NCBI GenBank assembly: GCA_021292105.1
Contig: CM037874.1
Coordinates: 16,102,615-16,166,614 of the forward strand
Origin: Anadara kagoshimensis
Taxonomy: Eukaryota; Mollusca; Bivalvia; Arcoida; Arcidae
Reading direction: 5' to 3'
DNA: 64,000 bases
Shown: positions 1 through 64,000 of the stretch, piece by piece
Layout: each line of letters opens with the position of its first letter
How positions within the stretch are numbered: position 1 is the stretch's first letter
Notes under the pieces: generated by a model
Told to the model about the DNA's origin: nothing
The model's input: only the letters and a program-made list of their open reading frames with translations
The model's database searches: none
Translations under genes and position numbers: made by a program

Positions 1-174
1 CCAAAATGTTTAAATACAAGAAGCTCCTGAGCGCATTTGGTCTAACGTACACGTTGGCTTTTCTTATATCTTGAATATGTGGTATCACTAATCTTGATTT
101 GGATTTTAAACTTAAAAGGATTTGTAGATATTTTGCATAAACAAACGGATGCAGGAAAAGAATAGTTCCTTCTC

Positions 175-2106
175 CTAGCATACACACTCGTATTTCAAAA
201 CATCAGGGACAAGTTGTAAATCATGATCATAATGGAACATTATATTTCTAGCATATCCACTATGGCTGTTATCATGTAAAAAACCAATAGTTAACTTCAT
301 TTTTCCATCAACAATTTCAATGGCATCACACGATGTAATAACATGTGGATGACAGACAATAACGCGATTTTGTTTCAACATGGAGGTCATTATTTTTTCA
401 CTTTCATCATTACCGCAAGCAATATAAAATGTAGCTAAATGTAGCTGACCAGCCAATTCATCCATTTTAACGCCTTTCTTGAAGAAATGTTCAGCCTTAG
501 ATAATATCTCTTTTTTTCCAACCCCGTGAATCTTGGTTGCTTCCTCAAACAATCTTGATCCAATATGTACGTCTATGGTTCCAATAATAAAACGACTAAC
601 TCGCAACAAGATGTTTTTAATTTCTTTGTGACATACTTTATCGTTACAGATTAGATAAATATCTCTCATAATGCTTGACATTGTGTGGTTTGGAATGGAT
701 TCAGATATTGAAATGTAATCACTTTTTATCTCGCTTAACAAATCATCTGTTTTGCTACTAATACTTTTTCGTATTGCATGCAATTCCGATAAAGACACCT
801 GCCCTAATGGCATTAATAGAGTGGAACCTTCTAATTTAAAAAGGGAAATTGTATCCAACCATGATAAGCGATTAAACAGCATTTTGTCAACATCCAAAGA
901 CGTTTGTGACTTTTTTAAATTATACTGATATTCGACCATTCCGAGTAACAAGGGAACATTTTCATCAAATATGCATTTGATAAATGAGCCACTTATGTCA
1001 TTTTCTATCATTTTTATTGTCTGTAAAACCTTTTCTCTAGTTTCTGAATTTTTCAACTTTGTCACAAGAACATTCCTCTTCTCTATAATAAAATGTTTCA
1101 GTTCTTTTTGCTCTATTGCTAATCGAAGCCTTCGCAAACATCGACGTACACAATCAAATAAGTTTTCCTCACACCAATCTTTTGGGTCAGAATGTTCACA
1201 TTCCCAGAACATCACCATTTTTATATGAAAAGTATTTATTCCGTCGTCGTTAACGTTATCAATTTTCTTTATAATTGACCTGTTAAAATTCTTTAGTAAT
1301 ACAAAACATTGAAGTTGTATGTTATTAAACGACAAAACAAGTCCACGTTCTACAAAAGGAAATGCAAATCGCCATTCCAAATACGAAAACTCAGAATCCT
1401 CTCTCCCTACTGGCACAACAACACATCTTGTTTGTGATAAATATTCAATAACATGTTTTGGGGGCCAACCAAAGGGTCGAGGCTTGTTTATCCATCTATG
1501 TCTCTCCCCAGGCGGCCAATTTGTACAAGGTATTGCATATACTTTATCGCCTCTTACTGAACCTTTCTCGGTTAATATCTGTAAGCTAGGACCATGTTTT
1601 ACTAATTTAAATTGATACAAATCCGTTTGCATTTGATGTAGACCAGACAAAGGTAAAAAACTTAGATCTATAGAAGAACGAAGCATGGTAAAACCAGGTG
1701 GTGAATACGATAAATCAGCCAAAAAGCAGTCACCGTGTGAGGTGAAGTTACTCATTTCAACCATCACCTTAATGGTATCTAAAATATTCAACAAATCAAA
1801 GTCACTTCCCGCAATTCGCGAACCATCTGACCTGCTTCCCATTAATAGTACCCTTTCTCTGGGCAGAAAATTACCAAATGCCTCGCTTATTGTAGAGCAC
1901 ATTACGAATCTTTTGTATATACCAGCCAATGTCATACATTTAGAAACGTAACTTGAAGATTTTGTTGGATCGTTTAAGCTGCTTAGATCCAATCGGAATA
2001 TACCATCTTTGCAATAAGGGAAAGCGAATCCTTTACCAAAAATATCCTTCATGTCGATCCATAAAGCTCTCTTAAACTTATTATAGGTATTACTACTTCT
2101 ATCCAT
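175..2106 (-). CDS. Mab-21 domain / cGAS-like receptor (cGLR) protein A, 643 aa, single coding exon
   Basis: Likely a cytosolic nucleotidyltransferase-fold protein of the Mab-21/cGAS-like family, whose active members make cyclic dinucleotides on sensing nucleic acid and signal through STING. Seen, numbering from the ATG at 2106: a GS motif at residues 90-91 (GSRSDG), then the metal-binding pair D102/D104 in GSDFDLL, and a possible third acid D187 just before a WPPGERHRW segment. The family core follows (EWRFAF near 244-249, FHIKMVMFW 293-301). The last ~300 residues are helical, TPR-like and more variable. The longer open frame to 2145 needs a TTG start; ATG 2106 is preferred because a strong splice acceptor (TTTTTTCAG) ends at 2112, only a few bases upstream, implying a 5' UTR intron. 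Stop is TAG at 175-177. The family is an immune expansion in bivalves; the ligand cannot be read from sequence, and a non-catalytic Mab-21 role is possible. Confidence 0.85.
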   Translation of the reverse strand: MDRSSNTYNKFKRALWIDMKDIFGKGFAFPYCKDGIFRLDLSSLNDPTKSSSYVSKCMTLAGIYKRFVMCSTISEAFGNFLPRERVLLMGSRSDGSRIAGSDFDLLNILDTIKVMVEMSNFTSHGDCFLADLSYSPPGFTMLRSSIDLSFLPLSGLHQMQTDLYQFKLVKHGPSLQILTEKGSVRGDKVYAIPCTNWPPGERHRWINKPRPFGWPPKHVIEYLSQTRCVVVPVGREDSEFSYLEWRFAFPFVERGLVLSFNNIQLQCFVLLKNFNRSIIKKIDNVNDDGINTFHIKMVMFWECEHSDPKDWCEENLFDCVRRCLRRLRLAIEQKELKHFIIEKRNVLVTKLKNSETREKVLQTIKMIENDISGSFIKCIFDENVPLLLGMVEYQYNLKKSQTSLDVDKMLFNRLSWLDTISLFKLEGSTLLMPLGQVSLSELHAIRKSISSKTDDLLSEIKSDYISISESIPNHTMSSIMRDIYLICNDKVCHKEIKNILLRVSRFIIGTIDVHIGSRLFEEATKIHGVGKKEILSKAEHFFKKGVKMDELAGQLHLATFYIACGNDESEKIMTSMLKQNRVIVCHPHVITSCDAIEIVDGKMKLTIGFLHDNSHSGYARNIMFHYDHDLQLVPDVLKYECVC

Positions 2107-2111
2107 GATTT

Positions 2112-2113
2112 CT
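2112..2113 (-). promoter_or_regulatory. Splice acceptor just upstream of cGLR-A start codon
   Basis: On the minus strand a pyrimidine run ends in CAG five bases before ATG 2106 (TTTTTTCAG then AAATCATGG). This implies an upstream non-coding or short coding exon that I could not identify, and it argues against the TTG-started extension. Confidence 0.5.
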
Positions 2114-2156
2114 GAAAAAATAAATGTATCATTTAATAAACACAACCATTCTAATT

Positions 2157-2290
2157 CATGCCAAAATCACAATTCAAAAGCAAAGTAAAAACTGCAAAGT
2201 GAAAACTGGCGAATTAAGTGAAACATGTGAACTTTCACCGATGAAGTGAGACCGGGTGCTCCATAAGGCTAGCTTCACCACATGTGTAAT
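2157..2290 (+). repeat. Interspersed repeat, family C copy 1
   Basis: Similar sequence recurs near 4970-5115, 12108-12225 and 60985-61150. Shared blocks are a CAAAGTAAAAACT-like segment, an AAACATGTGAAC-like segment and GGTGCTC, followed by an ACCTGTGTAATA-like end. It lies directly upstream of cGLR-A. Boundaries are approximate. Confidence 0.5.
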
Positions 2291-3448
2291 CAACATTTAG
2301 AATAAATTTAACATAATTTCCAACTACATCTAACTAGAATATGCAAATACCGTTAAAAAATAATCTTAGCAAAAAGTAAAAGCTGATCATGGTATATTTG
2401 TGGATTTTACAGTTTGTACCTTAGTTCTTAAAAAATTAAAAGTAGAGGGTTAGAGATATGCCTTGGACTAATGGTAAAGAAACAAATAAATCAAGGGGCA
2501 CTGGTATCAAACTACAGTAAAATAATAACGTGAATTTATAAATCAATAACCTGTTAAGTTATAATAATATAATAATAATAATAATAATGATAGAAATAGG
2601 CGAGGCCTGAACCAAAAGAAGAAATATCAATTCAATAAGTTATTATATCTCTTAATTAAAATCCTAAAAGCAGTTTATTTCACATCGTCCAACATGGTTG
2701 GGGATGTGGATTCTGTTATTGTTATAGAATATTAGCTGGAATACATACTACTTGTCAAAATCGTAATGGTATTAATATAAATGGTTCTTTTGATTATCAC
2801 CGCCAATATAGGACAGTCGTTCTGTCGCAATAAGTGCTCTAGTACAAAGCTTCTGTTAGTTGTGTCTTGTCAATCGCAAAAAATCTTATCATACCACGAT
2901 TTATATATAACTACATTATTCTTACCAATTTGATCTTGTAGACAGTCAAATAAATCCAAAATCTTCTAAAACTGTTAAATACTGACGGAAATTAAAGTCA
3001 TCATTGATTATGCAAAACTCGGTATCAATCAATTTTACATATTAATATAACTTCCTGCTACGCCATTTTGAAGTTTGTAAAAAATTGATAATTCCATTAC
3101 ATACAAGTACATTCTCCACAATATTTCCTTGAAGTAACAATCTGACTTGGTAACATATCCCTTAACTATAACATTTACCACATGGTTACAGAGGTCAGGC
3201 GGGTTTTGTTTTTCCAAAATCAATACGGATTTAAGATAACATCCTATCAAACCCTGTCGTACCCCTATAAAATGACTGGTATTTAACGATCATGTAATAT
3301 TGCATGGCCCATTGATTATATAGAACATTCATTATATTGACGACTAAGGAGTAAAGTCAAACAACCGGCTGTTTAGCGGGTGTCGATGCACAGACACAAC
3401 ATTAACGTTTTAACCTGATTGCTTGACATTTTACATGGAAATTCATAG

Positions 3449-3570
3449 AGGTTGGTTGGCTGAATGCTGCTTTACGTCGAATCAGCAATTTTTCAGCTAT
3501 TCGCGACAAGAACTATTTTATTAATCTCTATAGATTGATCTATGAACAATTTCGTGTATGTATGTATGTG
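3449..3570 (-). repeat. SINE-X partial copy (tail end)
   Basis: It shares the GGTTGGTTGG-type tail, the CAGCAATTTTTCAGCTATTC block and the TATGAACAATTTCGTGTATG block with the full copy at 5612-5996. The tRNA-derived head is missing. Confidence 0.6.
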
Positions 3571-3975
3571 TGTAAAGTGTGAGTATAAATTTAATGCTTT
3601 ATTGAGAAAAATTTTGAACAAGATCCTTATGAAAAAAAATACAAATCAAGAATTGATCTTAGAAAGAGTTAAAATGGTCATGTATGGGAATTCATATGCA
3701 TATTTTCTTTAGCAAAGTTTTCAATGAAGAACAGTTGAAAAAAACAACAGGTAAGTTGATTTCCTGAAGATGAGTCTTATTTTTTATGCTGAGGACCACT
3801 GTGTGCCTTATTGAAAACTGCATCATTACAAGATTACCATCTCCAATCAAACCGGGAAGTTAAGGGTTTGTTCAGCGCTCAAAATTGATAACATTTCTTT
3901 CGTCTAAATAAAATTTTTGGTTTTGTTGACATGTAAAACATGTAAGTTATCAATGAAGGGTACTTGTGGACTATA

Positions 3976-4250
3976 ACTGACCCAAGACTTAAAAGTGGGT
4001 AGTGACTGTTCTTTCGCCAAGCACTCGGCATTATGAAATGAAAGTCACGGTTCTTTCGGATGGAAACTTAAAATAAACGAGGTCCCGTGTCTTGGTATGC
4101 TTGGCATGATAAAGAACCCTGCTGTATAATGCCATCAGCGCAACGCACTGGCAAAATTTCTGCACCTTCGTCTATACTATAGCTAGCGACGTCTCGATAT
4201 AAGTGAAATATTCTTGACTGGGACGTTAAACACTATTACTCACTCACTCC
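3976..4250 (+). repeat. SINE-Y copy, head-truncated
   Basis: It matches the body and 3' end of the full SINE-Y at 24023-24344: AAGTGGGTAGTGACTGTTC, a CTTTCGGATGG block, TATAATGCCATCAGCGCAAC, then TTCTTGACTGGGACGTTAAA and a CACTCACTC tail. The tRNA-like head is absent. Confidence 0.65.
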
Positions 4251-4334
4251 TTATTCATATTATTTGAGCCGCCTGCCCATAAAGACCACTTTTACTGGTT
4301 CCCTTGGGTGGCCTTTATATACAAATTTGACTGT
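4249..4334 (+). mobile_element. MITE-A, half copy
   Basis: Only the right half of the CAGTCAAACCTG-ended element is present: TTATTCATATTATTTGAGCC, then CCCTTGGGTGGCCTTTATA, ending at a TTTGACTG terminus. Confidence 0.55.
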
Positions 4335-4416
4335 ACATGAATGAATCTTCAAAGCCCTTCAAATCTCTGAATGTATAATTCTTATAATCTAACGTTTTAT
4401 TCTGATTATTTCAGAG

Positions 4417-4489
4417 TTGTGTTGGTATATACATCTTTGGAGTGGAAAGTGGTTGGGAAAGCAAACCTAAAATGATGTGCACAACACAG
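4417..4489 (+). other. Possible orphan exon (weak)
   Basis: The stretch is flanked by a good acceptor (GATTATTTCAG) and a GT donor, and one frame is open across it (begins SCVGIYIFGVESGW). An upstream candidate exon at about 3713-3751 (KVFNEEQLKKTTG then GTAAGT) does not continue this frame. No family is recognised, so this may be chance or a non-coding RNA exon. Confidence 0.15.
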
Positions 4490-4675
4490 GTAGTGTAATG
4501 GTAGAGTTGATCCTGATCACACATGTAGATACTTTACTTGTCGTCTGCGTAATTTCATTTTCATAGACAACATGTACATTAAGTTTATTACCTAAATATT
4601 TAATAAAATAAATTCTTGTTCATAAGTGTCTTCTTGTACAATATACAATGCAACAAAATCACATCTATATAGGAC

Positions 4676-4800
4676 CGATTGAACGGTGTTTTATGTCCAA
4701 GTCAAGATTATTTCACTTATATCGAGACGTCAGCAGAAAAAAGTAGCAGGAGTGTCGCCCTCTGTTGTGCACTCAGGATAATATGCAGGAAGGTTTTTTT
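4676..4800 (-). repeat. SINE-Y fragment, reverse orientation
   Basis: It reads as the reverse complement of the SINE-Y 3' part: a GGTGTTTTATGTCC block, then TTTCACTTATATCGAGACGT. The 114-aa frame that starts here is made of this fragment plus family C repeat and is not a gene. Confidence 0.5.
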
Positions 4801-4969
4801 TAACGTATTATGCCTGTCAAAAGACGCCATGACTTACGGAGTTATTGGCAAAAGAAGAGTAGCTACCTATTTTCATAATTGGGCAAACCCCAGCCAGGGA
4901 CTAAACCTCGACCTCTCATATACCGACCGAAAATTCTACCAATCCAAAACAAACATACAAATTCATGTC

Positions 4970-5115
4970 AGAACCACAATCCAAAAGCAAAGTAAAAACT
5001 TAGAACCTGGCAAATTAGGTTAAACATGTTAATTTCCACTAGGGAAGTGAAACCTGGTGCTCCAGAAGGGTAAGCACTTCCTGTTTAGCTCTATACCCGC
5101 TATATGTGTAATAAA
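4970..5115 (+). repeat. Interspersed repeat, family C copy 2
   Basis: It shares CAAAAGCAAAGTAAAAACT, TTAAACATGTTAA and GGTGCTCCAGAAGGGTAAGC with the copies at 2157 and 12108. Confidence 0.5.
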
Positions 5116-5611
5116 ACTTGGAATGAAAAAAAAACATGGAACTATGTGACCTCAAATATATCAAGGGTACATTCGGATACAGAGACATCATATTTAATAA
5201 CAACATTGTGATGATGGTCATAAAACTTTTAAGAACCTTGATAAGTTTTGGCGTACACTATCCTTGCTTCAACAATTTTTTTTTTGTAAACAGCTTGCAT
5301 TGTTGTATAAAGTTCCCGTTGTGATACTTCTATAAAGGAAGTATAAAATTTTGCAATACATGCTGCATAGTTGCACTAGATGAATCAAAGATGTGTCTAC
5401 TCAAAAGATATGTCGACTCTAAGCAGTAACAGGGAACAATAAGTCCCGATTCCTAACCCTTCTGCAGTGTGCGACCTTAAATTAGCTTTTTAATTTGTGT
5501 ATGGATAAACCTATCCCAATTTTCTCTCTCTCAGTCAACAGGAAACACAATTTCTGCCTAATATAATGCGCCTTTAGGCAATATGAAGCCAGCATCATGA
5601 TGCATTTTTGA

Positions 5612-5996
5612 TTGGTTGGTTGGTTGAATGTTGCTTAACGTCGCATCAGCAATTTTTCAGCTATTCGCGACGAGAACTATTTAATTAATCTATATGGATT
5701 AATCTATGAACAATTTTGTGTATGCATGTGAAGTGCGAGTGTGTTGTATGGTCTGCCTTGTACTAGCGCGCACTCAGGGCGACTTTACCGTGCTAGCTCA
5801 CAGAGTCAGTATACGCCGCAGACAAGCGTACCACTCCCCCAGTCCATTATACTGATACCAGGTGAATCAGTAAAGGCCAACGGCAAGGAAAATTCACTTT
5901 CCCACATGTGGTCCGAGCGGGACTCGAACTCACAGCGGTGAGAGACCCTAGATTTTAAGACTGACGTCTTATCCATTAGGCCACCGCGCCCTCTTG
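5612..5996 (-). mobile_element. SINE-X, full-length, with target-site duplication
   Basis: A 385-bp tRNA-derived SINE read on the minus strand. The tRNA-like head is at the right (minus strand GCGGTGGCCTAATGGATAAG for the A-box region and GAGTTCGAGTCCCGCTC for the B box). The tail at the left is a GGTTGGTTGG repeat. A perfect 15-bp direct repeat, ATGATGCATTTTTGA, flanks it at 5597-5611 and 5997-6011, which shows retrotransposition. Related copies lie at 3449, 7442 and 8233. Confidence 0.85.
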
Positions 5997-6331
5997 ATGA
6001 TGCATTTTTGACAATATCCAGTTAGTTATTTTGTGCCTAGTGGTATGGGTCGTTCGTGATCTGATGACAAAGTATATAGTTAGTGGGTAGTTTTACCAAA
6101 AAGTGTGCGATAGTGAGCTTATACACATACAGTGACGCGCTATTAACACCTATATACATGGTTAATATAAACACTACCCTCAGATCATAAACGAACTATA
6201 TATATTTTTAAGGTCTAATTTGAAGGATAATCTTCAGAATTAACAATTATGACAATGTATTTGTAGATTTATCTTGTTTATTTTAACTTTATTTTGTATA
6301 ATCTGTCTCAAAATCCAAGTAATAATACATA

Positions 6332-6509
6332 CAGTCAAATTTGCCTTAAAAGTCACCTCTATATAAGGGTCACCTGCTTATACCGGCCAGTAGAATTGTA
6401 TCCCAATTGTTCTTTATTAATATTATTTCAGCCTGTATATAAAGGGCACCTGTCAATAAAGGTCAATTTTACTGGTTTCCTTGGGTGGCCTTTATAGACA
6501 GGTTTGACT
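6332..6509. mobile_element. MITE-A (CAGTCAAA...TTTGACT termini)
   Basis: The short element begins CAGTCAAATTTGCCTTAAA and ends GACAGGTTTGACT, so its ends are inverted repeats. The interior (AGTAGAATTGTATCCCAATT, then GGTTTCCTTGGGTGG) is shared with copies at 18444, 31291 and 56546. Confidence 0.75.
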
Positions 6510-6600
6510 AATTTATAATGCACTAGTGTAATATCACTTCCATCGTTACTGGCGTCGTCCTATTTTCCGGTGGTCTCAGTGAGTCTAAAGTGAAAACTTA

Positions 6601-6760
6601 AGGATCACAGCACCTCTCACTACTTAGGTTCCATCCCACTCAGGCAGACGGTTTCCCAATTTGCTTGCCAAAGGTTGGTGGTTTTCTGTTGGCACTTTGG
6701 TTTCCTCAAACATCCCAGCTGTCCTCAATCTGGCAACTTTGATATATGTGAAAAGATTGA
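6601..6760 (+). repeat. SINE-V-like repeat
   Basis: It contains GATCACAGCACCTCTCACT, TTGCCAAAGGTTGGTGG and a GGTTTCCTCAAACATCCCAG block. These blocks recur at about 18690, 22715, 32790, 47075, 59490 and 60720 in either orientation. Confidence 0.5.
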
Positions 6761-7206
6761 AATCTAAAACACAGTAACTCATCTTATTTCTGTTACATGA
6801 AATGATGCAATCTTTTATGTTATGGCTTGTGCATAATGCAGCCATTTTGTCTATTTTCATACAGCCAGAAAAATGAAAATGAAATTTTCTAGTATACCTA
6901 AAACAATATCATTCATTGGTGTTCACAGAATATTATTACACTGAATTTATTAAATACTTTAGTACATTGTAAATATTTATACAAATTTATTCAACTTGCT
7001 TAATACAAACATAGAGGATCCTAAATGAGTGGTTATGTAATATTGGATTGTTTAAGTTGAATAAAATTTCAGAATTTGTGCAAGAAGTTGCATAAAATTT
7101 TATTCAATGAGTTTAATAAATTCAATAACACATAAACATATAAGCAATTTTCTTATTATTGTATTGAAAAGCCCTGATTTTTAATTTGTTTAATGTGTTT
7201 TTTCAG

Positions 7207-7330
7207 CTACAACAGAACAGCCAAAATGACTGCAAAACCACAATTATGCCAGCTAAAATATCATAATATGCTACAACAATGGTATCACGTCATTAACCAA
7301 GTTGACATGAGTGAAATTACACCTGTGTAA
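7207..7330 (+). other. Possible orphan terminal exon with poly(A) signal (weak)
   Basis: A strong acceptor (GTTTTTTCAG, ending 7206) leads into an open frame with ATG at 7226 and TAA at 7328-7330 (34 aa from the ATG; the frame is also open back to 7208). AATAAA follows at 7406-7411. No upstream exon in a matching phase was found and no family is recognised. It could be the last exon of a small plus-strand gene, a long non-coding RNA, or chance. Confidence 0.22.
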
Positions 7331-7441
7331 TATATTTTTTTACATGATTTATTTAATGGAATTCATTAACATAATTGTAAGATTCATTTTACAATATATT
7401 GATGAAATAAAACATAAAAATATTTACAAGACATGACATGC

Positions 7442-7725
7442 ATGTGAAAGTGAATTTTCCTTGCCATTGGCCTATACTGATTTATCCAGTGTCAGTATGA
7501 TGACTGGGTGAGCACTACACTTGTCTGTGGCAGGTATGGACTCGGTGAGCTAGCACCTTAAAGTCGCCCTGAATGCGTGCTGGTACAAGGCAGGCCATCA
7601 AACACACTCGCATTTCACATGCATACACGAACTTGCTCATAGATAAATCCATAGAGATTAATAAAGTAGTTCTCCTTGCAAATAGCTGAAAAAATGCTGA
7701 TGTAATATTAAGCAACATTCAACAG
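7442..7725 (+). repeat. SINE-X copy, head-truncated, plus orientation
   Basis: It is the reverse complement of the 5612-5996 and 8233-8548 copies: GTGAAAGTGAATTTTCCTTG at the left and ATAGCTGAAAAAATGCTGAT near the right. Frames across it are not genes. Confidence 0.6.
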
Positions 7726-8034
7726 AAACAAAGAGACACGACATGATAACAATAACACTTTGCTTCCATCAGAGTAGATGGATGTAAGTCTGTTTTCATC
7801 TAATGACCTTTAAACTAATGCAAATATATTGCCAGTTATATCAGTTTTGTCTGTGGACAATGCACTACCTTTTAGAGCTAGTGAAAAAATTATTAAAACA
7901 TTTCATAATTTGACATTAGGATGTCACATAATTTGACATTAGTTTGTATGTTGAAATGAAAGTACATGTTCATTATATGTAATATCATCATATGTTACAT
8001 GAATCCAATTGACATATCACCGGTCATGCTATAT

Positions 8035-8187
8035 ATGTTCCAACACTGGCCGCCATTACAGTACCAAAGCAGAGTCATGGCAACTAACGACATACCAGTG
8101 TCAGTGATGTCAAAAAATGGTCAGTTCATGCCAAATTTTCATTCTTTTTGTGTGTAATTCAAGCATGCTAGGCCTTTGTCAGAACAT
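8035..8187. mobile_element. MITE-B (ATGTTC...GAACAT termini)
   Basis: The 153-bp element has inverted ends (ATGTTCCAACA left, TGTCAGAACAT right). An inverted copy lies at 63846-63999 and shares the CTGGCCGCCAT block, the AGCATGCT block and CATTCTTTTTGTGTG. Confidence 0.65.
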
Positions 8188-8232
8188 TAAGGGCATGGGC
8201 AGCAATTGTGAATTATTGACTGGTTGACTATT

Positions 8233-8548
8233 TTATTGGTTGGTTGGTTGGTTGAATGTTGCTTAATGTCGCATCAGAAATTCTTCAGCTTTGGCGACAA
8301 GAACTATTTTATTAATCTCTATGGATTAATCCATGGACAATTTCGTGTATGCATGTGAAGTGCGAGTGTGTTGTATGGTCTGCCTTGTACTAGCACACAC
8401 TCAAGGCGACTTTAACGTGCTAGCTCACAGAGTCAGTACGCCACAGACAAGTGTAACACTCCCCCAGTCCATTATACTGATACCAGGTGAACCAGTAAAG
8501 GCCAACAGCAAGGAAAACTCACTTTCCCACATGTGGTCTATGAATATT
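8233..8548 (-). repeat. SINE-X copy, head missing
   Basis: It has a GGTTGGTTGGTTGG tail, the body shared with 5612-5996, and ends at the CACATGTGGTC block where the tRNA-like head should begin. Confidence 0.65.
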
Positions 8549-8792
8549 GAATATTATCAATTATGTTATTACATGCTGAAAATTATTTTATGTTACATCA
8601 GCAATATTTCAGCTAATTGTTATAAGAACATGTCATTAATCCCAAGAATAAATCTTAATACATGTTCAAGTTCACATGGTACACAAGTTTTGCATAAGTG
8701 TTTCTGATCTGTTTGGCACTAATGCATTTTATTGCAGATAAACACTGCAGTCCACTCGCCCATTATATGGTAATAACCAAGTCTGTAGATAC

Positions 8793-8889
8793 CTTTAACA
8801 TGGAAAAAATCCCTTTCTCCCTTGCAGTCCATTTTGATTGAATCCAGTTGCGAGATGCATTGAGTTTGAACGCTCACATCTTCAAAACT
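8793..8889 (-). other. Possible coding exon of an unidentified minus-strand gene (exon b)
   Basis: On the minus strand an acceptor (CTTTTGCAG) opens a 97-nt frame beginning SFEDVSVQTQCISQ and ending in HVK, followed by a GTATCT donor. The exon continues in phase with the candidate exon at 9049-9138 (phase 0 in, phase 1 out). No family is recognised, and no further exon with matching phase was found toward lower coordinates. Confidence 0.3.
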
Positions 8890-9048
8890 CTGCAAAAGTT
8901 TTCCCTATTTCATATGATATAGTAAGATGAATAAATAATCATAAATTAAATTTCTAGGCCTGAAAAAAATAATTGTTTGGTTCTGGTAACGTACAAAAAA
9001 TCTAGGTAGAGTAGGAAGGATTTTATATATACAACAAAGCAAGCTTAC

Positions 9049-9138
9049 GAGATCCGCCTTCTTGGGTTTGGAATCAGAGTTTTTCATTCTCCTAGGTGAG
9101 CTGCCATCTGTGGCTTCCTGGGACATGGAGTGAAGCTG
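9049..9138 (-). other. Possible coding exon of an unidentified minus-strand gene (exon a)
   Basis: This 90-nt minus-strand frame holds MSQEATDGSSPRRMKNSD followed by a lysine-rich stretch. It is bounded by an acceptor-like TATTTTAG and a GTAAGC donor, and it joins in phase to exon b at 8793-8889. The composition is hydrophilic and more codon-like than the surrounding DNA. It could be a 5' exon starting at the ATG near 9126, or an alternative distal 3' exon of CDC45. The product is not recognised. Confidence 0.3.
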
Positions 9139-10013
9139 CTAAAATAGCTGCCAATAGAGATTCTTGGAGGAGAAAGATATCTGGCCCAATTCTCCACAAG
9201 GAGAAGTCAAACAAGTCAATGCTGTTTGTTTTTACATACAGATGTAGTAAAAATACAATGATATTACCATAATCATGACTTCATCTTCTATAATATTTTT
9301 TTAATATAAATTACAGCACTTGTATTATAGAAAAAAATATACATTAATTTCATAATTTATACATTTATATAATTATATATATATACATATTTACAGTAAA
9401 CATGAAAACATTATAAATTAATCAAGTCCTATTTATTGTATGAACTTATTCAAAAGTCTGAGATCATTCCATTGAAGGGTTTTATACAGGAACAAGCAAG
9501 TTCGGTGAATTAGGATCCACTGCCAGTAGATAGGTTTTGTGATTTGCACTTATGTTCAAAGGGCTTTAATTCTAAGGAAAAAGAGCAAACAAACTCAGGT
9601 TAATGATATGAACATCTCCTATCAATGTTGATGCTTTTCACTAATAATAGTGCTGCAAAGTTTTGAAAATTACTTAGGATAAGTGTCTAGGTGAAAACTT
9701 AGAATTTAATACCCCCCTTTCTTTAAACTGCGTTGATATATCCTGATATATTCTGTATTCATAACATTCCTTAATAGTCGATTGACTTTTTAATGATGCT
9801 CAACAATCCAAAAGTTTTTATATAAAATCACAGATTCCTTTTACATATATCCTTTTGTACATCACATAAGCTTCTGTAAATGATACCTTTGTTTTCAGTT
9901 TTTTCTATATCCTAGATCCTTACATGCTTACAACTTTCTACTGGGTGTCAATGCAATCACAGATTATTCATCAAGTATTATCTTATTACATTTGATTATG
10001 TCAAATTCCCGGG
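9139..10013. other. Spacer downstream of CDC45
   Basis: AT-rich sequence with an interspersed repeat at about 9490-9665 (GCACTTATGTTCAAAGGGC block, shared with 19945-20150 and, inverted, 45585-45745). No gene is seen. A TTTATT at 9431-9436 could be a distal minus-strand poly(A) signal for CDC45. Confidence 0.4.
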
Positions 10014-10245
10014 CCTTTGTTGAAGTAATAGTGTAGAATCCTGCTGTCTTTATTACTGTGATTAAGTAGAATTCTTCTGAGTTTTTACTGAAGCCATAAT
10101 GCAGATTTCTGGGGTCTCTGTAGAATCTTAGAGTCTATATCGAAGAGATCAGGTAGAATTCTAAGGCCTTATTGAAATTCATCGAGTAAAATTCTAAGGC
10201 CTTTATTGAAGTGATCAAGTAGAATCCTTCTGTTTTTACTGAAGT
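10014..10245 (-). repeat. Degenerate 31-35 bp tandem repeat across the CDC45 stop codon and 3' UTR
   Basis: About seven imperfect units resemble GCCTTTATTGAAGTGATCAA followed by GTAGAATCCTTCT. The unit at the right end overlaps the CDC45 stop codon (10236-10238) and last coding bases. Some units carry TTTATT, i.e. AATAAA on the CDC45 strand, for example at 10202-10207 and 10049-10054. The array is therefore also a set of candidate poly(A) signals. Confidence 0.55.
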
Positions 10246-13200
10246 AAACTTATCAAAGCATCAAAGAATTTACTTCTGTCCTCTGTTTTCATCTCCATAA
10301 CTGAAAAGTTTAATAAAAACAACAACCCGAGATTAGTCAATATCATTTCTTAAAATTACCATGCTACATCACAACTCCATAGATTCGAAATTTCCAGAGT
10401 TCAAGGTACAGGACCTTTTAATTTTACATTGAGGACCCTTGATATTAAAGCTAAGAAAGTCTGATGGACCTGTAATTCAATAATTACAAAGACCCCATTT
10501 TCTGATTATTCTCTGATAATATGATTGCCAGAGACGCCAACCCTCTCTTCTACCAGCTCATTTTTGTTGGTATTTTCAGTAATTTTGAGGAATGTGTCAG
10601 TAATAATGACATTTTGGGCCAATTTGTCATTTTTCTTAATGTTGGACCAGGACTTTCCATTACAAAACATAATTTTGAGCCAATGGAACTCACATGGCCC
10701 ACTAAGTCAGCACTTATCCGAATTTCAATGACTAGATGCAAATAAGAATATAACACTTCCCATTGAAGTACATTGTTTATTGAAAGGTTAACCTGTAAAA
10801 TGTTTCCTATCAGTACTTGTTCATATGACAGCTGGGTAGAATAGATTGGTGTGAGATTACAACCTCTTGCTCAGACATACCACCTGAGACTCAAACTCAT
10901 GATTTTTGAGTTCATACAGATATATTACTTCACCTGATGGTTGTTATGAATCATGAAAACACTAGTAATAGTAAATGTAACATATTTTTAAGTCATGTTT
11001 AAAGTTTTGACTTATTAAACACATCTGTGCACTAAGGACATAATTTGGATTAAATATATACATATTCAATCAAAACTTGAAAAATAACTTGAAAAAAATG
11101 AGAGAGAGAGAGAGAGAGGCGAGAGATGACTACATGAAACAGCTTGGTAAGTAGATAAAACATTATGACCTACAGTTTGAATTGATGTCACACAAAACTA
11201 ACAATTTGACGTTGGTGCTAGCAACATATATATGTTTGTACAAGACTTACCAAATGTATCAAAACAGTCATGTAAAGTTCTGGAGTTTGTGCTGCCAGCC
11301 GCTTGTTCAAATGCTTTGCCAAAGAAACTGAAATACAATATTGAATATATATTGAACACATCTTCATGCCAAATTGCAGATATAAAACCTTAATCGATTG
11401 GATAAAACTACATCAAGTGGCATTTGTTGGTAGGGCTCAATGTGACCTTCTTTAATCAAGTAGCGAGTGTTGCTCATTATCAAAATTTTTCAGGTGCCAA
11501 TCAAAAATTTAATCACCAAAAGTGAAATTTTTAAAGAAAATTAAAACAGATGTTTTTATTCATACAAACTAGTAAACGGTCAAAGCCAAATTTTGATGAC
11601 GGAAATTGCCAACTTATATCAAAGAAATGGCCGCAAAATCCAAATCTTAGTTGCTATTTTAGGTGTAACTTTGAGCTCTGGTTGGGGATGTGAATTTGGG
11701 TTAAACACACACATCTGCCCGAGATGGTGAGATACATGAAATCATACATGTTTGTACCAGTTTCTTATTTTAAAAATACACTTTTATTACATGCAGACAT
11801 GAAAACGACTTAGTTTCATAATTTCAAAAAAAAAAAAAAAAAAACAAAAAAAACCCACTGATTTTCATACAATACATTAACAGTCATTAAAGTAGTTATT
11901 AGCTACACTCACTTTTTCCTTTCATCATCCATTTGAAGGGGTGGTATTCCAATAACTAGTGTGGTTCCCTGTTCAGTATCTAGGGGGGTACCCAGAACTA
12001 GTGGCATACTCCTTGCTCTCTTATTACGACTCTACAATAAAATGCAAAAATCAAAATGAATCATTTTTAAGTGGTAGTAACCATCAAAGACAAACATACA
12101 GATCTATGTCTGAATCACAATCCAAAGGCAAAGTAAAACTGACAAGTTAAGTTAAACATGTGAACTTCAACCAGGGAAGTGAGGTCGGGTGCTCTGGAAG
12201 GGTAAGCACCTCCTGTAACCTTCACTCTAAGCTGAATTTCTTATTTTAGTACCAATACGGTTGTGATTGAACTATCGGGGGAAAAAATCAGAATGGATCA
12301 TTGAAAAATAGTCAATAGACAAGAACTGGTTGATCATCAATTAATCTGAAGTATTATTTTCTTCAAACATAGAGTGTATTTACATCACATAGCCTTTTAT
12401 ATATGGCTCATAGGAGGCTTATATTAACTTTTAGTTGTTGAAAATGCCTTGTGGTTCTTTACTGATGCTGCCATTTTGTAAGATTGCTTTCATAAGTTTC
12501 GTAGTGTTGAGTTGTATTTCCTTTTACGATTGGAACACCTTTTTTTGACAGCGGATACCCTGTGCGGGTAAATGAATCAAAATTTAAATCCATAATTGAA
12601 ATCATTATGACTTTAAAAACATTTTTTTTTATTATGGCTGATTATTGTTTCATTACTATACCACAAGATACAACATGTATATATATATATAGAGAGAGAG
12701 AGAGAGCAGTTATACTTAATTTTGATATGACTGTAGTGTTAGTAATATAACCTATGTTCTGGAAAAACCAAAAATACTTCTACATGTTATATGAGATCAC
12801 TAAATCATTTTAAAATACAATATAGGCACCTAGGTTGTCTTTATTGCATGGTTTAATATTCACTAGCCTCACTATCAACATGCAATAAAAATTGGTGGAC
12901 TTTGCCTATAGTAAGCTACATTAGAGTTTACAGAAAACATTCGGTCAAAATAATACAACATTGAAAACCAGGTTTACACACTCTATTTAAAAAATTTAAA
13001 AGTCCAATGGACCTGCAGCTATTTTTAATGATACTGCTTTTTCTATATGATAACATTATTGCACATGAACCTTTATTTGTTCATATTGGGTTTTCAACGC
13101 TATGTAGTGCTAAAAATAAAGGCAAAAGGTCCAAGACCTTCAATTACAAAGCATAATTTTGAACCCCTGCGTTAAACAGACTAAATGATAATTACCATGG

Positions 13201-16200
13201 CACAGTGTGCCTCTAATGTGTATCTTGCTAATCTCATCAGACACTGTGGTTTGGAAAAATATTTTACATCATGTGTTCCCTGAAAACAAAATCTAAGGTG
13301 ATTAATACACAGCATGAAGAAGACAATTATTTGTTTGTTTTGAAATACTGAAAACACTTTTACAAATTTTAGTTGGCTATAAAATGATTAACTGAATGTG
13401 GTTTTATGTCCTAGTAAAATATCTTTCAGTTATATTGAGACATCACCAGTTATAGTTGAAGTTGCAGAAATCTTTACCTTTGCAGTGTGCTTGAGGCAAT
13501 GTGCAGGAAGGGTTTTTTTAACAGCCAGGTCTGCAGTGACACAGGGCATCAGTTTTTAAGGTCTCTTCTGAAGAATGCCATGCCAAGTAATGGGTGCTTT
13601 GTACTTGCCACAAGTAGATGTAGCATAGCACTAGAAAGAGATGTAATTTTATTTTTTATGTTATTTTTTACCCCAATTTTGGCATTACATTTGACAATTT
13701 AATTAGAATCAAGGATGACACCTGACAAATCATCTTCTTGTCACTAGGACAGACAGGTCAAAGTGGAATTGTTTGCGATCGTTTTTGCAACTCATTGTTA
13801 TCTGAAGTACACAACAACAGTATACAAGACCTCAGCTCAGGTTTTATCTTGATGTCACAGGAATTTTGCGGACTTTGTCCTGAGTATGAACAAAATTCTG
13901 CTCGTCACAAGGCTGTTTCAAATCGGACAGGAAGTGAGCATGAATGCTATATCTGAAGTCTGCAGTAAGAGGTAGATGTTGTTCTTACCTCCTGTACAAA
14001 GGCATAAAGAAAAGGACCAGCCGATATAACCTGATGCATGTCTAAAAATGTCTGAACTTGTGTCACTATTGCCTGCAATTGTTTCTTTGCTGTTTCTAAG
14101 CCTTTATCCATAGCACTTGTATTAACTCTGTAAAGAAAAAGAAAAACATATCTTTAATTGTAAATTAAAACATCTTAACATGTTAATGAGGAATCCCAGT
14201 CCTCAGTAAAGACTTTTATTTCTAAATGTGAAGTGCTGGTCAGGGTTTGAACCCACATACGGAGCAATCATTCTACCAACTAAGCTATCATTAGTGGTCT
14301 GTCTTTCATTATAATACCAGTTGATAGTATTGTTACCTAACTTTGCAACCACCTATTACCACAGTGCGAAAGTTAGTTCTTTTTATGTTTTTCCTTATAA
14401 ATCGATCTAGATTTATCACCAAACCCCATTATAACACCAGCGTATGACTTAACAAATGGTTTTACTGTATGTGTATACAAGTATATAACGTGTACTTTCT
14501 TTTGTCAAACTGTGCCAACGCAAATTTTAACAACATCCACCTTTTTCGAAGTTTAATTTTTTATTTAAATGCAATTTTGATTTGCATACATAAGTCACTG
14601 GACATACCTTTGTAAAATATCTTGAGCATTTAAAAAGTTATCTGTTGGTGTTTTTCCTTTGTCCTGAAATAGAGAACATAAAATCATGTTCCATTAAACT
14701 CATTAAAACCCTATGTTTTCATTCCTGGTAGCCAAAATCGTCATTGGCTACTAATCTCTGAGGAATTCTTTCAAAAAGTAAACTATTTTAGCAAATTTGT
14801 GGAAAAATACTTTAAAAAGGAATATATTTTCACAAATTTAGAAAATTTGGCTACTAATTATTTTAAATTTATGGAAACCTAGAAAACCTTATATCAAATA
14901 TTGTAAGTGACAGGAACTTGAAACTTTGTCCAATTCACATGTAGATCATAATGGAATTTTCTATTAAAAAAATGAACATTATTAGCAACCAAGCTGTGTA
15001 TTAACCTGTTAACATTTAAACACAAGATACCCCATCTAATTTTTTTTAATAATTTTCATTACAAACCAAACTTTGTTTTAAATTTAAGACCTAAAGCATA
15101 CATTCCATATGTCCTCAATTTTGACCTTTTTAAAACCTGTCCAGCTCAAACACAGAAAATCACAATACTTTTACCCTGTCAGGAATTTAAAAAACCCACC
15201 ATTTTCGAAAAAGTTCATGGTCTTTTAAAAAAATGCATGTTACATGGTAAAATTTCTTCAAAAAGATCGTTTTTGCAATATATATGCATCACAAAATTAC
15301 AAACTTTTAAAGTTTTTTTATACAATTTATAGCTTTATATTTACAATATGACTGTATCTCTCTTCGATGAAACATACAGAAGCAATTATATTGCAATTCC
15401 CGTTGAAAGACAATAGGGGTCATGACCCTTGATGTGTATCAATAATCCCGCAATATTATGTCATGTCCTGCACAGGAGGTCACGTGATCATGTGAGAAAC
15501 GCCGATCTCGCATGGCTAAAAACCCTATATCTCACGAGCAGATATGGAAAAAATAGCGCCAAGGTACAACATATTTATTGAAAGAAAGAATTGTAAATAT
15601 AAGAAATGACATTTCTGCTCATGGTATTTCAAGGGGTAATGAAAGATAGTTTGGCACATGCCAACTTCATCAAATTTGGTACATGCCACACTATCTTTCA
15701 CTACCCCTTGAAATACCATGATCAGAATGTCATTTCTTAAGTAATGTCTACTTGATATAGTCATAGTCGAAACAAAAATAGAATTCCTGGGTCCCCCGCC
15801 GGTCAAGCAGTATACTAGTATACTGTATATGAAATTGCAATATTTTCATACATTCAGGGTTGTTCCAGAATTAAATGTGTGGGGAGGTCGGGAGGAACAT
15901 TTTTTTTACCCCCACCACTCATTTTTTTTTCTTTTCTATTTTTCCTGTCGCAAATATATCCAAAATACTACAATCTAAAATCAAACAAATACATATTAAC
16001 ATATATAACTTTATCTAAAATGTACCAGACAATATCACTGTACAGTTTTTGTTTAAAAATCATATTCTGGTTTACATACTGTATAAAATCACATACCTTA
16101 TTGCAGAGATATACATGTAAGAAAATGGTCAGAATAGGGGACAGGAAAAACACAAGATGATGCCCCGTCATCTGTTGTCAATATCTGGTCAAGATTGTTC

Positions 16201-19200
16201 CCATGTGGTCAAGTCCAATAACTCCAACAAAAAGTATCGACCAAGGCTGATTTACGAACTTGACCAAGGTATTTAGTATAAACATTTGGTATAAATTTCA
16301 TGAAAATTTGTAGGCATGAGAGCGCTTACAAGGTCAATTTTTGGATAAAACAGAGTCATTATTGTGGTCAAAGTCCCATAACTCCAACAAAAATATCGAC
16401 CAAGGCTGATTAGTGGTATGAACATTTGATATAAATATATCAATCTTTGGATAAAACGGAGTCATTATTGTGGTCAAAGTCCCATGGAGTTATGGGACTT
16501 TGACCACAATAATGACTCCATTTTATCCAAAAATTGACCTTGTAAGCGCTCTCATGCCTACAGATTTTGACGGATTAACATGAAATTTATATCAAATGTT
16601 CATATCACTAATATCTTGGTCAAGTTCGAAAATCAGCCTTGGTCAATACTTTTTGTTGGAGTTGTGGGACTTTGACCACAATAACGACTCCGTTTTATCC
16701 AAATATTGACATTGTAAGCGCTCTAATGCCTACAATTTTTGACAGATTTTCATGAAATTTATACCAAATGTTTATACTACTAATACCTTGGTCAAGTTCG
16801 TAAATCAGCCTTGGTCGATACTTTTTGTTGGAGTTATGGGACTTTAACCACAATAATGACTCTGTTTTATCCAAAAATTGACATTGTTAGCACTCTCATG
16901 CCTACAAATTTTGATGGATTTACATGAAATTTATACCAGAATATGAAACTTGAATATGATTTTTAAACAAAAACTGTACAGTGATATTGTCTTGTGCATT
17001 TTAGATAAAGTTATATATGTTAATAGGTATTTGTTTGATTTTAGATTGTAGTATTTTGGATATATTTGCGACAGGAAAAATAGAAGAAAAAAAAGATGAG
17101 TGGTGGGGGTAAAAAAATGTTCCTCCAGACCTCCCCACACATTTAATTCTGGAACAGCCCTAAAGGTTTGAAAATATTGCAATTTCATATACAGTATACT
17201 AGTATACTGCTTGACTGGCGGGGGACCCAGGAATTCTATTCTTGTTGAGTAATGTCATGTATGCTAAAACCCCTACCACTAACAAAATTAGCACTTACAA
17301 TAGCTTCCAGTATTGAAACACATGACAATGTAACATCCATTGCACATAATTTATTTTTATAACCATACTGAGCTGAAAATGAGGGAACTATCACATCCTG
17401 TGCTACCAGCCTACAAAGGAAAGAAAAAGAATTTCAGCTGATATATATACTGCACGTGATTTTACATACAATAAACTAGAGCTGTCTTTTACGTGGACAA
17501 ATACCCAGTCCCCAAAATTACAGAGTTATTTTTATAATTTGACCTTGTGACCTTGACAGTTGATGACCTTTGCACCTAAATTTGGTATGTGATGCATTGT
17601 CAAGTTTGATTAAAATCCATCCAAAATTTATCCAAGAGTGGACACAATATTAGCATGGATGGCTAGACTGACAGTTGGATGGACAAACTGACAGACAGGG
17701 TGATTTCTATAAACACCCTAATCTTCATTTGCAGGGATATAAAAACATCCTACATGTAGACAGTAAAGTGGTGAGAAAAAGAAGAGTTTGTTGAAAGTCA
17801 ATAAACAGAAAAGCCTTGTTAGATCATCCCTAATAACTTTGCCACCTGGCTTATTACCACAGCATTTTATTACCCAAAGATCATCCCTTTTATATTTTTT
17901 TCTTTATACATCTCCTCCCTTGATTTATCAACAAATCCTTTAAAAACATCATAATTTGATTTAAAAAAAAGGTGGCAATGAATCAAGGTTTTACTGCTAT
18001 AATTTTCATCTTTTCAACAACTAGTAATTTTGATTGGTGATAAGATATCCCAAACACCTGACTGAGTATCCCATATGCTTCAGAGATCTTACGTGTATGT
18101 ATAAATTTAACTCTGTTTCTACTCCTGGTGGCCAAAATCACCAATGGCTACCGATTCTTTAAAAAAGAACCTATTTTTGCTAATTTGTGGGAAAAATACT
18201 TTAAAAGGACGACATTTTCAACAATTTTGGAAATTTGGTTATGAATAATTTTAGATTGGTGGAAATGTAGCTAACTTACCCATATTTCTCCATATGAGAT
18301 TGTATCAGTGGTTTGATATCAGCTCTTAGACTAGAATCCATAGAGGCAAACTTCTGTTTACATTGTGTTAGAGGTAATCTGAAATGTATAAAACATAAGG
18401 CAATAAGATGTTTCAGACTCCTCCATCTCGAAGAAAATGCCAAAAGTCCAACCTGCCTTAAAGACCATCTCTATATAAAGACCACCTGCTGATAAAGGCC
18501 AGTAGAATTATATCTCAATTGTTCTGTATTCATATTATTTGAACCTGTATATAAAGGTCACCTGCCCTTTAAGGTCAATTTTACTGATTCCCTTTGGTGG
18601 CCTTTATAGACAGGTGTGACTGTATAACTTATCACAAGGGTCTCCTATAGACCAGAAGACAACAAAGCTTTTTGAGTTAAATAATTAGTGAATCAGTTTG
18701 GCCTATGTCAGAATGTTAGTCCACTTGCTAAAGGTCTAATGGCTTTCTCTATGTAGTCTGCTTTTATCCACCATCCAAGAACTGACTACCTAGATAAATG
18801 AAAGAATCTTGACTGAGGTTGTTTTATTTTTCTATCCCAAATTGATATTAGAAAATACTGAATTTTAAGATATAGCCTGTAATATTATTTTGTCATTAGA
18901 ATTTGGAATAAATCCAGAGTTGTTAGGTATCTTATAATAACTTTTAACCTTGTTTAATGAAAATTGAGAGAAATTCTTACCCCATTTCTGCTAAAAACTC
19001 ATGTAGTCTTTTCTGTCCTTTAAGCGTCCAGACTTTAAATTTACAAGATAAACTAACAGTGTGACAAATACTCTCAAACAGTGACCAGTGTCTGTATAAG
19101 GCTAACTGTAACTCCTCATCAAACGCTAACTTCAAACAGTTTATAGATATGATGTTATCATCATCTCCTCTGAAAATTAAGAATCACTTACAATTATAAG

Positions 19201-22054
19201 AGTCTGAAAGATAAAGTACTGTATAGTGATGTCCCATTGGACAAAATTTAATGAGTGATAATCGATTATTAGGATCCCTGGTCTGGCAACATTGGTATCA
19301 CATATTGGGAATTTTTTCACATTCTTTTTTGGTGATTTATAACACAAAATTGCAGGTAAAATTTTTGATATTTGATATTTTCATGAGGAATCAAAGGAAC
19401 TGACAATGGCTGATGAAACAGAGCTAATATAAGTCATAAATATATAAAGACTATGAGCATTCAATAAATGTATTCAACTTTAATAAACTAATTAGAGAAA
19501 ACTTCACTGACAGGAAGACCATGTTCATCGAAAAAAAATTTCATTTACTTGGAACTATATACTGAATATTGTCCGCACTTGGACAGTTTTGGCAGCTTTT
19601 GTATTAAGTTTTATTACAGTATTTAAACAAAAATTTGAAATGTTTTAGAGAACCAGTACGAAAGACAAATATAATGGAACAGACAGTTGCTGTACAGATG
19701 CACACACTAAAATTAATAGCCGTGTTTCCATGAAAGTGGTGACAATAAACGTTTACCTGTGATTGTGTCTAGATACATGTGATTGTAAAGCCATTACATC
19801 ATCTATATATTTATCTCTAGGTGTTTTATAATGTATATACTGGTCTGTGACTCCTAATATAGCTAACCTGAAAATCAAAATAAAACATGATTAAGTAGAA
19901 TTAGAGCAGATATAAGCTGATCTGAATTTACATCACAAAAATAAACAATCAAATTCAGTGAATTAGGAACCCCCATCAGGTTCTTTTTTGTGTGCCATTT
20001 GCACTTATGTTCAAAGGGCAATAACTCCCAGGAAAATGAGCAAACTAGCTCTGGTTAACAATATCAATCTATCAATGTTGATGCTTTGCACCAAGTTTCA
20101 TGAAATAGTGCCTCAATAGTTTTGGGAAAATTTGTGTGTAAGGAATTCCGTACTGATGAAAGAACGACAGAAACTTGGAATTTAATAACCCCCTCTTTCT
20201 TCGAAAGGCGGAATGCCATTGAAAAATATACACCAAATTGACCTCAACAGGGAAATCTCAAACCATGTGCATGATCAAAATATAAACAACCAATGGCACA
20301 TTTACTCTACTCAAAAATTAAACACTATATGTGTCCCACCTCACTTTGTTTGGTGGAAATTCTTGTAGTTTACAGAAAAGGCGCTCTTGGGGTTCTTGTT
20401 GCCAGACCAAAAAAAAAAAACAAAACAAAACAAGGTGTTCAGAGAACACTATCCCCCCACAGTGGTGAACATTAGTAAATTCAATACAAACTGAAACTAA
20501 AGCATAGATACACTATATTAGATAAACTAAAAACATCAGTGCTCCAGATAATTTTTGAGGAACAATTCTTCATGAAGCACACATTTTTGTTGCAATGCTT
20601 AATATGGTTAAATCAATACTGAAAATCATCAATATTTTTTTTGAATAAGAATTATGTTTGGTTTCAAGTATTCTATATCTTGTTGATTTTTATTTTATTT
20701 GACTCGTTCTGCAAGGATAAATCATTAAAGCACTTCTCTAATTTACTGTAAATGTGGCAATTTTTGTGTGATGGAAATTTTTTGCTAATTTCACAAATTG
20801 AAAGAAAAATCGCAAATATTACAAATTACGGAATGTCAATTTTATCGCGACTGCTTACATAAGTTTGATTCACAAACTTTAACATCAACAACTGATGTTT
20901 TGTTTCCTAAATTTTGCATTTATGCTTCTCTGTTCACATCGAGAATTAGCTATTATTAACCATAAACAGAATGTGTCGGCGCTTTCACTTGGATGTGCGC
21001 TATTTTAAAGAAGAACAGGAGACATGTAAATAATTATCTACCTTTTACATACCTAAACTACTATTTAGTATATAATGTCATTGTCCTACTATATATAATT
21101 TGAGTTTGTCTCGCTTGACCATCAGGATGATTTACCATAAATAATAAAATACGCACAAAGTGACATTCTAATTCTTAACAAGCTTTTAGTTTTGCGTTCC
21201 AAGATGCATGGATTTTTAATTTAATGCATTTTTCTCAAAAAGATTTGCGTAATTACGCAATTACGCGCTCTATCTGGAGCACTGAACATTACAGAAAAAC
21301 CGGTTATATATTTTAGCCACCATGCAAAATTGGTACATAAATAAGGCTATAATGTGCAATTATAGATTTTAGCGATTTATAGTAATGGTGGCCATCTTGG
21401 ATATGCTATAAGGCTGTTGAGCTATCCCATACCACCCACCGCCACAATAAATCAACAGACCAAGTTTCAGCTCAATTGGATGACTGATTTTCTTTTAAAT
21501 GCATGGAAACCAAATTATTCATGAACACATACAAAATCAACAAAATCAGTACATAAATAAGGCTAGAATGCGCATTTATAGGTTTTTGCTATTTATAGTA
21601 ACAGTGACCATCTTGGATATGCAATAAGGTTGTCAAGCAATTCCACACCACTAACCACCACAATAAATCAACTGACCAAGTTTCAGCTCAATCCGATGTA
21701 CGGGTTTTCTTGTAAATGCACAGAAACCATAAATCAGGTGAAAAAGTCTATTTTTAGTAATGGCGGCCATCTTGAATGCAGGATTACGCTGTCGAGCAAT
21801 CCCACACCACTCACCATCATAAATCAACTGACCAAGTTTCAGCTCAATCAGATGTACGGTTTTCTTTCAAATGCACGGAAACCATGAATTTGGTAATAAA
21901 GTCTATTTTTAGTAACAACGGCCATCTTTGATGCACGATTACGCTGTTGAGCAATTCGACACCACTTATCACCATAACAAATCAACTGACCAAGTTTTAG
22001 CTCAATCGGATGTAGGTTCTCTTTTAAATGCATGGAATCCAATTGGGACAGACC

Positions 22055-22098
<44 letters not shown>

Positions 22099-22930
22099 GA
22101 CAGGGGTATTACTATATTCCCCCTCACCACTGGTGGCGGGGGGATAATTATTTTCGAAAAAAATTCACTTTTTTTTATATTTCTAGAAATGTATTTTGCA
22201 AAGTGAATATTTTGTAATATCATGTTGCGACCTCCTCAAATAAAAATTTAAAATCTACATCCTTTATTTCTATAGAAGGATTAAATATTCTAGAAGACAT
22301 ACATGTAGCTTGAAAATAATTAACATGTAAAAATATTTTGTCAAAGTTACTTACCATAATAGATCGTTTGTATCTTTTGACATTTTCCAGGCTAACTCAA
22401 ACATAATTAATGCTGCCTAAAAGGAATAAAAGAATGAAAAATACAATATTGCTATTTCTCCATGCTGAGAGTTAAATCAATAAAATGAATACTAGTGATG
22501 AAACAATCATTGACCAAGATGAATAAATTGTCACCAAAATCATATGCATCAATTCACAGCCATACAATTCAATTATCTGCAAACTAGGTACACTGGCTTG
22601 AAAAAGTGTTTGTGTAGTAGTAATATACTTTTTATAATAATTCAAAAAATGAAATAAAAAATAAGATAAATAAATGGATTGCAATGAGAGAGAGAGAGAG
22701 AGAGAGAGAGAGGATCAATGGTGTTTTATGCCCCATTCCAGACTTTTTCTCTTAAATCAAAACAGTTTATTAAATAGTGAGGGAAACAAGAGTGTCCAAA
22801 GAAAACCTACTATTCTTGGCAAGCGATAAGACAAACTTTCTCATACTAGGATCTGGCTAATTGGAACTTGGGCAGTGACAGACACTGTAATCTGTAATTG
22901 CAAGCTTTAGACCACTCAGCCACCCAGACA

Positions 22931-22983
<53 letters not shown>

Positions 22984-25900
22984 TTTGACTTACTGATGTT
23001 CCATAAGTTGTGAATTGCTCATAATCAAATATAAACTTTGTTCTAAAATATATGTAAATTGACAAACATTTCAGTAGAATAAAATTTGAGAATATTTCAT
23101 TTTAAATAATTTTAATTTATGTATTTAAATCACATTTAATAAATAAGTGACATGAAATTTAAAAAAAAAAGTGAAATAAGTATTTGGTTTTTATATTGTT
23201 AACAGTTGTGGTTTGATTCCAGTATAAGAAATGATAGCCAGTCCAACAATCAAAGATTGTTAACTTTTGGAAGGATAGGAGACTAGAAAATGTTGAAATC
23301 ATCAAGGTAAGAACTGGTTGAAAAAATTTATTTATTCAAACAATGTTGTATTTCCGAAGTTTCTACATAGTATGGCCTTTATTCAAAGGAGACTTTGTCA
23401 GCCACCTACTACCCTGAACAGATAGAGAATTTTTTTAATTTTTCTTTTTCCTAAAAGAATTAAAGTACAACCATATTTTAATGTCCCTTGATGACTCTGT
23501 TACCTCGCTCATTTCCACAATACATGTATTTTAAAGTTCTAAAATTTATTTTTTGTTTTTCTGTATTTATTTAATGTCAAACCCCTTAGTAACACTTAAA
23601 TTTCTTGAAACAAATGTTGGCAATAATTGAGGTTATACGGTATGTCAAAACAACTACCATTTTGTAAAAAGATCTACTCAATGATTTGCCCTACCTTTTT
23701 TCTTCCCATAAACGTCTTTCTCTTCTTTTATCTATAGCTTCATCATCGAATCTTTTCCGTTTTGTTGATCTTTCTGAACCATCACTGTCATTACCAGAAT
23801 CTTCATCAGACTACGAAACCAAAACACCCAAAAGTTATAACTGAAACGGGTACCAAATGTTCCCCAACTGGGAAATCTTATGTTTTTCTAACCATGTGCA
23901 TGATCACAATATGAGTAATCAATGATGCGTCTACTCTCCCAAGATTGTTGCAGTAAAGTTTCATAAAGATTGATTTCATAGTGGCAGACAAAATGTTGGC
24001 AGAAGAAACACTTCGTCTCCGACCACTGCGGTAGCTCAGTTGATAGAGTGCTCGCTCCGTAAGTGGGAGGTCGTCTGACTCAAGACTTGAAAGTGGGTAG
24101 TGACTGTTCTTTCGCCAAGCACTCGGCATTACGAAATGAAAGTTCAGTTCTTTCGGATGGGAATTTAAAATAAACGAGGTCCCGTGTCATGGTTGGCTTG
24201 GCACGCTAAAGAACCCTGTGGTATAATGCCATCAGCGCAACGCACAGGCAAAATTTCTGCACCTTCGCCTAAAGCTGGCGACGTCTCAATATAAGTGAAA
24301 TATTCTTGACTGGGACATTAAACACCATTACTCACTCACTCGCTCACTTCGTCTCCGACTTAATTTGAGGGATATAAGTGGAGAATAACAATGATGCATC
24401 ATGCTTTAGATGTAGATTCATTAACTCAGAAAAACTGATATTTTACCATTATATTGTGACTGTATCATACAGTCTTTAACATACTGGTCAGTGGTTCTCA
24501 GGTGAATTACATTTTACCTTTTAATTCACTTTGAACAAGCAGACTTTGTCAGGTTCAAGTGGCGAGAAAAAAGTCTTAAGACTGACACCACGTCAAATAT
24601 GATAACAAGAAATGTGTCTGATCATTTCAATAATCCTGGGTTGATTAGTTTCCAAGAGGATAATGCAGAAGAGTATTGTAGATATAAATACTGCGAAAAT
24701 AAAATCTAAATCCCAATAGAAAACACACATTTCTTTTTTCTCATATTCGATCAATGCCTTTTTTATTATTCTATTTGTCATAAACTCTGGACTTGATTCA
24801 AGAAACTGTCAACTTGGGCTCATTTGAAAACATTTGTACCCCTGAAGGTTTCTTAAACAACATAAGACGTCTGAGGTACCTTGGATATAACAGACATCAA
24901 CATAACAGCATAAGTTTCTTTTGTTTGAATGCTGTTGGAACCTGTCCTTTTTCGGTGGTTTTTCTTGGAATATTAAACATCCAGACAACTACAAGTCATC
25001 TGACCAGCACTGATTACAGCTCAACCCAGGATGTTGATAGTGGTTGGGTGGTCTAAATTGTTGGCTTATAGAATGACCAAACTCATCTGACCACCTACTA
25101 CATTTTCATCCCACTTAGGAAAATTCCCTGTATGAGTTTAGGGGTATTTTCTCTGTCCTATTCAATATCTAGTAATTTATCTGGCAACCTATTCTGAAAC
25201 TTTTTAACCTAAGCAGTATTAGATTTTTAGCCAGGTTTGGATATTTTAACATTAGTTAGTCTAAGTGCTTACTGATTGACACTAGCTAATGGTTAATAGC
25301 TAACTGGGGCTATACTAATTTTCTCATTAGAAACAGTTACGATGTACGTATATATACATGTTCGGAAAGGCCGACTTACCATTTGGTGACCTGCAATCAT
25401 TTTTGCTTGCAATTTTAGTATATCAATAGCAAATACGATTGAAATACTGGCAAGTTGGAGCCATGTTGGATAGATGAATAGCTTTTCAAATATCTACTGG
25501 AAAGTAACTATCCAACAGAAACTAGAACTGTCTCTTGAGAGCCAAATAACCCCCCTCTCTAAATTTTATGTTTTCCCACGACCTTGACCTTTTCAATATG
25601 ATCTTTGGACCATAAAGATTATTCATGAGCCGTCCAAAGCACTGATAAGATATGGCCCAGACATGATTTTACCCAGGCAGGCAGACAGACATATCCCTTC
25701 AATCTAGTTTGCTAGGGGTATAATTACCAGGAAAAAATAACTATCTATCAACAATAATACAACAGGACACCATAATTTTTTTTCAACACTACTATACCTC
25801 ATCCTCTCTGAACAAGTCATCGTAATCTGGTAAATTATCAAACTCATCTTCTTTCATTAACAGTTTAACTTGTACAGCATTGAAAATGTTGTGTACATCT

Positions 25901-28900
25901 ACAGGACGGTGACTGCAAATATAAAGACAGAAAAGTTAAACCTTAAAATACATGTACAACTACAAGTCGGTGACTGCAAATGTAAAGACAGAAAAGTTAA
26001 ACCTTAAAATACATGTACATCTACAAGTCGGTGACTGCAAATGTAAAGATAGAGAAGTTAAACCTTAAAATACATGTACATCTACAAGTCGGTGACTGTA
26101 AATGTAAAGATAGAGAAGTTAAAACTTAAAATACATGTACATCTACAAGTCGGTGACTGCAAATGTAAAGATAGAGAAGTTAAAACTTAAAATACATGTA
26201 CATCTACAAGTCGGTGACTGTAAATGTAAAGATAGAGAAGTTAAAACTTAAAATACATGTACATCTACAAGTCGGTGACTGCAAATGTAAAGATAGAGAA
26301 GTTAAAACTTAAAATACATGTACATCTACAAGTCGGTGACTGTAAATGTAAAGACAGAGAAGTTAAAACTTAAAATATATACAGGACAGGACTGTGACTA
26401 CAAATGTAAAATAAGAAAACCTTAAGATAAATGTAGAGTTGAGTAGAGTGAAGTCAATATATTTTCACTTATATTGAGGCAGTTCATGGATAGTTGTAAT
26501 GATATAAGAAATTATATAAAAATAAATCCAAATATTTTCTGGTTTACAAAATTGTACTTTCGGCTATAATTTATATAAGGTTAATTACTCAGGTCATCCT
26601 CAGGTCAATGGTCAGGCGAGCCTTTACCTCTAGGCAATTATTCAATAACGTACAGCCTGGACATTACATGATGTATGCACCTTTGTCTAATTGATCTTAC
26701 AAATCATGATGTTTGGTAAAAGGTTAGGTCATGCTCTTCCCTTCTGTTATCTAACAGAAGAGTATATAAGTTGTCGCATGCTAGATACACACACACACAC
26801 ACACACACGCATCATACCTGGATACACACCTGGACATCTACACACAGACACATCCACATACAGACACAGCACCATACACCATGAACTACAGAGGACGTCA
26901 GTTTACAACAAGAATAAATCTAAAGTACTATAAAGAACAGGATTTTCTCCTTGTTATTATATACACACATCCTCAGGGCTTTATCACAGAGTGGTGCCCG
27001 TGACCAGAGGACCTAGGGAACCATGGAACGGCGTGCGGACCTGGATACCACTAAGACGACGGCCATAATGTTACCAAAAATGTGAGTAGATACAGTTGTT
27101 TTTATCTTGATTTATCACTTAATTGCACCATTTTGGATATTTTTCTCTAACCTTTAACAATGAATGTGGCATTTGAATTTTTTTTTTTAAACGGTCCTTA
27201 TTTTTAAGTATCCATGCAGATGTCTGCATATTTTAAGCATGTGCAATGTTGTATTATTATTATTATCATCATTATTTTTAAGTGTTCTGGTTACGATATA
27301 GTTTAAATCCAGAAGTTCAATATGTTTATAATTATAATGGGAATAATTTTTCCATTTTGGTATTTTTGCCATATTTTAAACTTTTTTAAAAATTCATATA
27401 TAGAATTATTTCAATTTTTAAAATGAAAACAGAATGATGGCGATGTTAGAATTTACACGAATAATCATTTTTCATATTTCATAGATAAATATTACATATA
27501 CACGTATCATGTGGAAGTAAATTTTCCAGAATTATCTGATCCAAGAGTTGATCAGACATGATACAACGCATTCACACATTTATATACCATGTGGAAATAT
27601 AAGTATCCAAAATTTTCTGATTCATAATTTGATCAGACATGGTATAAATACACAAATATTTACACATTATTATTAATATTATTATCATTACTCATCGTTA
27701 TCATTGATAATACATTATATATCATGGATATTTGTAGTTTACAGAGTTCACATATAAAATACTCTGTTTTATTTGTGTAAACTTCCATCGCCCATTCGTT
27801 TTTTCTAATTTAGATTTTGTATTATACAATTATAATTTTTATACATATTACTCATAGAATTTTTTTCTTAAGTTTAAATAGACTTTAATATGCTAATGTA
27901 GATTTTTGTTTATTTTCTAAAGACATCTTACAAAATGGACATTTTCTAAATGCCACCTTCAGTTGACAAAAATAAATTATACTAATTTTTACCATTTTTT
28001 CAGTAAATTTTCCTAAGATTATTTGTTAAAAATGTAATATCAATTTACAAAAATAGTTATATAATAAGTGATAAGTTAAGTAACACTGTATCTACAATTG
28101 CCAAAATGGATTTCCAACGACAACAAAGAACCCAATCAACAACAACGACAACAAACAACCAAGACGACAAAAGACAACTGAAACAACAACTACAACAACA
28201 AGAACCACAACGAAAACAACAATAACAGAAGCAGAATTCCAGCACACCACCAACGACAACAACACCATCAACACCAGCATCCAGATATATTTTTTTCTTC
28301 TTTCAACTTTATTCCGAGATATGACCATTCACAAGATGGCAGATATATCCATTTTTTAAAAAGGCAGACGTAATGCCAAACTGGATCTCGGACATTACAT
28401 AAAATTATTATATTTTGTGGGTACCTCCACTTAATTTTTTTTTATATTTTAATATATTTGTGTGGATAGCACCACCAGCTATGACCACTATATTATGTGG
28501 AGTTTTATTTATTTTCATATATTTTTTGTGGACGACAATATCGGCCATGACTACAATTTAATGTGGACTATGTTTACCCTTTGTGCGCGATGCAACCATT
28601 AACTGTGGCCAACATTTAAAAAGGACTTGAATTGTGCGCGATACCACCATATATAATGAACATTACTTCAAAAGCATTACGGACATTAAATCTCGACAAT
28701 TTCTCTTCTTACTTTCTTGTCTCATCTATTTCACTTCATTTGTACTTTAATTATTTAAAATATATGTCAAAGAGATGTCGAAATGATTACACACAACATG
28801 CTTGCGACACTTTTTCCCCATTTTTGGCGTCTTTTATATATAAAAAATAAACCAAATACTTTCTATTCTCTACAAAAAATCAAATTATCTAATAATTTTA

Positions 28901-31900
28901 TTTTTTGAGAAGGGCATAGAACGTATGTAATGATATAAGAAATTATATAAAAATAAATCCAAATATTTTCTGGTTTACAAAATTGTACTTTCGGCTATAA
29001 TTTATATAAGGTTAATTACTCAGGTCATCCTCAGGTCAATGGTCAGGCGAGCCTTTACCTCTAGGCAATTATTCAATAACGTACAGCCTGGACATTACAT
29101 GATGTATGCACCTTTGTCTAATTGATCTTACAAATCATGATGTTTGGTAAAAGGTTAGGTCATGCTCTTCCCTTCTGTTATCTAACAGAAGAGTATATAA
29201 GTTGTCGCATGCTAGATACACACACACACACACACACACGCATCATACCTGGACACACACCTGGACATCTACACACAGACACAGCACAAGACACCATGAA
29301 CTACAGAGGACATCAGTTTACAACAAGAATAAATTTAAAGCACTATAAAGAACAGATCTCCTTGTTATTACTACATAGCCGTCCAGGGCTTTATCACATA
29401 GTGGAGGAAACCAGAATGGCTGGGGAAAAAACCAGCGACTTTGACAAACAAACTGATAAACTTTCTCACACTAGAATGTGCCCCGAGTTGGCCGATTTGA
29501 ACCTAGGTGGCCAGAGGTGCTGTGGTCCCTAACTATGCATTTAATCTCCTCAGCCACTGAGATCTATACATGTTGAGATTAAGTAATAAAGTCTTTATAT
29601 GTGAAAGAAAGAAACCCTAACATGAGTTCTGTCCTGAACTTTAATGATACAGTTGTGCACAGAAGTCTGATTTGTTTACTACAGTAAAGTAAAACCTGGT
29701 TTCTGGACTACTTTATCTGGTAATGATTTTAGAATCTCCTTCAATCTTTATCATGAAAATGCTTGTATGAAACAAGAATTGCATACAATCTATTTTAATT
29801 TTGCAATGTGTGTGGTATTTAGCCATGAAAGCCGATAAGTCCTTCAGAAAAGACTTTAAAAACCAAAGCGCCCATGTCCAATAGGGGTGACAGCCTAGAG
29901 AAACATCCCTGCACATTGCCCTATAAGCGCGCTATCCACCCAAAAGGATGTCTACGGAAAATATAAGAAAATGACCAATAGTCAAAATTTAAATTAATGA
30001 AAAATTGGTTAAAATTATTTTTTATCTTAAAATGTCATGTCAATAAATAGAGGTATTACTATTTCTATATGATAACTGTGATTCATAGCTAAAATTCAGT
30101 TCTATGTATTAGGGTTGGCCTGGTTAGTGGAAATATACTTTCTTTTCAGCCCAAGTTTGTGAAGGTCTCCTTTATATCGCCACTCACCTATCACAGATAT
30201 CACCACCACTCACCTATCACAGATATCACCACCACTCACCTATCACAGATATCATCACCACTCACCTATCACAGATATCACCTCACTCACTCATAACAGA
30301 TATAACCACTACTCACCTATAACAGATATGAAACCTAACATATTTTTCTGGCTACATATCACCACCACTCACCTATCACAGATATCATCACCACTCACCT
30401 ATCACAGATATCACCACCACTCACCTATAACAGATATAACCACTACTCACCTATAACAGATATAAAACCTAACATATTTTTTTGGCTACATATCACCATC
30501 ACTCAACTATCACAGATATCATCACCACTCACCTATCACAAATATAACCTCTACTCACCTATAACAGATATAATACCTAACATATTCTTCTGGCTACATA
30601 TCGTCACCACTCACCTATCACATATATAACCACCACTCACCTATCACAGATATCATCACAACTCACCTATCACAGATATCACCACCACTTACCTACCACA
30701 GATATCATCACCACTCAACTATCACAGATATCACCACCACTTACCTACCACAGACATCATCACCACTCGCCAATCACAGATATAACCACCACTCACCTAT
30801 CACAGATATCATCACCACTCACCCATCAGAGATACCACCACTCACCTATCACAGATGTAAAACCTGGCACATTCTTCTGGCTAGATATCACCATCACTCA
30901 CCTTTCACAGACATCACCCTCCACCACTCACCAATCAGATACCATCACCACTCACCTATCACAGATATAAAACCTGACACATTCTTCAGGCTGTAATGTT
31001 TCTACTACATCTATACCCCCTCCACAGTTGATCATTATAACATGTTTTATCTGTAAAGTCAAAATAAAATAATCAGTGTTAACATAAATACATAAGTACT
31101 GTAGTTGTACATTAATACAGTGATTTTGTTACATTTTTTAAAACACTACCCTTCTGCCTTTTAAATTAGGAAAACTTGAAGTTTTGAAATACAGCAAACT
31201 GTTTTTGACACGCTTGCAATAGCTTAAGATCCTAATTGCGAAGATGTTAAATTGTTACAACATCTAACCTTTTGTGGAAATAGACAACTACAGTCAAACC
31301 TGCCTTAAAGGCCACCTCTATAAAAGGGCCACCTGCTTATAAAGGCCAGTAGAATTGTATCCCAATTGTTCTTTATTCATATTATTTCAAGCTGTATATC
31401 AAGGCCACCTGCCCATAAAGGCCACTTTTACTAGTTCCCTTGGGTGGCCTTTATAGACAGGTTTGACTGTAGGTCTAATTTGCTTGTATATCACTGTATA
31501 TTTGGGAATTTGAATGGTGAAATAGAGAAATTTTAGTCATTTTTTACCAGGGGAAACTACCTTTATTTGGTAGTAAAAAAAATCACTAATACATGTATTT
31601 CATTTTCTTTCTAAAATATAACCACTACTGTAGCCCAGTTGGTAGAGTGCTCTCTCCGTAAGTGGGAGAATGGAGATTGTGGGTTCGAACTCTGACAGGA
31701 TATGACTCAAGACTTGAAACTGGGTTGTGAATGTCCTTTTGACAAGCACTCAGCATTATGGTTCTTTCGGATGGGAACTTAAGATAAATGAGGTCCTGTG
31801 TTGCAGTAGGTGTAGCACGAGTCGGGCCAACATTTTTTATGATGTCAAAGTATGCACAATTTTTTTTTCATAAAGGATGTTCTGTAGATCTGTATTTGAA

Positions 31901-34900
31901 GATATTTCCCATACATAGAACTTTAGACTTATCTTTTTCTTACCCCTTCTGAGTTTTCCACATACGATCTCTCTAGTTCTTCTTTACCAGTGACAGGAAT
32001 TATTGTATACAATATCTGATCACTCTGGAATAAATTCTAAAACACACATAAAACATTTTTTGATTATTCATAATATCAGAGACAAAAAGAATAAAGTAGT
32101 GGTGTGTGGCGGGCTAGACACGATAGGTGGTCATGTAGCTCAGTGGGTAGTGTTCTGCTAGTATTGGGAAGATCCTGGGTTCTAATCCCACTTTGTCTGC
32201 TGCATTCTTCTCTTTCCTGTTACATTTGGGGGCTCAATCGACCCACTTTGTCTGCTGCATTCTTCTCTTTCCTGTTACATTTGGGGGCTCAATCGACCCT
32301 GGGAGTGGCCAACCAATAGGTTAGTCCCAAGGTGGAACCTGCTGGTTTTGATTCAAGAGTTGAAGCGAAATAAAAGGAAGGGAGGAAAATGGCGGGCCAG
32401 ACTTGATAGGTGGCCTGGTAGCTCAGTGGGTAGAGTCTCCCGCTACTATTGGGAAGGATCCAGGTTGGAGTCCAGGTTTGGCCACTGCATTTTTCCTTTT
32501 CCTGCTACAGGTGTTTAACACCCCAGTCAAGATTTTTTTTTACTTTTAAGTAGTCAGTTCTAAAATGTTTGAGAAAACTGGAGTACCTGTAGAAAACAAC
32601 TGCAGCAGTTTCAATAGAAGCCAGCAACCAGCAAAACCTGTCGTCTACTTTCGTATTTCTACACTTTGTCTTGTGCCTATTTTCATTCATCAGTATAATA
32701 ATTTATACAGAGTTACAACTGAATTTGCTGTCTACTCCAGAAAACTTGTCGGCTGCTTTAAAATCTGTTGAAACTGACCAAACTAACAAATGAATGATCT
32801 GTCCAAGCAGGATTCAAACCTGGGTCTTTCAAACTTTTGCACGACAGTTTTATAAAATCTTGTTTGAAAACATGGAAAGTTGGCAGGTCTTTCAAGTGGA
32901 GTTATGGAAATTGAAACTCCAGTCAAGAAACTTTCACATATGTCGAGATGGTCAGTTCAGGGATGGTGGAGGAATCCAGAGTGCCCAGAGACAACCACCA
33001 GCCTTATGCAAGCAACAAACTGTCTCATACTAGGATCTGCCCAGAGTGGTGTTGGAACCTAAGTGGTGATGCACTGTGATATTTAGATGTGCACTTTTGA
33101 GCACTTGGGCACCACATGTATACGGTATTATGGAATTTTTATCTATCTATACAATGTTGTACTATATTTTGGAGTATTACCATGCTGTCACACTGTTTTT
33201 CTAATGCAAGTCAGACCCCATTGGCTTTGCCAATGTGCTTTGACTGACAGTGAATTATAAGATTGTTTGTTGTTTGCTATTTGTAATAGCAGACTTGGGG
33301 CAACTTTAAGGTGCTAGGTCACCAAGACAGCATTTGAAGAGAATCCCGTCAAACTGACCCATTATCCTGAAGCAACAGGGTGATCTGAAGGTACTTGCCC
33401 AAGATCATAACATGTCTAACAGACAAGATTTGAATGCCTAATCATTAGATCTTAAGTCTGACACATGTTTTCCCTTTAAATTGATGCCATTTTAAGTCTA
33501 TTTATCAAATAAATAGTCCATATAACATACCTGTAATATTCTACATGCACATAATGCATCAACATCAAATCCAACCAAAACCAACACTCTCTGAAATAAA
33601 ATTAAGATAAATATTTAAAAAATTGGGTAAGAGTTCCTTTTGTATCGCACCTATTTAATTCTATGTAAAAATTTTGAAAAATTATTTGTTAAATAGAAAT
33701 GTTCAAAATTGCTTGATTTCGTAATTTTTAGTGGGTACAAATGGAACTTTTCCCAAAAATTGAAATTAAAGAATGAGAAAATGCAGATATAAGGGAATAA
33801 GAATTTGCAATATCGATATTCGTAGTAATTTTGGGCAAACAATATTACTGAATATCATGCAAGCGTTTTTTTTTATTGAATTTTAACTTTTTGAAAAAAA
33901 AAAAAAAATCATATCAGTTTTTAGACAGTGATTAGGTGTAATCTTGTGATCCACGAGACATCCAACAAACTTTCTCCAAGTTTTTTTTATAAAATGGCAT
34001 CTACTGTGAAGGGTTTCTTTACAAATGATGTTTTCCGATATGTAACGAAAATAACCCAAGTTTTTTGTGATTTGAAAGTGAAGTTATCAGAAATTTTTAA
34101 TGAGATTCAAATGTTGATTGTTTACTGACAATCACCTATCATTTTTTGCAACAAATGAACATTAGTTACAGAAACTTTGGCAACACAAGGATTACACATG
34201 CATATCAATAGTGGTTACCAGATTCCCGACAGCAACATATTCCTGTTTTATATCTCAGTATGGTGGCTTATTTCTGACATCCAGATAATTCCGGTTGACA
34301 TAAAACTATCTTGACATATCAGCTTAATATCTTGACAAGTCGTGATAATACCATGTCAAGATATTTAACATGACTTGTCGGTATGAAATTAAGGCAATGG
34401 AGGATAAGTATTTTGGCATTATAAGTTATACAGGGTTTTTGGCAGGTTACACAGCCCCATGTACCCCATCAAAGATTTATGTAGCCTTGGCCGCAGGCGA
34501 AGGGTACTTCATCTTTGACAGGGTGCATGGGGCCGTGTAACCTGCCAAAGCCCTGTATAACGTTTTTGTCACCCTTCAAAGTGGTAGTAGTTTGATCTTT
34601 TAACTTTGATTTTGTATTCTGTGTGACTTACATATGTTGTCGCCATGTTTGTTTCCTATAACGGGATGTTCCCGTTATACGAGTTACTTCCCTTTTACCT
34701 CTAAACGTTGTTTGTGTTAATGTAATCCGGCAGATTTCTGAACATTGTCTATCATATGTACCATGGCAAGTCCTAATCACTATGCCAGAAATTTCTTTGA
34801 AGGGTGACAAGTCATGTTATTTATCTCAACTTTTTATTTTACTATCACAACTTTCCATCATATTATCTCGATTTGTATCATATTAAGTGAACATGTCGAG

Positions 34901-37900
34901 ATATTTTTTCTGCCAACCAAACTTATTTTGATGTCAGAAATAAGCCACTATAGTATTTGATAATTTGACCAGCGACCTTTAATACAGAGTGATAAGAAAA
35001 AATAACCTGAAAAATGGTCGTTATCGGATTTACCTCCAAGTGTCAATATACGTTCGTTAAAGATCAAGGGCGATAATCTGAAATAACTTTCTGGTTATGA
35101 TCTGTTTCAGTAAAATCTCACGTTACTTTATGAGATTTGTGTAGGGTGTCCTAATTACATAGTTCAATCGACTTAGTATTTTTGTTTAATGTTAGTTTTG
35201 TCATTTTTTTCAAGTATGCAACCTTTAGAAAATAAAAGTTGTTATAAACATTTTGTAATATTTTATATATATCTGGATTTCGGCACAAAACGAAGTGATT
35301 TTTTGTCCTATCTCAACATGCTGTGTTTTTCTATTCTTTTCTTTGTTTAGAACATAATAATGCGCAAATTATCTTATGATCTGGAACACAGTGTAAATGT
35401 TTTCATTTTATTTTTTTTTCTGTTCTAAACATATTTCTCTCCAGTATGGTGTATATTTGGAATCATGGGGATTTTAATTAATATAGTATAAAACAGTTGA
35501 TATTTAAAAATTTTCACCAATTTACAACCTAAAACTCGAGCTTAGGATACCCGATATTAACCATCTGTTTACTCTGCTGCAGAAAAAGAAACAACCCTAA
35601 CATTTCAAAGATTTGAATGGCAAGGTTAAAAATCAATTAATCATTGACTTACATGAGCCAAGTCGTTGCTAAAAATCCTAATTTCAATCTAATCCATACA
35701 TTATAAGTTATAACTCCTTTAATACACCAAAACATATATTGGATGGGTGTTTACAATGGTAAAAATTTTGACAAAATGGTGGTGTCTTTCATGCGACGTC
35801 ATGATGATGGAAGAATTTATTATTTACGTAAGTTCGCAAGGGGTACAATAAAGGGTAGCTAAAAGGTCTGGTTGAGTTTGAATTTACGTCAATTTTTTCA
35901 AAGTTAGAAAATGCAGAAAGGTATTTCACTTTATTACTTTATTAAATCAATTTCTTTCATCCAAGTTGTGCAAAAATCATTTCATTTTGAGCTGCACTAA
36001 CCTACGTAAATAGTCAACTCTTTCGTCATGACTATGTGACATAAAGAACTCCGCCATTTTGTAAAATTTTTTATCATTGTAAACACCCACCTAGGTTATA
36101 TTTTGTCACATAAAATGATATATGAAGCAAAGATGGAGCCAAAACGGAATTTTTAGTAACAACTCTGCTCATGCAAGTAAAAGACTCATAGATTTGTACC
36201 CATCATATTGAAATATATAAAATATTTTGTGATATTGCTTTCTCCGAAATAGGCTAAATAATTAGTAGTAATTTTGTATTCAAATTGATTTTTCAAGCCA
36301 AGGAATTTTATCCACAATGATGTATGATTTTTTTGGAGGTAACTAGATTTTATAAAGTTAAAAAATAAAAAAAAAATAAAAAGCTTTAAAAAGATCTTTT
36401 ATATTGCAGAAAATTGGGTTAAGAATTTAACAGTCACACAAACAATTATTTAACTGTATTCAACTTATATTTTATATTTATATATTTCGCATTTGGTAAT
36501 TATTTTAAAGTTACCTGTATTTTTTCTCACCTGTGATATTCAGATAACTCATGCTGAAGTCAGTATTGACTGAAATGTTGACTGATATCATCGGATAAAC
36601 ACAGTAATTATAAATATGGGGACATTGGGGTATTGGATGCAAATTCAGACATCCAAACTTCACCCAGTGATTGAGTGAATAGTTGATATCCTCCAGTGCT
36701 CTAACTTCGTGGTAGCGTCAAGTTTGTGGCATTTTGTTTATACCGGATATCAATCATAGGAAGCACATCACTGCACATGTTCAAAGTCAAAAAGGCGCCA
36801 TAAGTGTTCAACTTCAGGGTCCAACATAATGTTTTTAAAGACTAGACCAGTCGGGCTAGTTCTGAGAATTTTTACTAGCCCTGAACTAAATTCTACTAGC
36901 CCAAAAATAGTCATGATAAATGTGTTTTTTCTCATCATTTTTCATCCTGTCGATGTCATATTTAACCCATTTAAACAATTTTTCTGTCTCTTTTCATTGC
37001 CATACTTCTTTGAGTTTCTTCCCTACCTTTTACTTTATACAGTTTTTCTTTGCCTGACCGTTAAAACCGTCATCATCGATGCAGTGCTCTCTTCTACATA
37101 ATGAAACCTGCAATGCAGGTCATGACCTGCACAGAGCCCCTTTTCAAGCTTAAATTGATAAATTTCAAACAAACATATTTTATGGTGCATTACATTACTA
37201 TGTAAATGATGGACTAATAACAACACTGTCACCACTACTTATTTTAAATTTATTTATTTCTGCATTATTTTCAAAACAAAACTGAAAACTAGTAAGACAG
37301 AAGATAACAAAGTTTTAAAGAAAAGCTATTTTATATCAATGCTGTTTCCTCATGGTAGTCCACATAGGGGTGCTCTACTTGTATGCAGGATATCCGAAAA
37401 AGACCAAGTTTTTTGTTTGTTGTTTTTTTTTAATTAATAGGTATTAATAAATTATGAAATTACTATTAATAGTAAAAAAATTACACTTGATAGTTTTCTT
37501 ACAAATTATCTTATAAACTTGGGTTGTTAATGAAACAGGAAGCGCATGTCCACGGTAGCCGCCATTTTGTTTGTTTTGAAACCTGACTAGACTGATCAAG
37601 GGTATTCAGTCTACACCTTAGTTTTACTGATCTGATAAACATTATTTGACAAATTAAAGATGTTTGCTTGTTAAAAAACGTATCCAGATTATTTTAAGAA
37701 TCCTTTCTAATTAATTGGATTGAAACAGGAGGACTTTGACGGCTGTCTTTCAACATGATGTGAGTATTATTACCAGTGTTATGGTTTCATAATCATTAAT
37801 CTAAAAGAACTATATTTTAAAGCATTTGTAACTTTAATCACTTCATGTATTAAAAGTCATATGCAAGTCGGCACAAAATTTGTTGCTGTTAAATCACCAT

Positions 37901-39326
37901 CGACGATGTTGCTAATGTAAATACCGGAAAACATGTGCTTGCATCTTAATCATATCGGCGCTTGAGTAGATAATGGATTTGAGTAAAGTGCCAAAATGAC
38001 TTGATCTGATTATCGGTAGTTTTTATTTTCAACTTCCTGTTTTACGGCTGTTTTTATTAAGGTAAAGACAACACAGTTTTTGTTCAGAAATAAAAAAAAT
38101 TGATGTGAAATTAATTCATCCCCAGACTAGCACACGACCAGTCGGGCTAGTCAGCAAAATTTTCACATGCCCGGACCAAGATTTTACTAGACATTGTCTG
38201 TCGGACGTGGGCTAATGTCGAACCCTGAACTTTCCATTTTCGTTAGAAAATTTTTAAAATATGTTTGAAAATTACGAAAATATGTAAAAATATCGGAAAT
38301 TTCAATTTTTAGACAAATTTTACTTTTCCCAAATTATTCTTAAACTATCTCATTATTTTTTCGTCACATGTAAAATAAATCAAGATGTAAACTATATATG
38401 TTGTCTGCAAATGGAGTGTCTGACTTATTTATCCGATCCAGGTTTGAAACATTTAGTACCAGGTAAATATAGTTTTTAATGAAATCAAACGCGTGTGACA
38501 CTTACGCCATTTTCAGTAAAATATGTGTTTTTCACTATATAATATGATGTTAAAACGGGTGTAAAAACGAGGTCAATTGCTCATGTCATACCGGAAGTGT
38601 ATGATCGTTTTTTCTTGTTAAAAATTTTATTTTTTAACTAATTCTGTTGTTAATCTAAACTAGACTACTTAAAATATATTTATTAGAGAAAAATCAGTTT
38701 TTTAGAATTAATCACGTAAAATCACGTGATCCGGGAGACCTCCCACGAACTTTCCACACATTCTTTAAAAAAGCATCTAACTGGAGGGTATTGTTTACAA
38801 ACGATGTTTACCGGTATTTAACGAAAATAACCCAGGTTATTTCCGGTTTTGAAACTGATTTGACAAGAAAATTGCAGTAAGACTCAAATGTTTATTGTTT
38901 GTTGACGATTGCCATTAATTTTTTGACACAAACTGTTAGTACCACGAACTTAGGACACACGAGGATAATGGTTCACGATACATTCCCTTGATTCGACAGG
39001 TAGGTTTACACCTTGTGTAAGCCTTCAATCTAAATCTTTGGGATATTCATGGGATGGAAGATAAGTATCTTTGATTATGTGCCAAAATGTACTTCCTATG
39101 AATGATATTTGGTATAAAGAAAATGCCACGAACTTCACGAAGTTATGCGACTTGTCATGTTGAGGATATGGTTAATGTCAACAAAAATCAATCAGCCCTT
39201 GGAAAATTTTATCCAGCTATTTGTCACTCAGTATAATCGACACATAAAATTCTTTTGAGACAGTGATTTCAATACCTGGTGTTGGATTGCATCGTAAAAC
39301 CCCTTGCGGAAATCTTTAACAAACAT
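10236..39326 (-). CDS. CDC45: CDC45, replication initiation factor and CMG helicase subunit; 18 coding exons, 563 aa
   Basis: CDC45 joins MCM2-7 and GINS to form the CMG helicase at nuclear replication forks. Exons in transcript order: 39326-39276, 33590-33531, 32036-31944, 31050-30956, 25912-25798, 23810-23695, 23042-22994, 22416-22355, 19867-19757, 19169-18981, 18378-18280, 17410-17299, 14663-14608, 14127-13989, 13279-13196, 12031-11913, 11327-11251, 10300-10236. All junctions are GT-AG, phases agree throughout, and the sum is 1692 nt including TAA. Length matches human CDC45 (566 aa). Recognisable parts: start MFVKDFRKGFYDAI; DHH-phosphoesterase-like GFDVDALCACRIL (D26, D28); the acidic loop around residues 130-150 (DYDDLFREDE, SDEDSGNDSDGSE) then basic KRKR 155-158; GQKRLHEFLAEMGLPL; NFFGKAFEQAAGSTNSR; C-terminus DRSKFFDALISLLQ. 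The gene is intact. Intron 1 (33591-39275) and intron 4 (25913-30955) are swollen by repeats. It is head-to-head with UFD1, and family knowledge suggests S-phase/E2F control. Confidence 0.96.
10301..13195. other. CDC45 introns 15-17: contents
   Basis: These introns hold a (GA)n run at 11100-11119, a family C repeat at 12108-12225, a poly(A) run at 11826-11850 and a short (TA)n/(GA)n run at 12678-12707. Overlapping short frames at 10521-10756 lie in unremarkable AT-rich intron. No further gene is seen. Confidence 0.5.
12108..12225 (+). repeat. Interspersed repeat, family C copy 3
   Basis: Contains CAATCCAAAGGCAAAGTAAA, TTAAACATGTGAAC and GGTGCTCTGGAAGGGTAAGC, shared with copies 1, 2 and 4. 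It lies in CDC45 intron 15. Confidence 0.5.
13393..13480 (-). repeat. SINE-Y fragment, reverse
   Basis: Reverse complement of the SINE-Y end: a TGGTTTTATGTCC block, then ATCTTTCAGTTATATTGAGA and CATCACCAGTTATAG. It lies in CDC45 intron 14. Confidence 0.4.
15598..15740. repeat. Hairpin-forming inverted repeat (~50-bp arms)
   Basis: AAGAAATGACATTTCTG, then GGTATTTCAAGGGGTA and GAAAGATAGT on the left, are mirrored on the right by ACTATCTTTCACTACCCCTT, GAAATACCATGATCAGAATG and TCATTTCTT. The arms are separated by about 30 bp. It sits immediately left of the large foldback at 15778. Confidence 0.75.
15778..17240. mobile_element. 1.46-kb foldback (palindromic) element with ~0.7-kb arms
   Basis: The left end (GAATTCCTGGGTCCCCCGCC) is mirrored at the right end (GGCGGGGGACCCAGGAATTC). 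The arms stay complementary through GTATACTAGTATACTG, the AACATTTTTTTTACCCCCAC region and CATTATTGTGGTCAAAGTCC. The centre is near 16488, where GGGACTTTGACCACAA begins the return arm. A direct AGTAATGTC at 15739-15747 and 17245-17253 may be a target-site duplication. It has no transposase frame and lies in CDC45 intron 12. Confidence 0.8.
17540..17712 (-). repeat. Common interspersed repeat (GACCTTGTGACCTTGAC type)
   Basis: Contains GACCTTGTGACCTTGAC, AAGTTTGATTAAAATCCATC and a run of GACAGACAG-like sequence. Related text, inverted, is at 53760-53945 (GATGGATTTTGATCAAACTT). It lies in CDC45 intron 11. Confidence 0.4.
18444..18622. mobile_element. MITE-A copy
   Basis: It begins AGTCCAACCTGCCTTAAAGA and ends GACAGGTGTGACTG. 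The interior matches the copies at 6332, 31291 and 56546. It lies in CDC45 intron 10. Confidence 0.7.
18690..18830 (+). repeat. SINE-V-like repeat copy
   Basis: The GCTAAAGGTCTAATGGCTTT block, CCAAGAACTGACTACC and GAAAGAATCTTGACTG are shared with other SINE-V copies. It lies in CDC45 intron 10. Confidence 0.4.
19945..20210 (+). repeat. Interspersed repeat (TTCAAAGGGCAATAACTCC family)
   Basis: Blocks TTGCACTTATGTTCAAAGGG and ATCAATGTTGATGCTTTGCA recur at about 9490-9665 and, inverted, at about 45585-45745. It lies in CDC45 intron 8. Confidence 0.5.
21380..22060 (+). repeat. Four tandem-like copies of a ~160-220 bp unit
   Basis: Each unit contains GGCCATCTTGGATATGC or a variant, then AATAAATCAACTGACCAAGT, TTCAGCTCAATCGGATG and TTTTAAATGCATGGAAACC. 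Units start near 21390, 21607, 21767 and 21922. The array ends at the CA microsatellite and lies in CDC45 intron 8. Frames across it are not genes. Confidence 0.6.
22060..22095. repeat. (CA)n microsatellite
   Basis: A run of CA dinucleotides following CCCACG, then CAGACAGACAGG. Opposite-strand frames reading poly-Cys/Val are artefacts of it. Confidence 0.9.
22687..22714. repeat. (GA)n microsatellite
   Basis: About 14 GA units in CDC45 intron 7. Confidence 0.9.
22715..22925 (-). repeat. SINE-V-like repeat copy
   Basis: Contains a GGTGTTTTATGCCCCATTCC block, GTGTCCAAAGAAAACC, ACTTTCTCATACTAGGATCT and a tRNA-like GACCACTCAGCCACC end. It lies between two GA microsatellites in CDC45 intron 7. 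Confidence 0.4.
22935..22981. repeat. (GA)n microsatellite next to CDC45 exon 7
   Basis: About 23 GA units end 13 bp from the CDC45 exon 7 donor side (exon 22994-23042). Transcribed as (TC)n, it is a pyrimidine tract directly downstream of the exon 7 donor. Confidence 0.85.
24023..24344 (+). mobile_element. SINE-Y, full-length, with 14-bp target-site duplication
   Basis: It has a tRNA-like head (GCGGTAGCTCAGTTGATAGA), a unique body and a TTCTTGACTGGGACATTAAA 3' region ending in CACTCACTC repeats. It is flanked by perfect CACTTCGTCTCCGA at 24009-24022 and 24345-24358. It lies in CDC45 intron 5, antisense to the gene. At least seven other partial or full copies occur in the window. Confidence 0.85.
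25530..25740 (+). repeat. Common interspersed repeat (ACGACCTTGACCTTTTC type)
   Basis: The style is like the family at 17540 and 53760: a GACCTTGACC motif, then GCAGGCAGACAGACATATCC and GCTAGGGGTATAATTACC. It lies in CDC45 intron 5. Confidence 0.35.
25891..26410 (-). repeat. 61-bp minisatellite copying the CDC45 exon 5 acceptor junction (9 copies)
   Basis: The true exon 5 boundary (TTTGCAG then TCACCGTCC, exon end 25912) is the first copy. Equivalent points recur every 61 bp to 26338, with a diverged ninth 58 bp further on. Each unit repeats about 21 nt of exon start plus the intron tail (minus strand CATTTGCAG or CATTTACAG, then TCACCGACTTGTAGATGTAC). All decoys lie upstream of the real acceptor in the transcript. 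Use of a decoy in the exon 4 phase meets TAA within ~35 nt. Confidence 0.9.
26430..26494 (-). repeat. Left half of a SINE-V copy interrupted by the LTR element
   Basis: The text ...CAGTTCATGGATAGT ends at the LTR and continues after it at 29399 as TAGTGGAGGAAACCAG. The related copy at about 32952 reads CAGTTCAGGGATGGTGGAGG without interruption. Confidence 0.65.
26495..26988 (+). repeat. 5' LTR
   Basis: Copy of 28926-29398. It contains a short hairpin (CCTTCTGTTATCTAACAGAA), TATATAAG near 26763 and a (CA)n run at 26790-26808. The two LTRs differ by small indels and substitutions in the last ~200 bp, so the insertion is not brand new. Confidence 0.8.
28080..28265. repeat. (CAA)n-like low-complexity tract in the LTR element interior
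   Basis: Imperfect CAA/CGA triplets on the plus strand. The opposite-strand frames (Cys/Val/Ser-rich) are artefacts. Confidence 0.75.
28926..29398 (+). repeat. 3' LTR
   Basis: Matches 26495-26988. It is preceded by a purine-rich GAGAAGGGCATAGAA (weak polypurine-tract candidate) and followed by the TAGT duplication. Confidence 0.8.
29399..29575 (-). repeat. Right half of the interrupted SINE-V copy
   Basis: TAGTGGAGGAAACCAGAATG, TTTCTCACACTAGAATGTGC and a tRNA-like GGTGCTGTGGTCC / CTCAGCCACTGAGAT end continue the repeat broken at 26494. Confidence 0.6.
30178..30985 (-). repeat. 26-bp minisatellite copying the CDC45 exon 4 donor junction (about 28 copies)
   Basis: The true exon 4 end and donor (minus strand CTGTGATAG then GTGAGTGG, exon end 30956) is repeated into the intron as CACTCACCTATCACAGATAT on the plus strand with a 26-bp period. 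Four or more longer units near 30328, 30463, 30571 and 30858 also copy ~40 nt of exon 4 (ACCTAACATATTTTTCTGGC versus exon ACCTGACACATTCTTCAGGC). Most units keep a consensus donor. Reading past the true donor meets TGA at once. Confidence 0.9.
31080..31590 (+). repeat. R1 interspersed repeat carrying a MITE-A insertion
   Basis: Blocks ATACAGCAAACTG, CTTGCAATAGCTTA and CAGGGGAAACTACCTTTATT recur at 42115-42410 and, inverted, 52449-52745. This copy is split at 31290 by MITE-A. Confidence 0.65.
31291..31469. mobile_element. MITE-A with TA duplication
   Basis: Begins CAGTCAAACCTGCCTTAAAG and ends GACAGGTTTGACTG, flanked by TA at 31289-31290 and 31470-31471. The paralogous R1 copy at about 42295 reads through (GACAACTAGATTG) without it, giving an empty-site comparison. 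TA duplication and inverted ends fit a Tc1/mariner-type MITE. Confidence 0.85.
31621..31815 (+). repeat. SINE-Y copy with intact-looking tRNA head, 3' truncated
   Basis: TGTAGCCCAGTTGGTAGAGT (A box) and GGGTTCGAACTCT (B box) are followed by the SINE-Y body to about 31815. It lies in CDC45 intron 3. Confidence 0.6.
32120..32520 (+). repeat. Two tRNA-headed SINE-W copies with an internal 54-bp duplication
   Basis: Heads ATGTAGCTCAGTGGGTAGTG (about 32132) and CTGGTAGCTCAGTGGGTAGA (about 32415) each have a B-box-like region (CTGGGTTCTAATCCC in the first). The block CTTTGTCTGCTGCATTCTTC through GGGGGCTCAATCGACC is repeated twice near 32191-32298. It lies in CDC45 intron 2. Confidence 0.6.
32530..33080 (+). 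repeat. SINE-V-like repeats in CDC45 intron 2
   Basis: Pieces such as TGTTTGAGAAAACTGGAGTA, GATTCAAACCTGGGTCTTTC (B-box-like), GTCAGTTCAGGGATGGTGGA and CTCATACTAGGATCTGCCC match other SINE-V copies. The short overlapping frames here are derived from them. Confidence 0.5.
33915..34420. repeat. Intronic copy of the CDC45 promoter-proximal segment
   Basis: Diverged but collinear with 38705-39090: CTTGTGATCCACGAGACATC vs CACGTGATCCGGGAGACCTC, then AACGAAAATAACCCAAG vs AACGAAAATAACCCAGG, then AGATTCAAATGTTGATTGTT vs AGACTCAAATGTTTATTGTT, then GGAGGATAAGTATTTTGGC vs GGAAGATAAGTATCTTTG. The block is interrupted from about 34257 by TIR elements. Confidence 0.65.
34257..34955. mobile_element. TIR element with nested elements, CDC45 intron 1
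   Basis: Outer inverted ends are TGGTGGCTTATTTCTGACAT (about 34260) and ATGTCAGAAATAAGCCACTA (about 34936). Nested inside are an inverted repeat at 34430-34561 (GGCAGGTTACACAGCCCCAT mirrored by GGGGCCGTGTAACCTGCC) and the 34566-34810 MITE-D. Confidence 0.65.
34566..34810. mobile_element. MITE-D
   Basis: Ends are TTTGTCACCCTTCAAAG and CTTTGAAGGGTGACAA, inverted. A second copy is at 59997-60241, sharing GTGGTAGTAGTTTGATCTTT and GTGTGACTTACATATG. Confidence 0.75.
35636..36193. mobile_element. Foldback MITE-like element (~560 bp), CDC45 intron 1
   Basis: The left arm (TGACTTACATGAGCCAAG, GCTAAAAATCCTAATT, GGGTGTTTACAATGGTAAAA) is mirrored by the right arm (TTTTTTATCATTGTAAACAC, GGAATTTTTAGTAAC, CATGCAAGTAAAAGACTC). 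No coding capacity is seen. Confidence 0.65.
36808..38232. mobile_element. Possible 1.4-kb DNA element with short inverted ends, CDC45 intron 1
   Basis: The left end (ACTTCAGGGTCCAACA) is mirrored by the right end (TGTCGAACCCTGAACT). Inside each end lies a related GACCAGTCGGGCTAGT segment in direct orientation (about 36847 and 38129) and CTAG-rich text. The 90-aa frame at 36829-37101 lies in it and resembles no transposase. Confidence 0.45.
38705..39090. repeat. CDC45 promoter-proximal member of a duplicated segment
   Basis: Counterpart of 33915-34420. It lies 190-570 bp inside CDC45 intron 1, next to exon 1. Confidence 0.6.
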
Positions 39327-39753
39327 TTCGACAATATCAATGTGTATTTGGTGTTTTCATCATTTGTTTCTGGCGCGTATATCCTCGAGAACACGTTTTG
39401 TTATTTTGTCTGTTATTGGACAAAAGTCAAGCAGACGAAATTTTAGTCCAATCAAATTTTGTTTCATGAATCTGTTAAACGTCGTAGTGGGGATTACCGT
39501 CAATTTGGTTATTGCCCCTGTTCGTAATAATGTTGTTCTGCGCAGATTCTTCTATTCGGGTTAGAGTAAGAAAAAGGTGCAAGGTGCTTGTCTAGACAGA
39601 TGTAAACTTCCTGTTTCGGTTTTACATGTCATAGGAAAAATATGACACATTTTCTATTTTTATCAAAACAATTACCAAAATTAAGCTAGATTCAACTGTC
39701 AATATTCAATACACTATATAGAAAAAGCAAAGAGAAAATCAACATTAGTAAAA
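39327..39753. promoter_or_regulatory. Bidirectional promoter interval between CDC45 and UFD1
   Basis: The start codons of the divergent genes are 427 bp apart. The interval holds two oppositely oriented CCAAT boxes (ATTGG at 39415-39419 and CCAAT at 39448-39452, centres 33 bp apart), a GGCGCG core at 39372-39377 that could be part of an E2F-like site, and TTCCTGTTTC near 39607 that could be an ETS-like site. No TATA box at a usual spacing is evident. Transcription start sites cannot be placed from sequence. Confidence 0.65.
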
Positions 39754-42700
39754 ATGGTAAGTTGTAAACGATTTTGAAGATTTTACTGGGTAAATAATTC
39801 ACATTTAGTTTAACAAGAAAAAAGAAAGCTTAATAATGGGAAATTCACAACATCTCTAGGCTTTCCTTCAGCATTTAAGACCTGCCATACATTTTAGGGA
39901 CAAAAAATAAATAAATTTAGGGGCAAATTCACAAGAGTCAGTTGGTTTTTACTAAATTTAACTCATTGTACTGTTGTATGCATAATCTTTAAGCCAAGAA
40001 CTTTTTAAACTATGGTTTTGTTTCTGAAGGATAGGCGGCACCTTCAGTCTGATTTGTCACGGTCCGAACTGTCTCTGATCTTACATTTATGTTAGTTTAG
40101 AGAACATTATCATAGCATTAAGACAATCAACAAAAATAATACGACTGAAGGTTTGACCGTAAAGAAATTTCAGCAGTCAAGCCTTTCAAAACCCTAATCT
40201 ATTTTTGCGAAATCCTGAATCCATTCAAATTGATTCATGTTGAAATCTCTTGAGATCCTGTTCTGTTCTTGTTTAAAAATTGCAATGTATTGCGGAAAAT
40301 TTCACATAAATTTGACACAAATCTTCATCTCACCAATATACGGATTGTTGTGTTGAATAAATGGACGTTTGAAATTTGATTGGTTTTAGAATTTTGTACA
40401 CATTATCTATGATGAAAAAGCTGCAATGTTTTATAAGTATGCCAGACGTTCCTTGCTTTGAACAATCATTAAATCTTCTATTTGTAGCAATAAAGCTACA
40501 TGGTGTAGTATATAAAAATGCACCACATACTATTATCTCACCAATATGTGTTTAAGTGAAATTTAAAATTACTCACTTTACAAATTGGCAACTGTTTATT
40601 TCAGTTTGGATTCCGTATGTACCAGAATGAAATGGGTCGTAATTTTAACCAGACCTACAGATGTTATTCAGTAACTATGCTTGCAGACAGAGAAGATGTA
40701 GAAAGAGGTGGAAAAAGTAAGTTTTGAATACACCATTGCCTTTTGATAGCATGTAATTTACTACTTATTTATAATTTGTTGTGATTATTGAGGATTTTTA
40801 AGGGTTCAGCAGAACTTCAGTCTTATTATATTTTAAAAGTAAACAAAAAATAGATTAAGATATCAAAAATTGTAAATCTTATGATGAGGATGGAGTTATC
40901 AATTATTGCATAAGGGTAATGAGTGGCTATATCAATGCATGATGTACATGAAACCAGTTTTCAACTTTTCAGAAACATGACATTTGATTTAAGAAACAGA
41001 GAATAAAGCTATGTCATAAAATTTCAAATTCAGATAATAGAGGAAATCAGTTTTCAAATTTTCAGAAACAGGTGATAGATGAAATTTAATTTCAGAAACA
41101 AATAATACTGTATAAGAAGAAACATTTGTGAGGAAGAAATATTTGTGATTTTCACAGTGACACTTGTACCACGATTAATTCTTCTCAGCCAAAATTTTGG
41201 TTTTCCTTGGTTCACTTTTCCTACAGTTAGAACCATGAAAATTTCTTACCATGAAATAGTTTAGAAGATCACAACCGCAAACATTTCCTAATATTTTTTC
41301 TTATACAGTAGATCAAATCAAATTTGAAAAACAGATCATTTGTGAACATTATACATTCACTTTTGGAAAATAGCCGACCGTTTAATGTTATCATGCTGCC
41401 CATTGATCTTGTAATCTGTTAACATTAGATTTCGCTTAACTAGTCCTACAGTTTCAATGGAATTAAATGAAATTTGGTTTGTTATGACCTGAATAAGTCC
41501 ATATTATAGATTTGTAATGCAGTTCAAATATTAATGGAATTATTTTCCTTTTACACTTAGATTTATTTCACACTATATGAACAACTTGGGACACTAACTG
41601 GTTATACAGTTTCGAGTGGTATGTGTATTATGTAATGCTCGGCATTACTCTTGTTTTATTCTGTATTATTTATTAATTTGTCTTTCTTATTTTAGTCATA
41701 ATGCCACCATCAGCACTTGATCAACTAAGTAAGTAGCACTTATATTTGTACAATTAAACTATATATTGAATGCACTAATTGGGTGATGTTAAAAGTCCCA
41801 ATGCCTTAAGTGTGGATAGGGCGGTGTTGAAAATATCTTCAGATGGATCTGCAAGGATGCAGGTGTATATATATAGTATTAGATACTTATTTTCACTTCA
41901 ATGTCAAATTACAATACCTAATATCAACACATATCGCGACACTGCAATTTGTACATTATCATGTAAAATGTATTCATCTTGGTCCTGATGAAGGCCAACC
42001 ACGCCCAAAAACTCGACCAGCACCATAATACCTACATTAAAAGTTTCAAAATATCAGAAGATGTTGGTGTTTGTCCCAATTATTATATATATTGAGTGCG
42101 GTGACAGTTCAAATTACCCAGTGATTTTGTTACCTTAAAAAAACTACCTTCTGTTTTTTAAATTGGGAAAATTTAAAGTTCTAAAATATAGCAAACTGCA
42201 TAATAACATGCTTGCAATAGGTTATGATTCTCATTGTAAAGATTTTATATTATGACAGTATCTAACATTTTATGGGTAAGGACAACTAGATTGTATAATT
42301 TGTATTTGCTAGTATATCACTGTTGTTTTGGGAATTTTAGTGGTCAAATTGGGAAGTTTTAGTAATTTTTCCCCAGGGGAAACTACCTTTATTCGGTAAT
42401 TTTAGGCAAACGAAATCATGTACTAGAATCTTCCATACCACAAACCATAGTATTCAAAATGAGGTCCAATTTGTGCCATGAATGCTGAACTTCAAAGCTG
42501 TTAAAGAAAAATAATAATTTAACCAGGGTTTCAAAATTATGTTAACTTTTGTAATTGAAGGTCCAGGACCTTTTGCCTTTATTTTTGGCAGGTCTCACAT
42601 ACTGTTGAAAGTCCAATATCATCATTGAAAGGGTTTATGTGTAATTATGTTATTATGTAGAAAAGAAGTATTATCCTGGTAAAAAACTAGAAAAACTGTG

Positions 42701-45700
42701 AGCCACAAGCTCACAAAAAATACCCCCCCCCCACTCCCCCCACATAAAAAAAATCCATTGGATCAAATTTTTAAATAGGAGGTGCACATTTACATTATAT
42801 CACAAAGATTGTGTGAAAGTTTCATGAAAATCCATTGAAGGGTTTAGGAACAGTTGCGGATAAAAGATAGGTACCCTAAGGTGTAACGGAAGGACGTCCA
42901 CACAGACTGACACCCCTATCACTATATACCCCCCACTTTCTAAGTGGCAGGTATAATAACAGGTCCTGTCCATCTAACTTTTACAGTTTAAATTTCAAGG
43001 GTCTCGGTATAAAATCAATAGGTCCTGGACCTCGGACCCGATTTATCAGGACTTGTCAGATCCTGTCAGCTCATTTAAGATCTTTGACTTTATAATACCT
43101 GTTTATATGTTACCATGGTAATGTATCCATGCAATCTGTTGCCAGAAAACAAATGTAACACTCTGTCATTTAGCCCTTTTAGCCAATTGCTAATTTTTTA
43201 TGATTTCTGGCTCTAAATAAAAGCTATTGGCTAATATGTTTGCTCTGAAATTTTTATCAATTTCTTTGTGATGCAGACGAAAATCACTAATTGTTTTCTT
43301 AATTTTTAAGTATGAAAAAATAATACAAGCTTGTTGTTAATAAGACTCTCTTAGAGGAACCACCAGTACATTTCAGACATTTTTGTTGCTTTTCTTAATT
43401 TTTCTGACTTTGTAACATGTAAATTGACTCCTACATTTTAAAACTGGCTAATCTTTTGGCTTAAACTTGAGAGCCAGAGATAACCCTGCTGTCTAAACTT
43501 AACTTTCATTTTAATTACTTCAGCACGTCTCCACATACAGTATCCAATGTTGTTTAAATTGTCCAATAAAAAGAAGAGTAGAGACACACATTGTGGTGTG
43601 TTGGAGTTTGTCGCTGATGAAGGGCGTATTTATATACCATACTGGGTAAGTCAGCTTGATACATTGATGTATGGGAAATAGTTTACCATATTTATATACC
43701 ATACTGGGTGAGTCAACTTGATACATTGATATATGGGAAATAGTTTACCATATTTATATACCATACTGGGTAAGTCAACTTGATACATTGATATATGGGA
43801 AATAGTTTACCATATTTATATACCATACTGGGTAAGTCAACTTGATACATTGATATATTGGAAATAGTTTACCGTATTTATATACCATACTGGGTAAGTC
43901 AACTTGATACATTGATATATTGGAAATAGTTTACCGTATTTATATACCATACTGGGTAAGTCAACTTGATACATTGATATATGGGAAATAGTTTACCATA
44001 TTTATATACCATACTGGGTAAGTCAACTTGATACATTGATATATGGGAAATAGTTTACCATATTTATATACCATACTGGGTAAGTCAACTTGATACATTG
44101 ATATATGGGAAATAGTTTACCATATTTATATACCATACTGGGTAAGTCAACTTGATACATTGATATATTGGAAATAGTTTACCGTATTTATATACCATAC
44201 TGGGTAAGTCAACTTGATACATTGATATATTGGAAATAGTTTACCGTATTTATATACCATACTGGGTAAGTCAACTTGATACATTGATATATTGGAAATA
44301 GTTTACCGTATTTATATACCATACTGGGTAAGTCAACTTGATACATTGATATATGGGAAATAGTTTACCGTATTTATATACCATACTGGGTAAGTCAACT
44401 TGATACATTGATATATGGGAAATAGTTTACCATATTTATATACCATACTGGGTAAGTCAACTTGATACATTGATATATGGGAAAAGTGATTAAATGGTTT
44501 ACCATATTTTTTGTTGAATCTTTTATAGACAGATTGTTTTCCACCAATATTATTAGGTATGTCCGATGTCATGTTAAATGTTTTTAATATTATATGAACT
44601 TTGTTTTATATGTCAGTTGGTTTTGAGATACATTAAAATGATGGGTTGTAATTATGATTCATTTGGAACTAGTTTAATCTATACATGTGCCATTGACTTA
44701 ATTCTCCAACCTTAGCCATGAATTGGTGGCCATTTTTGTTGATATCAATACTCAAAAAAATGTATCGATATATCATATCAATGATATATCAATGACAGCC
44801 TTAATAATGATACACTGGTAATACCTGTTCAACAGGTGTCTGATCCATTACCATAAATTATTGTTACAGCTCTAGACACTCATATGACCTGACAAAATTT
44901 TGGGGAGTAAATAGAGGGGCTATGATATACTTGTAATACTGATTCAGCTGGCTTCCAATTAAGGCTTCCAAGTGTACACATTATGTTTCGTGTTTTGGTA
45001 GTAAACATTTTCAAAATCTGTAAACAAACAATATACATAGTATGTAAACTGTCAATTGATACAGTACATATATTTTAAAAAAAAATCAAAAGATGCACTT
45101 TTTAGTAACAGAATATAAAAAGGCAGAATCTTTCTGTATTAAACCAAGAAGCAAGTAAATCATTAGTAGCAGTTATATACAGCCAAATCTTATGTTTTCA
45201 ATATATTGGTTTGGTGTAGTATCAGATTGTGCAATGTTTTGTTTAGTTGCATCCCTGTAAAAAATTACAGATTTTTTGTAAACGTGGAAGCCCTACTCCA
45301 AATCAAATACAGTACCATGTTAAACAGTTTTTGGTGTATCATTACACAGGGGCTTCTATAGCCTGACAAAATTTTATGGAGTAAACAGCAACAGATCTGC
45401 AATGGATCATACCATCCCTGATGAAGTTCAGAAGGAGAGAATCTTTTTGTTATGAATTTATTTTTTCTTTCAATAAGATTAAAATTATGTACAAATGTAC
45501 AAAGCATTTTGGCTAACCTACATCTTACAGTCCTTCCATCCGTCCAAAATTCTTGTCTGTGCAAATTCTCAAAAACTAAGAAGCACTTTTTCACGAAACT
45601 TGGTGCAAACTGCAAAGCATCAACATTTCTAGGGGATGTGCATATTGTTAACCCAAGTTGATTTGCTTATTTTCCTAGGAGTAATTGTCCTTTGAACCTA

Positions 45701-48700
45701 AGTCACAAAAAAGAACCTGCTAGCAGGGGATCCTAATACAGTGAATTTACTTGTTATATTTCTACAGCGATTGAAAAAAGGGTCTTTATATATGTGTACA
45801 TGCTATATAGCTGTACAAGCCAGTGGTAATTATTTTTGCCACCAAGACTTCTCAAGCCTCTTGTTCAGATATCCAAATACTTGTGTTGTAACATAAGTTC
45901 AAAATCACAATTGATCTTCAGTTGGAATCGGTTGGTGCTTTCGATGAGATTTTACTGATTACCTGTATTTAAGGATTGAATTTTGATTGTACTGAATTTA
46001 TTGGGTAATAACGTCAGTTGGTCACATGCAAATTTTTACAATCTTTCAATCCTAGGAATGCCACAAGGCACTAAATAGGTCCAAATAGGGCTACTTTCAG
46101 TGTCACTTGGCCTATTTGGCCTACCAAAGTTTCATCGTTCAATTTTAATGATGTCAAAAGAAAAGCTGCCCATTTATCAACTAGAAAGGAAACAATCAAG
46201 TGACATCATGGGTGAAAGGTCGTATGTAACCAACAAAAGTTATTGGTAAATATCTTCAGTTGCTCTCAAACGATTTATTGAAGGGAATTCAGTACAATTG
46301 TAAATATAATTGGTTAAGATTTAAAAAAAAATTATTGTGTGTTTTTGAATTAAGTCATTGAAAGGGTGGAGTTTTTGTTATGTTCTCTATATTATTAACT
46401 AAAGATAAGTTTTCCACCACATAGCTTAAGTCATGTCAGTGTTGTTCTTATAAGTTATCTCACTGATGATTGATACCAATAATTGATTCTTTCTGGTACT
46501 GGCTTCATCACTACTATATAATATCCTAATCTTATGTTTTTATTTACAGATGATGAGGAACTTGTTATTAAATGAAGGTGATTTTGTACAAGTTGAGAAC
46601 GTTTCACTCCAGACAGCCACATTCGCCAGATTTCAGCCTCAATCTGTTGAGTTTCTGGACATTACAAATCCCAAAGCTGTGTATCCTTATAAATAACTTA
46701 TTATTATTATTATAGCTGTGGAAGCGCGTTGCCTAGTGGTTAAGGCGTTGGACTCATGATTCGAAGGTCGTGGGTTCGATCCCTAGACCGGGCGATGTGT
46801 TGTGTCCTTGAGCAAGACACTTAATTTCACGTTGTACCAGTTCACTCAGCTGAAAAATAAATGAGTACCAGCAAAATGCTGGGGGTTAACCCTGCGATGG
46901 ACCGGCGTCCCATTCAGGGGAGAGTCTTGTACTCTCAGTCGCTTAACGCCACCGAAACAGGGATAAGCTTCGGCCTGATGGGCCTAATGGCTCGGGACAG
47001 ACTTTAACTTTTTTAATTATTATAGCTACTTGAGGGTAACTCGATGACCTTAGTTAGTCTGAAATAGAAGCTTGCCTTTAAGGATTACAGCATCTTTCTC
47101 CCCTTAGTTTGAACCCAACTAGGAACAGATTCTAATATGAGATAGTTTGTCAGTGTACTTGCCAATGAGATAGTTTGTCAGATCACTTGCCAAAGGTTGA
47201 TGGTTTTCTCTAGGCAAACTGGTTTCCTCTACCATCCCAGAACTGACCATCTTAAGTCCTCAACATAAATGAAAGAATCTTGACTAGGGCTTACAGCTCC
47301 ATTACTCCACGTTCACTTCAGTAGGTTAATTGTTTTTATTACAGCTGTATTTCACTTTTGAATTTTTGAGAATTTCCATATAGGTCATTTTATGGAATGT
47401 TTTTTCCTTTTAAAGTATCCAGTGTGTCCAGCTGTATCCTGGTATGGTGTTTTGTATATGAGTAGAATAATAAAGAACAAGACTGTATGACACTTTGCTT
47501 GTAATTACACAAAGGCACTTGGAGAATGGGTTCTCTGTAAATCTCTTATATGTTTTTATTTCATTTATACAAATTTAAAATTTAAAGTTACATTGTGTAT
47601 TATTAGTCAAATCCCCCCCCCCCCCCAAAAAAAATGTGAAAATGTAGTCTTTTTTAAAGTATTTTTTTCACAAAGTTGCTAAAATAGATAACTGTTTGAA
47701 AGACTTCCCTCAGAATTAAGTACATGTAGAAGCCAATGGTGATTTTTACTACCAGGAATAGAAACCTAGTCATTTGGAGATTGGATTCACTGTAACATCT
47801 TGTGTTTGCTTTTTCATTTTCTTATTTTCTTCCTTAACTTATATCAGATTAGAAAATATGTTAAGAAGTTTTGCCTGTTTAACAACGGATGATGTCATAT
47901 CTATAAAATATAATGAAAAGGTAAGAACTCCATACATTTCTTGATGTTTCTAGGGGTTTTTAGATACTGTAAACATATTTGAAATCACTTGTATTTATTT
48001 TAGAGGTACATGTATATGAAATTTAGACATATCCGTGTAGGTAACACATAACACATAATATAATTTTCAAATTTTGGTGTTTTTTAAATATGTATTATAA
48101 CACATTATGCATAATACTATTTTTCACTTGGCATTAAATTTTCGCTCAAAACAAACAACTCCGAAATAAGAGAAAATTTGTACACCACAAAAATAAATAA
48201 GTTTACAGTAATTGAATTCATCATTTTCAAGCATTCTGATTGGCTAAAAAGTTATTTCTTCATAGACATGCTTTTACCCAGACATTTTCACTGCACTTTC
48301 ACACATTTTGATTGGCTAAAACGTTATGCTTATTTCCTCATAGACCTGACTTTGTGCAAGATGGTTACCTAGTAAAATCATCCACACACTTCATTGTTGT
48401 TCACATTGAAGTAATTCGTTTGATATTTTAAATTTAAAGATTTAAGTTTAAATTTTTTTGTTTTTTGGTCTTTTTATTTATATAATTCAATTATAAGCAT
48501 TGGCCATTGCCTTTAAGGATTTGTGTAAAGTACAAAGTCTTCATTCAAGTTATTTCTCAATAGACCAAACAAAACTTAAAGGCAATGCTAAGTAATCTTG
48601 ATAAATCTTACTGTTCTGTAATAATGGAACATATGTTCCAGGTTTTTAATTAAGACACTTTAGGTAAAATCGCTTCCATTGCTTTTTAGCTCACCTGAGC

Positions 48701-51700
48701 CAAAGGGGCAAACTTTTGTGAGATGACATGGATTATAGCGGAATATTTGGTATAAATAATACCATTTTAAGAAACAAGTTCACAATGATTAACGTATCAT
48801 TTTGTCCTTATAGAACAGGAAAGTCAATCATACATCATAAAGTTTCTTTGCAGTATACTCAATTGGGAATTTTTCGCGTCAGTTAATTTTCATAATATTC
48901 ATTGAGAGAGGTATTGGCGTACAATTTTATTTTCCCGCTGTCGAATAGTGGTCAAGGCAAATGCAATAGGTAAATAAACATTTAAAAAGAAATATTTGTG
49001 AAAGTTAAATTTTCATGTTAGTGTACTTTCGGGAAATTTACGCTAAAATAAAAAAGTGTATAAATTTCTAAATTTACAGTCTTGTGTTTTTTCTTGTTTC
49101 TATGGTGATTTTATTTGTTTTTCAGGAATATGAACTTTGTGTATTGGAAACGAAACCTGACAGAGCTATATCTATTATAGAGTGTGATATGAATGTAAGT
49201 TGTATTTATTATTCTAACATGAACTGTGTTTTTCTTCATATGAAACATGAAAAGAGTCAGCTGTGTTAAAACAAACAGTATACCCATGGCTGTTCTGTTT
49301 TAATGACATATTCCTTTTGTTTATCTTATGACGCCGTGCTATGTGTAGCGAATAATGGTTGTGACATAATATTCAATCATAAAATCATTCATTTCAATGG
49401 TGGTAATCTCAACAGCTGAATTGGAACTGTTTGCAAATGGATAGTAAAATGTCCTTCCAAAGACAATTTCGCAATGTTTATTTCAATACTTTTTATCTAA
49501 GTTGTGTTAAAATTAAAATGATCAACATTTACCAATGGACACTGACAGGGCTCAAATTAGATTTTGAAACAGGGAAAAGTGACTTCTCCCTCAGCCAATA
49601 TTAGGGAGAAGTTTTTCAATACGGGGAGAAGTTTTTCCACCGCGAGTGAAATTTAAGTGGCGATGCATGTTCTCAATATGTTTGACTTCAAATGGGAGTA
49701 GTATCCCTACAGAAGACTTGCATATTACATAAATTGTAATATTACTTATTGAATCCAAATAAATCATAATGTAAATATCATAATAATTTTTTTTTTTTAT
49801 TTATTTTTTTTTTTTTGCTATGTGCAGAATTATTATATGTATAAGCTTGGTGTAGCAATACTGAAATTAATTAAAAAAAATTATTGTACTTAATATCACA
49901 GCACTAAATGTCTTAAGATATTTAAGATTTCAACGTAAATGTAAATACATGTACAATTTTCTTTAAAACATTATTGTTTTTTTAAATTTAAAAATTAACA
50001 ACATATTAAGAAGTAAAACTAATAAATGAAAAAAAAAATTAATAAATATATGCACCATTATTTTTGAGTTATTCCCCTTGTCAACCATGTGTTGATGGCA
50101 ACAAACATGGCTGCTGTGTCTGACTCCCAATTTCTAGAGATGATACTACTCATTTGCAATCATTCTATTAGAAAATGCTTTTATTTATGGATTCTTTGTG
50201 AAAAGGCAAAATTCTGTGAGGGTCTGTTATTTTTTAAATTTTTATACAAAAAAACGATCTACTATTTTGTTCAATACACCACATATCGCAGTTGGTAGAG
50301 TGCTCACTTGTATGTGGGAGGATGTGGCCGGGTCTGACCAAGATTGACTATGGGTAGTGACTCTGCATTTAGAAATGAAAATCCTTTGGAAGAGACCTTA
50401 AAAATTGATGCCCTGAATCATCGTAGACATGGCATGCTAAAGAATCCTGCCTACTCATTGCCCTGAGCCCACTGTCAAGGTTAAAACTTCTGTCGCTTCA
50501 CCCATAGCTGGTGACATCTCAGTATAAGTAAAATATCATTGACTGGGACAGGATAAAAATTGGCCAGATGACAATTTTTGAAAGAATATGTTAAAAAAGA
50601 CTTAATTTTCCATAAATTTTAGAAATTTGGCAAATAATGATTTTAAAATTGTGAAAATCTAGACTGTACAATGTATATGTTTGAAAAAATTCCAGGAATC
50701 AACTCACATACACATATTTAAAGTGAAGGATGTATGTTTCAGAGTTTAAAATATGTTCATTTTTATAAATCTCTAGAATGACTTTGTCTTTTTAATCAAT
50801 CTCTAGGTTGACTTTGCTCCACCAGTTGGTTATCAGGAACCCAAAGTTCAGAAGAAGATGGAAGAAGAGGATGTAGAAGCAGATGTATGTATAGTTTAGT
50901 TTAGTAATGGTGTTTAACATCCCAGTCAAGAATATTTTACATATATAGAAACTTTTCCAGATATAGGCGAAGATGCAGAAATTTTGCCTGTGCTTATGTT
51001 GATGGCATTATGCTTTAGGGTTCTTTGTTGTGCCATGCCTACCATGACCCTAGGCCTCATTTATTTTAATTTCTCATCTGAAAGAGTTGTGACTTTTATT
51101 TCTTAATGCCAAGATGTACTGTGTGTATAGTGAAACAATGTTACATGTACAATAAAACACAGGTTTAGCTCTGGCTTTCAAAAAATTTGAGCCAATGTTT
51201 AAATTTGGAAGCCAATTTATTTGTTAAAGAGACAGAAAAACTAAGAAATTAAAATTGATGAAAATGCCTGAAACAAAGTGCAGTAGAACTTCTTGAACTG
51301 TTTTTTATTAACAGTTTGTATCACTTGTTTTACTTTTTCATACATGTGTGAAAAAAATGGTGATCTTAGTCTGTTTCATAATGAAATTGATTCAAGTTTT
51401 GGACAGGTATGTTTGTTTTTGACTTTTGGGATTGTGATTTGGACATTGACTAGTATGTTTGTGTTTGACTTTTGGGATTGTAATTTGGACATGGACAGGT
51501 ATGTTTGTGTTTGACTTTTGGGATTGTGATTTGAACATAAACAGGTATGTTTGTAGTTGAATTTTGGGATTGTGATTTGGACATGGACTGGTATGTTTGT
51601 GTTTGACTTTTAGGATTATGATTTGGACATGGACAGGTATGTTTGTGTTTGACTTTCGGTATTGTGATTTGGACATGGACAGCTATGTTTGTTGTTGAAT

Positions 51701-54700
51701 TTTGGGATTGTGATTTGGACATTGACAGGTATGTTTGTGTTTGACTTTTTGGATTATGATTTGGACATGGACCGGTATGTTTGTAGTTGACTTTTGGGAT
51801 TATGATTTGGACATGGACTGGTATGTTTGTGTTTGACTTTTGTGATTATGATTTGGACATGGACCAGTATGTTTATAGTTGATATTTGGGACTGTGATTT
51901 GGACATTGACCAGTATTTTTGTGTTTGACTTTTGGAATTGTGATTTGGACATTGACCGGTATTTTTGTGTTTGACTTTTGGAATTGTGATTTGGACATGG
52001 ACTGGAATGTTTATGTTTGATTTAGACCATTTTTACGAACAGGGAAGGACTACTTCCCTGGAAGTATTGGCGTAGGGCTTAAAAGTGATTCACCAAACAA
52101 CTACTCTGACTTATCCGTTCGAGAAATGAAATAGTTCGTTAGATGCTTTAATGTCAAGATGTAATTAAAGTGAATTGTGTTGACTGCAAGGAGTATTTTA
52201 GTATCCAAGTAGTAAGAGATGTCCTCGTTGGTAAAGGCCGATGTTAGTTTTTATTTTTGTATAATTTGCAAGTGTGTATCAGTGCAGCGCAATAATATTT
52301 TTAATCCCAGTCATCGTTAATGATATAAAACACGACTGAAATTGTTTATGTATTTTGTATATTATTTCAGTGTTGTCCTGATATGTCAGATTTAGATTTA
52401 GCCTTCAAGGTAAGTTATAGACTAGTCCAAAAATGTTAAACATCACTGTCTAGTGATTTTGTTTGCGTTAAATTACTACCAAATAAAGGTAGTTTTCCCT
52501 AGGGAAAAATGACTAATATATCCCAATTTGTCCACAAAAATTAATTCCTTACAGTGATGTACTGAAAAATTAAATCTACATATGTACAGTTGCAATTGTT
52601 CTTGCCCACAAAATATCAGATAATGCCACAGTATAGTGTATTTGCAATGAACACACTAGCTATTGCCAGCATAACATGATGCAGTTTGCCAGATCTCAGA
52701 ATTTGAATTTTCCCAATCTTAAAGGCAGAAGGTAGTTTTTAAAAATGCTGTCAGAGTTGGATCATCAGTGATGTAAAAGGCAAATTTAAACAGTAAACAA
52801 CTTTTCAAGATTTACCAAGAACATCATTTAACAAAATATATATTAAAACAACTGAGGAAAAGCTCTTTCATGTAAGCACATCTCTGGGCAACTCTGTGCA
52901 GGAAATGATATTTTTTAAAGTTTTAACTATTAGTTTTTGTTTAGTTTCTTAACATTCAATCTTTAATTCTTACCGACTTTGATAAAAATTACCTTTAACA
53001 AATTACTTATGTCTTCAGCAAACAATAAAATACTACATTGTATTAAAAACTCGTAGTAAAATAAATATTTTATTATTTTATCACCTCAAGTGTATGCCGT
53101 TTTATGACCATTTTTTAACCACACCTGCATGTGAAAATTTGCTTAATGAATCCATACACAGGACATATTGGATTTCCACCTGTATTCACATGTGTATGTG
53201 TGTGTTAAGGATGAAGATAAGCAGGGGCCCAGTAGCCAATGGCTCCGAAAAATCAATTTTACCTAATTATTACTATTATAACTTCTTTTCTGAAGTGAAT
53301 TGGGCCGCTTACTCAAAATAGTGAATTGGGCCCCTTACTCAAAATAGTTAAGCTTCTACCCTGCACTGTGTATGCCATCAAATTCATTTGGGGGACATAA
53401 TTTGCATGGCAAACACCAAAATCTTCTTATAGACATGAATATTGATCATGTTGATGTTATCAATATGTTTTTAATTATTTCTGTAGGCTTTTAGTGGTGC
53501 TGGAAATAGATTGGATGGTAAACAAAAAGGAACAGAAGTATTCAAAGACAACACCACAATGGAACCACCTAAAAGGTAATAGGGAAGTGTTAAGTTTTTA
53601 TCCCCCAACAAGAAATTACATGTAGTAATGTCTTCTATCTTTATCCATGCATCACACTTTTTATGTGGACCAGGTCTCCAATAGCATCCATCATATATTG
53701 ATGAAAGGAATGATTAGTGGGAGGTTGTGTCTATTTTTATACACCCCACAGGTTATGTAGATGGAGATCACCCTGTCTGTCTGTCTGGTTGTCCATCCCA
53801 ATATCATGTCTGCTGCATATCTTTGATGTCTATAGATGGATTTTGATCAAACTTGGCTCAAATGTAAACCAGAATGAGACAATGTGTTGCATACCAAATT
53901 TATGTGCACTAGTCAAAGGTCAAAGTCAGGAGATCAATGGGGAGGGAAGGGGGGGGGTATTTGGGTCATGAGACAGTTCTTGTTTCTTGTTGCTTTGTTT
54001 CAATTCTTGTGTTTAATCATTAAAGTTGTAAAGTACTTAATAAGCTGATTTGTTATTTTAAAAAATAAGAATTTGAATTTTTAGAAACAAAATTAATGTG
54101 TGTGTTTCATTGAGTACATTACGAAAAAACAGTCAAACAAGTCTTGGTTAGTGCATGCCTCATATGTGGTAGACTGGGGTTTGAATCCTGGCCTACTCCA
54201 TAGGAAGCAAGCATTCTACCAACTGAGCTACCTTAGTGGTTTATGTTATATCAAGGTTTGTTTGTTATTTTAAATACATGTGTATGTCAACATCTTGTGT
54301 TGAGCTACCTTAGTGGTTTATGTTATATCGAGGTTTGTTTGTTATTTTAAATGCATGTATATGTCAATGTCCTGTGTTGAGCTACCTTAGTGGTTTATGT
54401 TATATCAAGGTTTGTTTGTTATTTTAAATGCATGTATATGTCAACATCTTGTGTTGAGCTACCTTAGTGGTTTATGTTATATGGGGGTTTGTTTGTTATT
54501 TTTAAATACATGTATATGTCAACATCTTGTGTTGAGCTACCTAAGTGGTTTATGTTATATCAAGGTTTGTTTGTTATTTTAAATGCATGTATATGTCAAC
54601 ATCTTGTGTTGAGCTACCTTAGTGGTTTATGTTATATCGAGGTTTTTTTTGTTATTTTAAATGCATGTATATGTCAATGTCCTGTGTTGAGCTACCTTAG

Positions 54701-57700
54701 TGGTTTATGTTATATAGAGGTTTGTTTGTTATTTTAAATACATGTATATGTCAATGTCCTGTGTTGAGCTACCTTAGTGGTTTATGTTATATCGAGGTTT
54801 GTTTGTTATTTTAAATACATGTATATGTCAATGTCCTGTGTTGAGCTACCTTAGTGGTTTATGTTATATCGAGGTTTGTTTGTTATTTTAAATACATGTA
54901 TATGTCAATGTCCTGTGTTGAGCTACCTTAGTGGTTTATGTTATATAGAGGTTTGTTTGTTATTTTAAATGCATGTATATGTCAGTGTCCTGTGTTGAGC
55001 TACCTTAGTGGTTTATGTTATATAGAGGTTTGTTTGTTATTTTAAATGCATGTATATGTCAATGTCCTGTGTTGAGCTACCTTAGTGGTTTATGTTATAT
55101 CGAGGTTTGTTTGTTATTTTAAATACATGTATTTGTCAATGTCCTGTGTTGAGCTACCTTAGTGGTTTATGTTATATCGAGGTTTGTTTGTTATTTTAAA
55201 TGCATGTATATGTCAATGTCCTGTGTTGAGCTACCTTAGTGGTTTATGTTATATCGAGGTTTGTTTGTTATTTTAAATGCATGTATATGTCAATGTCCTG
55301 TGTTGAGCTACCTTAGTGGTTTATGTTATATAGAGATTTGTTTGTTATTTTAAATACATGTATATGTCAATGTCCTGTGTTGAGCTACCTTAGTGGTTTA
55401 TGTTATATAGAGGTTTGTTTGTTATTTTAAATACATGTATATGTCAATGTCCTTTGTTGAGCTACCTTAGTGGTTTATGTTATATCGAGGTTTGTTTGTT
55501 ATTTTAAATACATGTATATGTCAATGTCCTGTGTTGAGCTACCTTAGTGGTTTATGTTATATAGAGATTTGTTTGTTATTTTAAATACATGTATATGTCA
55601 ATGTCCTGTGTTGAGCTACCTTAGTGGTTTATGTTATATAGAGGTTTGTTTGTTATTTTAAATACATGTATATGTCAATGTCCTGTGTTGAGCTACCTTA
55701 GTGGTTTATGTTATATAGAGATTTGTTTGTTATTTTAAATGCATGTATATGTCAACATCTTGTGTTGAGCTACCTTAGTGGTTTATGTTATATCAAGGTT
55801 TGTTTGTTATTTTAAATACATGTATATGTCAATGTCCTGTGTTGAGCTACCTTAGTGGTTTATGTTATATCAAGGTTTGTTTGTTATTTTAAATGCATGT
55901 ATATGTCAATGTCCTGTGTTGAGCTACCTTAGTGGTTTATGTTATATCGAGATTTGTTTGTTATTTTAAATACATGTATATGTCAATGTCCTGTGTTGAG
56001 CTACCTTAGTGGTTTATGTTATATAGAGGTTTGTTTGTTATTTTAAATACATGTATATGTCAATGTTCTGTGTTTTGTGAAATATTTAGTTATTATATTC
56101 TGTATAGTTACTTTTATTATTCACTGGGGGATTTAGTTTTGCTATATTCGCGGTTTGACTTTATAGCACAAAATTATATTCAAAGTGAATATTTTCATGT
56201 AACATTCATTAATCATAGACTGAAATAATCTGTACAGAAAATTGTTAACACTGGCCACTGGACTGCAAAATTTTATACTTGTGAATAATTAGAGTGTCTG
56301 AACTGGGAAATTTTTTCCCCGCAGAATAAAAAACTATACAGTATATATCAAGGCCTTTATTGTTTTCTTATTTAAAAATTACAGTAATATATAATACCTG
56401 TAGTAAAATACATGTACATGTGCGATATTTTGTCACCAAATGATGATTCCCACGGATGTTATAAGGCCCTTAACGACTAAGTGGTTTTAAATTGGCTCTA
56501 ATGGATCACAGCACCTCTCACTGTCTAACTCTATCTATTGTATTACAGTCTAACCTGTCTATAAAGGCCACCCCAGGGAACCAGAAAAGTGGTCTTTATG
56601 GGCAGGTGGCCACAGATTCAGATAATATGAATAAAGAACAACGGATATGCAATTCTATTAGCCTTTATAAGCAGGTTTCCCTTATATAGAGGTGGCCTTT
56701 AAGGCAGGTTGGACTGTATTTATATTTGTATTTCAATTTCTGTATTTATATTTGTATTTCAATTCCTGTATTTATATTTGTATTTCAATTCCTGTATTTA
56801 TATTTGTATTTCAATTTCTGTATTTATATTTGTATTTCAATTCCTTTATTATATTTGTATTTCAATTTCTGTATTTATATTTGTATTTCAATTTCTGTAT
56901 TTATATTTCAATTTCTGTATTTATATTTGTATTTCAATTCCTGTATTTATATTTGTATTTCAATTTCTGTATTTATATTTGTATTTCAATTCCTGTATTT
57001 ATATTTGTATATCAATTCCTGTATTTATATTTGTATTTCAATTCCTGTATTTATATTTGTATATCAATTCCTGTATTTATATTTGTATTTCAATTCCTGT
57101 ATTTATATTTGTATTTCAATTCCTGTATTTATATTTGTATTTCAATTTCTTTTTGTAGAGGAATACCTAATTACAACTACAAAAAAGGAAGTATTACATT
57201 TATACGTACACAGAGATCAACAGCCAATGAAAATACAGACGTAAGTCTTAGCTCAATGACAGTTCTGTTTTTTACACATTTATATCAAACTGTAGGGAAA
57301 CATTTATCTCCGTTAAGTCATAGAGGACTTGGTAATTGAGTTGTCTAAAGCACAGACTTGCGGACCACAGTGTCTCTCTGAAATCAACCTTTTCTCTTGT
57401 GTCAACAGAATGTCACTGGTGTCATGTTATCATACTGTATAAGAAGAAAGATTCACGGTGAAGAAATATTAGCAATTTACATGGTGGCTCTTGTAACACA
57501 GATATATCTTTCTGGCAAAATTTTCATCTCCCTCGGCACACTTTCCCTACAGGCGGAACTGTGAAAAGAAGATCAAAACCACAAAAGTTTTCTACCGCCA
57601 ATGTTTCTTCTTATACAGTAGTGTCATGGATGCTTTTATAAATACAATGTATAATGACTTAGCTGGTAAAAAAAACTTCTTAAAAACTGTCAGCTGAAAA

Positions 57701-57955
57701 ATAATCTCCATTTGGTTGATATTTCCTGGACATTTTTTTCTGTTTTCTTTTGTTATGTCTTATTATTCCTGCTAAATGATAAAGTAGCTTTATGGGTATG
57801 TGTCTGTCAAAGTCCTTATGCCCTTTCTGTCATAGAAACATCACAACATATTATTTAATGTGTGTATACATGTGTATTTTCAGGATAAAATGGACACACT
57901 TTTTGAAGCCTTTTCAGGTGAAGGACAGCTTTTAAGGAAAAAAGGAAGAAAATAA
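39754..57955 (+). CDS. UFD1: UFD1, ubiquitin-recognition cofactor of p97/VCP; 12 coding exons, 300 aa
   Basis: UFD1 pairs with NPL4 on the p97/VCP ATPase to bind and extract ubiquitylated proteins, in ER-associated degradation and in unloading the CMG helicase from chromatin. Exons: 39754-39756, 40605-40716, 41696-41728, 43524-43645, 46550-46680, 47848-47920, 49126-49194, 50807-50884, 52371-52409, 53487-53575, 57159-57240, 57884-57955. All junctions are GT-AG, phases agree, total 903 nt including TAA (human UFD1 is 307 aa). Exon 1 codes only the initiator Met. Seen: the UT3 (double-psi barrel) region ~2-190 with [48 protein letters not shown] and [19 protein letters not shown]; an acidic linker EEEDVEAD; two SHP boxes that bind p97, FSGAGNRL (222-229) and FSGEGQLL (287-294); basic tail RKKGRK. 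Poly(A) signal candidate AATAAA is at 58359-58364. Introns 4, 8 and 10 carry minisatellites. Confidence 0.97.
41106..41310. mobile_element. MITE-C copy 1 (UFD1 intron 2)
   Basis: Inverted ends TACTGTATAAGAAGAAA and TTTTTTCTTATACAGTA bound about 205 bp. A related copy lies at 57433-57620. Confidence 0.75.
42115..42410 (+). repeat. R1 interspersed repeat copy 2 (no MITE insertion)
   Basis: Matches 31080-31590 block by block (ATAGCAAACTG, GCTTGCAATAGGTTATG, CCAGGGGAAACTACC). It is the empty-site reference for the MITE-A insertion. It lies in UFD1 intron 3. Confidence 0.65.
42690..42965 (+). repeat. Common interspersed repeat with poly(C) tract
   Basis: GAGCCACAAGCTCAC, a C-rich run near 42722-42742, TTTCATGAAAATCCATTGAA and an AAGTGGCAGGTATAATA end. 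The style is that of abundant repeats in this window. It lies in UFD1 intron 3. Confidence 0.4.
43626..44490 (+). repeat. 62-bp minisatellite copying the UFD1 exon 4 donor junction (14 copies)
   Basis: The first copy is the true end of exon 4 (TTTATATACCATACTGG then GTAAGTCAG, exon end 43645). The same junction recurs every 62 bp, at 43707, 43769 and so on to 44451. Each copy retains the last ~19 exon bases and a GTAAGT or GTGAGT donor. Reading past the true donor meets an in-frame TAG within 36 nt. The sequence differs slightly between units (TATTGG vs TATGGG; CATATT vs CGTATT), giving alternating blocks of unit types. Confidence 0.95.
45265..45750 (-). repeat. Interspersed repeats in UFD1 intron 4
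   Basis: The right part (GCAAAGCATCAACATTTC, then GTCCTTTGAACCTAAGT) is the inverted form of the family at 9490 and 19945. The 116-aa minus-strand frame at 45265-45615 lies in this repeat and is not recognised as a gene. Confidence 0.4.
46718..47015 (+). mobile_element. SINE-Z, full-length, with 12-bp target-site duplication
   Basis: A tRNA-like head (TGCCTAGTGGTTAAGGCG, GTGGGTTCGATCCCTAG) leads into a conserved-style body (CTTGAGCAAGACACTTAATT, CAGTTCACTCAGCTG) and a short T-rich tail. Flanking ATTATTATAGCT at 46706-46717 and 47016-47027 is the target duplication. It sits 37 bp past the UFD1 exon 5 donor, in the gene's sense orientation. Confidence 0.9.
47075..47310 (+). repeat. SINE-V-like repeat copy
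   Basis: TTGAACCCAACTAGGAAC, GAGATAGTTTGTCAG, CAAAGGTTGATGGTTTTCTC and GAAAGAATCTTGACTAGG match the family. An internal ~30-bp duplication (GATAGTTTGTCAG twice) is present. It lies in UFD1 intron 5. Confidence 0.5.
50280..50555 (+). repeat. SINE-Y copy (UFD1 intron 7)
   Basis: CGCAGTTGGTAGAGTGCTCA, GGGTAGTGACTCTGCATTTA and ATCATTGACTGGGAC follow the order of the full SINE-Y at 24023. Confidence 0.6.
50903..51120 (-). repeat. SINE-Y copy, reverse (UFD1 intron 8)
   Basis: Reverse complement of SINE-Y: GTGTTTAACATCCCAGTCAA, GATGCAGAAATTTTGCCTG, GGCATTATGCTTTAGGGTTC. It starts about 20 bp past the exon 8 donor. Confidence 0.6.
51400..52020 (+). repeat. 46-bp minisatellite with donor-like CAGGTATGT motifs (about 13 copies)
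   Basis: The unit is GGACAGGTATGTTTGTGTTT followed by GACTTTTGGGATTGTGATTT. About half the units keep a near-consensus 5' splice motif (AG then GTATGT). It lies about 520 bp into UFD1 intron 8. The minus-strand frames of 90-94 aa across it are repeat artefacts, since the period is not a multiple of 3. Confidence 0.85.
52449..52745 (-). repeat. R1 interspersed repeat copy 3, reverse (UFD1 intron 9)
   Basis: AATAAAGGTAGTTTTCCCTA at the left and GGCAGAAGGTAGTTTTTAAA at the right are the reverse complement of the 31080 and 42115 copies. Confidence 0.6.
53760..53965 (+). repeat. Common interspersed repeat (GGATTTTGATCAAACTTGG type)
   Basis: CTGTCTGTCTGGTTGTCC, ATGGATTTTGATCAAACTTG and AGTCAAAGGTCAAAGTCAGG, the counterpart of 17540-17712. 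The 84-aa frame here is not a gene. Confidence 0.4.
54140..54242 (-). repeat. tRNA-derived SINE head at the start of the 77-bp array
   Basis: On the minus strand it reads AAGGTAGCTCAGTTGGTAGA (A box), then CAGGATTCAAACCCCAG (B box). The 77-bp array begins inside this A-box region. Confidence 0.65.
54225..56075 (+). repeat. 77-bp minisatellite, 24 copies, in UFD1 intron 10
   Basis: The unit begins GAGCTACCTTAGTGGTTTAT and ends TGTCAATGTCCTGTGTT. Start points step by 77 bp from 54225 to about 55998 with two 1-bp insertions. The unit start is the reverse of the SINE A-box segment at 54225, so the array was seeded at the SINE edge. Variants CAACATCTTG/CAATGTCCTG and ATCGAGG/ATAGAGG/ATCAAGG define unit types. 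Confidence 0.95.
56546..56716. mobile_element. MITE-A copy, opposite orientation, abutting the 26-bp array
   Basis: Begins CAGTCTAACCTGTCTATAAA and ends AAGGCAGGTTGGACTG, flanked by TA on each side (56544-56545, 56717-56718). The right TA is also the start of the 26-bp array. Confidence 0.8.
56717..57150 (+). repeat. 26-bp minisatellite (~17 copies) forming an AG-free tract before UFD1 exon 11
   Basis: The unit is TGTATTTATATTTGTATTTC then AATTCC. The array runs from the MITE-A end to the exon 11 acceptor; its last unit supplies the pyrimidine tract (TTTCAATTTCTTTTTGTAG, exon start 57159). No AG occurs from 56708 to 57156. Three overlapping frames of 149-215 aa (poly F/Y/I/C/L) are artefacts of the 78-nt triple period. 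Confidence 0.95.
57433..57620. mobile_element. MITE-C copy 2 (UFD1 intron 11)
   Basis: Inverted ends TACTGTATAAGAAGAAA and TTTCTTCTTATACAGTA, related to 41106-41310. Confidence 0.75.
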
Positions 57956-58358
57956 AAATATTATGGACTTGTAAATAATTTTTTTTTTTGCCATTGTGCA
58001 GTCACTACATGGCACATATAAAACTTTAACCATAGGGGATAAACACAATGTGTAGGTTGCTCATCACAACATACTTGCAGCATATGTATGTATACCAGTG
58101 TTGTGGCATTGTGTAATTAATGGACCATAAGACATGGTCATTTTATGATTGGATGTGTTTATTGTTGAAAAGTCCAACAGTTTAAATGGTAAAGGTGATA
58201 GAAATAAGTGATATTTTAACGTGCTTAAGAAGCTTTTCCTAAAATTTTGGAAGAATTGGGGTTGAACATTGTGACTTTTAATGAGTTTGTGAATATGATG
58301 CAAAAACATGTAAATTTTTTCTAGGAAAATGTGTTATTTCAAGATATTTTGGCATTCT

Positions 58359-58364
58359 AATAAA
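58359..58364 (+). terminator. Candidate UFD1 poly(A) signal
   Basis: AATAAA about 400 nt after the stop codon, followed by a GT-rich stretch. Another AATAAA overlaps the stop codon at 57951-57956 but is too close to be likely. Confidence 0.45.
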
Positions 58365-59074
58365 TGCTGTGGTTCATAACAGACATAATTGGTGTCACAC
58401 GATGCAATGTTAAAGCATGTTTTCTAAATTTTTGTGATGTACAAGTTGTTTCCTTTTTACCGCTTGATATCACATGTTTATGTACCTCATCAGATCTGCT
58501 AAAATTATTTCATGTACGATGGCAAGTTAACCAATTGTTGTGTGAGAATTTGTATTGAAGGGTGACTATATATTTTTATCAAAATATAGATTTCACCATG
58601 TCATATTTATAGTTTGAAGTGCATTCATTCAACAAATTACTAAAAAATTACTTCTTAATATACATGTAAATCAGTCATAATTATCATAAGAAATAGCCTA
58701 GTGTTGGGTTATTTCCATCTATTTTATTTATTAACATGTTTCATAAATATTTATTTGTTCACATATTTTGTATTCTTTGTTTTGTGTTATTTGCTTTACT
58801 TCGTTTTTCTGCTTTGAGCATCTTAGTCTGTTTATGTTGTTGTAGTAGAAAAACATATATGGCATTGGGATCTGGAAAAAGTGAGATTGGGTGTCCCAGA
58901 AAGTTAATCACCAACTGTTTAGCTACACCTGTCACATGTGAAATCGAAGTTGAGAATGAAAGGAACTATCAAATTAGCTGAACTATCTGTAAAATCTGGA
59001 TGTATTCCCTTATCCTAGTTGTAACATGAACGTTGTAACATGAACTGGAGACTTAAGAGTTGAGTTATATTTGA

Positions 59075-59285
59075 GTAATGGTGTTTAACGTCCCAGACAA
59101 GAATATTTCACTTATATCGAGACGTTGCCAGCTATAGGTGAAGGTGCAGAAATTTTGCCTATGCATTGCACTGATGGCATTATACAGTAGGGTTCTTTAG
59201 CGTGCCAAGCAAATCGTGATGCCAGACCTTGTTTGTATTAAGTTCCCATCCGAAAGAACAGCGACTTTAATTTCTTTATGCTGCC
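59075..59285 (-). repeat. SINE-Y copy, reverse
   Basis: GGTGTTTAACGTCCCAGAC, TTTCACTTATATCGAGACGT and GGCATTATACAGTAGGGTTC, reverse of the 24023 element. Confidence 0.65.
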
Positions 59286-59489
59286 AACTTCAATTAAACT
59301 GCAATTGTTTATTAGTCATGAAGCTTAAAAGTATTGAACATTATACATGTATTATAAACAAAAAATTTCTACCGCTATGGCGAGGACATTTCACAACTTT
59401 CTCAAAATTGTATAATTTTATACAATATAAATTGTATTTATATTGCCCTTTATATTGTATTCATCAACATCTACTTCTGTTTGTAGAGG

Positions 59490-59705
59490 TCTTGGTAGCT
59501 GAATGGTCTAAAGTGTGAAATTAAGAGTTCACATCTCTCACTGCATTGATTAGAATCCCCTTGGAATAGATCCTAGTGTGAGAAAGTTTGTAAGTTCATT
59601 TGCTGAAGGTTGGTTTTCTCTGAACACTCTGGTTTCCTCCATGATATCAGAACTAACCACTTTGATATAAGTAAAAGAATCTTGACTGGTGTGTAAAACA
59701 CTAAT
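59490..59705 (+). repeat. SINE-V copy with tRNA-like head
   Basis: GGTCTTGGTAGCTGAATGGT (A-box-like), TTAGAATCCCCTTGGAATAG, GCTGAAGGTTGGTTTTCTC and GAATCTTGACTGGTG. It is the most complete plus-strand copy of the family. Confidence 0.55.
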
Positions 59706-59996
59706 CCATCAACTTCAATATAGTTGCCAAAATCATTCTTCTAATGTAAAAAATATAACATAAAATACTGGTACTTTATCCCAGGTACAGTTCACAATGA
59801 ACCTTTTATAGCAAGACAAACTGCTCTGGAAAAGAATGGTTTTTACTTTGCATCATGCGTATTGTAAATACAACTGTGAATACAAAACCATAAGAAGAGT
59901 TCTGCTACAGTGTTTCCTTAATGTTGTTGGGTTACATTGATCTTTGACAGGGTACATGGGACCGTGTTATCTGTAAAAAAACCCAGTATAACGGTT

Positions 59997-60241
59997 TTGT
60001 CAACCTTCAAAGTGGTAGTAGTTTGATCTTTTAACTTCAATTTGGTATTATGTGTGACTTACATATGCCCTGTTTCATTAATTAGACATTCTTGTTTTAA
60101 GAGATACTCCCCCTTTTACTGCTAAACGTTGTGTACATTTATATATCCTGGCTTATTTTCGAACATATATAGTTCTATGCACCCTGGCAATTTAACCACT
60201 ATTCAATCACTATGTGAGAAATTTCTTTGAAAGGTGACAAA
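59997..60241. mobile_element. MITE-D copy 2
   Basis: Inverted ends TTTGTCAACCTTCAAAG and CTTTGAAAGGTGACAA. The interior matches 34566-34810. Confidence 0.7.
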
Positions 60242-60398
60242 ACAGCTTGTATCCAATTCTTCAAGGTTTCGATTGGCTTGATGCTTTGTTGTTCTTTTGT
60301 ACATTGTTGCCCTTCCTTGTGTTAGGACCTCAGTAGCTGAGTGGTCTAAAGCTACACATACATATCATAGCACCCATCACTGCTTAGGAACCACTGCA

Positions 60399-60718
60399 AT
60401 AGCTCAGTTACTAGTAGTAAAGTGCTTGCTCCATAAGTGGGAGGTTGTGGGTTCTTACCTTGACCCAGACTGACCCAAGACTTGAAAGTGGGTAGTGACT
60501 GTTCTTTCCGAAACACTTGGCATTAGGAAATGGTAGTTGTGGTTTTTTCAGATGGGAACCTAAAATAAACAAGGTCTTGTGTCACAGTAAGCTTGACACG
60601 ATAAAAAAAACCCTGCTGTATAATGCCATAAGTGCAACACACAGGCAAAAAAATTCCGCACCTTTGTCTTTAGCTTGCGACATCTCGATATAAGTGAAAT
60701 ATTCTTGACTGGGAAATT
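60399..60718 (+). repeat. SINE-Y, near full-length
   Basis: Head TGCAATAGCTCAGTTACTAG, then GTGGGAGGTTGTGGGTTC and the body through ATTCTTGACTGGGA. It is followed at once by a SINE-V piece. Confidence 0.65.
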
Positions 60719-60984
60719 GCTCATCTCTACTCCACTCTCACTGTTTAGGTTAAAATTCTATTCAGAATAGATTCTTTTTGAGAAAGTTTGTCACTCTGGT
60801 TTCCTTCACCATCCAAAAATGACCCCTTTGGTATAAGTGAAGGGATCTTGATAGGGACCTGAGACATAATTACTTCATTATAGTCCCCTCTTGTATATTT
60901 TTGGCTGTAAAACGGTTGAAAAACTAAAACTACATTTTGAAAATTGCAGCACCAATTATGATTGATGAACCTGTATGTATTCAA

Positions 60985-61150
60985 TAATCAAAAACAAACA
61001 TACAAATCCATGTTCAAATCCATAATTCCCAAGCAAATTAAAGAAATTGAAACCTGCAAATTAAGTTTATTATGTGAACTTCCTTCAGGAAATTGAGGCC
61101 AGATGGTCCAAAAGGGTTAACACCCCATGTTCAGCTAGCTACACCTGTCA
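60985..61150 (+). repeat. Interspersed repeat, family C copy 4
   Basis: AAACATACAAATCCATG, AAATTAAGTTTATTATGTGA and GCTACACCTGTCATTAATAC match the copies at 2157, 4970 and 12108. Confidence 0.5.
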
Positions 61151-61416
61151 TTAATACAATCATTATCGAGAATGGATGGAGTGTAGAATGTCAAATGTAT
61201 CCAGTGTAGATTTTGGATACAGAAATATAATTCTTGAAAAAACAAGCAATATTTGAGAATTATATCTGTATTTCAAAATTTAAATGCATAAAATTACAAA
61301 ATCCTTTACAATGATGCTATAAATTAAAGATAAAAAAAATATTATATACATATTTTTTAAATAGAGAAGTCCAATGTTGTGTGGAGTTTAGATAAAATAT
61401 GTTACAATAACACATG

Positions 61417-63444
61417 CTAATGTAATTCTTTACAATGCTGCAAGAAACGAAGAGCTGTTTCTCGATAGAACAAATCGTTAACTTTCCTGTTGTATAAGTC
61501 CTCCATTTCCGATATAAAGCCATCTCTTGTTGGGTGGTCCGATACTTGATGCTGGCACATCACTGCCAAATAGTAGGCATAAATAATGGAATCTACAAAT
61601 GCCCAACCTAACCAGGAACTCTTGTCGTATGTTTTAGGGATATCCATTTCTTCTTTGACTATATCTGATACAATGGGTCTTTCCATTGGGGAAAAACTGA
61701 CATTGTAGCAGAGTTGTTTTGATTTGTTGAAGGTATACATCATTTTGGTTATAATTTTTAGACTTTGTATCGTTAGAATATCAATGTGAGAAGCTGTGTA
61801 AATGACATTTTTATCTGAAAGTTTTTCAATTGCATTTAATGCCAGATAAAAACATTCAGAATATTTTCCAAACTTGTAACAAATAGTAGCTCTTTTTAGT
61901 ATTGCAGGGCATGTTTCAACTACCAGACTGGATGGTAAAAGAGAAGAATATGCCTTAAGAAGCTGATACTGTTTTTTGTTTGACATACTGCCGCTGCATC
62001 TTGAAATAGCAATGCTCAAAAGGTTTGCTTTGAGGTCACACAAGTACCGATCAAGTATTGAAGTATCGTAATTGAAAACAAAAAAGTTAACTTCAATTTG
62101 TTTAAGCAAGGTATCTATACATGCTTTTTGTATCTCATGTGGAGTTTCATCACAAATATTCTCAGTAAATTGATAAAATTTCATCAAGATAAAACACCCC
62201 TTATACAATTCAAAGGCAAGATTATCTACCCCACTGATAAGAAAGCAGTAATGCATTGATTCCATTTCAATTATTTGTAGGAATTTTGGAAATGTTTTCT
62301 CTTTTACTTCTCCAAGATATGTAACAATCTTGTTACATGTATCTTGGGTGATTTTATAGAAGAGATTAACAGCCTTGTTGAAATAAAGAGGACAATGGCA
62401 TTGCACCAAATAAGCTACCAGCCTATCTATACACATGAAGAAACTTTCTTCTATATGATCTCTCCTAAATTCAGAATGACAAGTTTCTTCAGAAACCCAC
62501 ATCATCACTGTTTTGATGTGGTAGGATGATACAGAATCTGGAAATTTGTATTTTATATATTTTTTATGAAAAAGTTTTAGAAGTACATAACAGTTTCTTT
62601 GTGTGTCGTTAAATGTGCTTATGAGTATTCTTTCTGCATTTGTAAAAGCTAGTCTCCATTCAATATTGAACTGTTCACTGTCCTCAGACCCCTTTGATAC
62701 AAACGTGCACCCTGCATCCTTAATTCTGTCTAGTGTATCAGAAGTAGGCCAATTAAAACTCCGCTTTCTATGGAACCATTCAGTCATATCATCCGGCCAA
62801 AAGAAGCAACGTACGGCAAATACATGGTCCATATTCAGGCTAAATTTTAAATAAGTGTCTTGAGTAGTATTTAGTGACAAATTTACTGCAGGCCCAGAGA
62901 TACACACTGCAGAGTTTAGCTCAATATTTGATTTCTGTTTTAACATATTATTGAGGTTTTCAGACACAAATTGCTTGAGCGATTTTGAATTCTCTAATAG
63001 TGTCATTGTTGCTTCTCCCCGAATATCATGATGTGGTAAATACCCATTTTGTTCCGACATCTCAAATTCGACCCCTGACCTTGGACCAGAGACATATTTA
63101 AGTCTTTTGAACAATGGATGAGACAAAGAGTTCTCAATACTATATGTTTCTTGGTTGACAAAATGATAGGGCAAGTCACTCACACTTTTATCTTTACCTA
63201 CGATATTCACAGGTATGACATACTGGAAATCTGTGTCAGAGGTCTGGTCAAGAGGAGACACTAGTCCATCTGAAACACTTCCACAAAAATGCGGATATAC
63301 CCATTGGTAACCACATTCAGTCGGATAGCCATATGAAAATTCCCATGAAAGACCATCTCTACGCCGTCTTCGAATATTTTTTCCTGTCACTCCAAGCTGT
63401 TCTAAGATTGTATTTAACTTCTTGGATTCATTACTACTTGCCAT
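61417..63444 (-). CDS. Mab-21 domain / cGAS-like receptor (cGLR) protein B, 675 aa, single exon
   Basis: Likely a second nucleotidyltransferase-fold cGAS-like protein, clearly different from protein A. Seen: a GS motif at residues 55-56 (FCGSVSDG), the metal-binding pair D70/D72 in QTSDTDF, and a third acid candidate D206 in MDHVFAVRCFFWP. These form a plausible complete catalytic triad. The Mab-21 core follows (SFNWP 229-233, IEWRLAF 261-267, CYVLLKLFHKKY 285-296, YHIKTVMMW 308-316), then a ~350-residue helical C-terminal region. A basic RRRRR at 25-29 near the N-terminus could contact nucleic acid (inference). The ATG at 63444 has a purine at -3 (AAAATGG). No intron interrupts the frame; stop TAG is at 61417-61419. 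Orientation matches protein A, 59 kb away. STING signalling is inferred from the family only. Confidence 0.86.
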   Translation of the reverse strand: MASSNESKKLNTILEQLGVTGKNIRRRRRDGLSWEFSYGYPTECGYQWVYPHFCGSVSDGLVSPLDQTSDTDFQYVIPVNIVGKDKSVSDLPYHFVNQETYSIENSLSHPLFKRLKYVSGPRSGVEFEMSEQNGYLPHHDIRGEATMTLLENSKSLKQFVSENLNNMLKQKSNIELNSAVCISGPAVNLSLNTTQDTYLKFSLNMDHVFAVRCFFWPDDMTEWFHRKRSFNWPTSDTLDRIKDAGCTFVSKGSEDSEQFNIEWRLAFTNAERILISTFNDTQRNCYVLLKLFHKKYIKYKFPDSVSSYHIKTVMMWVSEETCHSEFRRDHIEESFFMCIDRLVAYLVQCHCPLYFNKAVNLFYKITQDTCNKIVTYLGEVKEKTFPKFLQIIEMESMHYCFLISGVDNLAFELYKGCFILMKFYQFTENICDETPHEIQKACIDTLLKQIEVNFFVFNYDTSILDRYLCDLKANLLSIAISRCSGSMSNKKQYQLLKAYSSLLPSSLVVETCPAILKRATICYKFGKYSECFYLALNAIEKLSDKNVIYTASHIDILTIQSLKIITKMMYTFNKSKQLCYNVSFSPMERPIVSDIVKEEMDIPKTYDKSSWLGWAFVDSIIYAYYLAVMCQHQVSDHPTRDGFISEMEDLYNRKVNDLFYRETALRFLQHCKELH

Positions 63445-63845
63445 TTTTCAAAATCTCATAAATTTGTATGGTTACTATGGATGGTTTTATTCTACTGTTT
63501 TCTAGACGCTGTAATGTAAAAAAGAATTTGTTTTAATTGGCACTACTATCTAATTAATTTGAATAATGTTTGATATTGTTATCTTTTTTGCGCAAATCTG
63601 AATGCATATCCGAGATTGTCATTATGTCTGTAGAAGGGAAAATGTTGACGCTATGGGGATTTTACATGGTGAAACTGGCGATGTTTAAACATGACACATG
63701 AAGTGATAACCTTGGTGACGTTTTACATCATATGCGCAACAAGAGCCTCATTTACCTGTTGTTTCAACATGTTAAATCTCCATAGTTTCAACCTTTTAGT
63801 CTGTGCACAAATATCCTGCGCTACGTATCGCCGGCCACGCCCACA
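63445..63845. other. Upstream region of cGLR-B
   Basis: AT-rich DNA containing the presumed promoter of cGLR-B. No further feature is recognised. Confidence 0.4.
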
Positions 63846-63999
63846 ATGTTCCGACAAAGGCCCGGCATGCTTGATTTACACACAAAAAGAATGAAAACTC
63901 GGCATTACTTGTACCATTTAATGACGCCACTGACAGTAGTACGTCATTAGTTGCCGTGACGCTGCTTTGGTACCGTGATGGCGGCCAGTGTCGGAACAT
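63846..63999. mobile_element. MITE-B copy 2
   Basis: Ends ATGTTCCGACA and TGTCGGAACAT are inverted. The interior is the reverse of 8035-8187. The short frames here (63691-63894 and 63796-63999) are not genes. Confidence 0.7.
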
Positions 64000-64000
64000 A

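Follow-up and report, generated by a model that had tools for sequence, protein, structure and literature searches.

Exon boundaries of the neighbouring CDC45 and UFD1 genes of Anadara kagoshimensis are duplicated within minisatellite-like tandem arrays in which the real splice junction forms the outermost copy, and junction-spanning arrays recur in five of nine chaperonin genes from the same genome. We refer to these arrays as 'mirages', a name given to similar structures in amphioxus, and consider that they are probably ordinary tandem duplications near exons that are tolerated when they fall at junctions. Preferential seeding at junctions is not established.

Both genes were assembled in full from the window, the 64,000-nucleotide stretch of DNA analyzed here. 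CDC45 (10236..39326, minus strand) comprises 18 coding exons encoding 563 aa, with its ATG at 39326 and its stop codon ending at 10236, and UFD1 (39754..57955, plus strand) comprises 12 coding exons encoding 300 aa, beginning with an ATG-only first exon (39754–39756). The reading frames close, GT–AG dinucleotides flank 28/28 introns, and the translated models match the Pfam families CDC45 (2.3e-140), UFD1_N1 (1.5e-43) and UFD1_N2 (3e-36). A custom spliced aligner recovered every internal boundary of the two genes except the 3-nt UFD1 first exon, and matched 17/18 CDC45 and 10/12 UFD1 exons over their full length; that first exon and the two stop codons account for the misses. These complete models and re-found boundaries confirm that the arrays sit at genuine exon boundaries, as a preliminary description of the locus had held. 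CDC45–UFD1 matched a single place in the genome, which measures 1.1 Gb at ~33% G+C.

Three of the window arrays called with TRF hold their junction together with about 20–40 exon bases. The acceptor of CDC45 exon 5 (25798..25912, minus strand), at 25912, is the outermost copy of a 61-bp array (25892..26377, minus strand, 8.0 copies), and alignment of the copies revealed a polypyrimidine tract, an AG and ~21 exon 5 bases in each unit; eight decoy acceptors lie upstream, counting a degenerate copy at 26397. The donor of CDC45 exon 4 (30956..31050, minus strand), at 30956, is likewise the outermost copy of a 26-bp array of 29.8 copies (30180..30992, minus strand; 30180–30968 in the TRF call), whose units combine the last exon bases with GTGAGT and are overlaid by 108- and 134-bp higher-order rows, with 32–35 of the last 40 exon bases present in four copies. 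On the plus strand, the donor of UFD1 exon 4 (43524..43645), at 43645, is the outermost copy of a 62-bp array (43627..44484, 13.8 copies) in which each unit joins the last 20 exon bases to GTAAGT and intron sequence, generating 13 decoy donors. The aligned copies thus bear out the earlier proposal that exon bases and the splice site belong to the unit in three arrays. A 30-bp two-copy duplication absent from the preliminary description (50757..50816, plus strand; copies 83% identical) spans the UFD1 exon 8 acceptor at 50807, bringing the window to two donors and two acceptors, such that 5′ and 3′ boundaries are both duplicated. These spanning arrays display the traits of mirages, namely minisatellite-like tandem units with exon bases and the true splice site inside the unit, and a scan within 1 kb of each junction returned no further local copies (4/56 window junctions, all already known).

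The preliminary description had counted four arrays that include or abut a junction; three contain it, and the fourth only abuts. This T-rich 26-bp array before UFD1 exon 11 (56714..57147, plus strand, 17 copies by TRF) has no AG in its consensus unit and ends 11.5 bp short of the acceptor at 57159. Four further large arrays in CDC45 and UFD1, which the preliminary description left out and any null has to count, served as controls: a 172-bp array in CDC45 intron 12 (16485..16938) and a 155-bp array in CDC45 intron 8 (21589..22041), neither with an applicable strand or a junction; a 46-bp array in UFD1 intron 8 (51400..52020, plus strand) that carries decoy-like CAG-GTATGT donors 350 bp from the nearest junction; and a 77-bp array of 24 copies in UFD1 intron 10 (54224..56074, plus strand). 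Across the four, the nearest junction is 313–648 bp away. Other landmarks, too, lie within or at the start of first units: the unit of the 77-bp array includes the end of a dispersed element having three copies in the window, and the array before UFD1 exon 11 begins at the end (56718) of a dispersed element. Seeding, then, is not confined to splice sites. Within exons, no array scoring at least 100 was found to lie wholly inside one (0/39 versus 1.97 expected), the direction that selection against exonic arrays predicts, although the depletion was small at a score of 50 (2/73 versus 4.7 expected).

Many decoys match the real sites in predicted strength. At UFD1 exon 4, 12/13 unit copies score the same as the real donor (11.29 bits), and at CDC45 exon 4, 26 sites besides the real donor exceed 5 bits, 19 of which reach or surpass the 9.5 of that donor. 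Modelled use of the decoys, 34 of them donors, is predicted to introduce an early stop in 43/43 cases. Strong decoy donors and uniform early stops are what might be expected if redundant splice sites were kept by selection, either to route transcripts into nonsense-mediated decay or to buffer the junction. We regard such selection as very unlikely: homogenised copies would score high anyway, the unit differs from gene to gene, and normal mRNAs are described for amphioxus mirages in the portions of the literature consulted (PMC3087553, PMC3902484). At CDC45 exon 5, moreover, the real acceptor outscores its array at 13.3 against 6.2–11.5, with a matrix that includes the real site; its left-out score is 10.3.

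The units are of local origin. In genome searches limited to exact matches, the unit patterns of UFD1 exon 4 (14 matches), CDC45 exon 5 (6), CDC45 exon 4 (4) and HSPD1 (12) were found only at their own genes, and for the three CDC45 and UFD1 units among these, derivation from a dispersed satellite or a mobile element was rejected on the same grounds. A genome-wide search for a tandem-donor pattern, a weak test, gave 18 matches compared to 52 for the reversed control, indicating that strong donors in close succession are not generally overrepresented.

To obtain an independent sample, we turned to nine chaperonin genes of the same genome (CCT2, CCT3, CCT4, CCT5, CCT6, CCT7, CCT8, HSPD1 and TCP1; 208 junctions), and excluded arrays with a period <12 from the counts. 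Spanning arrays were present at the donors of CCT5 exon 2 (82 bp x4), CCT8 exon 8 (64 bp x2), HSPD1 exon 9 (42 bp x12) and TCP1 exon 2 (304 bp x2) and at the acceptor of CCT7 exon 9 (77 bp x2.9), giving four donors and one acceptor, whereas CCT2, CCT3, CCT4 and CCT6 lacked one and were counted nonetheless. A feature special to CDC45–UFD1 is ruled out by this recurrence in unrelated genes. Of 74 PF00118 matches, 50 fall within the nine regions first fetched, which cover eight genes with CCT5 represented twice; the second CCT5 copy (CCT_C11a) was excluded from the counts, and CCT6 was added once the other eight genes had been seen, with a model that covers residues 45–489 only and from which a spurious 2-nt first exon was dropped. 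Outside the sample lie the chaperonin-family matches C2:6896881 and the C19 pair, together with second copies on C7, C9, C16 and C18. The first exons of some other chaperonin models are doubtful, and the first two of CCT4 look spurious; without these two, 204 junctions remain, with 5 spanning arrays observed versus 2.2–3.0 expected.

Paired gene copies, which may be either haplotypes or paralogues, were compared for unit number. One genomic copy of TCP1 carries two units and the second aligns with one, at ~94% identity; TCP1 was counted in the state fetched first, with the duplication. For the second HSPD1 copy, a stretch guessed from the exon 2 neighbour gave no alignment from which to read array length. 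The CCT5 array is present in both genomic copies, with 4.0 and 4.1 units, which argues against an assembly or polishing artefact. Long arrays are difficult to assemble, and several chaperonin genes occur twice on one contig; but scattered substitutions distinguish the copies within the window arrays and the CDC45 and UFD1 frames close, making an artefact extremely improbable.

We then asked whether junctions are preferred over random placement. In the window, placing the 8 largest units at random gave 0.64 expected spanning arrays against 3 observed (P 0.018), 19 merged TRF arrays (period >=16, gene span) gave 0.86 against 4 (P 0.008), and 4/8 arrays lay within 15 bp of a junction versus 0.99 expected (P 0.0099); overall, 3–4 spanning arrays were observed and 0.6–0.9 expected, and a second calculation gave 3–4 against 0.7–0.9 (P 0.007–0.026). 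These P values are optimistic, because the locus was picked for having the feature, and a coverage and rotation test of all local duplications in the window found no junction enrichment in ten settings (P 0.16–0.37). In the unselected chaperonin sample, 5 spanning arrays were observed versus 2.2–3.0 expected by random placement (P 0.05–0.17), or 4 versus 2.0–2.8 when the TCP1 copy lacking the duplication was used (P 0.12–0.29). Pooling all 11 genes, including the window part chosen for the feature, yielded 8–9 versus 2.9–3.8 (P 0.005–0.011), an excess that leaves room for a real but modest preference.

These figures bear on another alternative, in which junctions are preferred birthplaces of arrays, whether through R-loops, through nicks where transcription or spliceosomes pause, or through a slippage-prone composition of splice signals. 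Every point estimate exceeds 1, and the coding strand of the CDC45 exon 4 array has a strong G skew (+0.75). The unselected sample and the window coverage test are nevertheless not significant, the other three arrays of the preliminary description show no common skew (-0.13, +0.13 and -0.16), one non-junction array reaches +0.60, and two arrays include or start at mobile-element ends. With no consistent skew, nothing here points to R-loops, and we judge preferred birth at junctions unlikely. The preliminary suggestion that splice junctions initiate duplication is not shown by these data, and of its proposed genome-wide pattern, recurrence holds while an excess over random placement was not demonstrated.

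The reading we favor, of tolerated ordinary duplications, could proceed as follows. During replication or recombination, the first unit of a local tandem duplication would happen to straddle an exon boundary, as some presumably must, the genes sampled here being rich in both tandem arrays and junctions, and the array would then expand and homogenise as a minisatellite. The outermost copy would keep the exon end and its splice site as they were and where they were, with surplus copies removed along with the intron, and a junction duplication would survive because this copy still splices; arrays within exons would instead be eliminated by selection. Decoys would be passengers, with correct splicing presumably depending on the exon-proximal copy.

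Contrary to the preliminary view that no named phenomenon covers such arrays, mirages were already described in the amphioxus Adh3, globin (BflGb6 and BflGb9), troponin C and PGBD5 genes as tandem repeats across exon–intron boundaries (PMC3087553, PMC3902484). In the parts of these reports consulted, they occur at 5′ and 3′ boundaries, with units of 10–160 bp, extra AG/GT signals, and length differences between haplotypes. Both sets consist of minisatellite-like tandem copies of an intron–exon boundary with extra AG/GT signals; the amphioxus globin mirages contain 3–6 units as described there, whereas arrays here reach ~30, and the present nine cases in 11 genes are counted against an explicit null. 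Excerpts of the human literature offer further parallels. A 31-bp VNTR at exon 13–intron 13 of CBS, tabulated with lowered activity and elevated homocysteine (PMC1395315), is also a tandem repeat at an exon–intron boundary, but at a single polymorphic locus. The IFI6 (6-16) minisatellite (Turri 1995) likewise supplies multiple splice donors from its repeat units, two downstream units being used in mRNA (PMC4526556), whereas the decoy donors here are putative. Minisatellite-size internal tandem repeats also lie at exon–intron boundaries in human segmental duplications, where 27 intron modifications were kept on inspection (PMC2812944); those were selected as variable, in recently duplicated primate genes, and may stay in the transcript or be spliced out. 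In potato RdRp and ATP2A1, tandem duplication of a segment that carries splice signals gave rise to a new intron (PMC4974935, as excerpted), while the arrays here share the tandem splice signals and lie at intron edges.

The present results establish that mirages are frequent in a second animal genome, the name having been applied, in the literature found, to amphioxus only. At least one mirage was found in 7 of the 11 genes examined, two of which were chosen for the feature. It is conceivable, if rather doubtful, that exon boundaries in this genome act as hot spots where tandem duplications arise ~two- to four-fold more often, that the majority of multi-exon genes have one mirage or more, and that duplicated splice modules would thereby be constantly available as a source of new introns or alternative exon ends. 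The unselected sample provides a first measured estimate for junction-specific duplication, at 1.7–2.3 times random placement and indistinguishable from 1. Near-identical strong donors, arrayed in 12 and 14 copies next to one real exon, also constitute a test bed, posing the question of how the spliceosome chooses the exon-proximal site.

The window (G000:C18:16102615-16166614 of a 1.115-Gb genome in 36 contigs; G+C ~33%) carries CDC45 and UFD1 head to head, with start codons 427 bp apart. Exons were placed by tblastn with human proteins, to which CDC45 and UFD1 showed 50% and 62% identity, and boundaries were then set by reading frame and GT-AG. Both frames closed, yielding 18 coding exons and 563 aa for CDC45 on the minus strand, and 12 coding exons and 300 aa for UFD1 on the plus strand, where exon 1 is the ATG alone. 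Pfam supported both identities, and a purpose-written spliced protein-to-genome aligner recovered the internal boundaries unchanged, with only the 3-nt UFD1 exon and the stops missed. The pair is flanked by two long minus-strand open frames (175-2145 and 61417-63444), each with a Mab-21 domain (cGAS-like family).

Combining TRF with these gene models revealed four arrays in the window that contain a genuine splice junction. The array at the CDC45 exon 5 acceptor consists of 8 copies of a 61-bp unit, each comprising the pyrimidine tract, AG and ~21 exon bases; at the CDC45 exon 4 donor the unit is 26 bp, nested within a 108-134-bp higher order, and four copies retain 32-35 of the exon's final 40 bases. 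The UFD1 exon 4 donor array (62-bp unit, 13.8 copies) repeats 20 exon bases plus GTAAGT, and a two-copy, 30-bp duplication at the UFD1 exon 8 acceptor had been overlooked in the preliminary description. Its fourth array, a 26-bp repeat before UFD1 exon 11, instead ends 11.5 bp from the acceptor, and its consensus unit has no AG. This array starts where a dispersed element ends, placing it equally at the element edge and at the exon; another copy of the element ends at 31289. Three of the four arrays originally described thus contain their junction, and the observation is confirmed and extended.

Four other large arrays in the gene pair (172-, 155-, 46- and 77-bp units) touch no junction; the 77-bp unit includes the end of a dispersed element (3 copies in the window). 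In UFD1 intron 8, the 46-bp array (51400-52020) repeats a strong donor-like CAG|GTATGT, and no model exon ends there. In the intron downstream of CDC45 exon 7, a 49-bp AG microsatellite (22933-22981) begins ~12 bp from the donor. Within CDC45 intron 4, a 300-bp stretch (26495-26794) recurs 2.4 kb away (28926-29225) at 100% identity, indicating a recent duplication between the two CDC45 junction arrays.

The exact patterns of three spanning arrays had no exact match elsewhere in 1.1 Gb, and on this local sequence signature we take each to have arisen in place from its own gene, with the exon side as the source of the units because the exon encodes conserved protein. In aligned copies of the 61-bp and 62-bp arrays, divergence was greatest at the edges and inner copies were nearly uniform, as in other minisatellites.

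Decoy sites were scored with weight matrices built from the two genes' own splice sites (28 donors, 28 acceptors). At UFD1 exon 4, the decoy donor equalled the real donor in 12 of 13 unit copies, and at CDC45 exon 4, where the real donor scored 9.5 bits, 19 of 26 other sites above 5 bits reached at least that value. Acceptor decoys at CDC45 exon 5 scored 6.2-11.5 versus 13.3 for the real site when the matrix included it; left out of its own matrix, the real acceptor scored 10.3, lower than the nearest decoy. All 43 modelled decoy uses (21 at CDC45 exon 4, 8 at CDC45 exon 5, 13 at UFD1 exon 4 and 1 at UFD1 exon 8) met an early stop, so that use of decoys would be predicted to truncate translation.

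We then asked how often such overlap arises by chance, with a null that places the first unit at random rather than the grown array. Three of the 8 largest window arrays span a junction versus 0.64 expected (P 0.018), as do 4 of all 19 versus 0.86 (P 0.008). In a coverage count, junctions were not enriched among window positions within any local duplication (P 0.16-0.37). Because the locus had been selected for the pattern, independent genes were examined: chaperonins (PF00118; 74 genome matches), a family picked before its repeats were seen. Regions of eight genes were taken first, with CCT5 in two copies, and CCT6 was added afterwards, giving models of nine distinct genes (TCP1, CCT2-CCT8 and HSPD1; 208 junctions, CCT5 counted once).

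Junction-spanning arrays occurred in five of these nine genes (CCT5, CCT7, CCT8, HSPD1 and TCP1), and none was found in CCT2, CCT3, CCT4 or CCT6. HSPD1 is the clearest case, with twelve copies of a 42-bp unit that each carry the last exon bases and GTGTGT; the 304-bp TCP1 unit is present twice in one genomic copy and once in the other. Against the 5 observed, random seeding predicts 2.96, 2.55 and 2.18 at array scores of 50, 100 and 200 (P 0.165, 0.099 and 0.054); counting TCP1 by its single-unit copy and leaving out two doubtful CCT4 exons gives 4 versus 2.75, 2.35 and 1.97 (P 0.29, 0.20 and 0.12). Pooling sample and window gave 9 versus 3.82, 8 versus 3.25 and 8 versus 2.86 (P 0.011, 0.011 and 0.0045). 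Arrays lying wholly within an exon numbered 0 of 39 at scores of at least 100 (1.97 expected) and 2 of 73 at score 50 (4.72 expected).

For six chaperonin-family genes, matches fell at two sites on a single contig, separated by about 0.1-2.8 Mb, with three of the six pairs inverted. The CCT5 copies encode identical protein over 499 residues and differ in intron sizes; they are either recent duplications or haplotypes left uncollapsed. Introns of four chaperonin genes on four contigs share a similar tandem repeat of 145 bp (regions L039, 7304-8119; L044, 122-915; L054, 5875-6765; L057, 2367-3906), which is a dispersed satellite, in contrast to the local junction arrays.

The preliminary description knew of no named mechanism. 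Repeats of this kind are known and named: in amphioxus, "mirages" can involve both boundaries, differ in length between haplotypes, are reported to leave mRNAs normal, and are proposed as a route to new introns (PMC3087553, PMC3902484). Human parallels are a 31-bp VNTR at CBS exon 13-intron 13 (PMC1395315), an IFI6 minisatellite that supplies extra donors (PMC4526556), and segmental duplications in which tandem repeats lie at exon-intron boundaries (PMC2812944). Among the matches listed from open-licence literature on minisatellites, boundaries and tandem duplication, none described repeats spanning such a boundary in a mollusc, and the relevant open-licence papers listed under the term mirages were those on amphioxus. 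The arrays described here are fresh instances, in another animal genome, of an already known and named kind.

Whether splice junctions themselves seed duplication, as had been suggested, is not established: the excess over random placement is seen at the selected locus (P 0.008-0.018), whereas the nine unselected genes gave P 0.054-0.165, and computed skew showed no R-loop signature common to the junction arrays. The genes examined do carry junction-spanning arrays, and frequently; in the unselected sample, random seeding followed by survival of harmless cases could account for them, while junctions may also be modestly preferred.
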